Shown here: positions 1-64,000 of the stretch, piece by piece | How positions within the stretch are numbered: the first letter of the stretch is position 1 | How the letters are laid out: the number at the start of each line of letters is the position of its first letter | Source: Liolophura sinensis | Taxonomy: Eukaryota; Mollusca; Polyplacophora; Chitonida; Chitonidae | DNA length: 64,000 nucleotides | Reading direction: 5' to 3' | Assembly: GCF_032854445.1 (NCBI RefSeq) | Contig: NC_088304.1 | Location: 18,699,850-18,763,849 of the forward strand | Notes under the pieces: generated by a model | The model's database searches: none | What the model was told of the DNA's origin: nothing | What the model saw: only the letters and a program-made list of their open reading frames with translations | Translations under genes and position numbers: made by a program

Positions 1-776
1 GTCTCGTGCAATTGGAAATTGTCTGAGATATCCAAAGTGGACAACAGAGACTATATACCCCAATATATCAACTGGAATTTGGTACCATAATTTGAGACAA
101 GAGTCTCATGAGACTTTCTGTGCCCTGTATTGTGTTTAACTGGGACTCTGTCCCATATGACACTCAATCGTTTGGTACTTGTGTCAACTACTTGTGGTTC
201 CTCCCTCGTCATAATAAATATTCATCATCTGATTCACTGACAATCTGCTGTTGGAGAACTTTTATTTCGTATAAGAATCAAGTCATACTGGATAACAACC
301 CGAATTCAGGAAATGTTATGAAATAGAATCCAAATAGTATCGCCGTCTCCAACTTCAGGGGAGAGAATCCCGACTGATTTATTCAATTAACAAGCTTCAC
401 TCGGCACGTTAACTATCGAAGAGGATTAAAGTGAGTGAATGGTGTTGCACTCATAGGTATCTGTATTCTTGAGGAGAAGATATCATAAGAAACAAAAGTA
501 CAAAAGATAAATACAATAATTGAACCGCTACGTTTCGAATAACAGTAAATATCTCCAACATTATGAGGAAAATGTGAAGAGCACAAAAGTAGAACTTCAC
601 GAATGTTTTCAATTTTATGTGGTTCGGAAAATCGTAATTATTGAAGGAAAAAGAGCAAAGACACCAGACGACAGGTACGTTCATCGCAGGTGCAATTTCT
701 GACGTACTGTTCGTGCATATTGAAGTGTAAGATACCCTCTGTTTTAGACAAAAAATCTGATACAAGTTAAATGCAG
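1..776. other. No gene recognised
   Basis: AT-rich sequence with only short open frames on either strand and no motif I recognise. It may be an intron of the gene that owns the exon candidate at 777-897. Confidence 0.4.
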
Positions 777-897
777 CGGTGCTGGAGACTGCCACCAATA
801 TTTTTAGGGATATGAAGGCCAATTTTTCGAGTGCAGACGAAATTCTTCTGATGACTGAAGTACAGAAAAGGGAACAGGTCCTCCAGGCTCTCAACAG
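777..897 (+). CDS. Candidate single coding exon of an unidentified gene
   Basis: The stretch reads as a charged, helix-rich peptide that includes FRDMKANFSSADEILLMTEV and QKREQVLQALN. It is followed by a good donor (CAACAG|GTAAAA, boundary 897/898). The reading frame closes upstream at a TGA near 760, and the most likely acceptor is the ATGCAG ending at 776, although its pyrimidine tract is poor. The overlapping frame on the other strand looks like a shadow. I do not recognise the protein and found no partner exon in the window, so it may belong to a gene extending to the left, or may be chance. The helical, Met/Glu-rich character suggests part of a larger cytoplasmic protein, but this is a guess. 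Confidence 0.35.
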
Positions 898-3680
898 GTA
901 AAATCGAAAATGGATGCTTGAATTTCATTTAACTCCCCTGAGGTTGACTTGTGAAACTTCTGAATGTCAAATTTATTTTAACAGCTTGGGAAATACATGT
1001 ACATCATGGCGTAATAAATATTTAATTTTGGGTTAAGGTGAAGAAAAGCAATATGTGGAGCAACCTGTCCCTCAGACTGTGTTTAGTTTGTTTTGGTTTT
1101 TTTCATTAGAATTTTTGTTGTGCCATAAAAAAAAGCATTCAAATCAGCATAAAATGTGATGGCACCACATCTTAGTGATGGGACACTACCCTTTTCATAA
1201 GAATTTCCCCTATTTGTCTACGGAACAGTTTTTTTTTCAAAAAGTAGTCATTTTCCGTGAAATAATCTGATACGTTTAATGAACTGGCTGATACGTTTAA
1301 TGAACTGGCATAGTCTATGTCTGCACAAAGCAATGTTAAAATCCCTTCGGAAATAGTGATAAAAACTCACCACAGACGATAAATGTTTTTGTGGAATTTC
1401 TTGATGAGAAAAAATTGGGAGAGAAAAAACATTCATAGTACTTCTACAGTTTGCCGTTGCCTTTCCTCTCCCAGAAGTCAAGGCAAAAGAGTCAAGTTTA
1501 AAAAATGTTATAGTATCTCCATCACAAAATGTGACAAAATGACCAAAAATATCACTATGATATTTCTTCACATCTGATTTTAAAAAATTTTAAAAATGGT
1601 TTTCTGGTGTGACAAACTGAACTTTGGTAAGTGTTGCAATATATCCAGTGGATCAAATCCAGAATGTTGGCATTTTACGAAAGAAAATTACTCTGGAAGA
1701 TGGGGGGGATAGCCTCTCGTGATGTGTGTTTTGTTACGGTATTGAAAACGGCAACAGAAAACAGACTCAGTGACTCAATATTACAATGTAAACAATGCTT
1801 TATATATAAAATGAGACGTACAGTTTACAGACAGTTCAACAACAACAACATAAAAAAAACATACACATCAGTATTACCGGTCTTTAAAAGTTTCCAGTTC
1901 ACCTTTGCATCCCAAGGAATGTATTCCAGGAAATCCAATGTAAAGACCATGGGATAAACACACAATTCTCACAAGTCACAAATTGTCCTAGACAGGTACT
2001 TCGCTAGGATAGCGAACACGAACACAGGTTACACAGAACTGGAACAGTCAAGCCTTTCAATGACGTCACACCCGCAGAGCACAACACAGGGTAAATACAG
2101 GCATGGAGGTATAATCCACTTCAGATCAGTCACAGCTCCCGCAGAAGCTCACAAACGAGCCGTTCAGAGACGTAGAGTAATGTCACCTTGTGGCAGAACG
2201 AACGTCCTTTGCAAAACTGAAAACTTCAGTTTAGAGTCCTTGACGACCTTGTCGGTCAGGTGAGGTCAGCGTGTTAAACAAATTACACAGTCCACACTGT
2301 ATAATCATAATCAAGATCCGAACAACAATAAACGTGACTTCCGCAGAAATTCACATAAACCAGACATCAGTACTACTGTGGTACACAAACGGTGTCGGCA
2401 TAAAAATCTGTCCTCCCAAATGAAACTGGCATCACCAGCTCATATAAATATAATGGACTCGATACGACAGCGTCTCACACTCTCCTGGCTCCCAGTGGAT
2501 GCAACAAAAAAATACCTCCACTCTGCACAGAAAACACGGCTTATATACGGTCCAGGTGGATTCAACTATTCTTAGACACACAGAATTAACAGCCAATGAA
2601 CAGCCAGTTAAATAAACAGAGCATTGAACACGGTGCTTTCGGCCAGGTCCGCACTGTACATATATAACAGGGCCTGTTATGCTTTCACAAAGGTCCGCAG
2701 ACTAACAGTACATGAAAACATTAAATAGTCATACATAACAGTTTACAAAAACTGTTCACTTGTAAGTATTTTTTAAAATTCTGCTTCAGTCAAACTAATT
2801 CTAGATACAAGGGGACTGGCTATCAACTGAAGAAGAAAAGCAACAGCATGAAGAGTGATGATATGTATAGACATAATACCTTTTCGTTTTTGACTGATGG
2901 TGGACACAGTGCCTAGACAGCTGAGGTGGCTTGATGTCTAGACCATGAGTTCGTACTCAACCTTTATCCGTCCTGAGTTCGAACAAAGAAATATAAATAC
3001 ATTTTTATTTATATATCCTGCTCATACCAGTTCAAGAGCAGGTCGTGGTCAGGTACTGAGTTAAGCTACTTGCCTTTTAATTATTAGGTATTTTCAAGTT
3101 TACTTTCCTTATGTATTATCTATATGATATCTTGTCATCATCAACAAACAAATAACAAAAATATTATGACTTTTAGTATGGTTAAATGCATTGCCTTGCC
3201 CTTGTTCTCTTTTACTTGATGATTCATTACATATGATTATCTACATTCTTTTCCAGAATAAAGTAATGCATCAAAAAAAATTAATTTGTGAATTATAAAA
3301 TTAATTATAATTAATAGTGCACTAATTCTTCAACCATTTCGCACGTTTACAAGGTGTTTATTCAAACATATTCAGAATTCATTATTCAGTGTAAACGGAT
3401 AAAATTATACTTTTTGTGAAGCCCTGGAGCTGGCCAACCTTACCAATGTAATTTTATCTCTAAAATCAAATTAAAAAGTGCATAAACAGCCCTGAAAGTG
3501 GCTCTTTCACATGCGAAAAGGTTGAGGAATTAGTGTCACCGGGTGTAAATAATATACCCAAAATCTGATGGAATTTACCCTTATTAAACTCTTGCCACAA
3601 AGAATTTGATAAATTTTTCAGCTATTTACAATTGTACTGATGGTTATTATCTTATGATTAGGATGTTTCGTCTTCCCCTT
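898..3680. other. No gene recognised
   Basis: Long stretch with only scattered short open frames. From about 1650 to 2760 the base composition is more even and resembles an old dispersed repeat, but no terminal repeats or coding motifs could be made out. Confidence 0.4.
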
Positions 3681-3775
3681 CCCTCAGGCTCTGCCCTGCT
3701 TCCTCTCACCAAAATGCTGGCTGTTGTCGTATAAGTGGAATATTCTTGTGTGCGGCGTAAAACACCAATGAGATA
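3681..3775 (+). mobile_element. SINE family A, 3' fragment
   Basis: Matches the tail half of the commonest SINE in the window (see 18829-19094): pyrimidine-rich block, CGTATAAGTGGAATATTCTTG, then GCGTAAAACACCAAT. Confidence 0.75.
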
Positions 3776-4080
3776 ATACTGAACTCAAGAATATGTCATT
3801 GATAGGTGATATGGTACTGGTTTATGGGTTTAAACTGGAGGAAACCAAATGTAGCACACCTTACCATGTATCAGACAAACCCCCTGACTCAGAGCATTCA
3901 GGTGGGGTGGGGGGGGGGATTTGAACATTCAACCGCTGTTGTCAAGGGCCAGTCATCCTTTGGGAGCACGTAAAGGATGGCTATGCCAGTGACTGTCCCT
4001 GATATTGCAAGATTAATATATATTAAGGCAATTCGACCCAACATTATCGCAGAATTTCATGGAAATACATGAAGGGAGAG

Positions 4081-4432
4081 AGAGTGAGTGATTGAGTGAG
4101 TGAGTGAGTTCTTGGGTTTAACGTTGTACTTAACATTTTTCAGGACGAAGCAATCCTTAGAGTGCATGTAATGTGCCTCCTTGTGGCAAAAGGCTCTTTT
4201 ATCTAGTGCTGCTTCACTGAGACGCCTTACCGAAGGCAAGTAAGCCGCACCGCCCAAGCCATTATGCTGATACGGGTTAACCAGTTTTGAACTATCATGC
4301 TCAACGCCAAGCAAGGAAGTTGCAACTTCCTCTTTCAATTTCTTAGGTGTGACTCGACCCAGAATTGACCCTCGACCCAGAATCTACCGCCTCCGAAGCG
4401 GGCGCTTTATCAACTGTGCTATTGGGAGCGGT
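4081..4432 (-). mobile_element. SINE family B, near full length
   Basis: A second tRNA-derived SINE family. On the minus strand the 5' part has a tRNA-like head (GCACAGTTGATAAAGCGCCC, then GGGTCGAGTCACACC as box B) and the 3' end runs into GTGAGTGAGTGAGT-like repeats. The inner sequence matches the copies at 10435-10788 and 47587-47937. Confidence 0.8.
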
Positions 4433-4627
4433 AAGGGAGAGAGAAGGTCCACATCAAAAATGCTGGTGGACATTGTATTCAGGCATCACGGTAAAATTTA
4501 TTGATTTCCAAAATAAGTAGTCGCTATATGGTTTTGAAAGTATTTTCTCTGTTGACGGTCATCACCTCCGTGCACTCTACCATCAGCATTTATGAAAGGC
4601 ATTTCTCCTTCGTCATCAATGTGATGA

Positions 4628-4802
4628 ATTTATTTATATTTGTGATTTTATTTCATTGGTGTTATACGGCGTACTCAAGAATATTTCACTTATTCTACGG
4701 CGGCCAGCATTACAGCTATATGGTGAGAGGAAACCGAGCAGAGACCGGAGGAAACCCACAACCATCCGCAGGTTGCTGCTCGACCTTCCCACGTATGGCC
4801 AA
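4628..4802 (-). mobile_element. SINE family A, tRNA-head truncated
   Basis: Contains the family tail (TTGGTGTTATACGGCGTACT) and central block through the CCTTCCCACGTATGGCC segment; the tRNA-like head is missing. Confidence 0.8.
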
Positions 4803-6656
4803 TGTCATGAAACTGCACAGCAATGTCGTGTAGCATGGCAATTACACATACAATTTTTGCAGACCTTAGGTGCAACGCAAAGTTTATTGAGGCAAGCAAA
4901 CTTTCTTTTCAGATTACCGAATGCTTGCTAAAGTAAAAGCCTTGGCTTCACAAGTGCCGTATTAAATTTATGACACTTCTTGCACGGATAACCACGGTCA
5001 CCCAGAAGTAACCCATTGTGTCTTCTTTGGCAAAATTTAAAAAAAATAATAAAAAATAAAATAATACAAATTTATACAGGAAGGATTATGAGGATTTCTC
5101 CTCTATATATACAGGTAAGGCACAACTGATAGGAGTGATTACTTTTGCACATCATTTCCTTTTCTTTTAAATCTGAGCAACACTACTCACTTGACAATTC
5201 AAAGCATAGAAGTCTTTCCCGTTACCATAGTCCGCTTCATTGTGATGGGGACGGGGGTCACTAATTGAAATTTGGGTAGCATCAATTACTCAAATGACAT
5301 TAGAGAAACTTAAATACAGAGAGAAGGACAAGTACATGTATAATTAACTGTCATGTGAACTTTTGAGGCTTTAGACGTCAAGTTATGAGAATGTGTTAAT
5401 TTATTTATTTTACTTGATTGGTGTTTTATGCTGTTCTCAAAAATATGTATAGTTATGGCATTAATGGTTCACACTGTTGGGAAGAATATGAAAGTAATTG
5501 TATTTTATTTCAATGGTTCATTTTATTTTCATGTACATTTATAATAATGGTTAACTTTAAGTAATGAATACGAAGGGAGAGCACTCAGTTATGCAAAGGG
5601 ACACAAATTGCACTTTCAACAGAGGCAGTAGCTCCAAAACAACCGAGGAAATTTAACGATCTGGTCAAAATGCTGCAGAAAGACATCCATAACAGACCAC
5701 AGGACTCTGCACACTGAAGATGTTTACAGACTACAGGCATTCCATCACCGATTACGATATAAAATAAACCGGTCGCCAAAAACCTTAGTGTTATTAACAC
5801 CTGAAAGTTAACAGGTAGTGCCCCACTCTGTTTAGTTGGTCTTGTTGCTAACACTGACACCACGTTGACTAGGTATACAATCCCAGCATGGCTAAAACGA
5901 AAAGCTTAAGGAGTTGTTCATCAGGTAGGGTTTCTAAACGGCTATTCGATCCCTAATCACTCCATGAATTTCGACATGACAGTTGTTTTAATCTGTGATC
6001 GCGAAAAAACAGTCTGTTCGTAAGATCTTTCATCCTGCGTGGTGAGTGTCTAATGTATCTAAGCAACTTCAATTTCGATTAAGTATCCTCATACGTGACT
6101 TAGGGCTGAGCTGGTTACTGTCAAGTACAGTTTTGAGAAATCGACTGGAACTGGAATTGACCCCGGTTTCATGAAGATTACTTAGCATTATGTTGTCCTT
6201 AGCTAAGTACACTTTATATCTCAACAACGTATGCTATCATGGTAATTAAGGGCTGGCTTAGCTAAGTGAGCTTCATAAAACCGGCCCCAATTCTTAGAAG
6301 TAATCCTGCATAGGCGTAGCTTCATTTTGTTAGGTTTATTGGAGTATAAATGCACAAATTTGACCTATCGGATTGCGCTTTACAAACGTAAAGTCAGGAA
6401 AATCAAAACCATTTAAAACAAATCACCGAAATAAACTAAAAATCATGTAAATGTTTTGATCTAACCCGCCTTTCTGTTTATGGCTTTCAAGTTGGTATTC
6501 AATGTAAAATTTTCTTTAACAATTTCACGAGTACAAAACTTATTCAGATCTGAATATGCAAAGGTTGCCCTGATGTCATGGTCAACCTACCTTATGCCTT
6601 CATTTTTACAATATCTTTACCTTTAACATGCAAGCGAAAATTAGAGATTAAATCAG
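4803..6656. other. No gene recognised; one SINE relic
   Basis: Unannotated AT-rich DNA. At 5399-5452 a worn tail of SINE family A (TTGATTGGTGTTTTATGC) is visible on the minus strand. Nothing else could be assigned. Confidence 0.45.
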
Positions 6657-6843
6657 CATGTAAACTAAGGAAAGACGAAGGTAATTTCCGTCAAGATTTG
6701 CATGTAAACCTAAGGAAGGACGAGGGTGTTTTCTGTCAAGATTTGCATGTAAACCTAAGGAAGGGCGAGTGTGATTTCCGTCAAGATTTGCATGTAAACC
6801 AAAGGAAGGGCGGGGAGAGGGGGGGATTTCCGTCAAGATTTGC
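6657..6843. repeat. Tandem repeat, about 45 bp x 4
   Basis: Four imperfect copies of a unit that begins CATGTAAACCTAAGGAAGG and ends TCCGTCAAGATTTG. The last copy carries a G-run insertion. Confidence 0.9.
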
Positions 6844-7183
6844 AGTGTAGCTATACAGAATCCATACTGTTTACGCATGCGCTGTGTCAATCAATAAGAT
6901 TTTTTATTGACCAAGATCAGTTGTATTGGTTAGCTGAATTTTGTGAGTAACGAGTTTACAATCAGAGGAAATAACTATTAACAGTAATCAACAAAGATGC
7001 AATATTTTTAAATTATTGTTTGTTTTCTTGAAAAGCGCAGATGCTGCTGTAAGACGTGTCCAACAATCTATTTGTATTAGCTGCTTAACAGTAACAAACC
7101 ATCACACCATGTATGTAGAACAATAATGCTTTGTATCGTTTTGATTTGTGTTGGCATTGCTTAATGTGAAATTCACCAACATA

Positions 7184-7440
7184 GATTTTTTTTTTTTTTA
7201 ATTGGTGTTTTACGCCGTACTCAAGAATATTTCACTTATACGACGGCAGCATTATGGTGGGTGGAAACCGGGCAGAACCCGGCGGAAACCCACGACCATC
7301 CGCAGGTAGCTGACAGACCTTTACACATACGGCCCGAGAGAAAGCCAGCATGAGCTGGACTTGAACTCACAGCGACCGCACTGGTGAGAGACTCCTGGGT
7401 CATTACGCTGCGCTAGGGCGCTAACCAACTGAGCCCCCCA
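7184..7440 (-). mobile_element. SINE family A, near full length
   Basis: Runs on the minus strand from the tRNA-like head (GCTCAGTTGGTTAGCGCCC) to a poly(A)-like tail seen as a T-run on the plus strand at 7184-7200. Confidence 0.85.
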
Positions 7441-7836
7441 ACATAGAAGACCAAGACAAATGTAGCTTTAGTAGCAAGACTCAATTTCAAGACATATCCA
7501 TGGATGTTATTTACTTTACTGTTTGTAATGGTAATATAAAGGCAGAGTGTTATTTTCTAATAACAAATCATCTTCTGCACAGAGCAGCATAACACCAATC
7601 AATTAATAATTAAGTAATTAAAAGTTGACACACATAACAAGTAAACAAATACAATATGTTTTCACACGACTTTAATAGCTTTGAAATACAATATATATCT
7701 ATGCACACTTGCAAACATTTCTTTCCAGATTATCTATAAAGGCTTGAGTCTTTAACTCCTCTTTAAGTGTATTTACTGTGTTCTCCTGCAACACAACCAC
7801 TTTGCAACAGATTACACTGACAAATAGACAAAAAAG

Positions 7837-7999
7837 TATTTATTTATTTATTTATTTGATTGGTGTTTTACGCGGTACTCAAGAATATTTCACTTATATT
7901 TGGCCGCCAGAATTATGGTGGGAGGAAACCGGGCAGAGCCCGGCGGAAACCCACGACCATCCGCAGGTTGTGCCAGACCTTCCCACGTACGGCCGGAGA
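7837..7999 (-). mobile_element. SINE family A, tRNA-head truncated
   Basis: Begins at a TTTATTTATTTATT tail and continues to the ACGTACGGCCGGAGA block, where similarity stops; the tRNA-like head is absent. Confidence 0.85.
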
Positions 8000-8267
8000 C
8001 AAAAAAGTAAATATTGCACATCAACTTGTTTCCTTCGATGGCAACTATAATCAGTGAGGCCATGACCAAAAGTTCTCTCCCTTGCTTCTACACGTATTTC
8101 TTTCGTGTGAACTGATGGCAGTCATCAAAATTGTTTCACCAGTCAATATTGTTTTACTGCCAATCATGCCGGTACAGTAACGGGTAGGATGATCACTGTG
8201 TCAACTTTCTTGCCTTCCTTCGAGCTTTCAACAATTACCATTTTGAAAACACTTCCATACTCCTCCA

Positions 8268-9395
8268 GCTGAAATTTTCAGACAAACCTCCACAGCACAA
8301 TTTTCAGGCACAACTCCAAACTCCTCAGTACGATTTTCAGGCAAAACTCCATACTGCTCACAGCACAATTTTTAGGCATAACTCCATACTACTCAGAGGA
8401 TAATTTTCCAGCAAAACTAGATACTCCTCACAGTACAATTTTCAGGCACAACTCCAAACTGCTCACAGTACAATTTTCAGGCATAACTCAGTACAATTTT
8501 CAGGCACAACTCCATACTACTCACAGTACAATTTTCAGGCACAGCCCCGTACTACTCACAGTACAATTTTCAAGCACAACTCCATACTCCTCACAGTACA
8601 ATTTTCAGACAAAACTGAGAACTGTTCACAGTACAATTTTCAGGCACAACTCCAAACTCCTCACAGTACAATTTTCAAGCAGAACTCCATACTGCTCACA
8701 GTACAATTTTCAGGCACAACACGATACTGCTCAGAGTACAATTTTCAGTCACAACTCTAAACTGCTCACAGTACATTTTTCAGGCACAACTCCAAACTCC
8801 TCACAGTACAATTTTCAAGCAGAACTGCATACTGCTCACTGTACAATTTTCAGGCACAACACCGTACTGCTCACAGTACAATTTTCAGGCACAACACGAT
8901 ACTGCTAACAGTACAATTTTCAGTCACAACTCTAAACTGCTCACAGTACATTTTTCAAGCACAACTTCCATACTACTCACAGTACAATTTTCAGGCATAA
9001 CTCAGTACTGCTCACAGGACAATTTCCAGGCACAACTCCATACTCCTCACTGTACAATTTTCAGGCACAACACGGTACTGCTCACTGTACAGTTTCAGGC
9101 ACAACTCCATACTACTCACAGTACAATTTTCAGGCACAGCCCCGTACTACTCACAGTACAATTTTCAGGCACAACTCCATACTCCTCACAGCACAATTTT
9201 CAGGCACAACACAGTACTGCTCACAGTACAATTTTCAGGCACAACTCCAAACTGCTCACAGTACAATTTTCAGGCATAACTCAGTACTGCTCACAGTACA
9301 AGTATTTCCAGGCACAACCCCATACTCCTCACAGTACAATTTTCAAGCACAATACTGCTATACTGCTCAGAATAAAGTTTTAGAACAAACTTCCA
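8268..9395. repeat. Minisatellite, 35-bp unit, about 31 copies
   Basis: The unit is close to ACAGTACAATTTTCAGGCAC followed by AACTCCATACTGCTC. Copies vary mostly at the CTCC/TCAG/ACG positions. The array begins about 100 nt beyond the stop codon of the MRM1-like gene on the minus strand, so it may be transcribed as 3' UTR. Confidence 0.95.
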
Positions 9396-9490
9396 CACTC
9401 CACAAAGTGCATTTTTCGGAAACACTTCCATATATTCCTCGTGGTTAGATGGAAGTCCACCTTTACTGGCCAATGCCACTTGATCATTGC

Positions 9491-12400
9491 TTAAGTCCTC
9501 TTCTTCATCTTCAACACAGTCAAACAATGCAGCAATATGCCTGCAAAAAATTAATGTATGTCAGAACAGTAATTTTGTCCTTCTCCACAATTTGCAGACA
9601 GTTTCCAGAAAATTGTTGGTTTGACATTTTATATTAACTGCACATGTTTTCAGATAATTCATGCAATTTGCAATAACCCATAATGGCTGTTTTGTTTAAC
9701 AATATATAGAAGATATCCGGCGACAAGGTCTTTAAGTCATATTTATCTAGGCCACTGAAACAGTCTTGGAGACAAAGAATACAGAACAGATTTGATGTAA
9801 GCAAAGGAAATTGTATTTCTACCAAGAGTATTTCATTGCTCTGTCATGATCAAGACGACTACAGTACATTTCAAACTGGGTCCCCCCTTCTCTCGTTTGT
9901 AACGTAAGCCATCTAAGACACTCATGTGCACTCTCACCTACGCTGGAGACCACATTTTGTGTTCATATCTTTATGTCACACGTGGGAATGTCTGTCAGTA
10001 ACTTGCCAAAGGTCAGCTGTTTACATGTACCTTGTGCACAGTTTCCATAAACTAACAGCCATTTTATAACTGGAAAAAAAAAATCAGGCAACAATCACAT
10101 AAATCAATTTCAAAATGGACAGCAACTATTACCATTTTCAGTCCCTTTTCCATTTTTCCCAGACACTGCTCACCTGTTGCCACGGAGACATTGAGTGAGT
10201 CTAGCACATAGTTGTCTCCCTTGTCTGCTGTCCTGTCTGCCAGCTCAGCGTAGACGATCTGATCACATGCACGGAGGACCTCCACTGGTAGTCCTGACCC
10301 TTCATTACCTACAAGCATCACTGATGTATTGATCAACTACATATACAAATAGGAGGGCAGATACATTTATCACTTTGACTCATTTCACTTGCACCGGGTC
10401 AGCTGATTCAGTTAAACTGCTTTAAAAATCAAGGAGTGAGTGAGTGCTTGGGGTTTAACGTCGTACTCAACAATTTTTCAGTCATATGACGACGAAGGAA
10501 TCCTTAGGGTGTATGTCCGTGCTTTCTTGTCGCAGGACGGATTTCCACCGCTCTTTTATTTAGTGCTGCTTCACTGAGACGACTTACCAAAGGCAAGTAA
10601 GCCGCCCCACCCGAGCCATTATACTGATACGGGTCAACCAGTCGTTGCACTATCCCCTTCATGCTGAACGCCAAGCGAGGAAATTACAACTTTTTCTTTT
10701 AAAGCCTTAAGTGTGACTCGACCCAGGATTGATCCTGGCTCTACCACTCCCGAAGCGGACGCTCTACTAACTGTGCTATCCGGGGAGGTAAAAATCAAGG
10801 ATGAGGCCTTCAGACATCAACACTGTAAATTCCAAGGCAAATCACTAAATCTTTCAGAAATTCCCCTCATTCAATTACAATGGAAGAGATAAGGCCATTC
10901 CAAACAATTTCTAATTATTTGAAATAGACTTAAAATTGATAACATGGCTACAAAAGAACTTGCCTGTATGAGACACATGAAAGCAAAACTTCAGTTAAAT
11001 GCATAAAGAACTGAAAATCATATCCCAGGTGTCACTGTGCTTTGCATGTAAAACTTAAGGTCAATACTGGACACATCCAATTAACGAATATCCCCCTCGT
11101 GCTCTACGTGTGTGCAAACTCTCAGCTCAAAACCTGCAGTACTTTTTGAGATACCACCCCGAACACTTTATTTAATAGTTACGGTACTTAATTTTGATTG
11201 GTGTTTTACGCCGTACTCAAGAATATTTCACTTATACGACGGCGGCCAGCATTATGGTGGGAGGAAACCGGGCACAGCCCGGGGGAAACCCACGACCATC
11301 CACAGGTTGCTGCAGACCTTCTCACGTACGGGCCGGAGAGGAAGCCAGCATGAACTGGACTTGAACTCACAGCGACCGCAATTGGTAAGAGACTCCTGGG
11401 TCATTACGCTGCGCGCTAACCGACTGAGCCACGAGGCCCCGCCGGTACTTAATATGTACACACCGAACCTCGTGCTACTCTGCTCTACATGTGAGCAAAC
11501 CCTGAGCTCAATACATGTCCTACATCTAGGGAAACCACCGCTGACACTTTGTTTAACATTGATTCTTATGCACAATACACTACTTATTTATTTATTTATT
11601 TATTTGATTGGTGTTTTATGCCAAACTCAAGAAAATTTCACTTATACGACGGCGGCCAGCATTATGGTGGGAGGAAACCGAGCAAAGCCAGAGGGGAAAC
11701 CCACCTTCCCACGTACAGCTGGAGAGTGAGCCAGCATGAGCTGGACTTGAACTCACAGCAACCGAATTGGTGAGAGACTCCTGGGTCATTAATCTTGCAC
11801 TAACACAACACACAAAGTCAGGAATTCAGTCATTTACTGTACCTAATATGTACACACTGAATCAACAATGGGATGTGACCCTCGTGCTGTTGTGCCCTAC
11901 ATGTGTGCAAACACGGAGCTCAATACCTGCAGTACTTTTTCAGATACCACCCCTGTTTAACATTTGTTTAACATTGCTTTCTCTTTATAATGGACACCGA
12001 CGCTCAGGGTGCAACATAAGCTATGCCTATACTTTGTACAGGGGAGTTAGTAAATGGGGACAAAATGAGCACCAACTTTCAGACTGGAAAGTATTTTTCA
12101 TGTGCATATACGAATGATATCTAATTTCAAGAACAAGGAGAATATAGTGGTGGAAACAGGTTTGTAAAAGGTGGACAAGAGTTCCTGCTGAAATCTGATT
12201 TTACGCACTCGTAGGTATTGTCCCTCGTATCAGTTTATCTTCGTTAACTGAAAATATATTGACAAAAAACTGAAGAATGTTGACGAACAATGAAGAATTG
12301 TTGACGAACAATGAAGTATGCTGACAAACAATGAAGTATGCTGACAAACAATGAAGTATGCTGACAAACAATGAAGTATGCTGACAAACAATGAAGTATG

Positions 12401-15400
12401 CTGACAAACAATGAAGTATGCTGACAAACAATGATAAACGTTGACAAACAATGATAAACGTTGACAAACAATGAGAATGTTTAAACAGTGAAGTATGTTG
12501 ACAAATACTGAAATATATATTGACAAACTTTTCATGCACTCACCAACAATTAGTATTGTGGGTTTGTCAAAGGAGTAGTCCTGCACTGGTATAGGTTGGT
12601 ACATGTAGTCAGCCCATCCTGTAGCCTTCTCCTGCTCCTCCTATCTGAGACTGATCAGTCGCTAGGCTACCGATGGCATCTCCTGACTCAGGAGGTTTGT
12701 CAGGCACCGTGCTACTGGTGACACCCCTGGCCCTGTCGCTATCCCCTCCGTCATCCCAGATGTGCGTAGGACTGGCTGGCTCTGACCAGTTGTACCAATG
12801 ACAGCCCAGCCAAGCTGCTGCTGTGCCTACAAGTGTGATTAAAATGATGATGAAAAAATGATGATGATGATGATGATGATGATGACGATGACGACGATGA
12901 TGACGACGATGATGATGGTGAACTAATATTAGTGCATCTGGCTAAAAAGTGAAAACAAAAACTGAATAAGTACCGTAACACATAACGGTCATCACACATT
13001 TAACATATTTGCTGGTAAAACTTACAATTTTCCAGTAGGATATCATCAGATGCACTTTGCAAAAATTCTCAAAACACCTTTGTAAAATCAGTTGAACTCG
13101 AGGATGATATTTTAGGTGAAATACAATATCTGCACAAACACATGATACTGGTGTATGGTTGAAGACTTAAGCTTTGATTCCTTTTTTTAAACAATATTTT
13201 CGAAATTTGATGCAGAACAATTTTCATTTTAAGTAATAATTATTAAGACTACCTATACAATTTTTATGATAATCTGTCATTTTGTGGAATAAGACAGGCT
13301 TCATAACCCTACCTGAAGAACGCCTGTCATTTTGTGGAATAAGACAGGCTTCATAACCCTACCTGAATAACGTCTGTCATTTTGTGGAATAAGACAGGCT
13401 TCATAACCCTACCTGAAGAACGCCTGTCATTTTGTGGAATAAGACAGGCTTCATAACCCTACCTGAAGAACACCTGTCATTTCGTGGAATAAGACAGGCT
13501 TCATAACCCTACCTGAATAACGCCTGTCATTTTGTGGAATAAGACAGGCTTCATAACCCTACCTGAATAATGTCTGTCATTTCGTGGAATAAGACAGGCT
13601 TCATAACCCTACCTGAATAACGCCCGTCATTTTGTGGAATAAGACAGGCTTCATAACCTACCTGAATAATGTCTGTCATTTTGTGGAATAAGACAGGCTT
13701 CATAACCCTACCTGAATAACACCTGTCATTACGTGGAATAAGACAGGCTTCATAACCCTACCTGAAGAACGCCTGTCATTTTGTGGAATAAGACAGGCTT
13801 CATAACCCTACCTGAATAATGTCTGTCATTTTGTGGAATAAGATAGGCTTCATAACCCTACCTGAATAACGTCTCATTTTGTGGAGTAAGACAGGCTTCA
13901 TAACCCTACCTGAAGAACGCCTGTCATTTTGTGGAATAAGACAGGCTTCATAACCCTACCTGAATAACATCTGTCATTTTGTGGAATAAGACAGGCTTCA
14001 TAACACTACCTGAATAACGCCTGTCATTACGTGGAATAAGACAGGCTTCATAACCCTACCTGAAGAACGCCTGTCATTTTGTGGAATAAGACAGGTTTCA
14101 TAACCCTACCTGAATAATGTCTGTCATTTTGTGGAATAAGACAGGCTTCATAACCCTACCTGAATAACGCCGGTCATTTTGTGGAGTAAGACAGGCTTCA
14201 TAACCCTACCTGAATAACGTCTGTCATTTTGTGGAATAAGACAGGCTTCATAACCCTACCTGAATAATGTCTGTCATTTTGTGGAGTAAGACAGGCTTCA
14301 TAACCCTACCTGAAGAACGCCTGTCATTTTGTGGAATAAGACAGGCTTCATAACCCTACCTGAATAACATCTGTCATTTTGTGGAACAAGACAGGCTTCA
14401 TAACCCTACCTGAAGAACGCCTCTCATTTTGTGGAATAAGACAGGCTTCAAAACCCTACCTGAATAACGCCGGTCATTTTGTGGAGTAAGACAAGCTTCA
14501 TAACCCTACCTGAATAACGTCTGTCATTTCGTGGAATAAGACAGGCTTCACAACCCTACCTGAATAACGTCTGTCATTTCGTGGAATAAGACAGGCTTCA
14601 TAACCCTACCTGAATAATGTCTGTCATTTCGTGGAATAAGACAGGCTTCATAACCCTACCTGAATAACGCCTGTCATTACGTGGAATAAGACAAGCTTCA
14701 CAACCCTACCTGAATAACGCCTGTCATTTCGTGGAATAACATAGGCTTTATAACCCTACCTGAATAACGTCTGTCATTTCGTGGAATAAGACAGGCTTCA
14801 CAACCCTACCTGAATAACGTCTGTCATTTTGTGGAATAAGACAGGCTTCATAACCCTACCTGAATAACGTCTGTCATTTTGTGGAATAAGACAGGCTTCA
14901 TAACCCTACCTGAATAACGTCTGCCATTTTGTGGAATAAGACAGGCTTCATAACCCTACCTGAATAACGTCTGTCATTTCGTGGAACAAGACAGGCTTCA
15001 CAACCCTTCCCTGAATAACGTCTGTCATTTTGTGGAGTAAAGACAGGCTTCATAACCCTACCAGAATAACGTCCTTCATTTCGTGAAGTAAGACAGGCTT
15101 CACAACCCTACCTGAATAAAGTCTGTAATCTGCTGGTTAATGCTGTAGATGTCAATCACCTCCATCACACCAGCACTGGCCTTGGAGACGACAGGTGTCA
15201 GAGAGCAGCTGAATACACAAGTACATGTACATTACACCAGAACTGGCCTTGGAGACGACAGGTGTCAGAGAGCAGCTGAAATACACACACACTTGTACAT
15301 TACACCAGAAACTTGGCCTTCAAGACGACAGATGTCAGAGAGCAGCTGAAATACACAAGTACATGTACATTACACCAGCACTGGCCTTGGACACGACAGG

Positions 15401-18400
15401 TGTCAGAGAGCAAGTGAAATACACGTGTACCTGTACATGTACACCACACTTGCACTGGCCTTGAAAACGACAGGTGTCAGAAATCAGCTAAAATACACAG
15501 TCATATGCCTGTACATTACACCTGCACTGGCCTTGGAGAGAGCAGCTGAAATACATGTGCAAACCTGCATGTACATTGCATACGCAAACTCACGGAACAT
15601 ACATGTACACACAATTATACTTCTGTCTTATAAAGGCTTCATAACTGTACCTGAACACAGTATGTAAATGTACATTTGGGGTTTTACGTCATAATAACAA
15701 TATTTCAGCCATATGACGGCAAGGAGTCACTAGGTGTGTTTACTTGTACTATGACGTCTTGTGGCAAATGCATGCCGCCAAAGTGCTGCCCGCCACAAAA
15801 AGTGTCATGCCCAAGACACCAGACAGGACAACTCCACTCAGTCACAGGTCAACCACACGTGTTGCTCCATCCTGTCAGTGTTTGTGACCCAAGCTAGGCA
15901 CAATAAGAACCATTATTAAAATCCTTTGATATGACCCAACCCGATCGCTCGCTAATGTAAGGTCCCCCATACAGAAGATGCAACCAGATACACTGACACA
16001 AAATCTAATCACTGATCAGTGATGTCATTTTGCAAAACTGAAGTATCACACAATGTTCATGTAGGTGACAGTAGATCTACCCAGATGACAAAAGACGCTC
16101 TGATGCCACCAAACGTTCCAACGAGTCAGACATATACTCACAAGAACTTTAAGAAGGCGGACATGTATACTGTGCTTGTGTCAAAAAGTGCATGAATAAT
16201 GATGTTATGCATGAATAATGAATAATGATGTTATGCATGAATAAGGATGTTATGCATGAATAAGGATGTTATGCATGAATAAGGATGTTATTAGAAATGT
16301 TCCTAAATAAATGTCATGAAAATTATCTCCCTTTGGCAATAGTGAAAAAACAAAAGACCATAAAAATAACTGAACATAATCAGAAAAATAACTGCATAGG
16401 TCTAATGTTGCTCAAACCTTTTACATTTTTGACCTTCCTATCTCTGCGCTGCATGCATACTTCAGCCAAATTTAACACATGATATTAAAATGAAAAAACA
16501 ATGTGCATAAAAGACTGTAGATTGACAAGTTACAATATGAGATGTTAAACAAGCAACCAGACTTCATTCAATACCTATTCTGAGAGGTCTTGAGGATTTT
16601 CTTCACACCAAACAGATAGGCACTTCTGAGAACTGCTCCAAAATTCATTGGATCCTGCCAAAATATAATATAAAAGATAATATAAAAATACTTTGACATT
16701 TTGTTTCCAAAAACCTCCATTACTTCATTTATTCATCTGACTGATGTTTTAAGACATACTCATCTATATTTTATTTTAAATATTCAACTATGGTATACGT
16801 CAATGTAACATTAATGAAACAACGGCCTGAAGCAAACCATGAACAGTGCTATTGAAGAAGATCATCTCACGTACATATACGTGAGTTTTCCTAACTTGAA
16901 GTCCCAGTGAAATCAGTAGGAACTGTATTCAAACACACCGTCTTATTAGTATTGGCGAGTGGTAGTGTCTAACGTGGACCCACCACATGCTGTAGCCAGC
17001 AGGGACAAAACAGCCTTTGACAACACCAAATAAATTTTTAAAAAATTCCATAATTCATTTATAAATTTATCTGGCTGGTGTAAAATGCCATACTATATGT
17101 AAATACTTTTTCCTCTTATGGTAGAGACCCATTGCCAATGTCAATGGGTGAAGACCCGTGCAGTAAACCAATGTTTCCCCGTGAACATGTTCCAAACAAG
17201 CCTTATAAACCTAACTAGTCATACTGAAGAAGATAACTGTTTCAACTCGTTTTTGGAACTGTCATTTTGTTTTACAGTTTAGCCCTGTTAATGCCTATAT
17301 GAAAGTACCTGTACTTGATACAACACCAACCACAGAGCCTGCCTGTCGGTTTCTGAGGGGTCTTGAGGCCTAGTAACATCAACATCAAAATAAGTACATT
17401 TAATAGGATTACGAGGGAATAACACGTTGACAGGGGAATAAAATGTTGATGGGGGAATAACACACTTGACATGGCATTAACATGGATGACAGGGGAATAA
17501 CACAGATGCCACACGAGAAAAAACATCAATGACTTGGGAAAAAACGTGGATGACAAGGGAATAACACAGATGGCAAGGGAATAACACAGATGACAAGGGG
17601 AAAATGTGGATGACAAGGGAATAACACAGATGGCAAGGGAATAACACAGATGACAAGGGGGAAAATGTGGATGACAAGGGAAAAACACACATAGCAACGG
17701 AAAAACACAGATGACAAGGGAATAACACAGATGACAAGGGAAAAACATGGATGACAAAGGAACAACACAGATGGCAAGGGAATAACACAGATGACAAGGT
17801 AATAACACAGATGGCAAGGGAATAACACAGATTACAAAGGAAAAACATGGACGACAAGAGTATAACACAGATGACAGGGGAATAAAACAGATGACGGGAA
17901 TAACATAAATGGCAAGGGAATAACATGGATAATGGGAATAACATAAATGGCAATAGAATAAGTCAGATGACAAGGGAATAACATGGATGAGAGGGTTAAC
18001 ACTGATGAAGAGTAATAACACTGACGAAGATATATAAATTATAATATATAAAGTTTACTGAATGTTGAATTTAAAACCCACATGCAAGACTTGGTTTCCA
18101 CTGTGCATGTTAATATGTCATTGTAGATGTGGGTCTATTCAAGCGCAAACTCTGAGCTGAACTAACTAAATTTCATACATACCCTGCTTCACCTACATGT
18201 AAAGTTGTTTATTTATTTGATTTCACTGCCATGTATACGACAGCAGCCAGCATTATGGAAACCAGGCAGAGCCGGAGAGAACTCACACCCACAGGTTGCT
18301 GACAGACCTGCCCACATATTGTCGGAGAGGAAGCCAGCATGAGCTGGATTTGAACTCATGGTGACCGCATCAGTGAGAGGCTCCTGGGTCACTGTGCCAT

Positions 18401-21400
18401 ACTGAACACACTAACCATGTCATCACAGAAGGCAAAAAGCTGATTACATTTAACACATACACATGTAAACTACACATCTTTGTGGCCAGTTTCCTGTGAG
18501 ATGTAGGGGAGGGCTTTTAGCCTGGACACATCAAGACAGACACCCTATGGGAAGAATACACAACACTTTACAGGCATGTTTATTATGAAACCACAGGGTT
18601 CAGAGTAAACCACCCACCTTATGGCAAGTTACTCATGACTTTCCCACATGTAACACACATCAATGGCAGATTTGTGGAAGGTAAACTTCATGTACAACCG
18701 CACCAGGGAACATTATATTCAGCTTCATGCCAACCATGCTCATAGCACAATGGAAGCAGAAGAACTGCTCAAATTCCCTGTTTGAAAATATGATTGAATC
18801 AATGTCTTTGGTGACTCTTAAGTGACAGGGGGCCTTCGTGGCTCAGTTGGTTAGCGCGCTAGCGCAGCGTAATGACCCAGGAGCCTTTCACCATTGCGGT
18901 CGCTGTGAGCTCAAGTCCAGTTCATGCTGGCTTCCTCTCTGGCCATACGTGGGAAGGTCTGCCAGCAACCTGTGGATGGTCGTGGGTTTCCCCCGGGCTC
19001 TGCCCGGTTTCCACCCACCATAATGATGGCTGCCGTCATATAAGTGAAATATTCTTGAGTACGGCGTAAAACACCAATCAAATAAATAAATAAATCTTAA
19101 ATGACAGACAGGTACAGCACCTTAAAGTGACCATAAAGTCTGCCAAAATATATGCCTAGAAAATTTTGATATACGACACAAAAATATATCTAAAAAATTG
19201 TAAAAAGTTTTGAGAGCCGAGAAGATGAAGTTTAGCATTGGGGATATGGCACTGACGGTCAATTCACTCTGAGTAGCCATGTTATAGAAGCTCTTATGAA
19301 CTTGGCCAATCACTAGTGCTGTCAGTGTCACATGATAATTGGCTGTCACATCAAAAAAGCCATTAGCTCTCGACTGTCAGTGTGTTTTCTTAAGTGGATA
19401 GACAGATATTGATGCAATAAATCGAATCTTGCAGGTTAGTTTAAGAGTTAAGCTGATGCATTTTGAGCCGCACATTTATAAGCAGGAAATGAGAACAGCT
19501 GCCCGTGTCACACTGCGTACGTGTTGGGCAGGACACTGCAGTGACTTGTCAGGGTGAGCTGGCAAGAAAACCGCCGAGGGAGAGACATTGCTTGAAGAAA
19601 AAATATCATGACTTTGCATTATTTTTCCTTTATCTTTACAGATTTATTACAAAAATATCTCCCCAAAATCTGAATGAAAGGGTCTGTTATCAATCAGAAG
19701 GTGCTGCTATGTTCAGTAAATTCCCTGAAGTCAGTACAGGCCAGCTACGCAAAATGCTTACACCCATGCAGGACGAGGATAAGCAGAACCTCTAAAACAT
19801 GACGCCTATGTCCACGACCATCGCCCTGACTGAGCGCCACACTAAACATCGCCCTGACTGAGCGCCACACTAAATGAAACATCGGCCCTTTGAACGCGGA
19901 ACAGAGCTGATACTCTTTTGTTGGGTGACGTCACTCTAGATAGCTATAACATGGCAAAATGGCGTCACCAAATGAGTGGTCAGGTACTGACAATTGTTTG
20001 CTATTCATTTTGTTGCTAAGCGATATAGAATTTTTAAAATATTTTTAAGACATTTGTGGAATATTACTTTATGTTCACTCTAACCTTCAAGCCATGACCA
20101 GATCCTGTCACCATTTTTTCCTTTTTTTTTTCTTTTATGATTTATTTAAAAAGGCTCTACCAGAGAAAAATCAAATTTTTGGTGTTCTTTTACGATAAGC
20201 CAAGAAATTATCTTTCACAAAATACCAGACGCATATCCGCATGTGTTACCATTCAAAATCGTTAAAAATATTTTCATAAATCTCTAGTATAGCCTCTATC
20301 CTTTTTACATAAATTCCAAATGTGGTCAGTTTTATGGGAGGACAAAACTGACATGCACTGGTTAAACCAGCGATCTCTGGCAAATTTTCCATGTTTACAT
20401 GTGTGCACATCATAGTGGTAGAAAACAAGTTTCAAAGAAACGGCAGACTGCATAACCAGACATGAATGACTCTTTTCCACGTCAAAGATTAGGTCAGAAC
20501 CTGAATTTGTGTTTCCAGATGATTGAAAGGTAAGTACCTTAACCACTTGGCCACAACCCCGCCCCTGCTTCAAGTTAAAAAAATCTTGCTAGTTCACTTG
20601 AATCAACACACATTCCTATATGTATACATATACAAGTTCCAACGAGGTCACTTAGTTATTATAATCATTATGCACTCCTTTAAAATAAGCCTACCTGATG
20701 TGGTCTGTAATTTGTACACCTGTCAATCTGCGACAATGACAAATGTTTGATGGGTATCCTTTTCTCCTCTGCAAGGGACATCACCTTGTGCACATCAGCT
20801 GAATGAGGGTTATCTCCCTTTGCATGAACATACAAACAATGAGCACTTCTTCTGCCAAACTTCAAAGCAAGCAGCACTGGATGAAGGCCAAAACAGCATT
20901 TCTCCCCTAGAACAAAAAAAAAAAACAAGTAAATTTGACAATTAGAGTAGTTTCACTGCAACTGACAAATATACACTGTTACCATACTAATAGAAGCAAG
21001 CAACAGTTGCTCAGAAAGTTGAGCTTGAAGTTTGACCTACTGGACAGGTACATGTACTTCACATGTATTTATAATGCTGTACTCGAGAGGTTTTCTGCTG
21101 GTCCGTTTTATATTAAATTGCAGTAAACAAAAGTCCCCTGATTCGCTTCCAATTAGCTACACATACAAAACAAACTTTGTGACACAAATGAGGCTAACTG
21201 CACTCAGATGTTGATTTTATCATTTGGCCTCAATGGCCCTGAGTTTATGGGCTGTGGCCAGAATAATGCCATTAACTAACAAGTGGCTTCATGATATTTC
21301 AGCGTGAACTAAACTTAGATTTTTAATAGATTTTTGTTCCATAACTTCATACGTACAAGCATGAATTTATTAATAGCAAAGTGTCTGGCATGCATTAATG

Positions 21401-23077
21401 GGGTTTGACAGATCTAACCCAAAGAGTTCATCACATGTCCTGCAACATACATAAAATAGATCCTTTCTAAAAATAATTCTAAGATTCATTTCTTGTTTAA
21501 TGTTGAGTACAAATCTCTGATACTGTAAGGTTTGCTTGTGTTTTTTATGCTCTTGTACTTGTTTTATAAGGCCATCTCCACATGCTTAACACGCTCTGTA
21601 TTACATATGAACGTACGTACATCTCTTGCTCAATATAAGGCTGTGTGTTGCCGGACACTCTATATGCACTTTATTAATCCCCAATAGTCTGTGACTTGTA
21701 TAATACACGAATGGGAACACCTTCATGTTTATAACTGTAAACCAGATCAGTACAATAATATGGCTTTGAGAGCGGAAAAAGCTGCAAAATTTGAAAAGTT
21801 TCATCAGCCTGACTTTCAAAATTATGTACAGATAGGTGCATTAACAGCTTGGTGAAAAATCTGGGGTGACACATTTTTGATTGTAGGCCCTATTATGTAC
21901 CCAATCCCTTACTGTATTTATTTATTTTCGATTTGACTGGTGTGTTACACATGTACTCAAAAATATTTGATATATACAACAGCAGTAACCATTATGGTGG
22001 GAGGAACCCGGCATAAGCCAGACTTGAACTCACAGTGACTGCCTTGATGAGAGGCTCCTGAGTCATTGTGTATTGTAATGAAGCGTGTGATAATAAGAGA
22101 GAGCTCAGAGGTGTGGCATTAACAACACATACGGACAACTAATAAGATTTGAGAACACAGCAACAAGATGTTCGACCACAGAAACAAGATCTAGAGGACG
22201 TGACGTTCTAGATGTAGGTGCATAGTAGCATGCATATATGAACAGAGTAACAAGGCACACATGTATGAACACAGTAACAAGACATCTGAATGCAGTAACA
22301 AGACATCTGAATGCAGTAACAAGATACATGAACGCAATAATGAGGATTATGAACACAGTAACAAGATGTGTAAACTTGCTTTATCGCCGGAACATTGCCA
22401 TGTCTCTTATCTTCTTCACCACTCCAACCTGGCCTGCGCTTTCTTTTTCCTAAACCCGGTAAAATGTCTTCACTTCGCTCATCATTGTTCTGTCGTAGTT
22501 CCTGCTCGATTTGGAGTAAATCCAGTCCCCCTGACTGACCGTCCCTGGCCATGTCCTCGTGGTGAGTGGCATGACTAACAGGTGATTCCCTTGAATGGTA
22601 CTGTCGCTGAATCGATTCACCGCAGTAATTCATCTGCTTAAATTCTCGCTCCTTTTTTCTCTCATATTTACTTCTGGTCATGGAATCTCTTTTGCTATCC
22701 TCCGAGAACTTAAACTGATTCTGAAAAGCATCCCGTCGGCTTTCAGAGATTCCATGTTTCAGTTTAATGGGTCTAGTTATACGCACAACTCCACCTGTGT
22801 CAGGAAAACCGTGAGCTTTCCGCATGTCAGTGTCATTTTCTGCAAAACTCCTCAGTCTGTCATTTATGCTAAGCTTTCTTTTAGTTTGACTTTGTACATG
22901 GGTTGTATCAGAATCAAAGTCATATCCTCGTTTTTCCACACTGTCTGTACCATCTGAACTCTTACAGCAACAATGAGCTGGAAAGCTCAAGGGAGACAAC
23001 ACCCGTAGAAAACTGCAGGAGTTGTGTTCCCTAATGAGAGTACCCACGCTGCGACAAGCTTGCACTTTCCCAGCCAT
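9491..23077 (-). CDS. MRM1: MRM1-like mitochondrial rRNA 2'-O-methyltransferase, 9 exons
   Basis: SpoU/TrmH-family enzyme; in animals MRM1 2'-O-methylates a guanosine of mitochondrial large-subunit rRNA with S-adenosylmethionine. Exons, 5' to 3': 23077-22420, 20906-20695, 18544-18474, 17369-17309, 16654-16575, 15208-15112, 12826-12544, 10308-10174, 9540-9491. All junctions are GT-AG and in phase. They sum to 1647 nt (548 residues), longer than I expect for vertebrate MRM1 because of a charged N-terminal region. The first ~25 residues (MAGKVQACRSVGTLIREH) are basic and fit a mitochondrial presequence. Substrate-binding domain: EKCCFGLHPVLLALKFGRRS (exon 2). SPOUT motif 1 is DPMNFGAVLRSAYLFGV (from residue 335), motif 2 ILIVGNEGSGLP (G488), motif 3 SLNVSVATG (525-533). 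Exon 7 carries two in-frame TAG codons (12662-12664, 12641-12643), bridged by another open frame. Indels in this assembly or an unseen short intron are likelier than gene death, since flanking motifs are intact. Exon 1's donor (GTGAAG) is chosen by phase and quality. Confidence 0.87.
10435..10788 (-). mobile_element. SINE family B, full length, in MRM1 intron 7
   Basis: Complete copy ending in GAGTGAGTGAGTGCTTGGGG on the plus strand (the 3' end of the element). The tRNA-like head reads GCACAGTTAGTAGAGCGTCC with box B GGGTCGAGTCACACTT. It lies in sense with the host gene. Confidence 0.88.
11194..11444 (-). mobile_element. SINE family A, near full length, in MRM1 intron 7
   Basis: Spans the tail (GATTGGTGTTTTACGCCGTA) to the tRNA-like head (GGCCTCGTGGCTCAGTCGG on the minus strand). 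The copy is well preserved. Confidence 0.88.
11583..11812 (-). mobile_element. SINE family A, in MRM1 intron 7
   Basis: Starts with a TTTATTTATTTATTTATT tail and extends to the ACTCCTGGGTCATTA block. The head is shortened and part of the middle is missing. It lies 140 bp from the previous copy in the same orientation. Confidence 0.85.
12262..12500. repeat. Minisatellite, 20-bp unit, about 12 copies
   Basis: Unit GACAAACAATGAAGTATGCT, with diverged copies at both ends. It lies in MRM1 intron 7, ending about 45 bp from the exon 7 donor at 12543/12544. Open frames on the minus strand here are only periodic translation of the array. Confidence 0.93.
12843..12917. repeat. GAT/GAC trinucleotide microsatellite
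   Basis: A run of GAT and GAC triplets directly behind the exon 7 acceptor of the MRM1-like gene (exon starts at 12826). Its closeness to the acceptor means length change could affect the branch-point region. Confidence 0.92.
13271..15111. repeat. Minisatellite, 50-bp unit, about 37 copies, built on the exon 6 donor of MRM1
   Basis: The unit on the plus strand reads CTGTCATTTTGTGGAATAAG, ACAGGCTTCATAACCCTACC, TGAATAACGC. It is uninterrupted and head to tail. On the minus strand each unit contains TTATTCAG|GTAGGGTT, matching the authentic exon 6 end and donor (TTTATTCAG|GTAGGG at 15112/15111). The exonic ACAGACTTTATTCAG is also represented as ACAGACGTTATTCAG. The array therefore seems to have grown from the exon/intron junction into intron 6. 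Confidence 0.95.
15165..15580. repeat. Tandem repeat, about 67-74 bp x 6, containing the exon 6 acceptor of MRM1
   Basis: The first unit overlaps exon 6 itself (exon 15112-15208). Five further copies run into intron 5, each with the coding block CTGGCCTTGGAGACGACAGG and the acceptor block GTCAGAGAGCAGCTGAA (minus-strand TTCAG|CTGCTCTCTGAC), separated by TACATGTAC-rich spacers. Copies 4-6 are the most worn. Confidence 0.9.
15674..15958 (-). mobile_element. Degenerate SINE family B relative, in MRM1 intron 5
   Basis: Keeps GGGGTTTTACGTCATAATAA and CATATGACGGCAAGGAGTCA near the 3' end of the element. The inner part is diverged and the tRNA-like head is barely visible (GACCCAACCCGATCGCTCG). Confidence 0.55.
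16186..16288. repeat. Short tandem repeat, 19-bp unit, about 5 copies
   Basis: Unit GCATGAATAAGGATGTTAT, in MRM1 intron 5. Confidence 0.9.
17405..18020. repeat. Minisatellite, 20-bp unit, about 30 copies
   Basis: Unit near GGAATAACACAGATGACAAG, with variants GGAAAAACATGGATGACAAG. It fills much of MRM1 intron 3, starting 35 bp from the exon 4 acceptor (exon start 17369). The long minus-strand frame rich in CHLCYSL-type repeats is array translation, not a gene. Confidence 0.94.
18206..18415 (-). mobile_element. SINE family A, diverged, in MRM1 intron 3
   Basis: Worn copy: TTTATTTGATTTCACTGCCA, CCAGCATTATGGAAACCAGG and GAGGAAGCCAGCATGAGCTG are recognisable. It lies close to exon 3 (donor at 18473/18474). 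Confidence 0.75.
18829..19094 (+). mobile_element. SINE family A, full-length reference copy
   Basis: Best copy for describing the family. The tRNA-like head has box A TGGCTCAGTTGGTTAGCGC and box B-like GAGCTCAAGTCCAG. A central block follows (GGGAAGGTCTGCCAGCAACC, CCCGGGCTCTGCCCGGTTTC), then a conserved 3' block (AAGTGAAATATTCTTGAGTA, GGCGTAAAACACCAATCAAA) and an (ATAA)n tail. The head suggests RNA polymerase III transcription, with the tail as the site recognised by a partner LINE; both are known for tRNA-derived SINEs and inferred here. The copy lies antisense in MRM1 intron 2. Confidence 0.92.
21918..22075 (-). mobile_element. SINE family A, diverged and shortened, in MRM1 intron 1
   Basis: Tail TTTATTTTCGATTTGACTGG, then CCATTATGGTGGGAGGAACC and a box-B-like block (ACTTGAACTCACAGTGACTG). 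An internal segment is missing. Confidence 0.72.
22225..22375. repeat. Tandem repeat, 20-21-bp unit, about 7 copies
   Basis: Unit GAATGCAGTAACAAGACATCT and variants. It begins about 45 bp beyond the chosen exon 1 donor of the MRM1-like gene (22420/22419). The exon 1 frame stays open through the array, producing a Cys/Tyr-rich tail that is not expected in the protein. Confidence 0.85.
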
Positions 23078-23569
23078 GACCTGAGAACAGAAAATCACCA
23101 GAATGTAAATTATACTAATAACAAATTTAATATAAATGCCCTGAATGACATACATGAGAACAGAAAGGACACATATAGCCTAAATTTTTTAATAAACAAT
23201 TTAACTACACAAGAGGTTAGTCACTCTTGATTGCTACAGAAGAAAACAGAACTGGGAATGAGATTTTGGTAATATTTTTTAATCCAATGAGAAGTCCACT
23301 GCCAAGCTACCAATACTTTCTGTCTATTGCCAGTAGGACTATGTACGATACCATGACAAAATAAACATTTCAAATTTTTGTATAATTCTATAAAGGCTTT
23401 ATCTGATTTCTCTGTCCTTACATAAAACTTGGAATATGTTCAAGTTTTGACTCTGTCGAAGGTAACATCAGCCAAAAACACAATATTTATACAGAAAACC
23501 TGATTTACTCTCTGGTAAGCAAACCTTAGCTAGTTAGTTAATCGTTCACGAAGACGATAAAGGACAAAT

Positions 23570-23972
23570 ATATTACACTTAAATGACCCATATACTACAC
23601 TTAAACGGCCCATATACTACACTTAAACAGCCCATGTACTACATTTAAACAGCCCATATACTACACTTAAACGGCCTATATACTACACTTAAACGGGCCA
23701 TATACTACACTTAAACAGCCCATATACTACACTTAAACGGCCTATATACTACACTTAAACGGCCCATATACTACACTTAAACGGCCCATATACTACACTC
23801 TAATGGCCCATATATAACACTTTAACGGCCCATATGCTACACTTAAACGGCCTATATACTACACTTAAACGGCCCATATACTACACTTAAATGGCCTATA
23901 TACTACACTCTAACGGCCCATATACAACACTTAAATGGCCTATATACTGCGCTTAAACGGCCCATATACTAC
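23570..23972. repeat. Minisatellite, 22-bp unit, about 18 copies
   Basis: Unit GGCCCATATACTACACTTAAAC. It lies 0.5 kb upstream of the MRM1-like start codon, so it could sit in or near the promoter. Confidence 0.94.
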
Positions 23973-24107
23973 ACAGGAATAACGTGAATAATGTGAATTA
24001 ACAGAAGAATACATTTGATTTTAATGTACAGATAATGGAAACTCATACAAAATATATAACTGGTCGTTCTATGTCGATTTAAAAACGCTAAATATGGATA
24101 TCTAAAA

Positions 24108-24557
24108 GTTAACAAAATCTTTCCAGTTCGTCCAAGTCTCTCTATATTGTTAAAATATATGGATGCATAAATAAATCTTAAAAGATGTGCTGTGGAGATG
24201 CTACCATCTTTGAATATATTAAGTATAGCACAAGTACACGTTGTTTACTTTAACTTAGAAGAAAGATAAGAAAATGGAGACTCAATATATGCGCCAAAAT
24301 GTGTTTCAAAAATGGGAAATTTCAGCCTATATATAGAGTTAACAAAATCTTTCCAGTTCGTCCAAGTCTCTCTATATTGTTAAAATATATGGATGCATAA
24401 ATAAATCTTAAAAGATGTGCCATGGAGATGCTACCATCTTTGAATATATTACGTATTGCGTAAGTAAACGTTGTTTACTTTAACTTAGAAGAAAGATAAG
24501 AAAATGGAGAATCAAAATATGCACCAAAATGTGTTTCAAAAATGGCAAATTTCAGCC
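24108..24557. repeat. Direct tandem duplication, 220 bp x 2 (period 230)
   Basis: Both copies begin GTTAACAAAATCTTTCCAGT and end AAATTTCAGCC (24108-24327 and 24338-24557), with a few substitutions and a 10-bp spacer. No coding content is seen. Confidence 0.92.
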
Positions 24558-26689
24558 ATGAGTGGATTCAGTATCTAAAACACAACAGATGCTAAGATCT
24601 TTAATCCTGAATGTAAAAACAAACGCTAAAAGTAAAAACATGAACTCTGGATGTAAAATCCTAAAAATCATTTCTAAATGTAGCAGTAAATTCATTTCTT
24701 CTCGTCCAGAGTTACCTGATGTGTCCAAAAAAAAATTTGATAAAAATAATGTTATTCCATGAGCAAAAATCATCAAAAAAATCATCAGCAAAAAAAATTC
24801 AAAACTTCAACACAGGCGCTGAACACATCATTCATTGGGATTCTGTCAAACTGCTAAATTTTTTTTTCATGTACTACATGTATTTACTTAATTGTGCCTT
24901 ATTTAATATAAAACTTTAATACAAAGTTGTATGGTCTTTGCGGTATAGCAAATATATCTGTTGTTCATACCTTAAATGTTTTTGACTGTGTGTGTTTACT
25001 TGTTTTGGTTTGGGTTTAGTAATAGCTGTATTTGTTTATAAAATTACCAGGTAAGCTTGGAAATGGTCATTTCTGGATGATTTTCATATCAAAATTCAGT
25101 AAATGTATTAATTGTGATGTATTTCCATTTCATTTTCTGTGCATTTTATGAATTTTACCTTGGCATACTCATAAAAATTACACCTTTCCTGGTCATTTGT
25201 GAATCCTCTCATTACATATACATTCATAGTCTGCGATCCTGGCTCTAAGCATACAGTCGTCTGCCGTCAAAATCATTTCTACATTCGTATTATTACAATA
25301 AAAAAACACTACACTGCTGTTCACGCCTGTAAGTGTTTACCTGTTTAGGCATTTATCTATCTTGTTTTCAAAAGGTTTCTTTGGTTTTATCTCACTGCCT
25401 GGGGAAAGAAGCTCCTTTGTTTCTCAGCTTGAACTACTTCCCAGATTACTATTTTGGGCGGAAGACAACGCAGCCAAGTTGGGGCTCGAAACTACAGGTT
25501 AAAATCAGAGCACAAGAATGTAACAGTTCCTTTCGATCAGCTGGTAACTCCTCATAAAATGATTAACTTAGACGAAATAGTAAATTTTCTTAAGAATCAA
25601 AATAAGTCTACAGACACAGAAGTCAGCTTAGGCAATAAACAGGATGAGAAAAAATGTCAATGTAGAAAATGTAGAAAATCCACATAATAATTTCGTCTCA
25701 AAACACATTAGTCAGACAGCCATGGCAAAACTGGCTTTAGATTGTTCTTGCTCTGTTTTTAAAAGCCTTTACGTTCGAGGGCAATGAAGGCAAAAAAATA
25801 TGCCGTACAACTTCATTCCAAACCATCCTGCCAGTGTCCCTTGAGAACTCATTGCTAACATATTATAGCTTTTAAAATGAGTGTAGGTGATAAAACTGTA
25901 ACAACTAAGTCAAACCAGGTGACCTTACGTCAGCTAACAAGAAACAGCTGGAAAAAAAAAAACATGATAAAACCCCCGGAAGAAAGCCTCGGCCTTGTAA
26001 TAGTGACAAGTCCATAGTGCCTGCGCCAGATTCAAGAGAAGGCAGAAGATTTGATTTCGAACGTACTTCCAGACAATTATTAAGACCGCGGTCAGGGTCT
26101 TAAGTAAAATTGTGACAGGGATGGTCACCGTCATTTATCTTCATTCCATGTGTAACACAGATAGGAAAACTCTCCAAGGCGTTCTCAGAAACAACAGACA
26201 TTTATTATACATAACAACATGGGAGTGACCAGACTCTGAGGTCCTTACAGGTCAACTGTTCACATCAATCACGCTGGAGCTTTCCACTTGGTAACAAGTA
26301 TAAAAGATGACAATCTATGGACTGTAAACTGAGAGACCCGAAAACTATCCCTGAATGTGTACAGATGCCGGTATCCGCTGTAGACGACCAAAACAGAAAC
26401 AATTTCAACGTAAAATTACCTGAAATACAACAACAAATAAAAGGAATGGATTGTGTATTATTTGGCTTGGCAAATATGGTTGAATTTTGTTTCCTTAGAT
26501 ATGTTGGATATGTCGCTTATTTTTACCACCCTTTTTAATTACACATCATATGATTAGTTGCATCGAAAACAGTAGGTTTGAGTCATTTCTAAAATTAGAA
26601 ATCATTGATTCACATTTCAAGCCAACACAGCATACGGTTAAAATCTCGAGCCTTTGCAGCTGTCGGAGACCAGATTGTGCTGAAAATAT
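24558..26689. other. No gene recognised; one short lysine-rich open frame
   Basis: A frame at 25454-25687 (+) encodes a 77-residue Lys/Cys-rich peptide ending in QCRKCRKST. It has no recognised family and no splice context, and could be a TE remnant. The remainder is AT-rich and featureless to me. Confidence 0.35.
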
Positions 26690-28120
26690 GACAGGACGCG
26701 ATGGGAGATCTGGATCTAAAATCTGCAGGATGCGATGCGAGATCTGGTTCTAAAATCTGCAGGACGCGATGGGAGATCTGGATCTAAAATCTGCAGGATA
26801 CGATGCGAGATCTGGGTCTAAAATCTGCAGGATGCGATGGGACATCTGGATCTAAAATCTGCAGGACGCGATGGGAGATCTGGATCTAAAATCTGCAGGA
26901 TGCGATGGGAGATCTGGATCTAAAATCTGCAGGACGTGATGGGAGATCTGGATCTAAAATCTGCAGGACGCGATGGGAGATCTGGATCTAAAATCTGCAG
27001 GACGCAATGGGAGATCTGGATCTAAAATCTGCAGGATGCGATGGGAGATCTGGATCTAAAATCTGCAGGACGTGATGGGAGATCTGGATCTAAAATCTGC
27101 AGGATGCGATGGGAGATCTGGATCTAAAATCTGCAGGACGTGATGGGAGATCTGGATCTAAAATCTGCAGGATGCGATGGGAGATCTGGATCTAAAATCT
27201 GCAGCTGTCGCACACGGGATTGTGCTAAGAACATAAGAGGATGCGATGAGAGATCTGGATCCAAAATCTGCAGCTGACGCAGACCGAATTGTGTTGAGAA
27301 TATGACAGGATGCCATGGGAGATCTGGATCTAAAATCTGCAGGATGCGATGGGAAATCTGGATCTAAAATCTGCAGGATGTGATGGGAAATCTGGATCTA
27401 AAATCTGCAGGATGCGATGGGAGATCTGGATCTAAAATCTGCAACTGTCGCACACAGGATTGTGCTGAGAACATGACAGGATGCCATGGGAGATCTGGAT
27501 CTAAAATCTGCAGGATGCGATGGGAGATCTGGATCTAAAATCTGCAGCTGTAGCAGATCGGATTGTGCTGAGAACATAAGAGGATGCCACGGGAGATCTG
27601 GATCTAAAATCCACAGTTGTCGCAGACCGGATTGTGCTCGGAAGAGGATGCGATGGGAGATCTGGATCTAAAATCTGCAGCTGTAGCAGATCGATTGTGC
27701 TGAGAATATGACAAGATGCCATGGGAGATCTGGATCTAAAATCTGCAGCTGTCGCACACAGGATTGTGCCGAGAACATGACAGGATGTGATGGGAGATCT
27801 GGATCTAAAATCTGCAGGATGCGATGGGAGATCTGGATCTAAAATCTGCAGCTCTCTCAGATCGGATTGTGCTGAGAACATAAGAGGATGCCACGGGAGA
27901 TCTGGATCTAAAATCCACAGTTGTCGCAGACTGGATTGTGCTCGGAAGAGGATGCGATGGGAGATCTGGATCTAAAATCTGCAGCTGTAGCAGATAGGAT
28001 TGTGCTGAGAATATGACAAGATGCCATGGGAGATCTGGATCTAAAATCTGCAGCTGTCGCAAACTGGACTGTGCTGAGAATATGACAGGATGCGATGGGA
28101 GATCTGGATCTAAAATCTGT
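26690..28120. repeat. Composite minisatellite, 34-bp unit with an alternating longer unit
   Basis: The basic unit is GGATGCGATGGGAGATCTGG followed by ATCTAAAATCTGCA. From about 27200 onward it alternates with a second block (AGCTGTCGCAGACCGGATTG, TGCTGAGAATATGAC), giving a higher-order pattern. Frames read in it (such as GRSGSKI repeats) are by-products. Confidence 0.94.
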
Positions 28121-28816
28121 AATGTTTGGCGACATTTGACGTGCACCAAATTAAACTCAAACGGAATTCCTCATAAGTAGTTTTGCAAAGAGCATATGTG
28201 TGGAAGTGTTGACCAATAAATCCAAATACATCTGATTAAATGTTTCTGTCAAAAATAAACCGCAAGAATAAGATGAAAATAAATCAAAATTACCTTTTTC
28301 TATGTATGGACATCTACATGTTATATAGAAGGGTATCAGTATGAAAAAATTAAATGATTATTTAAATAATAATTATAGTTAACATTTAGTAATTTTAGGT
28401 AGGACAATGTGGCTAGCAGAAGATTTGGGGTCGGGGTGGGGGAGGGAGATTCAGTAGCTTGAGAATCGTTAATACTTGGCTTATATACTTCTCAGCTGGT
28501 GCCGTTTCTGATCACCTGATCAAATGCTAAATGACTTGGGTATTTAAGCAGCGCAACACCTACCCCTTTCACGCCCCTCCCACTAGTACACACTGCCAAT
28601 AAGCACAGAGACTTGGGCCAGAAAAATAAAATAGTCTAATGATAGTATTTTTTATCATTTCAGTCAAGCATTAATACAGAGTTCCTTGCCAACATATCTA
28701 TCTCTTTGAAAGTATTTTAATAAAAGTTCATTGATAAGATAGCAAAGATAGTCAAGTTATTTAAAGAAACAAAAAAGACAAACTTAGATTTACTGGCCGA
28801 ATAAATTGTGCTGTTT
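28121..28816. other. No gene recognised
   Basis: AT-rich DNA with a G-rich patch (GGGGTCGGGGTGGGGGAGGG, near 28428-28447). Nothing else is identifiable. Confidence 0.4.
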
Positions 28817-29013
28817 TTATTTATTAATTTGATTGGTCTTTTACGCCATAATCAAGAACATTTCACTCATATGACGGAGCCCAGCAGAAACCCACGACCA
28901 TCTACAAGTTGCTGGCAGATCTGTCCACACACGAACAAGCAAGAACCCAGCATGAGCCAGACTTGAACTCACAGTGACCGCACTGGTGAGAGGCTCCAGG
29001 GTCACCGCGCCGC
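28817..29013 (-). mobile_element. SINE family A, diverged
   Basis: Tail TTTATTAATTTGATTGGTCT, then the central block with a gap, then GCATGAGCCAGACTTGAACT and CACAGTGACCGCACTGGTGA. Confidence 0.78.
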
Positions 29014-29817
29014 ATTGAGTCAGAAAGAAAAAAAATAAACAATTAGATTATTTATAGCAACATATTGCTATTTAAATAAATTTCATAGAAACAGAATAAA
29101 ATTTCAACTAGTGATCAGTTCACTTTCCCATATCAAAAGTCACGGTCTTCTACAATAAAAAGTATGTTTTGCATAATAAACCAATATATCCACTTTAGCC
29201 CAGTCTTTTACAACAGTGGTTTCTCCATATACACATTACAGTATTGCTCATAGTTTGCCTTGTATTTAGGATTAACTTACAAAGGAACCTATTTTCAGTC
29301 ATTTAAGTCAATGTTTCAGTGTAAAAAGTATTCTATGCATTTCATTTGTTTGTCCATATTTAGCAGGCTGTAATATACTCTGGTGCTGTACCTATCCACA
29401 CTGCTTCTCACATAGTGTAACTTTTCAAAAACGTCAATATATTTCGCCTGTAATACACACTTTGCAAGTTATTTTAAAACACAATTTCATGTACGTCATA
29501 AAATATAATAAAATGACTACCTCCAATAAAGTCCCTTAAATATAAACACTGAAACATTATTTGCCACAAAATCACCAAAATCAACAATATCAGTCACACT
29601 TGTTTTTCAAGTTAAAAATGCCTACATATACAGCTAAATGACAGGCACACTTGATACCTGATCCCAACTGCAGTTGGAATACTATGTAGAAATTTAAGGT
29701 GTTCTTGTTTATATATATATATATTAATTATTATCTTTTAATACTTCGCGTGTCAAGTCCGTAATTTGCGAAAATAAAGAAACATTCATCATAAATTTAT
29801 CCAATAACCGTATTCAT
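29014..29817. other. No gene recognised
   Basis: AT-rich flank of the foldback element and LTR retrotransposon. A (TA)n run lies near 29711-29723. Confidence 0.4.
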
Positions 29818-29934
29818 GGTCTTTGTGTTTGTCTTTTAATGTCTGCATAATTATATGATTAATACATTCATATATCAGAAGACATTATGACTGTCATATA
29901 AATATGAAGACACTGAAAGACAAACACAAAGGCC
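29818..29934. mobile_element. Small foldback (MITE-like) element
   Basis: Two 27-bp arms, 29818-29844 (GGTCTTTGTGTTTGTCTTTT...) and 29908-29934 (...AAAGACAAACACAAAGGCC), are inverted repeats matching at about 24 of 27 positions around an AT-rich centre. The flanks (29769-29817 and 30012-30058) also resemble one another as direct repeats. The transposon superfamily is not determinable. Confidence 0.6.
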
Positions 29935-30125
29935 ACTATTCTACAAAATGTCTGACTATATACAGGCTGATAAATGGATCAAGTAAAACTAAGTAAAACT
30001 TGGACTGTGAAAATGAAGAAACTTTCATTTTGAATTTATTCAATCACCATAATTTACTGTTTGATGGTTATTGCACCCTACACATGCCTAATATTTAATA
30101 TTATCCCTGAAGTCAAATATGTAAT

Positions 30126-30330
30126 TGTAATATATCACGTCTTGTGACGTATCAGTGACGTATCACTTTGCATACTGATGTACATGCCACGCGGTCTTCT
30201 CTGAATAAAGCAGTGCGGCTTGGGGCCTTCAACGATGAAGACGTGTTGTCTTATCTTTCTCTGGTGTATTACTGTGCTAGACTATAGAATGGCGTGAAGT
30301 CTTTCTAGTACGGTAGATCAATATACAAAA
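30126..30330 (+). repeat. 5' LTR
   Basis: 205 bp, starting TGTAATATATCACGTC and ending CAATATACAAAA. It contains GAATAAAG as a likely polyadenylation signal and a tandem GTGACGTATC motif. Confidence 0.93.
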
Positions 30331-30368
30331 CTGGCGACGAGACGAAACGTACCTACGTATAAGGGAAA

Positions 30369-33314
30369 ATGGCAGTTTTCGGGAATCTAGGAGTTTTTGA
30401 TGAGAGTGTTGAACTTTTTGAAGATTACACGGACAGATGCGACGCTTTTATGGCAGCGAACGCCATCGAAAACGAGAGGAAGGCAAATTTATTCCTATCG
30501 CTCATCGGTCCAGAAGCATACAAACTTCTCAAAAACTTGTGTAGTCCAGACGCCCCTAGAACGAAAACGTACCAGGAACTGAAGGACCTCTTGAAAGAAC
30601 ATTATGCGCCCACTCCAAATGTAATGGCAGAAAGATTTCGGTTTGACAGAGTGTCGAAACAAGGTGACAAGGAATCAGTGGCAGACTTTATTGTCCGTCT
30701 GAAGAAATTGGCTTCTACTTGTGATTACGGCAATTTTCTAGGCGATGCCTTACGAGACAAGCTAGTTTCGGGACTGAATCAGAAGATGTCACGTACTCAG
30801 ACACATCTACTATCTGTGCGAAATCTTACATTTGACGAAGCAAGAAGGAAATGCCTAGCGGACGAATTAGCGAATGCCGCTAATCGAGAGAGCATGAACG
30901 ACGGCACGGCGGAGATGAACCGACTGTTCCCCGGGAGGAGAGGCGGACGTCGAGGCAGAGAACGCGGTCGTGACCAAGCACACCGTAGTACATCCGGCGA
31001 TGGCTGCAAATGCTGTGGTGGGAGAAACCATAGTACTGGAGAATGTCGACTGAGAGACGCTGAGTGTTATGGGTGTAGACAGCGAGGACATATCAAGGCC
31101 ATGTGTCCGAAAAGTGATAACACAAATTCTAACAGTGGTGGAAATACCGGCAGCAGAGGTACAAGAGGCGGTCGTGGACATTCGCAAAGTAAGTTCAAAT
31201 CAAGAAATTCAGCGAAATACGTGGACATTTCAAATGATGCTGAAGAGTCAAGAGACAGTAATTCTGAATTTGATCATGATGAATTTGGACTCTACGGTAA
31301 TTATAATGTAAATCAAACTCAAAGCATGAAACCTATTAAAGTAGATATTACTGTAGGACATTCTAACATACAAATGGAGCTTGATACAGGAGCCTCACGC
31401 TCGACTGTATCTGAAACATTGTATAAAAGTTGTTTAACAATGTTCCCGCTCAGAAATGTAAACATCACATTGCGTAGTTATACAAATGCACCTGTACCTA
31501 TTTTGGGAGAAATTAGAGTGCCTGTAAAGTACGAGGAAAACCCACTTGTAGAACTTGACTTGATTGTTGTAAAAGGTCAGAAACCATGTTTATTGGGTAG
31601 AGATTGGTTAAAACATATCAAATTGGATTGGCAAAGTATTTTCACTGTAAATGAAGTTGGTCTAACAAAGAAGTTACCTAAACATGTACCGCAGTCTGAT
31701 GATTTTTCTGATTGTTTCAATGAGCTGTTACGACAGAACAGTGTACTGTTTACGTATGAAGGTAATGGTATTAAAGGTTTTAAAGCATCATTGGCATTGA
31801 AAGATAATGTTAAACCAGTATATCAGAAGGCTAGACCTGTACCATATTCTTTGCTTGGAGATGTTGAAAAAGAATATGACCGATTGATTGAATCAGAGAT
31901 TTTGTATCCAGTTGACAGTTGTGAATGGGCTTCACCGACAGTCCATGTTGTGAAACCTAATAAGTCTATTAGAGTGTGTGGTGATTATAAAGCAGTTAAT
32001 GAATTGATTAAAGATGATGGATATAAATTACCAAATACTCAAGATCTGTTTGCTAAGATATCCCAGTATGGTTCACAGCCAAAAGTGTTTTCAAAACTAG
32101 ATTTGACTAGTGCATTTAATCAGCTTTATTTAGATGATGAATCTGCTAAGTTGCTTGTGTTAAATACTCACAAAGGATTGTTAGCAACTAAACGGTTATG
32201 TTTTGGTGTCAAAACAGCGCCTTCCATTTTTCAGGCTACTATGGATAAAATATTGTCAAATATTGATCACGTGCTATGTTACATGGATGATATATTTGTA
32301 GCAACTGAAACTGAGAAAGAGCATTTTGTTGTGTTAGAGAAAGTATTTTCTAGATTGAGGAAACACAATGTCAAGTTAAATGGAGAAAAATGTGAATTTT
32401 TCAAAGAAAGTGTGACATTTTTGGGTCATAAGCTGTGTGCTGAGGGTATAAAACCATTGCAAAGCAAGACAGATGCAATTAGAAATGCACCTAGACCACA
32501 GAATGTGTCAGAACTTAAATCATTTCTTGGAATGTTGAATTACTATGGTAAATTTGTACCAAATCTGTCATCAAATTTACATGCTTTGTATTCGTTACTT
32601 AACAAGTCAGTAATGTGGAAATGGACTAAAAAGTGTGAAAAGTCTGAGAGTATTCAAAGTAGAATAGCCCATGTTCTGTCATGTTACAGAAATACTCCTC
32701 ACACTACGACTGGTATTACGCCAGCTGAGTTGTTTCTGAAGCGAACGCCGCGAACTAGGTTGTCTTTGTTAAAGCCTAACTTACAAAGAAAGGTAGAAAG
32801 AAAACAGACAGCTAGCAAATTTCATCACGATGGTTTGAATCCCACTGTACGTAAATTTGATTTGTATCAGCATGTACGGGTAAGAAATATCAGGGGAGGA
32901 AAGGTAAAATGGATCCCCGGTACCATTGTTGCAATTAAAGGTCCTCACACTTATATTGTGCGAGTTCCAGGTAATAACAAACGCTATGTTCATGCTGATC
33001 ATCTTATTTGTGATGACTCTGTAAATGTTAAATCTGATCAAAATCCAAATGATGTATTACTAGGGAAGGATACATGTGTTGCACCAAATAATCCAAGCAT
33101 TGTCAGAAATCCACATGTAAATGATCCGAGTGTACAAACTAATGTGCCAAGTCCAATAAAGGAAGCAGTAGCTTTACCTGAATCTACTAAATGTACACCG
33201 AAAGTTTTTGATCAAGATTGTAAACCTGATGACACTGTGTCATGTGATTCTCCTGTGTTTATTCCTCGAAGGTCTGGTAGAGTAAGTAGACCTCCACGAA
33301 GACTTGATTTGTAA
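30369..33314 (+). CDS. Gag-Pol-like reading frame of the LTR element
   Basis: 981 codons in one frame. In order: a retroviral-type gag segment (residues ~1-200); an Arg/Gly-rich stretch and a zinc knuckle CYGCRQRGHIKAMC; an aspartic protease signature LDTGAS; reverse transcriptase with the YMDD box inside LCYMDDIFVATE; and an integrase C-terminal-like region with basic and Ser/Pro-rich sequence. A single gag-pol frame without an obvious shift occurs in several Ty3 lineages. Judged a fossil copy that is not complete; see the element entry. Confidence 0.85.
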   Translation: MAVFGNLGVFDESVELFEDYTDRCDAFMAANAIENERKANLFLSLIGPEAYKLLKNLCSPDAPRTKTYQELKDLLKEHYAPTPNVMAERFRFDRVSKQGDKESVADFIVRLKKLASTCDYGNFLGDALRDKLVSGLNQKMSRTQTHLLSVRNLTFDEARRKCLADELANAANRESMNDGTAEMNRLFPGRRGGRRGRERGRDQAHRSTSGDGCKCCGGRNHSTGECRLRDAECYGCRQRGHIKAMCPKSDNTNSNSGGNTGSRGTRGGRGHSQSKFKSRNSAKYVDISNDAEESRDSNSEFDHDEFGLYGNYNVNQTQSMKPIKVDITVGHSNIQMELDTGASRSTVSETLYKSCLTMFPLRNVNITLRSYTNAPVPILGEIRVPVKYEENPLVELDLIVVKGQKPCLLGRDWLKHIKLDWQSIFTVNEVGLTKKLPKHVPQSDDFSDCFNELLRQNSVLFTYEGNGIKGFKASLALKDNVKPVYQKARPVPYSLLGDVEKEYDRLIESEILYPVDSCEWASPTVHVVKPNKSIRVCGDYKAVNELIKDDGYKLPNTQDLFAKISQYGSQPKVFSKLDLTSAFNQLYLDDESAKLLVLNTHKGLLATKRLCFGVKTAPSIFQATMDKILSNIDHVLCYMDDIFVATETEKEHFVVLEKVFSRLRKHNVKLNGEKCEFFKESVTFLGHKLCAEGIKPLQSKTDAIRNAPRPQNVSELKSFLGMLNYYGKFVPNLSSNLHALYSLLNKSVMWKWTKKCEKSESIQSRIAHVLSCYRNTPHTTTGITPAELFLKRTPRTRLSLLKPNLQRKVERKQTASKFHHDGLNPTVRKFDLYQHVRVRNIRGGKVKWIPGTIVAIKGPHTYIVRVPGNNKRYVHADHLICDDSVNVKSDQNPNDVLLGKDTCVAPNNPSIVRNPHVNDPSVQTNVPSPIKEAVALPESTKCTPKVFDQDCKPDDTVSCDSPVFIPRRSGRVSRPPRRLDL

Positions 33315-33564
33315 TATGTATTCAGTGCTGCAGCTGTTCTAAAGTTCTAGATACATATGTACTCAGATTTTATGTCTTGGTTGTTGACTGTTTTTTTTTA
33401 GAGCAAACTTGTGACATTGTTTTAATGTTGGTGTCATAAAATGTATCTAAGTAAAATGAAACATTGTTGTAAGAAACAAAATGTTACAAGGTTTAAAGAA
33501 GTTAAAAGTTAATTGAAACTTTGTTAATGTTCTCAAGGTTACTTCGCATCTAAAAAGGGAGGAG

Positions 33565-33769
33565 TGTAATATATCACGTCTTGTGACGTATCAGTGACGT
33601 ATCACTTTGCATACTGATGTACATGCCACGCGGTCTTCTCTGAATAAAGCAGTGCGGCTTGGGGCCTTCAACGATGAAGACGTGTTGTCTTATCTTTCTC
33701 TGGTGTATTACTGTGCTAGACTATAGAATGGCGTGAAGTCTTTCTAGTACGGTAGATCAATATACAAAA
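33565..33769 (+). repeat. 3' LTR
   Basis: Same 205-bp sequence as 30126-30330; no differences were noticed when the two were read side by side. Confidence 0.93.
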
Positions 33770-33774
33770 GTAAT

Positions 33775-35176
33775 TGCCACATTATTCCTGCTTAATATAT
33801 TGGCCGTTTCATTCAGTTTCCGTCTTCGTCAACGATCCGATCCTGTTTTTAATATTGATCGCCGGCCGCGAGCCAGAGATAGCGGCATCAGTCTTTAGAA
33901 ATTGGGCGATTTCTCGGCAGGTAATGGTCCAATTTTAACACAGAAGGCATGTATAAACAGGCTAAGTCAATCTACGCACGGGGTTTTATATCGATTTGCC
34001 CCGTTGTTATACCCTAAATTTGACAGGCCGTTACGTAGGGCGTCTGTTACTTTAGGCCGTCCCGAATAGCCAGAAGGACTACTGAGGATGTAGAGGATGA
34101 CTTACCTTTCATACGGGATCGATCGATTTTAGAAGTTCCATGACTAATAGCTCGACAAAACAAAACACTGTCTCACATTAGAGAGTTCCTTGTCAGAGAA
34201 AATGTTGGCACATCACTTCTCAGTTGGGACACTTTCGTTTTGCCCTCTGCACCACATGGCCACTGGAGAGCTCGTGAAAGGGGCATAATTCTACTGCTAC
34301 TTAGCCCAATAATGAGATCCAAATGCCACTGGAAAGTATGTTGGCAGGTACAGACCACAGTATGCCTTCAGTAATGTCAAGGGCGATAGAGTGAAGGGCT
34401 TGAAGTTGCGATGTGAATGGGCGAAGTTTCCATGCAAAGAGGCGATGAGACGATAATCCAAGGTTGCGATGCTAAGAGGCGAAGTTGCGATGGAACGAAT
34501 ATGCGAAGTTGTGATGCTTCAATATTTGATGTTATTGTAGGCATGCTGTGGCTCTTATCAGCCATCTGAGGTAAAGTCATAAATGTATACGCACTGGGCA
34601 CGACGCTGAGTCCATGCTCGATTAGCCTATATACATGTCGTGCTGTCTGACACACTCGCTACAGAAAGGTCATTGGCTCAAACCCTTACAGGTTCGCCCC
34701 GTCTCATTTTCCGTTTGGGATCTGTACGTCGGCTATATATATATATGGTCCAACGAACAAAAACTGCCTTTTCATAGTTCTGATCCGGGATTACTCCCAT
34801 TTCTGAATTAACACAGAGTCTTATCCCATAAGTCTTTTCAATAACCATTTTGTATAACCCGGATAAAAAACACACACACACAATGCGGATCAATTTATGC
34901 AATCATAGGCCTAATGCAAATTTGCCATGATAGGTGGTAAAAAAAGAATCAGGTCTTCTTTCGCTGGCTTTAAAGGAAATCTCAGACTCCTGATGGTATT
35001 TTATGGTGACTTACTAGGAACGTCTATTTTGGTGGACGGCTGGTATTACAAATATTTGTTTTCACGCCTAGATTAGTATAAATTTTACATATGCACGTTG
35101 TTTACATTATTTGAGCGCGTGGACTCAAGCACAAAGAAAGACCAAACAACGAATAATGTGTTGCTATTTCGATTTG
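33775..35176. other. No gene recognised
   Basis: Mixed-composition intergenic DNA. Around 35010-35110 is a stretch (GACGGCTGGTATTACAAATA) with loose similarity to 49930-49985 and 50520-50560, perhaps an old dispersed repeat. Confidence 0.4.
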
Positions 35177-35182
35177 TTTATT
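35177..35182 (-). promoter_or_regulatory. Likely polyadenylation signal of GH86-A
   Basis: AATAAA on the minus strand, about 230 nt beyond the stop codon of GH86-A. Confidence 0.5.
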
Positions 35183-35413
35183 CTTTTTTCCATTGAATTC
35201 GTTGAGGATACACAACGAATTGCCATTGAGAAATACCACAGAAGTTAACTATACTCTCATTTTTTTTTTTTTTAAATCTTTCTGAGTGCAGGAAAAAGAA
35301 TGTTTAATTTGGTCATAATCTAACAGCATTCAGTCTGTGTGATTTAGGCCGCGCTTGCGTACCACAAATGTCAGGAGACTCGTGCTTTGGGCCTTTATCG
35401 CACGATCTGATGG

Positions 35414-38400
35414 TTAGCCCACAATGCCAGTGCCCCCCGAAGTGATGGCAGTGACCAAAGCCACAGACGACACGTGTCCGACGAATTGGTTAAACTCTAA
35501 CCGGACTGCGTTGGAATGTTGCTTTAGGATATTGCCAGGCACGTTGTAGACGTAAACATCCCAGAGCGTGTCTGCGTACTGCTTACCCGGCGCATAGAGC
35601 GTATAGCTGGAGGTCAGGGTGTGTCCGTTGACATGGACGTTTTTGGGTTTAGTGTGAGCTGTTCTGTGTACGGCGCTGACAGCTACCCGTAGCCGTGCGT
35701 AGTGGACATGCCCCAGGGACGGGATCGTGACGGTAGTGTCTACGTCGTGACCTTTTACGGGTATCACCATCTCGTTAGAATAGTACGTGTGTTCCTGTAA
35801 AGTGGGGATTGAGGCGAAGTTGTGCCCGGATTTAATGGTGACGTAACACGAAGCCTCGGCTGGGAGAGTAAACATGTTGTTTGTCAGGGTGATCGTCTGA
35901 TCGTTGACCAAGACGGGTGTTTGATGAGAATTAAAATAGAAACATGTAGATTTGGCCAAAGTTGCATGTGTCCATTGTTTGTCGAAGTTTATCTTCACGT
36001 GTGTCGCTGATTGTTGGTAATTGTGGAGAAGCACGTATACTGTTTGGGAATGCGGATCTGCTAAAGCCAGAGGAGAAACTTGTCTTTCTTTGCCATCGAA
36101 GACGCTATCAACTCTCAGAAACTGCTGATTGTAGTTGAAATGGTGCCAGAATTGGAAGGCTTTGGCCGTATGGGTGTAGGAGTGGTCCTGCCGAAAGAGG
36201 CTAGCTCCTGCAAAGTTTTGACTCTTACTCAACAGAAAGGCAATCGCCCTGTCCATGTCGCCACGGAAGTTTTGGTAAGTGAACATTTGGGCATTGTGGG
36301 CAAAGGCGAATGCCCATTCGTTAAAATTTGACTGCGTGTGGGTTTTGACATTGTCTCCGCCAAGCCCGAACTCGCTGACCATCAACGGTACTGATCGCCC
36401 TTTCTTGTGCCAGGCGTAGCTCTCAATAAGGTCAATGACAGCAACCAGACGAGCTTCGTTAATCCCGCTCCACTCATAAGAGTTTCCTTCTTTGTGGAAT
36501 CGGTTGTAAGCGTGGAAAGAAAAGAAGTCCATGTGATCCAATGACATGTCCATGAATTGTTGCAGTCTTTTCCAGAGGCTGAAATCGTGATAATCAGAGT
36601 TGGCTATGTACCCGGTATTTGTCGGCCCACCAACTTTCAACTTTGGGAATTTTTTCTTCAGTTTCCCGGCCACGATTCTGTGGTAATTTACCATAGTGTC
36701 CCAGTCAACGGATTGCCAAAGCGTGCCTGGTTCGTTGATCACCTCAAAGTATGGAGGAATGTGACCACCCGTATGTCGGCTTACAGCTTCCAGTAAGAGC
36801 AACACCATTTCTGCTCCTGCATCCAGGTTGTTGGGGAAATTTCCCCTATGAAGTGAAGTGTTCATCCAATGAGGCCAGTAACTACCTAAACAAAGAGAAA
36901 TGAATATTATAAAACTACTATACTAAAATTTTCCTGGAAAGCAGCCGTCAGCGAATACATACATGTAAGTATGGTCACACAAAACAGTGAGTATTAGAAT
37001 AATTATGCCTTATGACCCGTTCGTGATAACGAATAAATCTGTAGGTAATAACGAATTAGGAACCCTTAACCAGGAACCAATTAATCCGTTAATAGGCAAA
37101 AAAGCAATCCGTCATAACCGAGATAACGATATGAACGAACGGAAGGTTTGTCTTTAGAGGTTACATTAACAGTTAGGATAAAACCCCGAGGTGAATTGAC
37201 AAGAGGCCTAATATCACCAGTTTCCAGTGATTATTCGCCAACTACTACTATCACACTGTTGCCACTGCTCTGGTTTTACAATTAATGCTATAGTCTTTTA
37301 TTTTCCACAAATATGTAACTTTCAATGCTGTGATCCCTAGTTTTCTACAAATTTGTAACTTTCCATGCGGCCTTTTATTTTCTACAAATATGTTACTTTC
37401 CATGCTGTAGCCTTTTATTTTCTACAAATATATAATTATTGGTTTCATGTTGCGGCCTGTGATTGATGTTTTAAGTTGAACATTTTTAAGGAAGACGAGA
37501 GCAACCCGTGGAAAATCACTGCATCCCTCTAATAACATGCATGTATTCTCTTCCCCTTCCCTGTGAAGTAAAGGGATCAAACAAGTATATTTATTTATTT
37601 ATTTGATTGGTGTTTTACGCCATACTCAAGAATATTTCACTTATACGACGGCGGCCAGCATTATGGTGAGAGGAAACCGAGCAGAGCCCGGGAGCAGCCC
37701 ACGACCATCTGCAGGTTGCTGGCAGACCTTCCCACGTACGGCCGGAGAGGAACCCAGCGTCTGCTGGACTTGAACTAAGCGCGCTAACCAACTGAGCCAC
37801 GGAGGCCCCCTCAAACAAGTATAAGTGAGTAAAGTACATGTAATGGCGAGTGCCACCCAGGTAATGTTATACATCTGGCTCTTCAGATACAAACCTTTCA
37901 GCTCCATCACCATGTCCAAGTCAAAGCCATAACCTTTCAAATTGTTTAGAAATGTGCCGGCAGCAGCTTCTTCAAATTTTGGGTTGTTAAAGTACTTTGG
38001 GTCAGCATATCCTTTACGGTGGGGATCTTCTGGTGCCTGTAAGGAGACAAAATGACAAGAAATATGAAATGTTAAAATATATATTCCTTGCTTAGAATTA
38101 AGAAGCTATAATTTGCTGGAGTGTATACATCGTGATCTGAAAGGAAACAAGAAGATTAAGTAAGTTCATTAGGTCAACCGTAGTGATATAGAGGTGTAAG
38201 CTATTATAGTCAAAGTTTGGAGAGTTTTACTCAATACCAAAATACTTCATGTTTTAAATGTTGTTTTGCTTCGAGCAAATAAAAAAGGGGGCCTTCGTGG
38301 CTCAGTTTGTTTGCGCGCTAGGACAGCGTAATGACCAAGGAGCCTCTCACTAATGCGGCCGCTTTGAGTTCAAGTCCACCTCATGCTAGCTTCCTCTCCG

Positions 38401-39090
38401 GTCGAACGTGGGAAAAGGTCTGTCAGCAACCTGCCGATAATCGTGGATTTCCCACGGGCTGTGCCCGGTTTCCACCCACCATAACGCTGGCCGCCGTCGT
38501 ATAAGTGAAATGTTATTGAGTACGGCGTAAAACACCAATCAAATAATAAATAAATAAATAGAAAAAGATTTGGTGTGGTGCAGTTAACACCTATAAACTG
38601 TAATCCGAATCGTTTAACTACTTTTCCTAGCATATTGTGTTGTTTTTGAACTGAATAGAAAAATGGTCAAACGAAGTCATTGCATATTTGGGAAGTCTGT
38701 TAGTAACTTGCCAACGGTATATGGTTTTACTCCTAACTCCGTTTTTCCCATTCTTTAATCTCACATCTGTCGTACAGGTGAGATATTTTTGACTATGTTG
38801 TTAAACAACAATCAATCATTCAGTTTGTGGTATTCAGTTTCACCTACATTTCTGAACCTGTCACCATTCAAGTCACTGTTCAGCCATCTGCCGCTCTCTG
38901 TACCAATGGCCTTATTCTTACTGATGTAGGCGGACCCGTCCAGGCCGTTGTGGCCATTCCAGCGGTCCGCTTCAAAGTGAGTCCGACCTCCCTGAGCTAA
39001 ATATTCCGGGTGGATCGTCACCGTGTAGTCCCCGGCCCCAGGCCATGGCACCAAGGCGAGAAGAAGGCACTTAAAGACAGTCGTCAACAT
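35414..39090 (-). CDS. GH86-A, secreted GH86 beta-agarase/porphyranase-like enzyme, 3 exons
   Basis: GH86 enzymes are retaining endo-hydrolases of agar or porphyran from red algae. Exons: 39090-38848, 38036-37895, 36885-35414; 1857 nt, 618 residues; introns in phase 0 and phase 1. Residues 1-20 (MLTTVFKCLLLALVPWPGAG) form a signal peptide. The N-terminal strand region follows ([28 protein letters not shown]), then a TIM-barrel-like domain with acid/base Glu180 in [10 protein letters not shown] and nucleophile Glu300 in VSEFGLGG, the aromatic-rich DFFSFHAYN, and two C-terminal beta domains ending GHVSSVALV. Spacing of these blocks matches what I recall of bacterial GH86 porphyranase. It lies divergently from GH86-B across 2.6 kb. 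SINE copies interrupt both introns. The exact substrate (agarose or porphyran) cannot be read from sequence. Confidence 0.87.
37290..37445. repeat. Imperfect tandem repeat, about 45 bp x 3-4, in GH86-A intron 2
   Basis: Repeated CTTTTATTTTCTACAAATAT and GTAACTTTCCATGC blocks. Confidence 0.8.
37590..37811 (-). mobile_element. SINE family A, in GH86-A intron 2
   Basis: Good copy from TATTTATTTATTTGATTGGT to the head GGGGCCTCCGTGGCTCAGTT (minus strand), with a short loss near box B. Confidence 0.88.
38287..38561 (+). mobile_element. SINE family A, full length, in GH86-A intron 1
   Basis: Head GGGGGCCTTCGTGGCTCAGT through the (ATAA)n tail; antisense to the host gene. Confidence 0.9.
38690..38815 (+). 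mobile_element. SINE family C, 3' part
   Basis: Shares CTGTTAGTAACTTGCCAACG and the end TTGTTAAACAACAATCAAT with copies at 55667, 57970 and 62480. Confidence 0.55.
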
Positions 39091-40727
39091 GATGCAGCAG
39101 CAATGTCCCTCACTTACATGCTACTCTCTACACTGAAATCTGTTCTGAGCAAGAAACTATTATTATTTGTCCTTTACAGCCAACAGTTACGTGTTACTCC
39201 CTTTCGTTGACCACCTGTTTGCTTCTCATAGAAGGGTAAGCCTAAAAGATATGGTCTCCACTGTCCTAGCTTGAGAATTTAAGAACTTTGGCATAGAATG
39301 ACTTTGGGTCGAGATGTACCATTGAAACACCAGGAATTATATCCCTTGGACAAATTCAGCAGGTGGACAGTATACTTTAAACACATGTTGCTGAATATAT
39401 CTCATAAAAGAAGAATTAGAAACTAAAACGCTTGTAAACTCCCATCGACTGAATACACAATGGGTTTCAAATGAGTAGTACTTTCAACGGCCATAAATGA
39501 CACGAGAAGAATGAAATGAAAAATTAAAAATGATTAAGCAAAATAAGACTTACTAATCAATTCAATAAATTTAATGTGCCATATTAAACGAAATAAACCA
39601 TACTAATCAATTCAATAAACTTAATGTATCACAATGGAAAAAATCTAAGTGAATCTGGAGATTATCAGACAGTGTTTGCACCCACGCTTTGCTCTTGATA
39701 TATTGTTATTGCCACCGCCGAAGAAGTTATGCTTTATCTGTCAGCAACGTTACGGAAAAGGTTATGGACATATTTGGATGATTTAATTAAGAGAGATTTA
39801 TTCTGTTCAGCGCGCACACATGGCAGAGTTCCATGCTAGTCTCTTTTTCCGCCAAACAGAGGGCTGAGGTCCTACTCCCTTTACCCAGGAGACCTCATGG
39901 GCAATAGAGAGCAGAAACATATTTCTCCAGTTGATTTAACATTCACTTCCAAAGACTTAAGAGTGTGATGTGCCGATTTAGTAGTTTTTGTTATAATCGA
40001 CATCCGATGTCTTCATTCAACTACTTAAATATATTTGTTTTGATTATTAAGTTTGATGACACCATAATTCTGAGAGAATGATTATGGATTAACGTCATGT
40101 GGTTGAGAACCTTAATTCTGAATGCTTTCATTAACAACTGCGAAACTGAAAGGTCACCGCATTGTGTTTTTCCTCGGACTTTCTTGAAAAAAGTAAAATA
40201 GGTAAAGTTGTAACTTTCGTTCAAGACCATTTGCCTTCCAACAATATGCTGTGCATATCTGTGTGTCACATGGAGTAAAGTTCGTCAGATGTCCCTGGTT
40301 TACGCCGGGTCCCCCGGTTTCCTGCAGTCCTATAAGTAATCTCCATCGCATCAAATGAAAGAATCTTGAGTACGGTGTTAAGCTACAATCCAATAAATTC
40401 CAAGGGGCGAGCCGTGGCCCAGGGGTTAATAGTGCTTGTCACAAGGACACAAGGTACAGATGGGTCCAAAACATCCGAAGTCCCACCTCATCCGATTGAC
40501 CTATTTGCAACAACTCTGCTTATGATTGGTCAATTGCGTGTTCTTGATTGACAGTTCGGAAAGGCCTATTGGTTTAGCGTCAATCTCGGAAAGGAAATTT
40601 GTGCGTTATCACTGTTTGTGAGACCTTGTATGACCGTTTATCATGTCTAATGTTCGTTCAAGATCACGTCTTCCACTGATGCGGTGTGCGCATTTGTGTG
40701 TCAAATGTGTGAAAGTTCGCCAGTAAG
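39091..40727. other. Intergenic region between divergent GH86-A and GH86-B
   Basis: No gene recognised. Near 39535-39635 there is a short repeated block (ACTAATCAATTCAATAAA twice). At about 40270-40395 lies a SINE-like relic ending GAGTACGGTGTTAAGCTACA. This interval should hold the promoters of both genes. Confidence 0.5.
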
Positions 40728-41036
40728 GTCTTCGGTGGCGTCCGCCTTGAAGTCGGGTGTTCTGGGATCACACCAGGGTGGGGTCATATCAAAGACTTTA
40801 ATAATGGTACTCCGTTAATTCTACCTGGCTTAGCGCGCAGCACTGAGAGGAAAGAGGATTGGTTGGCACGATGTCAGTATAATGTGACTAAGTAGGGTGT
40901 CTTTTCTGGTGTCTTAACTCAGCATAACACAGTTCGGGAGCACTTCAGCGGCATGGGCTCGCCCTGTCGCAAGGAGACACAGTATATGTATACACACCAT
41001 ATGACTCCTCGTCGAATACACACATATATAGTCACA
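40728..41036 (+). mobile_element. SINE family D, diverged copy
   Basis: Shares CGATGTCAGTATAATGTGAC, the cytosine-poor middle and the end GTCGAATACACACA with the copy at 52800-53164. The head contains GTCCGCCTTGAAGTC followed by GGGATCACACCAGG. Confidence 0.6.
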
Positions 41037-41054
41037 AAAGATCGATGGTTTATG

Positions 41055-41201
41055 TGTGGGAAGGTCTGCCAACAACCTACGGATGGTCGTGGGTTTCCCC
41101 CAAGCTCTGCCCGGTTTCGTCCCACCATAATGCTGGCTACCGTCATATAAGTGAAATATTCTTAAGTACGGTGTAAAACGCCAGTCAAATAAATAAATAG
41201 T
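41055..41201 (+). mobile_element. SINE family A, tail half
   Basis: GGGAAGGTCTGCCAACAACC through AACGCCAGTCAAATAAATAA. Inserted next to the family D copy. Confidence 0.85.
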
Positions 41202-41211
41202 CGATGGTTTA

Positions 41212-41305
41212 TGCCGCGTTTTCCCCTTTCCATTACCCATTAAACTTGCCGCGCTCGTTAAATTCTTTATCTGGTATGGCGTTAAACAACACTGAAATAA
41301 ATCTA
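41212..41305 (+). mobile_element. SINE family C-like 3' fragment
   Basis: Contains GTTTATGCCGCGTTTTCCCC and GGCGTTAAACAACACTGAAA, similar in layout to the 55667-55805 copy. Confidence 0.45.
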
Positions 41306-41329
41306 GTATTCAGTATCTATTAATTTACA

Positions 41330-41482
41330 GTATCATAATCTATCTTTACAGTATCATAATCTACCTTTACTGTACCATAATATATATCTTCACAGCATCA
41401 TAATCTATCTTTACTGTACCATAATCTATATCTTCACAGTATCATAATCTATCTTTACTGTACCATAATCTATATCTTCACA
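41330..41482. repeat. Imperfect tandem repeat with CATAATCTAT core
   Basis: Repeats of TCTTTACTGTACCATAATCT and ATATCTTCACAGTATCATAA, about 150 bp upstream of GH86-B. Confidence 0.85.
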
Positions 41483-41608
41483 TAACGTGCCATAGACTGG
41501 TCAGATTTACCTTTCGGTGCGTCTTGATTGTAACAAACAGGTACGCTTCTGAAGGTCGCGAAACTTAACATCTGTAGGCCACTAATCTGTACCAAGGTAG
41601 GTCTGTAT

Positions 41609-41616
41609 TATATAAG
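41609..41616 (+). promoter_or_regulatory. TATA box of GH86-B
   Basis: TATATAAG lies about 42 nt before the GH86-B start codon. It implies a transcription start around 41640 and a 5' UTR of roughly 15-20 nt. Confidence 0.5.
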
Positions 41617-41657
41617 GTGTGTCGTCACCAACCTTCTGGTCAATCGTTACCATCGCT

Positions 41658-43615
41658 ATGTCTGCGATTCTGGTACTCTGTGTTGTGGCGCTCTGCCCTC
41701 AGTTTACAGTTGGGGAATACACCATTACAATCCACCCAGAATACTTAGCCCAGGGTGGACGAACACGATTCGAGGCCGATCGCTGGGACGGGCACATGGG
41801 CCTGGACACGGCTGGAGAAATCCCCATGAACATAGCAATAGGCACTGAGAGTGGTCGTTGGAATCATCGGGACTTCGCGAATGACGTCTTTGAGAAGGTG
41901 AGATACGCGACGAAAGCTCGGTGTGCCGGTGAAAACCTGGCTACGAGAAGACAAGGATTGGTCGGGTTGAGTTGATTTCCTGTTTCTTGTCACGCGGCCT
42001 TTAAAGTTCACAGGTACTTTTGTGTTTTGGGCGGAGAACGGGGTTCTCAGGACAAGTGGTTAGTGTGCTATCGCAGCACAATGACTCAGGAGCCTGTCAA
42101 AAATGCGTTCGCTATGAGTTCAAGTCCAGCTGTAAGTGGCCTCCGGTGAATAAGTGAAATATTCTTGTGTAAAGTGTAAAACACCAAGCAGACCATAAAA
42201 AAATAAATTATCGCATATCTTTTTCACACAAATAAGTTTCACACAAATAATTTTCACATAAACAAATGTGTACCTACAAAAACAATCAACAACACGGAAA
42301 GATAGGAACGATTGTACATACTATTTGCGTTATTATTCTGTCTGCCCTTGTGTTTGTCACATTAAAGTATAGTTTGGTGAAAGTCGATTCTACAAAGCTT
42401 ATACTCTTAAGCATTTATTTTAGGCGTGGGATTCCGTGTCTCAGTTGGTTGGCGCGCTAGCGCAGCTTAATGACCCTGGAGCCTCTTACCAATGCGGTCG
42501 CTGTGAGTTCAAGTCCAGCCGTACGTGGGAAGGTCTGGCACCAACCTGCGGGTGGTCATGGGTTTCTCCCTGCTTTGCCGGTGTTTCCTCCCACCATAAC
42601 GCTGGCCGCCGTCATATAAGTGAAATATTCTTGAGTTCGGCGTAAAACACCGATCAAATAAATAAATAAATAAATTTATTTTAGGGGTAAGGACAAAAGT
42701 AAAGGCCTGACAAGGTTAATTCTGGTATTAAGTCTTGAAACAGTTTTGAACAACTGGGCCCGGGAATCCAAAAGTAAGCTTTTAAATCAAATTTACATTT
42801 TGAATATAGAGTCGGTTCATGGTTTCAGAACAGGTTCGAACCCAATTCAGTCGACTGATCCAGCGACCTCAAAATCCTTTCTATAGTACAATTGACAAAA
42901 TCTGAAAAATGCTTCTGTTCTTAGAAGCGTTTGTTCCCGAAATAGTGTATAAGCTATTAGTTGGACATATAACTTTGATGAGGGCCGTTTCCCTTGAGCT
43001 AAGAACGTTAAGTGACAACAACAAAACCAATAACTGTTTCTGCTATGAACTAGTTTTCATTACGAATAAAACAAAGCTTTAAAAGAATTAGAGAAACAAG
43101 ATTTGTCTACAGCAACGAGTGCAAGGATTTTTGTAATAGATTAATCGCCGTATGATTGTCCTTATGTCACCCAGGCAACCGAAGACCCACATAAGAAAGG
43201 GTTCCCCGATCCTCACTATTTCGACAATAAGCGATTCGGGGAGCTCGTGGCGAGTAAATACGTGGACAATCTCAATGGGTACGGCCACGATCTGGGCATG
43301 GTTATGGAATTCAAAGGTAAGTTAGAAGACACAACGCATAAAGACCATGTTCTTATGTATGAAAAATAACGAAAATATTTGTGGTTACATGTATCGAATA
43401 ACGTGGAACATAACGCAATGTTTAAAGTGCTAGAATAGAGTTAATCTCATGAAATATTGTTTATTTAATTATATATTTATTTTTTTTGAAGTTTTACGCC
43501 GTACTTCAGAATATTTCACTTTTTCGACGACGGTTATTAGAGTTTTTTTCTTCATTGTTTTTTTCAGTTATTTTATTTATCAGCTGCATATTTGATAAGT
43601 TATATTTTGAAGTAT

Positions 43616-43682
<67 letters not shown>

Positions 43683-45438
43683 TTTTTTTATTTATTTATT
43701 TGATATTCAATTCGATTGTTGTTTTACTTAATTAGGTGAGGTAAAATATGAACTCAATAACTACATATAGCTGCAGAGCTTTCCATGCGAATGCATTAGA
43801 ATAAAATGTCACAGTGAAATTTTAGAAAGTTTCTTTGTATTTGACAGCGGACTTTTTTTTTTCTTCTTCTTTCAGAAACGCATCCAAGATATTTACATTA
43901 GTATCGCCTCAGTTATTTGTCCTTGGATAATATTTATGCAGCGTTAATATGATTTATGTGTTGCAGCCAAAAACTGGCCTCACTGGATGAATACGTCCCT
44001 TCATAAAGGCACATTTCCCAATGATTTACAGGCAGCCACCGACATGGTCTTGTATCTGGTGAAGGCAGTGAGTCGGTTTGCAGGTGGACGGGCACCACGT
44101 TATTTAGAACCAGTTAACGAGCCTGATACCTTGTGGAGTACTGTCGACTGGCAAACCATCATCGATTATAACAGAATCGTCGCTGATAAACTCAGACCAG
44201 TCTTCCCGCATATGAAGTTTATCGGTCCCGCAACCACTGGAATCTCCGAATACGCAGACGTCAAAGACTTCAAATTTTGGAAAAAGATGAAAGATTTTTT
44301 GGACATGGCGTTCATCAAATTGGACATGTGTTCCTTCCACGCGTTCTCTCGCGTGAACGTGAAAAGAGACTCGTCGCATGACTGGAGCGGTAGCAATGAA
44401 GCACGATTTTATGCCGTTGTGGATTTGATTGAAAATTATGCCTGGAAGAAAACAGGGCGTTCCATACCAATCCTGGTTTCCGCGTACGGACTAGCTGGGG
44501 ACAACGTTAAAGTCAACAAAACCACTGACTTTGCTGAGTGGGCTTTTGGCTTTACCCACAATGCCCATATGTTCAACTTTCTCAATTTCCGGGCAGAGTT
44601 AGACAGGGCTATTGCTTTTCTGTTATCGAAAGCTAAACAATTTGCAGGCGCTAGCATTCTTCGTGATAGACATACATACTCACACGTTGCCAAAGTGTAT
44701 CAATTCTGGCACCATTTCAATGACAGTCAAGAGTTTCTTCGAGTGGACAGCGACTTCAATGGAGGCGAAAGACACGTTTCTCCGTTAGCGGTGGTCAACC
44801 CACATACGAAAGAGATAGACGTCATTCTCCACAACTACCAACAAACAACAGAGCAGGTCAACATTAAATTTCATAAGCACTGGACACATTCTTCCTCGGC
44901 CAAATCCACTTGCTTTTTCAGGAATTCCCAGAATATTCCTGTTCTGACTGAAGTAAAGCATATTTCTCTCGTAGACAAAGCCTTTGTCCTTCCAGCAGAG
45001 GGTTCCTGTTACCTCACCATTAAGTCAAATTTCAATTTCGGATCAGCACCAATCGTTCATGAAAGCAAATACTACGCCACAGAAATGGTGATTCCAATTA
45101 GTGATCATTCCGTGGACGCCAAGGTGACGATACCATCCTTGAACGTCCGCTACGCCAATTTACGGATATCAGTTAGCGTCAGCGACAAAACCGCTCAGAC
45201 AAAACCCAAGAAAGTTCTCCTCAACGGACATGCTCTAACATCGAGCTACACACTGTTTGGTCCGGGAAATCAATATTCCGAAACAACGTGGGATGTTCAT
45301 GTCTTTCGCATCCCCACCAACGTTCTGAGACAGCACATCAACGCGGTCCACTTACAGTTCGCCCAGAATGGAGGGTACGTGTCGTCCGTAGTGCTCATAA
45401 CTGGGGCTGTTTCTGGTGATCCAGCCATCATCGGTTAA
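41658..45438 (+). CDS. GH86-B, secreted GH86 homologue with the nucleophile Glu replaced by Ala
   Basis: Exons: 41658-41897, 43175-43316, 43967-45438; 1854 nt, 617 residues; splice phases as in A. Start ATG chosen because it gives a signal peptide (MSAILVLCVVALCPQFTVG) directly before EYTITIHPEYLAQGGRTRFE. The acid/base Glu179 is kept (EPVNEPDTLW). At the nucleophile position it reads VSAYGLAG (GCG, 44482-44484) where A, C and E have VSEFG or VSEYG, and DFFSFHAYN has become DMCSFHAFS. The frame is otherwise unbroken and full length, so selection has probably kept the protein. A pseudoenzyme that binds galactan or has another role is likelier than a dead gene. Retention of activity by another residue cannot be excluded. 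It is convergent with GH86-C. Confidence 0.87.
42041..42198 (+). mobile_element. SINE family A, diverged, in GH86-B intron 1
   Basis: Head GGTTAGTGTGCTATCGCAGC, box-B-like GAGTTCAAGTCCAGC, and the tail GTGTAAAACACCAAGCA; the central block is lost. Confidence 0.75.
42425..42677 (+). mobile_element. SINE family A, near full length, in GH86-B intron 1
   Basis: Head GTGTCTCAGTTGGTTGGCGC to the tail AAACACCGATCAAATAAATA. Confidence 0.88.
43462..43535 (-). mobile_element. SINE family A, tail fragment, in GH86-B intron 2
   Basis: GTTTTACGCCGTACTTCAGA and ATTTCACTTTTTCGACGACG only. Confidence 0.7.
43617..43705. repeat. (TTTA)n microsatellite
   Basis: About 22 tetranucleotide units, probably an expanded SINE tail, inside GH86-B intron 2. 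The Phe-Ile-Tyr-Leu frame read from it is not a gene. Confidence 0.95.
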
Positions 45439-46224
45439 CCGTATGATGAATTCACAAAGGAGTGAGCATAGTCAAATTAGATTTTTCCTCTTTTCCACAG
45501 ACTTGTAACACTGGGAGAGTAATGGACATGAGCTGCCGCACCGCCATTCTCGTTTAATACACAATTCTCTCACATTTATCTTATGATTATAATATCCTGA
45601 TATGTTTAATGTTTAATGTGGTTTTCAAATTTAATTGTAATTTAAATTAGTTGTATTTGTCTTTTTTTTCTTTTTTTTCTATGTTGGCTTTAAAGGCATC
45701 TGTCTACTTTCTTTTTAGGGTTTAGTTGTTTTCAATCAGTAGTCGAAAGCCATAATTGTTGCGTGGTTCTAACATGTTTATGCAGTTATTTGTCCAGAGT
45801 GATAGCGAGAAAAAAATGTAGGAGGTGTTTGTGATTACCTGTTCCCGATTCAAGCCAATCGGTTCATTCACTCCATTCTAGTGATGATTAGATCAAATAT
45901 ACTGTAAACACTATACACTGAAGACCAGTCTGCTAATCAACAAAGTAGGCAACGGATCGTGACCGAGCAGCTAGGAATCATGTATTTCAGATGATAACAG
46001 GTTTTGGTTCAGTTTCTGTCTCGGACAAAAGAATCCTCCAGGTAAGATAATTATCATTCAGCCACGGTTGAATAATAAAATATCACTAACTACCACACTC
46101 TGTTAATCTTCTACTGATTTATACGATTTATATTATATCAGTCAGAGGACTTCCTATACTAGAAAAATATTAATATCAACAAGAATTTAAATTTAACTGC
46201 AGAAAAAAAGCTTTATATTGTGCA
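45439..46224. other. 3' flank of GH86-B; no gene recognised
   Basis: AT-rich with pyrimidine runs. An AATAAA at about 46075 could serve as a distant polyadenylation signal. Confidence 0.4.
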
Positions 46225-46640
46225 GAAAAGGATTACCCCGTGAAAAAAACCTTTACATCACGGAGAACACCTTATTACTGCGGAGAAAAACCTTTCTACA
46301 GCGGAGAAAACCTTTCTACAGCGAAGAAAACCTTTCTACAGCGGAGCAAATCTTTCTGCAGAGGAGAAAAACCATTGCACCGCGGAGAAAACCTTTACAT
46401 CGCGGAGAAAACCTTTACATCGAGGAGAAAACCTTTGTATTGGAGAGAAAACTTCTTACCGCGGAGGAAAGTTTTGCACTGCTGAGAAAGGATCGCACTT
46501 CCAATAAAATCTTTCTACCGATGAGAACACCTTTACACCGCGGAGGAAACATTTACACCTTGGAGAAAACCTTTCAACCTTGGAGAAAACCTTTGTACCT
46601 TGGAGAAAACCTTTGCACCTTGGAGAAAACCTTTTTCTAT
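46225..46640. repeat. Minisatellite, 20-bp unit, about 21 copies
   Basis: Unit GCGGAGAAAACCTTTACATC and variants, on the plus strand. An inverted-orientation set of the same unit lies at 46930-47075. Confidence 0.93.
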
Positions 46641-46929
46641 TTGATCACAACTTCTGTTTGTCTAGAAAAAGATTTTCACCACAAACATTTTTCATTGTTT
46701 TTCAAAGTTTGACTGCTATTATCCATTTTGTCTACTTTGTTTGCTTTTATCCATTTTTTCCGTGACTGCGTTAGTTCGTTGTATGTGCTATTAATCCTTT
46801 GTTCTTAATGACAATGTTTAAGAATAAAACTTACCAATCGTTTTAAATTAGTGGAAAAGCTGAACTGAACTAACGCAGACGTAAGAGCAAAAGATACAAA
46901 AATGATAAACACAGCCAAAACTTGGAAAC

Positions 46930-47075
46930 ATTTCCTCCGTGCTGAAAAGGTTTTCTCCAAAATGTAAACGTTTTCTCTGCGGGAGAAAGGTTTTCCCCCG
47001 GTGTAAAACTTGTTCCGCGGTATAAACCTTTTCTGCGCGGTGAAAAGATTTTCTCTGCGGTGTAAAGGTGTATGT
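46930..47075. repeat. Inverted copies of the 46225-46640 minisatellite
   Basis: Units such as AAGGTTTTCTCCAAAATGTA and GCGGGAGAAAGGTTTTCCCC, the reverse complement of the upstream array, about 7 worn copies. Confidence 0.85.
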
Positions 47076-47317
47076 TTGTTGTATTCCTAAGTGGAGCTGA
47101 CGGCAGCCAGATCACTGTGTGAAAAAATTTACCACTTTGATGGAATGATCCCCAACAAATTTCATGAAAGGACACCTAAATAGTAGACAATGAAAAAAAA
47201 TCACTCTACTGACGTTTTCCTCTAAGCATACTTTCTGTGCAGGTAAACGGCTTCCTTGCAATATTGTGACATCCGTGAGAATGCCTTCAGTGACAAAACT
47301 TTGATCTTTACTGATCA

Positions 47318-47463
47318 AAGGTCTTCCAGCAACATGCAGATGGCCGTGGGTTTCCCCTAGGCTCTGCCCGGTGTCCTACCACCATAATGCTGGCCGCTGT
47401 CGAATAAGTGAAATATTCTTGGGAACGGCGTAAAACACCAATCAAATAAATAAATAAATAAAT
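47318..47463 (+). mobile_element. SINE family A, tail half
   Basis: GGTCTTCCAGCAACATGCAG to ACCAATCAAATAAATAAATA; tRNA-like head absent. Confidence 0.85.
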
Positions 47464-47586
47464 CTTTAATGCAACTTAAATATATAGTTCAACGCTTTAG
47501 GGATTTCTCCAGTCCGTGAGCTGGTGAGCAACTTTTGATGGTGGTCTCTAAAATGAGATTTCAAAAGATACACTATCACGGTTTAA

Positions 47587-47937
47587 GTGAGTGAGTGAGT
47601 GCTTGGGGTTTAACGTCGTACTCAACAATTTTTCAGTCATATGACGACGAAGGAATCCTTAGGGTGCATGTACGTGTAATGTGCCTCCTTGTTGCAGGAC
47701 GGATTTCCACCGCTCTTTTATTTAGTGCTGCTTCACTGAGACGACTTACCGAAGGCAAGCAAGCCGCCCCGCCCGAGCCATTATACTGATACGGGTCAAC
47801 CAGTCGTTGCACTATCCCCTTCATGCTAAACGTCAAGCGAGGAAGTTACAACTTCCTCTTTTAAAGTCTTAGGTGTGACTCGATCAAGGATTGATCCTGG
47901 ATCTACCGGCCCCGAAGCGGACGCTCTACCAACTGTC
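47587..47937 (-). mobile_element. SINE family B, near full length, just 3' of GH86-C
   Basis: 3' repeat GTGAGTGAGTGAGTGCTTGG through the tRNA-like head, which is cut within CAGTTGGTAGAGCGTCCGC (minus strand). It abuts the short 3' UTR of GH86-C. Confidence 0.88.
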
Positions 47938-47954
47938 GGTTTTAGTGATATATC

Positions 47955-47960
47955 TTTATT
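47955..47960 (-). promoter_or_regulatory. Likely polyadenylation signal of GH86-C
   Basis: AATAAA on the minus strand about 25 nt after the stop codon, giving a very short 3' UTR that ends near the SINE B boundary. Confidence 0.5.
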
Positions 47961-47984
47961 ACAAAGATCGAAAACCGTTTAAAC

Positions 47985-50151
47985 TCAACCGATGATGCTC
48001 CCATCTCCTGGTACATTCCCTGCCACGATGGCCACGGTAGAGACGTAACCGCCCTTTTGGGCAAATATAAGCTGAACCGCGTTGGAATGCTGTTTCAAGG
48101 TTCTGGTAGGCACCTCAAATACGTAGACATCCCACAACGTTTCCATGTATTGCCCGCCTGGTCCAAACTGCATGTAGCTCGATGTGACTGTGTGACCATT
48201 GACTTGGACTGTCTTGGGTTTAGTTTCGGCCGTTTTGTCGCTCATGCTAACGCCTATACGGAGAAATGCGTATCTCACAGCGCCCAGTGAACGTATGTTG
48301 ACAGTGGTGAGGACTGTGTGACTGTTTATAGGTATTACCATTTCGGTAGCATAGTAGGTGTGCTCATGGACGGTGGGGATAGTTTTGAAGTTGTATGTGG
48401 ACTTGATGGAGACGTAGCACGAGGCCTCAGCTGGAAGGGTAAAAACGTTATCCTCGAAGGAAATGGTCTGGTCCTCTAACAAAACAGGTGTTCTATGCGA
48501 ATTCAGGTAGAAACAGGTGGAACTGACCGAGGGAGCATGCGCCCAGTGCTTCTCAAATTTGATCTTCACACGTTCTGGAGTTTGATGGTAACTGTGAAGA
48601 ATGACGTCTATCTCCTTCTTGTGTGTGTTGACCAGGGCCAAGGGAGAAATGCGTCTTTCGTCGTTGTTAAATTCGCTGTGCACGCGTAGGAATTTATGGC
48701 TTTCATTGAAGTGATGCCAGAACTGATATGCTTTCGCAACGTGAGTATAGTCGCCATGTCGAAATAAACTTGCGCTGGCGAAATTAACACTCTTACTCAA
48801 CAGAAAAGCGATAGTTCTGTCTATATCGCCCCGGAAGTTCAAGTAAGTGGACATGTGGGAATTGTGCATATAAGCAAACGCCCATTCGTCGAAATCTGAC
48901 TGTGTGTCAATCTTCACATTGTCACCCCCAAGACCGTATTCACTGACTATCAGGGGAACAGATCGCCCTTTCTTGTGCCAGGCGTAGCTCTCAATTAGGT
49001 CAATGACGGCGACCAGACGAGCTTCGTTAATCCCGCTCCACGCATGCGTGTCTCCATTTTTGTGGACGTGATTGTAAGCATGGAAGGAGAAAAAATCCAG
49101 AAGGTTCAAAGACATGTCCATGAAATCTCTGAGTTTCTTCCAGATCTTGAAATCATGACGATCTGCATTTTGTATGGCTCCTGTATTAGTCGGCCCACCG
49201 ATTTTCATGGCAGGAAACTTCTTTTTCAGTTTCGTGACAACGAGTTGATGATATTTAATAATGTCTGACCAATGAACAGTAGCAAAGAGAGTCCCTGGTT
49301 CGTTGATGACTTCAAAGAACGGTGGGACGTGACCACCTGTAAAGCGACTAACGGCTTCCATCAACAGAAGAATCATGTCCGCCCCGGCGTCCAGGTTGTT
49401 GGGGAACGTACCTTTGTGGAGCGACGTGTTCATCCAGGGAGGCCAATTCTTCTCTGAAAAGAGAACATATACAAATTACTCTCACACCTGACAACCATAC
49501 ATATGTAGGCGTCAAAGCAGACATTCGTCAACCAAAAGTACTTTCAGAGTCAATAATGGTAAGACCAGTTTCCAGAACATAAACGTTTAGCATAAAAAAA
49601 CTAAAGAACTAAGAAAGTATATAAAGTGAGATATTAGACTGTGTTTGTCCAAAAGGAGACAGTCAACGGTGAAGATGGACAGACCCCAAAAATGCTCTAG
49701 GCGAACGGATTAAATCAATATGGACAACTGATATTCTGGCATGGTACACGATTTCAACACTGACTTCATAGAACACACCTTGTGTCTTTCCAACACCACT
49801 GAAAACTGTTGACTGCTTCTGTCTGCATGATTCGGTACTGTTTTCGAACTTTGTACACTTTCGTAGTCATTTGGTGTTTTGTGTTATACGTCGTTTTGGG
49901 ACGTAGCCTTGCGATCATTGACGTCCTTATTGGTTAACGGCTGGCATACGAATATCTGTTTCGACGCATAGATTCACATCGTTTGTCATGCATGTTTATA
50001 AGTGGTCGATAATCAAATAATCAAATATGTACCTCAGTTCCATTTTGATTACAGATATTCATATATCCAAGGTGGCAATCTAATTCATTCAGGGAATATA
50101 ATAGAAAGCGGAATTAGACATAGGTATAATGCATCTTGTTGAACGAAATCT

Positions 50152-50236
<85 letters not shown>

Positions 50237-50311
50237 AAGTCAACTGTTTTCAAAAATAACTGGGAAAAGAAAGGAATATTCCAGGCAGTTAAACTAAATC
50301 AATATCCAGAT

Positions 50312-50401
<90 letters not shown>

Positions 50402-52409
50402 AGTCAACTGTTTTCAAACAGTTGACTTCTTCTTTTTTTAATGAATCCGTCCTAATTTATTGTTTTATTGACTGTTTTAGTTCTGATGTTATTATTGATC
50501 CAGAGAGTGCATTATAGTTGACGGCTGGCATACGAATGTCATGTTCCAGAACCCTATACATTAGTTTGGATTGTTAAACGTGTATGTATATAGGAGTATC
50601 GCCCACCTTTCAGTTCCATGACAGTATCCAGGTCAAGGCCATAACCCTTGACATTAGCAAAATACTTGGTTCCAACTTTTCCCTCCATTGTGGGGTTTAG
50701 AAAATATTTTGGATCGGCATAACCTTTGCGATGAGGATCTTGTTGTGCCTGGAACAATTTGCATGCACAATTGTCTATCATAAAAAGATAGAGACATGTA
50801 CAGGCATTACGCGGAATAAATCTGACTCTTACATTGGTTGAGTAATTCAATTATTTATCACGAAATTATACGTTTTGTTATGTTTACTTTATTTGCAAAA
50901 AGAAACCAAGATTTGAATATACCCTTTTGCCCGCGGTGACGATGGCATAGTTGTTTACCAGCTTATGTACTATATAGCGTAACAATCAAGCAGCCAATAA
51001 CTATATAATAAAAAAACACTTACAGCACAGAACATCCAACCATAATGTTGGCTACGTCGTATAAGTGTAATACTCTTAAGCACGGCGTAAAACATCAATC
51101 AAATAAATAAATAACAGAAAGTAAAGCGAGAGCAGCAACGGTAATGTGATAGTTGACAAATGGTCACAGGTAACCGGTGAAACACGGCCTCTTTGTCAAT
51201 TTACCTGAGTTAGAGTTTTACTCTAACTGTTTATGTAAATGCACATACAATGAACTAAACAGTTATAGTAACTGTAGCCTAGCAACGAAACGAACTAATA
51301 TGAAAGAATACAACTCGCTTAGCATGTCGATTGCCAAGTAGACAAGTATTAGTGAAGGGTTTATCTTCTAAGCAGGAATGTGTAGGCTATACTCAGCCTA
51401 CTTCCTCCGGTAATAAAAATTCGAATGGAATTTACCAATAAAATACAAGCGAGAACCAAGGAGCGAGAATAAAGCCTGAAAAAGGTATATTCCGCTCTTG
51501 TCAGATCTCCAGGAACGCGCGGATAACTACAGCTCAACGATCCAGAAAAAAACCGCTTCGGGAGCGGTAGATCCAGGGTCGATCCTGGGTCGAGTCACAC
51601 CTAAGACCTTAAAGGAGAAAGTTGCAACTTCCTCGCTTGGCTTTCAGGGATGGAGAAGGGGATAGTGCAACCACTAACAGTTCAATGGCTCGGGAGGGGC
51701 GCCTCAGTGAAGCAGCACTAGATAAAACGGCGGTGGAAATCGGTCCTGCAACAAGGAGGGACATTACATGCACTCTAAGGACTCCTTCATCGTCATATGA
51801 CTGAAAAATTGGTAAGTCCGACGTTAAACCCCCAAGCGCTCACTCACTCAAACAAAAAATAGCTTAAGGCTTGCATTTTTCAAACGAAGACGGAAGAAGC
51901 GAGATCTCCGCGGTGGTGGAATACGTCAAATTTACACTATGGACTCAAGTAAGAAAAGGCTTAAAAAAATCATATCTCAGAACAAAGCATATTCCCTTCT
52001 CATCTAATCTCATAAAGTGGGCAAAAAGAACGACAATCTAGTGTGACATGCACATGGCCTTCTCTGAGATTCATACATGAACGTTTGAGCTATTCCCTAA
52101 AACAGCCGAACTTCAGTCTATCATAAACTTTTGTGGCTCATATTCCCTCTGTTGTATTACGTTTTCGAATGTTCCACCTGAAAGGTCTTGGTGGATCCAA
52201 CGACCGCTTTCCGTTCCTATCGCCTTGCTTTTCTCGAAAAGCCCGGGACTGTCCAAACCATTATGCCCATCCCAGCGGTCTGAGTCAAACTGCGTCCTAC
52301 CTCCCTGGCTAAGGTACTCTGGGTGAATAGTAACGGCGTACTCTGCCGACAGGAGCTGAGTCCCGAATATACAGGTGACACAAAACACTAGAATCACTAC
52401 CGTTGACAT
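47985..52409 (-). CDS. GH86-C, secreted GH86 beta-agarase/porphyranase-like enzyme, 3 exons
   Basis: Exons: 52409-52161, 50748-50607, 49453-47985; 1860 nt, 619 residues; splice phases identical to A, B and E. Signal peptide in residues 1-21 ([21 protein letters not shown]), then [20 protein letters not shown]. Acid/base Glu182 lies in [10 protein letters not shown] (codon 49301-49299) and nucleophile Glu302 in VSEYGLGG (48941-48939). DFFSFHAYN and [10 protein letters not shown] are conserved. C-terminal beta domains end [11 protein letters not shown]. It is the closest relative of GH86-A in the window: HKKGRSVPL and [15 protein letters not shown] are the same in both, and the region around them is highly similar even at DNA level. 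Intron 2 holds two long TA tracts; intron 1 holds SINE copies. Both catalytic residues are present, so activity on red-algal galactan is the simplest expectation. Confidence 0.88.
50153..50440. repeat. Duplicated (TA)n tract with a perfect palindrome, in GH86-C intron 2
   Basis: Two (TA)n runs (50153-50230 and 50316-50394) are each followed by an A-run and AAGTCAACTGTTTTCAAA (50238-50255 and 50401-50418). The second is extended into a perfect 13-bp inverted repeat with a 2-bp loop (50401-50413 / 50416-50428). Confidence 0.92.
51038..51113 (+). mobile_element. SINE family A, tail fragment, in GH86-C intron 1
   Basis: ATAATGTTGGCTACGTCGTA to AACATCAATCAAATAAATAA. Confidence 0.8.
51140..51260 (+). 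repeat. Unclassified dispersed repeat, copy 1
   Basis: GTGATAGTTGACAAATGGTC, ACGGCCTCTTTGTCAATTTACC and ACTGTTTATGTAAATGCACA match the copy at 56505-56625, and the start matches 53683-53720. All are on the plus strand, whereas the host genes face opposite ways, so this is a mobile repeat rather than shared intron ancestry. Confidence 0.6.
51549..51845 (+). mobile_element. SINE family B, head-truncated, in GH86-C intron 1
   Basis: Box-B-like GGGTCGAGTCACACCTAAGA, the central block in family order, and the end AAGCGCTCACTCACTC. Confidence 0.82.
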
Positions 52410-52555
52410 GCTGGTTCCTTCTTAAAGCCTTTCATGTTATCCCCAGCCGGTTTTTGCTCATACGTTACAATTACTCTCTATGCATACTATATTATGCATA
52501 CAGAAGGTAGATAAGATAACTCACCTGCTGCTGTTTCACATGGACTGGCATTGAG

Positions 52556-52676
52556 TTGAGTTTATTTGTTTATTTAGTTAGTTATTTAGTTTAGTTATTT
52601 AGTACTGACACAATACGCCGTACTGAAGTATATTGCACTTATACGACGGCGGCCAGCAATGAGATCGGAGGAGACT
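52556..52676 (-). mobile_element. SINE family A, tail fragment
   Basis: TTTATTTGTTTATTTAGTTA, ATACGCCGTACTGAAGTATA and CTTATACGACGGCGGCCAGC; upstream of GH86-C. Confidence 0.78.
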
Positions 52677-52799
52677 CAGTAACTTATGTTTATTAATATG
52701 CATCCTTGAAAATATCCAAACAACGAAGCCCCATACTAGTCTTACCAGTAGTATTACAAGTCATTGTGATGTAATGAAGGTACATTATTACACCAACAA

Positions 52800-53162
52800 C
52801 CTCGGTGTCCTTATGGTTAGAGCGTCCACTTCGAAGAGACCTGGGACCAGACCTGGGACCAAACCCGAGTCGAGTCATACATATACCAAAGACTTTAAAA
52901 CTGGTAATTGTTGCTGCCTCGGTGGGCGCTCAGCAATAGATTGCTGTGAGATTAGAGCAAGGAAACAGGACTGTTTTACCCGATGTCAGTATAATGTGAC
53001 TGGGTGGGGCGTCATGTCTGGTTTCTTCGGCATGATACTTCAGTGGTGGCAGCACTTTGGTAGCAAGGACTTGCCCTGCGACAAGAAGGCAGTATGTACA
53101 CTCACCTAACGATTCCTGGTTGTCACATGACACAAAATTATACAACGTAAAGCCTCAAGAAT

Positions 53163-53164
<2 letters not shown>
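52800..53164 (+). mobile_element. SINE family D, near full length
   Basis: tRNA-like head TTATGGTTAGAGCGTCCAC with a duplicated GACCTGGGACCA segment, box-B-like CCGAGTCGAGTCATAC, and a 3' end ACAACGTAAAGCCTCAAGAA running into an (AC)n/(TA)n tail to 53207. Related in layout to family B and to 40728-41036. Confidence 0.65.
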
Positions 53165-53210
<46 letters not shown>

Positions 53211-53476
53211 CATTACGTCGCCCCCCCACCTTCCTTACTGATCCTCAGAAGCAGAAAATCGCCGATCACGCCGATATTTAACCATTAACAGTGTATTCTC
53301 CCCTAGTGTGTCGCTTTGTCCATGCACAAAGTATTTTAGCAGTACTGGCAAGTACTAGTACGTAGAAGTCTCTCATCACCGGAGGTTAGGGTGCCAAATC
53401 TATGTCCGGTCTACAGGTTTTGCAGTTTTTAAGTTGGGTCAGAAAGTTTATCGAATTTTAATATTTTTAACTTTTT

Positions 53477-53640
53477 ATGCTAGACGCCATAAACCATTAC
53501 ACCGGAGGTATACAGCCGCCCTATTTTGAAGTCATGAACGAATCAGATGCTCTATGGAAGTATATATCGCGGGACACTTATAGTTCCACAAAGTTTTGGC
53601 CCAGAAGTCTTAAGCTGGAGCCCACGATTTAAAAGTAAGA
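53477..53640 (+). pseudogene. GH86-D1, relic of a GH86 third exon
   Basis: Reads MLDAINHYTGGIQPPYFEVM, then NESDALWKYISRDT, closely matching GH86-E (MFDAINHYTGGIHPPYFEVM, NEPDAQWKYMSWET). The NEP proline is now serine (53543-53545). After TYS the frame shifts, FHKVLAQK can be traced in another frame followed by a stop, and homology then ends. About 160 bp of an exon normally near 1470 bp survive. It is closest to E, so it is probably a copy lost after an E-type duplication. Confidence 0.8.
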
Positions 53641-53682
53641 GGTGCAAAAGAATATGACATGAAGAGTATAACTGGAGCGTCG

Positions 53683-53760
53683 AAGACAGTGTGATAGTTG
53701 ACCTTCTGTCAGTTTAAATTGCAACTTAGGCGCCCTCTAACGTCACAAAAGTAGCTAAAT
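53683..53760 (+). repeat. Unclassified dispersed repeat, partial copy 2
   Basis: Starts GACAGTGTGATAGTTGACCT, like 51140 and 56505, then diverges. Confidence 0.4.
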
Positions 53761-54282
53761 AGTGAATACTTGCTGAGTACTAATGATGTAGCACAAATTA
53801 AGGTCACCTTTTGTTTGATCTGAAAAAACAACTGTCGATCAGATCTGTAATCATCTGCAAGAACTTCACTGATTTACAGGAATTAACATACATACCAAAC
53901 GTGCCAAAAGACTGTGATCTAAGAGGATCTCTGAAAATCCTTTACAACCATGTAGGGAAGCAACTAATTTGTTGATCCTTAACCATTCATATTTACTAAT
54001 TTATCTAAGGTTTACAATGTATCTGCCTCAGTGTAATCAAGGAACCTCTACCAGTGAAACGAGCCAAATGGGTCATTTTTAGAGATGGCGATTATGGCAT
54101 GCCTTTTGTGTAAGACAAAGGGTTTGGCGAGGGATCAATAAAATAAAAGGAACGATGAGAAAGTAAACGCCCGAGTCTAGTTAACTTATTCACCGAACAT
54201 TTCAGGTTTTATCTGAAAAGAGCCCGAATTACTAGTTAACATTTGTTTACAATCAAATGTCTCTTATGAGCGCTAAAAGTTG
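53761..54282. other. No gene recognised
   Basis: AT-rich spacer between relic D1 and the 64-bp array. Confidence 0.4.
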
Positions 54283-55500
54283 CTTGAGTTGCTCAAACAT
54301 AGGTTAAATATACCTCATCTGTGCTGATATTAATATGAACATAATAGCACAGTTGCTCAAACTTAGGTTAAATATCCCTCATCTGTGCTGATATTATTAT
54401 GAACATAATAGCAAAGTTGCTCAAACTTAGGTTAAATATCCCTCGTCTGTGCTGATATTATTATGAACATAATAGCACAGTTGCTCAAACTTAGGTTAAA
54501 TATCCCTCGTCTGTGCTGATATTATCATGAACATAATAGCACAGTTGCTCAAACTTAGGTTAAATATCCCTCGTGTGTGCTGATATTATTATGAACATAA
54601 TAGCACAGTTGCTCAAACTTAGGTTAAATATTCCTCGTGTGTGCTGATATTATTATGAACATAATAGCAAAGCTGCTCAAACTTAGGTTAAATATCCCTC
54701 ATCTGTGCTGATATTATTATGAACATAATAGCAAAGTTGCTCAAACTTAGGTTAAATATCCCTCGTGTGTGCTGATATTATTATGAACATAATAGCAAAG
54801 TTGCTCAAACTTAGGTTAAATATCCCTCATCTGTGCTGATATTATTATGAACATAATAGCAAAGTTGCTCAAACTTAGGTTAAATATCCCTCGTCTGTGC
54901 TGATATTATTATGAACATAATAGCAAAGTTGCTCAAACTTAGGTTAAATATCCCTCGTGTGTGCTGATATCATTATGAACATAATAGCAAAGTTGCTCAA
55001 ACTTAGGTTAAATATCCCTCGTGTGTGTTGATATTATTATGAACATAATAACACAGTTGCTCAAACTTAGGTTAAATATCCCTCATCTGTGTTGATATTA
55101 TTATGAACATAATAGCACAGTTGCTCAAACTTAGGTTAAATATCCCTCGTCTGTGCTGATATTATTATGAACATAATAGCAAAGTTGCTCAAACTTAGGT
55201 TAAATATCCCTCGTGTGTGCTGATATTATTATGAACATAATAGCAAAGTTGCTCAAACTTAGGTTAAATATCCCTCATCTGTGCTGATATTATTATGAAC
55301 ATAATGGCACAGTTACATCAAACTTAGGTTAAATATCCCTCGTCTGTGCTGATATTATTATGAACATGATAGCACAGTTGCTCAAACTTAGATTAAATAT
55401 TCCTGATAAACACTAATTTTATTGAACCTATTAGCAAAGTTTCTCAAACTTATGTTAAATATTCCTGATAGACACTAATATTATGAACCTATTAGCACAG
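54283..55500. repeat. Minisatellite, 64-bp unit, about 19 copies
   Basis: Unit: GCAAAGTTGCTCAAACTTAG, GTTAAATATCCCTCGTCTGT, GCTGATATTATTATGAACAT, AATA. Copies are very uniform in the middle and worn at the right end. It lies between the two GH86 relics. Confidence 0.95.
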
Positions 55501-55666
55501 TTGCTTCTTCTTAGCGAATGATAACGCGGTCATTTCGAAAAAATCCAAAAAATATTTTCGTTTAAGGTGTATTCATTTCAGTCGGCATCAAAACAAGCAA
55601 ACGACGGTGGCAGTACTTGATCGGCGTTGATCTCTGGTGTGATACTACATGGTGTTTGCTAGAAAC

Positions 55667-55805
55667 CAATGTACTACCTTTAATATTCGCCAAAGGGCAG
55701 TGGTTTACGCCGCACTCTCTGTTTGGCTCCACCCGTACAACTGGCCGCAATTGAGTAAGTGAATTATATTCGAGTGTGTTGTTTAACAACAATCCAATAA
55801 ATAAA
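55667..55805 (+). mobile_element. SINE family C-like copy
   Basis: TTTAATATTCGCCAAAGGGC, GGTTTACGCCGCACTCTCTG and the end GTTGTTTAACAACAATCCAATAAATAAAT (given as two joined blocks). Confidence 0.5.
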
Positions 55806-56079
55806 TACGCAAATAAAAAAGGTCTAATGCTCTCGTGTTTTACTCTATGTCATCTACTCCCAAGTCTTGGCGCGGCCTGGCGCCTATAGTAAATAACATC
55901 CCCCATTGCTATTGCCATTCAAGATACAAAACCATCTTTAGAAGAACAGACTGTAAGGACAATATAGGACAATAACTTTTAGGACGTAGGACTTTCATGT
56001 AGGACAATAACTTTTCTAGGTCTGCCAAAAAGTAACCAAAAAGACAATCAAGTCTTCTGAGGTTCTGAAGAGGTTTCAG

Positions 56080-56905
56080 TTGTTTGCTATGCCAATTATG
56101 ATGATGACTGTCATGCCAAACGCTTGTGATTACATCGTGACGGTTTGCCCGGAATACCACGCACAGAACCCAGGCAAAGCAATCGGAGCTGCAAGAGGAC
56201 GATGGATGAACAGAGACGTCAGTGGCGACCTGTTCAGACGGGTATGTTTTGTTTTTGAAAAACAGAGAGAATTTCAAGGGTGATTTTTGTACGATTAGAT
56301 GGTGTTCTCAGGATCTTACTTTAATGAGACCTCTTGGTTGTTATCGCCGAATGGGAACTGTCGCAGTAAAACTCTAACTGTCAAATTCCTCCCTATAAAT
56401 AGTAGTTTAATTTGGTTTTGAACAGTTCTGAAATTCATAATGTGGTCGACATTAAGTTGAATATAACTGAAGACATACAGCATAGAGCGTAAAACCAGAG
56501 CATCGACGACAGTGTGATAGCTGGCAAATGGTCACACGTAACCAGTGAAATACGGCCTCTTTTCGGTTTACCTATCAGTGTTTTATACTAACTGTTCATG
56601 GCAAATGTACAAAGAGTAACAATTTACACCTAACGCCATGACTTAAGTAGAATTAGGTAAAAAAAATGCACTGATATTAATTGCAATTTCTAGTCGTCAC
56701 TGGTCTAGAAATACTCAAATTGCTGTTGTGTCTCATTGAACATATAAAGGCGTGCTGAGCTGGAAGCCATATTAGTTTTTAGGTCCCCGAAATTCCTCAC
56801 GGCAGGGGCTACGTGGATCCTAATTATTTCAACAAGGTGATTGGAACTTTCATGGACGACATTAGAGGGTACGACGGAGATTTGGACATCGTCATGAAAT
56901 TGTAG
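56080..56905 (+). pseudogene. GH86-D2, relic of GH86 exons 1 and 2
   Basis: Exon 1 relic (about 56080-56241) encodes a short hydrophobic start, then DYIVTVCPEYHAQ, and jumps to KAIGAARGRWMNRDVSGDLF. Compared with A-E it lacks about 25 residues around the FEADRWNGHNGLD block, and IGTESGRW has become IGAARGRW. A donor-like GGG|GTATGT position is kept. Exon 2 relic (56783-56905) follows an intact TTTTAG acceptor: VPEIPHGRGYVDPNYFNKVI, then GYDGDLDIVMKL and a stop where others continue into the phase 1 junction. It is shorter than the invariant 142 nt. No third exon was found to the right. Confidence 0.82.
56505..56625 (+). repeat. Unclassified dispersed repeat, copy 3
   Basis: GACAGTGTGATAGCTGGCAA, TACGGCCTCTTTTCGGTTTA and ACTGTTCATGGCAAATGTAC; the best match is 51140-51260. 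It lies in the intron of relic D2. Confidence 0.6.
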
Positions 56906-57969
56906 GGTTTTTATTTGGCATCATCACAAAGGTTGTTACATTAGACAGCCGTTATTATTTTCAAAGTTTAAGCCCCAGACGGGCGCTCTCAAATGACATA
57001 GATTTCACAAGTTTCTCCATTTCTTAGATGTTAAAAACAGAAGTCTGTTGTTGGCTAAAAGAAGCACAGCTTTCTCCGTTCTAACAAAACGATTTTCGTA
57101 TGCTCAGGTCTGGTTCCCTCAAGAGAGAACTCAAATGGCCTCAAAACTAACTGAAACCACATCGTTTTCGGCTGTGAAAGTCTGCATCAGTGCTGTTGTT
57201 CCACCTTCATCTGGTTCAGGCGGAGTACACCTATATACTACAAGGCTAACATATCCAAGATTCATCTGCTTACATTTTTCTCGGGGCCTTGGTGGCAATG
57301 TGATTTTGATCTTGATTTGGTGACAGTTCTTGATCCAGATTTCAAGGACAACGTCGATATCAAATTTGACACCGAATTGCATATTGCCGACCTCATTTAA
57401 CCTGTTGTGAACCTGTGGCTAAAAATAGGCCATGTCACTCCTTACTCTATCAGACTGTAAACTATCAGCTTTAGCCATGTAAAATGAATGGTTTTGGCGC
57501 TGTTGTCTGGTCTTCCCATCCCGCACTCTGACGTCAGACGATGGAGAATTCACCAGTAATTCGTCGAAGGTTTCCTCCACCCATGATTGTGGCCTTAAAC
57601 AACAATTTTTCGTTGCTGTATCCCTCAAAATCATCGTTCTCTTGTTAGCTGTCGAGATTGATGTTTCGAATTCAGTTTTTTTTTTCCTATTTTTTTCTTT
57701 TTTGTCTCACTAACCTGATTGTCGCCGTACAGGAGCAAAATGCTTGAGTTTCATGTTTAATTTCAATCAAATCGCTAGATTACAGGAGGATGGGGTTCAG
57801 ACCCAGCATTGTAGAGAGAATTTGTAGATCTCCTTCTCTCAGTGCTTGGGACATCTTGGTCACAGCCTTGCCCCTTCCCCTCTTTCTCAGCGTGACCGAT
57901 TGCGCCGTCTAAGGCGCTTTGAAGTCTACTTGGCAACCATGAAAATCATATGCATATTTGTACTTATCA
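56906..57969. other. No gene recognised
   Basis: Several short frames on both strands without recognisable domains. No GH86 exon 3 signature (WPHWMNTS, NEP, VSEYG) was found here. Confidence 0.45.
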
Positions 57970-58110
57970 AGTGGAAAGTCTCGTCAGTAACTTGCCAAAG
58001 GTCAGTGGTACACACCGAGGACTTGGTTTTCCTCTGACCGTAAAACTTACCACCATCGTATAAGTGACAAATTCGTGAACACGATACTAAACACCTATCA
58101 AATAAAGAAA
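57970..58110 (+). mobile_element. SINE family C, 3' part
   Basis: GTCTCGTCAGTAACTTGCCA, AAGGTCAGTGGTACACACC and the end ACTAAACACCTATCAAATAA. Confidence 0.6.
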
Positions 58111-58216
58111 TAAACAATCACCAATCAATAGTTACATTGTTACATTAGAACCCCGTGTTCCAATTTAGCACACTCTAATTGCATGTCTCATGTTGCTGTC
58201 ATCGCTATTCTAGAAT

Positions 58217-58218
58217 AT

Positions 58219-58249
<31 letters not shown>

Positions 58250-58440
58250 TCTATTTGTTTATTTATTCATTCTTTTATTTATTTATTTGGAGTTTTACGC
58301 CGTATTCAGGAAAATTTCACTTATACGACAGATCTTCCTAGCTACGGTCGAAGAGGAAGCCACAATGCCCTCGACTTGACCTCACAGCGACCGCATTGGC
58401 CAGGGTTTTGTGTCATTACGCTTACCAGTGTACCGATGAG
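58217..58440 (-). mobile_element. SINE family A, internally deleted
   Basis: A long (ATTT)n tail, TTTTACGCCGTATTCAGGAA, then a jump to GGTCGAAGAGGAAGCC and CCTCACAGCGACCGCATTGG. Confidence 0.82.
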
Positions 58441-58565
58441 ACCAATTCCAGAATTGTCACCGAAGCGCCAGCGTTAAATGGAAGGTATTGATAAAGTAAA
58501 AGTTAAACGGTATTGTCGTGGAGATGTTAAGTATATGGATGGATGCTCCTCCTCAAAGTGAATTT

Positions 58566-58840
58566 GGGGGCCTCCGTGGTTCAGTCGGTTAGCACGCTAG
58601 CGCAGCGTAATGACCCAGGAGTCTCTCACCAATGCGGTCGCTGTGAGTTCAAGTCCAGCTCATGCTGGCTTCCTCTCCGGCCGTACATAGGAAGGTCTGT
58701 CAGCAACCTGCGGATTTTTCCCCCGGACTGTGCCCGGTTTCTACCCACCATAATGCTGGCCGCCGTCGTGGTATAAGTGAAATATTCTTGAGCACGGCGT
58801 AAAACACCAATCAAATAAATAAATCAATCAATCAATCAAA
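58566..58840 (+). mobile_element. SINE family A, full length
   Basis: GGGGGCCTCCGTGGTTCAGT through AAACACCAATCAAATAAATA; well preserved. Confidence 0.9.
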
Positions 58841-58844
58841 GTGA

Positions 58845-60600
58845 ACTTAAAACACAAACAGGAGACCAAGTCAGAGCAGCTATACAAGCCTGACAGGCAA
58901 TTTCAGCCATTTTTACACACCATACCAATTAAGGCTCCATATCAGCTAAGTGTCCTAGCGTCCTTTTAAACCAATACACGTATACATTCCAGAACTGCGT
59001 TTCACTTCGTTTATACTTTATGCTTATTTAGTTTCTATAAAGCTGAAAACGTATTGAAAAGAAAGCCGGTTCCCTTTGTTCCTTTTCTGGGCGAGTTTCA
59101 CCTTGCCGAGCGTTCCCCCCTTTCCAGAAGCTAATATTAAAAGCGGTAAAGGAAACATCAGTGGAGTACACAGTTTTCACGTACTGTCAGGGAAGATGAC
59201 TTCCACCAAGAACACGTCACAGTTCAGCACAACGCACCCCATATAACATTACTTGCATGATAAGATGTCAGAGGTCAACCAAAAGGCCAGATGTCAACTG
59301 TAAGGTGATTTGGACATCTGTTGTTACCTCCCCTGATCCGACAACACTGGGCCTAGTACTGCCTCTATTGCGCAATTTGCTGCTGTTTCATTGGCAGAGA
59401 TATTCTCAGGGCAATGGCGCTAGGTCTAAAAGTAAAGACTGCCAGGGAGAGAGCGATCGCTTAAGAATTCTCCTGCCAGAAGCTTTACCACGCTACAATA
59501 CTACCTCTACCAGGAGAGTGTGTCTCGTTTCCACAGTGAGGAAGCAAATGACGATGATGTGAACTTAACCCTACATGTTTCTCGGGTCAAGCGTCTGGAC
59601 TATACCCCTGTGATGACCTTTTTGGCCAAAAGAGGCTTAAAAGTGACCAAACAAAGGCCATGTTACCCCTGAGCTTGTCAGACTGTGGAATCTTTATCTG
59701 TTGTCAGACTAAATTGGAATTTAGTGTACCAAGATCTTTTCGGACCAAAAACTATGTCCAAAATATTGGGTCTAATCGATTTGCATTTGACTCATTTTTG
59801 ATCACTTGATTATTTGGGCTTTGATCGGTTATACCCAAATGCGGGCAGGTGTGAACCAAACACAGAGACTTCGTAAATTATATTGCTTACCAACGAATAG
59901 AGTTTATTAATTAGTAAGTTAACAAGGTGTTTTCCCCTCTCTTGTTGTGTGTATATTGTATACTGCATGGAAACTAGCTCCAAACTTAAACATGCTCAAG
60001 GCTTAATCATAGTTACACTCCTCTGAACCTTATGTACACCAGGCGCCTTCGTGGCCGAGCGGATTGGCTCGTCAGCACATTAAACCATAAATTATCAATC
60101 AAATAAATCAATAATTTTACCCATGTCCATGTGCGCCTAATCCAGCACCCTGTCAACACAAAAAGCTATTTAAATAGTCAATTATATTACCCCTTCCCAG
60201 TAAATGCCATTCGCAGATCTACCTTTATTGCGTATAGTGTGGCTGTGTGTAATATCATGTTTTCGATATGCCTCTGCCTCATTGGCGCGTCCCAGAGAGA
60301 TAGAGGCATAAGTATGATTGGACCTGACTGCCTACTCCTAACAAGGAGACGGCTTCATTATGTCAAGGTTTATCACTAGGTATAAAGGAGACCAATCGTC
60401 GGTCACAATCGAACGCTATTCCGCCACGCCTTTTTTATTCACGTGATATCGCTCAAGTGATGAAAAGGCCTTGTTCAAAAAGGTTACCTTTAAGCACTAA
60501 TCATGATGTTTGGGATTTCTGAACGATATATAAAACCATTTGATTTCTACCCCTAGATATTATAAAACACTGTCGAAAAACTCAACGATTAAATGGAGTA
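58845..60600. other. No gene recognised; one SINE-like fragment
   Basis: Short frames only. At 60042-60112 a head GGCGCCTTCGTGGCCGAGCG is joined almost directly to an AATCAAATAAATCAATAA tail, a heavily shortened SINE. Nothing else is assigned. Confidence 0.45.
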
Positions 60601-60694
60601 ATTGTTTATTGTTTGAAGACAAATTACCAGGACAATTTTCACACAACACAACATGGGATCTGAATCAAAACTCACCCGACATAGATGGTAAATG

Positions 60695-60700
60695 TTTATT
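60695..60700 (-). promoter_or_regulatory. Likely polyadenylation signal of GH86-E
   Basis: AATAAA on the minus strand, about 65 nt after the stop codon; a second lies at 60605-60610. Confidence 0.45.
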
Positions 60701-60765
60701 GAAGATAAGTAAAACATGTTAATTATGAAGAAAGTAAGAAGAGTTTTCGCACAATTTGGACAGTT

Positions 60766-63700
60766 TTACCCAATGATGCCTGGATTGCCATTTACGTCCC
60801 CAACGACAAGTGCCACGGATGACACGTAACCACCGCTTTGAGGGAACTCCAATCTGACAGTGTTCGACCCATGGTTCAAAACGTTGGTAGGAACGTTGTA
60901 GATGATGACGTCCCACAGCGTGTCACTCTGATGCCTGTTGTTGTCGAACAAGGAGTAATGGTCGTTTATGCTGTGTCCATTGATATGGACAGACCTGGGG
61001 GTTGTGTGAGCTCCTTTGTTTTTGTTGCTAACTCCGATACGGAGAAAAGCTGAATGATGGTTGCCGCTGTTGGGAAGATTGACGGTGGCTTGGGCTACGT
61101 TGTTGTTGATGTGGTACACCTGATCTGTGGCGTAGTACGTGTGCTCTTCGATTGTCGGAGTCCTTCCAAAGTCGTGTCCAGTTTGGAAGGTGTAGAAACA
61201 AGTTGATTCTCCTCTTAAAGTGACTTTACCATCGTTAAGATGAATCGATTCGTTCTCTTTGAAGACTGGGTTTCTGTTGTTTTCCAGATAGATACAAGTT
61301 GCCCAACCGGCCGTTGGCGTTAGCCATCTGTTGTTGAAGTTCAACTTTACCGTAGTTGAGGAAGAGTGATAGTTGTGTAGAAGTACGTATACCTTCTTAG
61401 TGTGAGGATCCGCCATGGCTAGTGGGGAGATCGTCCTCTCCGCCCCGTTATGTTGACTGTCCACTCGCAAGAACTGGTGGTTCCAGCCGAAATGCTTCCA
61501 GAATCGGTAACATTTCGCCACGAATGTCTCAGCATGGTGAGTATCGAAGAGGCTTGCTTGTTCATTACCAAAACTGTCATGACTTAGGATAAAGGCCACA
61601 GCCGATTCCATGACGCCGCGGTGGTTGAGGAAGGTGAACATGTAAGCGTTGTGCAGGTAGGCGTACGCCCACTGGCTGACTGCGTTGGGAGTGTGGGAGT
61701 CCACGTCAAGGTTACCCAAGCCGTATTCGCTGACGATGAGGGGTACAGAGAAACCTCTCTTGTGATGAGTATAGCTGTGAACAAGGTCAATTACGGCCAC
61801 CAGGCGAGCTTCGTTACTACCAGCAAAACTGTGAGAGCCACCGTGGGAATGGAAAGAGTTGTAAGGGTGAAAGGAAAAGAAGTCCAAGTGGTACAAGGAC
61901 ATGTCCAAAAACTGCTTGATCTTTTTCCACACGCGGAAGTCATTTTTATTCGCGCTGGTGATGGCCGATGTATACGTAGGTCCACCGACTTTCACACCGT
62001 GGACTTTTGCCTTTAGCTTCTGGGCCATGACTCTGTGGAACTCTATGACAGTTTCCCACGACATATACTTCCACTGAGCATCTGGTTCGTTCATGACTTC
62101 AAAATAAGGCGGGTGTATACCTCCAGTATAATGGTTTATGGCGTCGAACATCTGGGCCGCCATATCAGCCGCTGCATCGATATTGTTAGGGAACTGACCG
62201 CCATGGTGGGAGGTGTCCATCCAATGAGGCCAGTCTCCATGAGCTAGAGATAAAAAAGACATTGTTTTTGAAGCTTCTGCTGCTAGTGGTTTGCAAGAAG
62301 ACCTTCAGTGACATTATAAACTTTGTGGGTTCATTGAAAATGTGTTAAAAGACTGGCAAAATTCATGTACCCCAATCCCTGTCATAGCCTTCGTGTCAAT
62401 AATGTGGGCGTTTGTGCAGCCTAACGTTCATTGAGGGCCACTTTTCCCGACTAATATCGTGTGTACATGCGTAAGTGTAAAACTTAGTCAGTATCTTGCC
62501 AAAGGTAGGTGGTTTTACCTGGGCATTACGGTTCTCCCACTCATGAAACTGAACGCCTTTTCATGAGAGAAAAATTCATGATTATGATGTTAAATCAAAT
62601 AAATAACTTTTTTCTTACTTATTAGTAATGTAATTTTAATTGACGCATGCGCAACTTCCACTAATGATGAAATGTACGTGATAAAGCATTACATTCGGGG
62701 CCATCCTTGCGCGAATACTACAGGTGTAAACCTCGTCAACTTATGACCATGAGTACAATTATTTAACTTGTATTGCGGATCAAGGCAAATGTGACAACCA
62801 CTTTTATCTGCTTGCTGCCGCTATTCCATAAAAAATTTAATTTTATCTAGACGTCGAAAACAGACATTACTATAGTAATCGTCAACCATAATAGACGTTC
62901 CTCGTCAATGATGGCGAAATCAATTTTCAAAACAACGTCCAGCATGAACTACAAATACATTAATAATATATATAGAGTGAGAAGTTAAGACAGGTTCACA
63001 TAAAGAGACGCACTCAACAGATTTCCATGAAATCCATGGAATGCTCTTCGCATAAAAAATTAATCCGCATCCGAATCGTGGTACAAGCCAAGTTTAAAAG
63101 TTATCGTTTAGCAAAGCTTGTATCTCAGTTGCGCTTTAAATGCAACTGTCCGTATATCCAGTGTTGTGATTGCATTCAAACACGATGAAAATACGGCTCC
63201 TAACCCCGGTTAAGCGAACATAGACACGATGCTATTCATCCATACAAACCTCTAATGACCATCACGGTGTCCAGATCTTTCCCATAGCCGTGAATATTTT
63301 GCAGGTACTTTTCAGCCACTTTTTTCCGCATGTTCTGGCTGTTAAAATGGTTGGGGTCTGCATATCCTCTTTGATGAGGATTTTCAGGAGTCTGGAACAA
63401 ATAAGAAATCATCCTACATCCTAATTCAGAGCAAAATCACCATCGGAAACTCTTTCTCGCTTGGATTAATTTTTGAACACGAAATGGCATAAGAATGTGA
63501 GAAACTCTACTAATGTTAAATCTTAAAATAAAAACGGTCATGTGACATGCTATCTGTCAAAACTGTATCTTTGGGGCCGGCAACCTTGTTTATTACATAG
63601 GATTTCTGATAGGTGATCGGTAGTGTCAGCAAACGTTTTCTAACATTTTTGACAAGCCACATGATACAGTATGACTTTCTTCACCTTTAGCGACAAAAGA

Positions 63701-64000
63701 GTTCGAACTCGAAAGTCTCCTAAGATGTCGCGGAATCTAACACATTTATCATCAAAAATATGTCTTACGTTTTTGAAAGTATCACTGTTCAGATCTCTGT
63801 TCATCCATCGTCCACTTTCGGTGCCTATGTCCTTGTTCTTGGCGATTTGCCAGCTCTGATCCAAGCCATTATGGTTATCCCATCTGTCCCCCTCGAAGTG
63901 CGAGCGTTTGTTCTGGAGAGGTACTCGGGGAAGATAGTAACTGTGTAGTCACTGATGGCTGGCGCAGCGGCCAACGCCAGAAGGAACGTGCACAATAGAA
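60766..64000 (-). CDS. GH86-E, secreted GH86 enzyme, 5' end outside the window
   Basis: Exons: beyond 64000 to 63769 (partial), 63391-63250, 62243-60766. Exon 2 is again 142 nt and the phases match A-C. The visible 5' part gives a signal-peptide core LLCTFLLALAAAPAIS, then DYTVTIFPEYLS. The start codon lies just past the right edge. Acid/base Glu is in EVMNEPDAQW (62088-62086), nucleophile Glu in VSEYGLGN (61728-61726), with DFFSFHPYN and SGYVSSVALVVG-like end present. It is the most divergent of the four. Exon 1 needs a one-base shift after EYLS to continue as QNKRSHFEGDRWDNHNGLDQ, so the assembly lacks one base or the gene is newly damaged. The long intact exon 3 favours a sequence error or a recent allele. 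Confidence 0.84.
62480..62606 (+). mobile_element. SINE family C, 3' part, in GH86-E intron 2
   Basis: CTTAGTCAGTATCTTGCCAA, AGGTAGGTGGTTTTACCTGG and the end ATGTTAAATCAAATAAATAA. Confidence 0.6.

What the first reader, a model, noticed from the sequence alone, without database searches (positions are those of the whole stretch)
35414..64000. Cluster of intron-bearing GH86 (agarase/porphyranase-family) genes in an animal genome
Four full or near-full GH86 homologues and two relics lie within 29 kb. Seen: signal peptides, conserved blocks EVINEP, VSEYG, FFSFHAY and GxVSSVA in order, GT-AG introns, SINEs in the introns and an ordinary mitochondrial methyltransferase gene on the same contig. Known: characterised GH86 enzymes are, to my knowledge, bacterial and cut agar or porphyran. 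Inference: bacterial gene capture followed by local expansion for digestion of red algae. This is the strongest candidate for an undescribed system in the window.
Basis: partly seen in the sequence, partly recalled or inferred. Interest (0 to 1): 0.88.

Follow-up and report, generated by a model that had tools for sequence, protein, structure and literature searches.

The report
Ancient seaweed-enzyme gene cluster in chiton
A chiton (a grazing marine mollusc) carries a cluster of its own intron-bearing genes for a class of seaweed-gel-cutting enzyme best known from bacteria; the family is shared with mussels, pearl oysters and abalones, and one copy in the cluster appears to have kept its shape but lost its catalytic residue.

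The parts
38848..39090 (-). gene A exon 1 (start codon, hydrophobic N-terminus, first barrel strand)
   Evidence: with exons 2 and 3 equals P0002 residue for residue
37895..38036 (-). gene A exon 2
   Evidence: AG acceptor, GT donor
35414..36885 (-). gene A exon 3 (most of the barrel with E180 and E300, two beta-sandwich domains, stop)
41658..41897 (+). gene B exon 1
43175..43316 (+). gene B exon 2
43967..45438 (+). gene B exon 3; GH86 fold predicted, nucleophile lost
44482..44484 (+). gene B codon GCG (Ala) at the place of the GH86 catalytic nucleophile Glu
   Evidence: sequence; column counts; nucleophile identity from PMC5849685 (E322Q mutant), passages
52161..52409 (-). gene C exon 1, missing from the NCBI model P0001
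50607..50748 (-). gene C exon 2
47985..49453 (-). gene C exon 3
63769..64000 (-). gene D exon 1, start cut off by the window end; reading frame broken within the exon
63250..63391 (-). gene D exon 2
60766..62243 (-). gene D exon 3; passes Pfam cut-offs for both GH86 C-terminal domains
53471..53688 (+). relic: exon 3 fragment closest to gene D (79% over 34 residues), with stops
56080..56247 (+). relic: degenerate exon 1
56783..56914 (+). relic: degenerate exon 2

Best explanation
A tandem family of secreted glycoside hydrolases of family GH86 in the nuclear genome of the chiton Liolophura sinensis. An ancestor of chitons, bivalves and gastropods gained a GH86 gene, most likely from a bacterium; it acquired introns and a molluscan cysteine pair and was kept and multiplied in chitons and abalones. 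A, C and the D lineage keep the two catalytic glutamates on an (alpha/beta)8 barrel followed by two beta-sandwich domains, and should cut beta-1,4 bonds of red-algal galactans (agar, porphyran or funoran type) in the gut by a retaining double displacement (mechanism recalled for GH86). B keeps an open frame and the predicted fold but lacks the nucleophile, so it is probably a non-catalytic, perhaps sugar-binding, paralogue. Shown by computation: membership, gene structure, single molluscan clade in the sampled tree, Ala at the nucleophile of B, region-specific speed-up of B. Inferred: one old gain, bacterial source, gut secretion, substrate, role of B.
Against: Pfam GH86-domain models stay below their curated cut-offs in exon 3 of A and C (22.5-24.9 bits against 26.2-27); C instead passes the broad Cellulase model (25.8 against 23.5); only D passes both, B one. 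NCBIfam gives nothing for the four proteins tried. No donor lineage, and a sister rather than nested position, leave bacterial origin unproven; one search also warned of long branches meeting between four bacterial rows and the molluscs. Rates differ elsewhere too: with outgroup P0008, C is faster than A in the barrel (30/11, p=0.004), and B is faster than A in the N-terminal part (17/3, p=0.003, outgroup P0003) (no correction for many tests). No expression or activity data were seen. Columns of the residues tied to agarose/porphyran choice in bacterial GH86 are empty in the molluscan rows, so the substrate cannot be read across.
Confidence: 0.72

Rival explanations
1. Recent bacterial capture in the chiton lineage followed by local expansion.
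For: The four genes and relics lie within 29 kb, and the GH86 proteins with solved structures that were matched are bacterial.
Against: Of 67 hits seeded with molluscan sequence, the 65 named ones come from chiton, mussels, pearl oyster and abalones; sampled rows form one clade grouped largely by class; best bacterial identity 21-25%.
Confidence: 0.05
2. GH86-like enzymes were present in early eukaryotes or animals and lost almost everywhere except molluscs; no horizontal transfer.
For: Molluscs are sister to the 40 bacterial GH86 rows kept when rooted with GH39-like proteins; no donor found.
Against: No non-molluscan eukaryote is named among the hits of three searches of 5.8 billion proteins; this would need very many losses. 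The searches need shared five-residue words and two of them scored only the 8,000 or so best candidates, so distant copies may be missed.
Confidence: 0.15
3. The molluscan clade no longer serves algal digestion but cuts an endogenous sulphated galactan (egg or mucus polysaccharide).
For: Filter-feeding mussels and a pearl oyster also keep it; columns of the bacterial substrate-choice residues are empty.
Against: The greatest multiplication is in grazers: 58 of 67 hits are Haliotis, and the chiton has four copies in this window plus P0003.
Confidence: 0.15
4. Gene B is merely a decaying pseudogene, or its Ala codon is a sequencing error.
For: One base change would account for the Ala codon; B has 10 deviations at 65 conserved columns (A 2, C 4, D 1 of 57); no B protein was among the hits. 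A recent loss of function would leave few marks: in the simulation 34% of runs at 0.02 and 3% at 0.05 neutral changes per site kept an open frame.
Against: 617-codon frame and splice sites intact; 0 of 300 simulated runs stayed open at 0.187 neutral changes per site, the non-synonymous length of the B branch; the C-terminal domain is not faster than in A and C; Tyr255, kept in 64 of 64 and 41 of 41 rows, is Phe in B, so an isolated base error does not explain all (His197 is Asn too, but so it is in one abalone row).
Confidence: 0.25

Closest known systems
BpGH86A beta-porphyranase, Bacteroides plebeius (PDB 4aw7)
   Different: 17% identity; bacterial. The molluscan cysteine pair is absent from the 41 bacterial rows sampled (4aw7 itself was not a row)
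BuGH86 agarase, Bacteroides uniformis (PDB 5ta0/5ta1/5ta5)
   Different: Columns of T82 and residue 396 are empty in all 64 molluscan rows; the latter is empty also in 8 of 41 bacterial rows (12 of 41 in a second alignment)
Aga86A_Wa GH86 agarase (PDB 8h97)
   Different: 20% identity in the structural alignment, bacterial
Database entries 'beta-porphyranase A-like', 'beta-agarase-like', 'funoran endo-beta-hydrolase-like' of Haliotis, Mytilus and Liolophura
   Same: Same family; A is identical to one of them (P0002), C extends another (P0001)
   Different: Names given by the source; among the hits no gene B and no exon 1 of C
GH39 and GH51 enzymes (related barrels)
   Different: Matches end near residue 480 of A, before the second sandwich; distant barrel proteins (GH39-like is my label) score 18-34 bits against 44-192 for bacterial GH86 rows

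Membership tests
GH86 (agarase/porphyranase) | Full-length sequence similarity to characterised GH86 | tested here: met
   four GH86 sequences, E 7e-44 to 3e-26 over profile positions 74-610 (168-612 for 4aw7)
GH86 (agarase/porphyranase) | (alpha/beta)8 barrel plus two beta-sandwich (Ig-like) domains | tested here: met
GH86 (agarase/porphyranase) | Catalytic acid/base Glu and nucleophile Glu | tested here: met
   A, C and D: both present
GH86 (agarase/porphyranase), gene B as an enzyme | Catalytic nucleophile Glu | tested here: not met
   Ala at 44482-44484. B is a homologue of the family, not a member by catalysis
GH86 (agarase/porphyranase) | Curated Pfam cut-offs for PF18206 and PF18040 | tested here: inconclusive
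   Exon 3 of each: D passes both, B passes PF18040, A and C pass neither
GH86 (agarase/porphyranase) | Endo-hydrolysis of agarose or porphyran, retaining mechanism | not testable with these tools
   Needs expressed protein
GH39 | Closer profile match to GH39 than to GH86 | tested here: not met
   GH86 sequences at E 7e-44 to 3e-26, GH39 xylosidase 6uqj at 0.008; GH39 entries rank below the GH86 entries
Horizontally acquired animal CAZyme | Nested within a bacterial clade | tested here: inconclusive
   sister to, not nested in, the sampled bacteria; bacteria as one clade only 88
Horizontally acquired animal CAZyme | Resident in the animal genome | tested here: met
   Introns, dispersed repeats, SpoU exons, 36.6 Mb contig

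The most novel reading that the evidence does not exclude
Molluscs own an ancient branch of GH86, predating the split of chitons, bivalves and gastropods, with a remodelled minus-2 subsite and so possibly a substrate choice not seen in bacteria; and in the chiton one tandem copy (B) has become a stable secreted pseudoenzyme that binds galactan without cutting it, for example as a lectin, substrate presenter or decoy.
Probability: 0.3. Interest if true: 0.75.

Novelty: new variant of a known kind. Interest (0 to 1): 0.62.

Why it matters
A paper on abalone gut microbiota (PMC5870069, passages seen) looks for red-algal polysaccharide enzymes, GH86 included, in bacteria such as Polaribacter. The hits here hold 10 to 17 GH86 cluster representatives for each of four abalone species, and the chiton has at least five copies (and P0003). 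If these animals make the enzymes themselves, the division of labour between grazer and gut bacteria needs another look and can be tested directly. The family would be an old and repeatedly multiplied gain of a bacterial-type enzyme by animals, and gene B offers a natural counterpart to the laboratory nucleophile mutant of GH86.

Tried and rejected
The genome search did not complete, so copy number in the rest of the genome, the place of P0003 and a wide survey of prokaryote GH86 could not be done. dN/dS on branches could not be computed because synonymous sites are saturated; relative-rate tests were used instead. Reading substrate from BuGH86 residues failed: the columns of T82 and residue 396 are empty in the molluscan rows, and residue 396 of the fetched agarase (WP_141982262.1) is Glu, not the Met named in the paper. 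Intron positions could not be compared with other molluscs, since I fetched no molluscan DNA beyond the window; starts of partial Haliotis entries do not settle it. Contamination was rejected (introns, repeats, long contig). The tree used 34 molluscan rows: the four window genes (D as exons 2 and 3) and 30 of the 67 hits; P0001 and P0002 stand as C and A, fragment P0067 and the other 34 Haliotis hits were left out. The 41 bacterial rows come from one seed search that scored only 7,994 candidates; one of them, P0108, has no Pfam match, scores only 44 bits and was left out of the rooted tree. The label GH39-like for the outgroups was not tested. The plasmid search gave six bacterial records at 22-24% identity. 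Literature: ten searches; no listed title or abstract start describes an animal GH86, but two searches were too broad to list in full, most listed papers were not opened, and the library lacks most subscription journals. Two chiton genome papers (PMC11068029, PMC12005716) were searched for terms only: no 'porphyran' or 'agarase' in the main text held.

Full report
What is there. The window comes from the chiton Liolophura sinensis (Polyplacophora): gene A translates to NCBI protein P0002 of that species with no difference, and exons 2 and 3 of gene C equal P0001 after its first residues. A genome of this species was published as L. japonica and renamed in a correction (PMC11068029, term search; PMC12441733, whole text); that the window is from that assembly is likely but was not checked. 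Four GH86 genes lie in 35414-64000, three on the minus strand (A, C, D) and one on the plus strand (B). Each has three coding exons; intron 1 is phase 0 (A-C) and intron 2 phase 1, at homologous places, all with GT-AG ends. A, B and C are open over 617-619 codons. D is cut by the window end and its exon 1 changes frame; its exons 2 and 3 are open and differ at 12 of 539 residues from P0003 of the same species, which is therefore probably a further copy outside the window. NCBI's protein for C lacks exon 1, and no protein for B was among the hits. Three degenerate fragments lie at 53471-53688, 56080-56247 and 56783-56914.

Catalytic residues. In one alignment of the 4 window genes, 64 other molluscan rows and 41 bacterial rows, the acid/base Glu (E180 of A) is Glu in all 109. 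The nucleophile Glu (E300 of A) is Glu in 64 of 64, 41 of 41 and 3 of 4; gene B has Ala. The column is that of BuGH86 E322, whose Gln mutant was made as the inactive nucleophile mutant (PMC5849685, passages). B also has Phe for Tyr255 (Tyr in 64 of 64 and 41 of 41) and Asn for His197 (His in 62 of 64 and 41 of 41; one abalone row has Asn, one Gln). Over 13 conserved barrel columns B has 3 departures; of the other 108 rows one has 2, 18 have 1 and 89 have none.

How old. Two protein searches seeded with molluscan sequence returned 67 proteins: 58 from Haliotis, 3 from Mytilus, 1 from Pinctada, 3 from Liolophura and 2 without a name. A third search, seeded with a verrucomicrobial GH86, returned 41 rows; those with an organism name are bacterial, many have none. 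In the tree of 34 molluscan and 41 bacterial rows the molluscs are one side of a branch, support 100, length 1.32; chiton rows group together (93, with one unnamed row), bivalve rows likewise (99, with one unnamed row), abalone rows in two lineages, one of them deep. Support for the chiton group falls to 61 in the smaller rooted tree. Rooted with 12 GH39-like proteins, molluscs (100) are sister to the 40 bacterial rows kept (88). The best bacterial identity of A-D is 21-25%. A single gain before these classes parted is the simplest account; a bacterial donor is inferred from distribution, not shown by nesting. The named molluscan hits come from four genera, so many losses in other molluscs are likely, but absence was not tested species by species.

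What it probably does. A, B and C begin with a strong hydrophobic stretch. All four window genes and 63 of 64 other molluscan rows carry a cysteine pair (443/475 in A; the other row has a gap), found in 0 of 41 bacterial rows; this suits a protein passing through the secretory pathway, though a disulphide was not shown. Bacterial GH86 enzymes cut agarose or porphyran, the choice resting largely on the minus-2 subsite (PMC5849685, passages). The columns of T82 and residue 396 are empty in all 64 molluscan rows (the second also in 8 to 12 of 41 bacterial rows), so agar, porphyran, funoran or another galactan remain open. Red-algal digestion is the likeliest role given that chitons and abalones are grazers (recalled), but no expression or activity was seen.

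Novelty. The family is not unknown to databases: names such as 'beta-porphyranase A-like' exist. In ten literature searches no listed title or abstract start describes an animal GH86; two of the searches were too broad to list in full and the library is open-access only. What appears new is the coherent picture: an old molluscan branch, the chiton tandem cluster with a shared intron plan, the molluscan cysteine pair, and an intact copy without its nucleophile.

Noticed in passing
window 30363-33314 (+): A 983-codon frame with retrotransposon gag, reverse transcriptase and a weak aspartyl protease match; described only, not taken further.
   Followed up: partly
   Followed up: partly
window 54159-55418: Tandem array with a 64-base unit, about 95% alike in its middle, lying between the GH86 relics.
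   Followed up: no
window 38287-38561, 41061-41207, 42058-42210, 42426-42676, 47318-47464, 58566-58833: Dispersed SINE-like repeat copies, several inside GH86 introns.
   Followed up: partly
P0067, Mytilus coruscus 'CHST1': A predicted protein joining a sulphotransferase-like part with a GH86 fragment; may be a fused gene model.
   Followed up: no
window 46197-46712 and 8273-9448: Repetitive reading frames (units of about 20 bases at 46206-46670; repeated FRHNS-like frame).
   Followed up: no
L022, Bacteroides uniformis plasmid pBUN1: Residue 396 of this agarase is Glu, while the structure paper names M396 at the minus-2 subsite; numbering or strain difference.
   Followed up: partly
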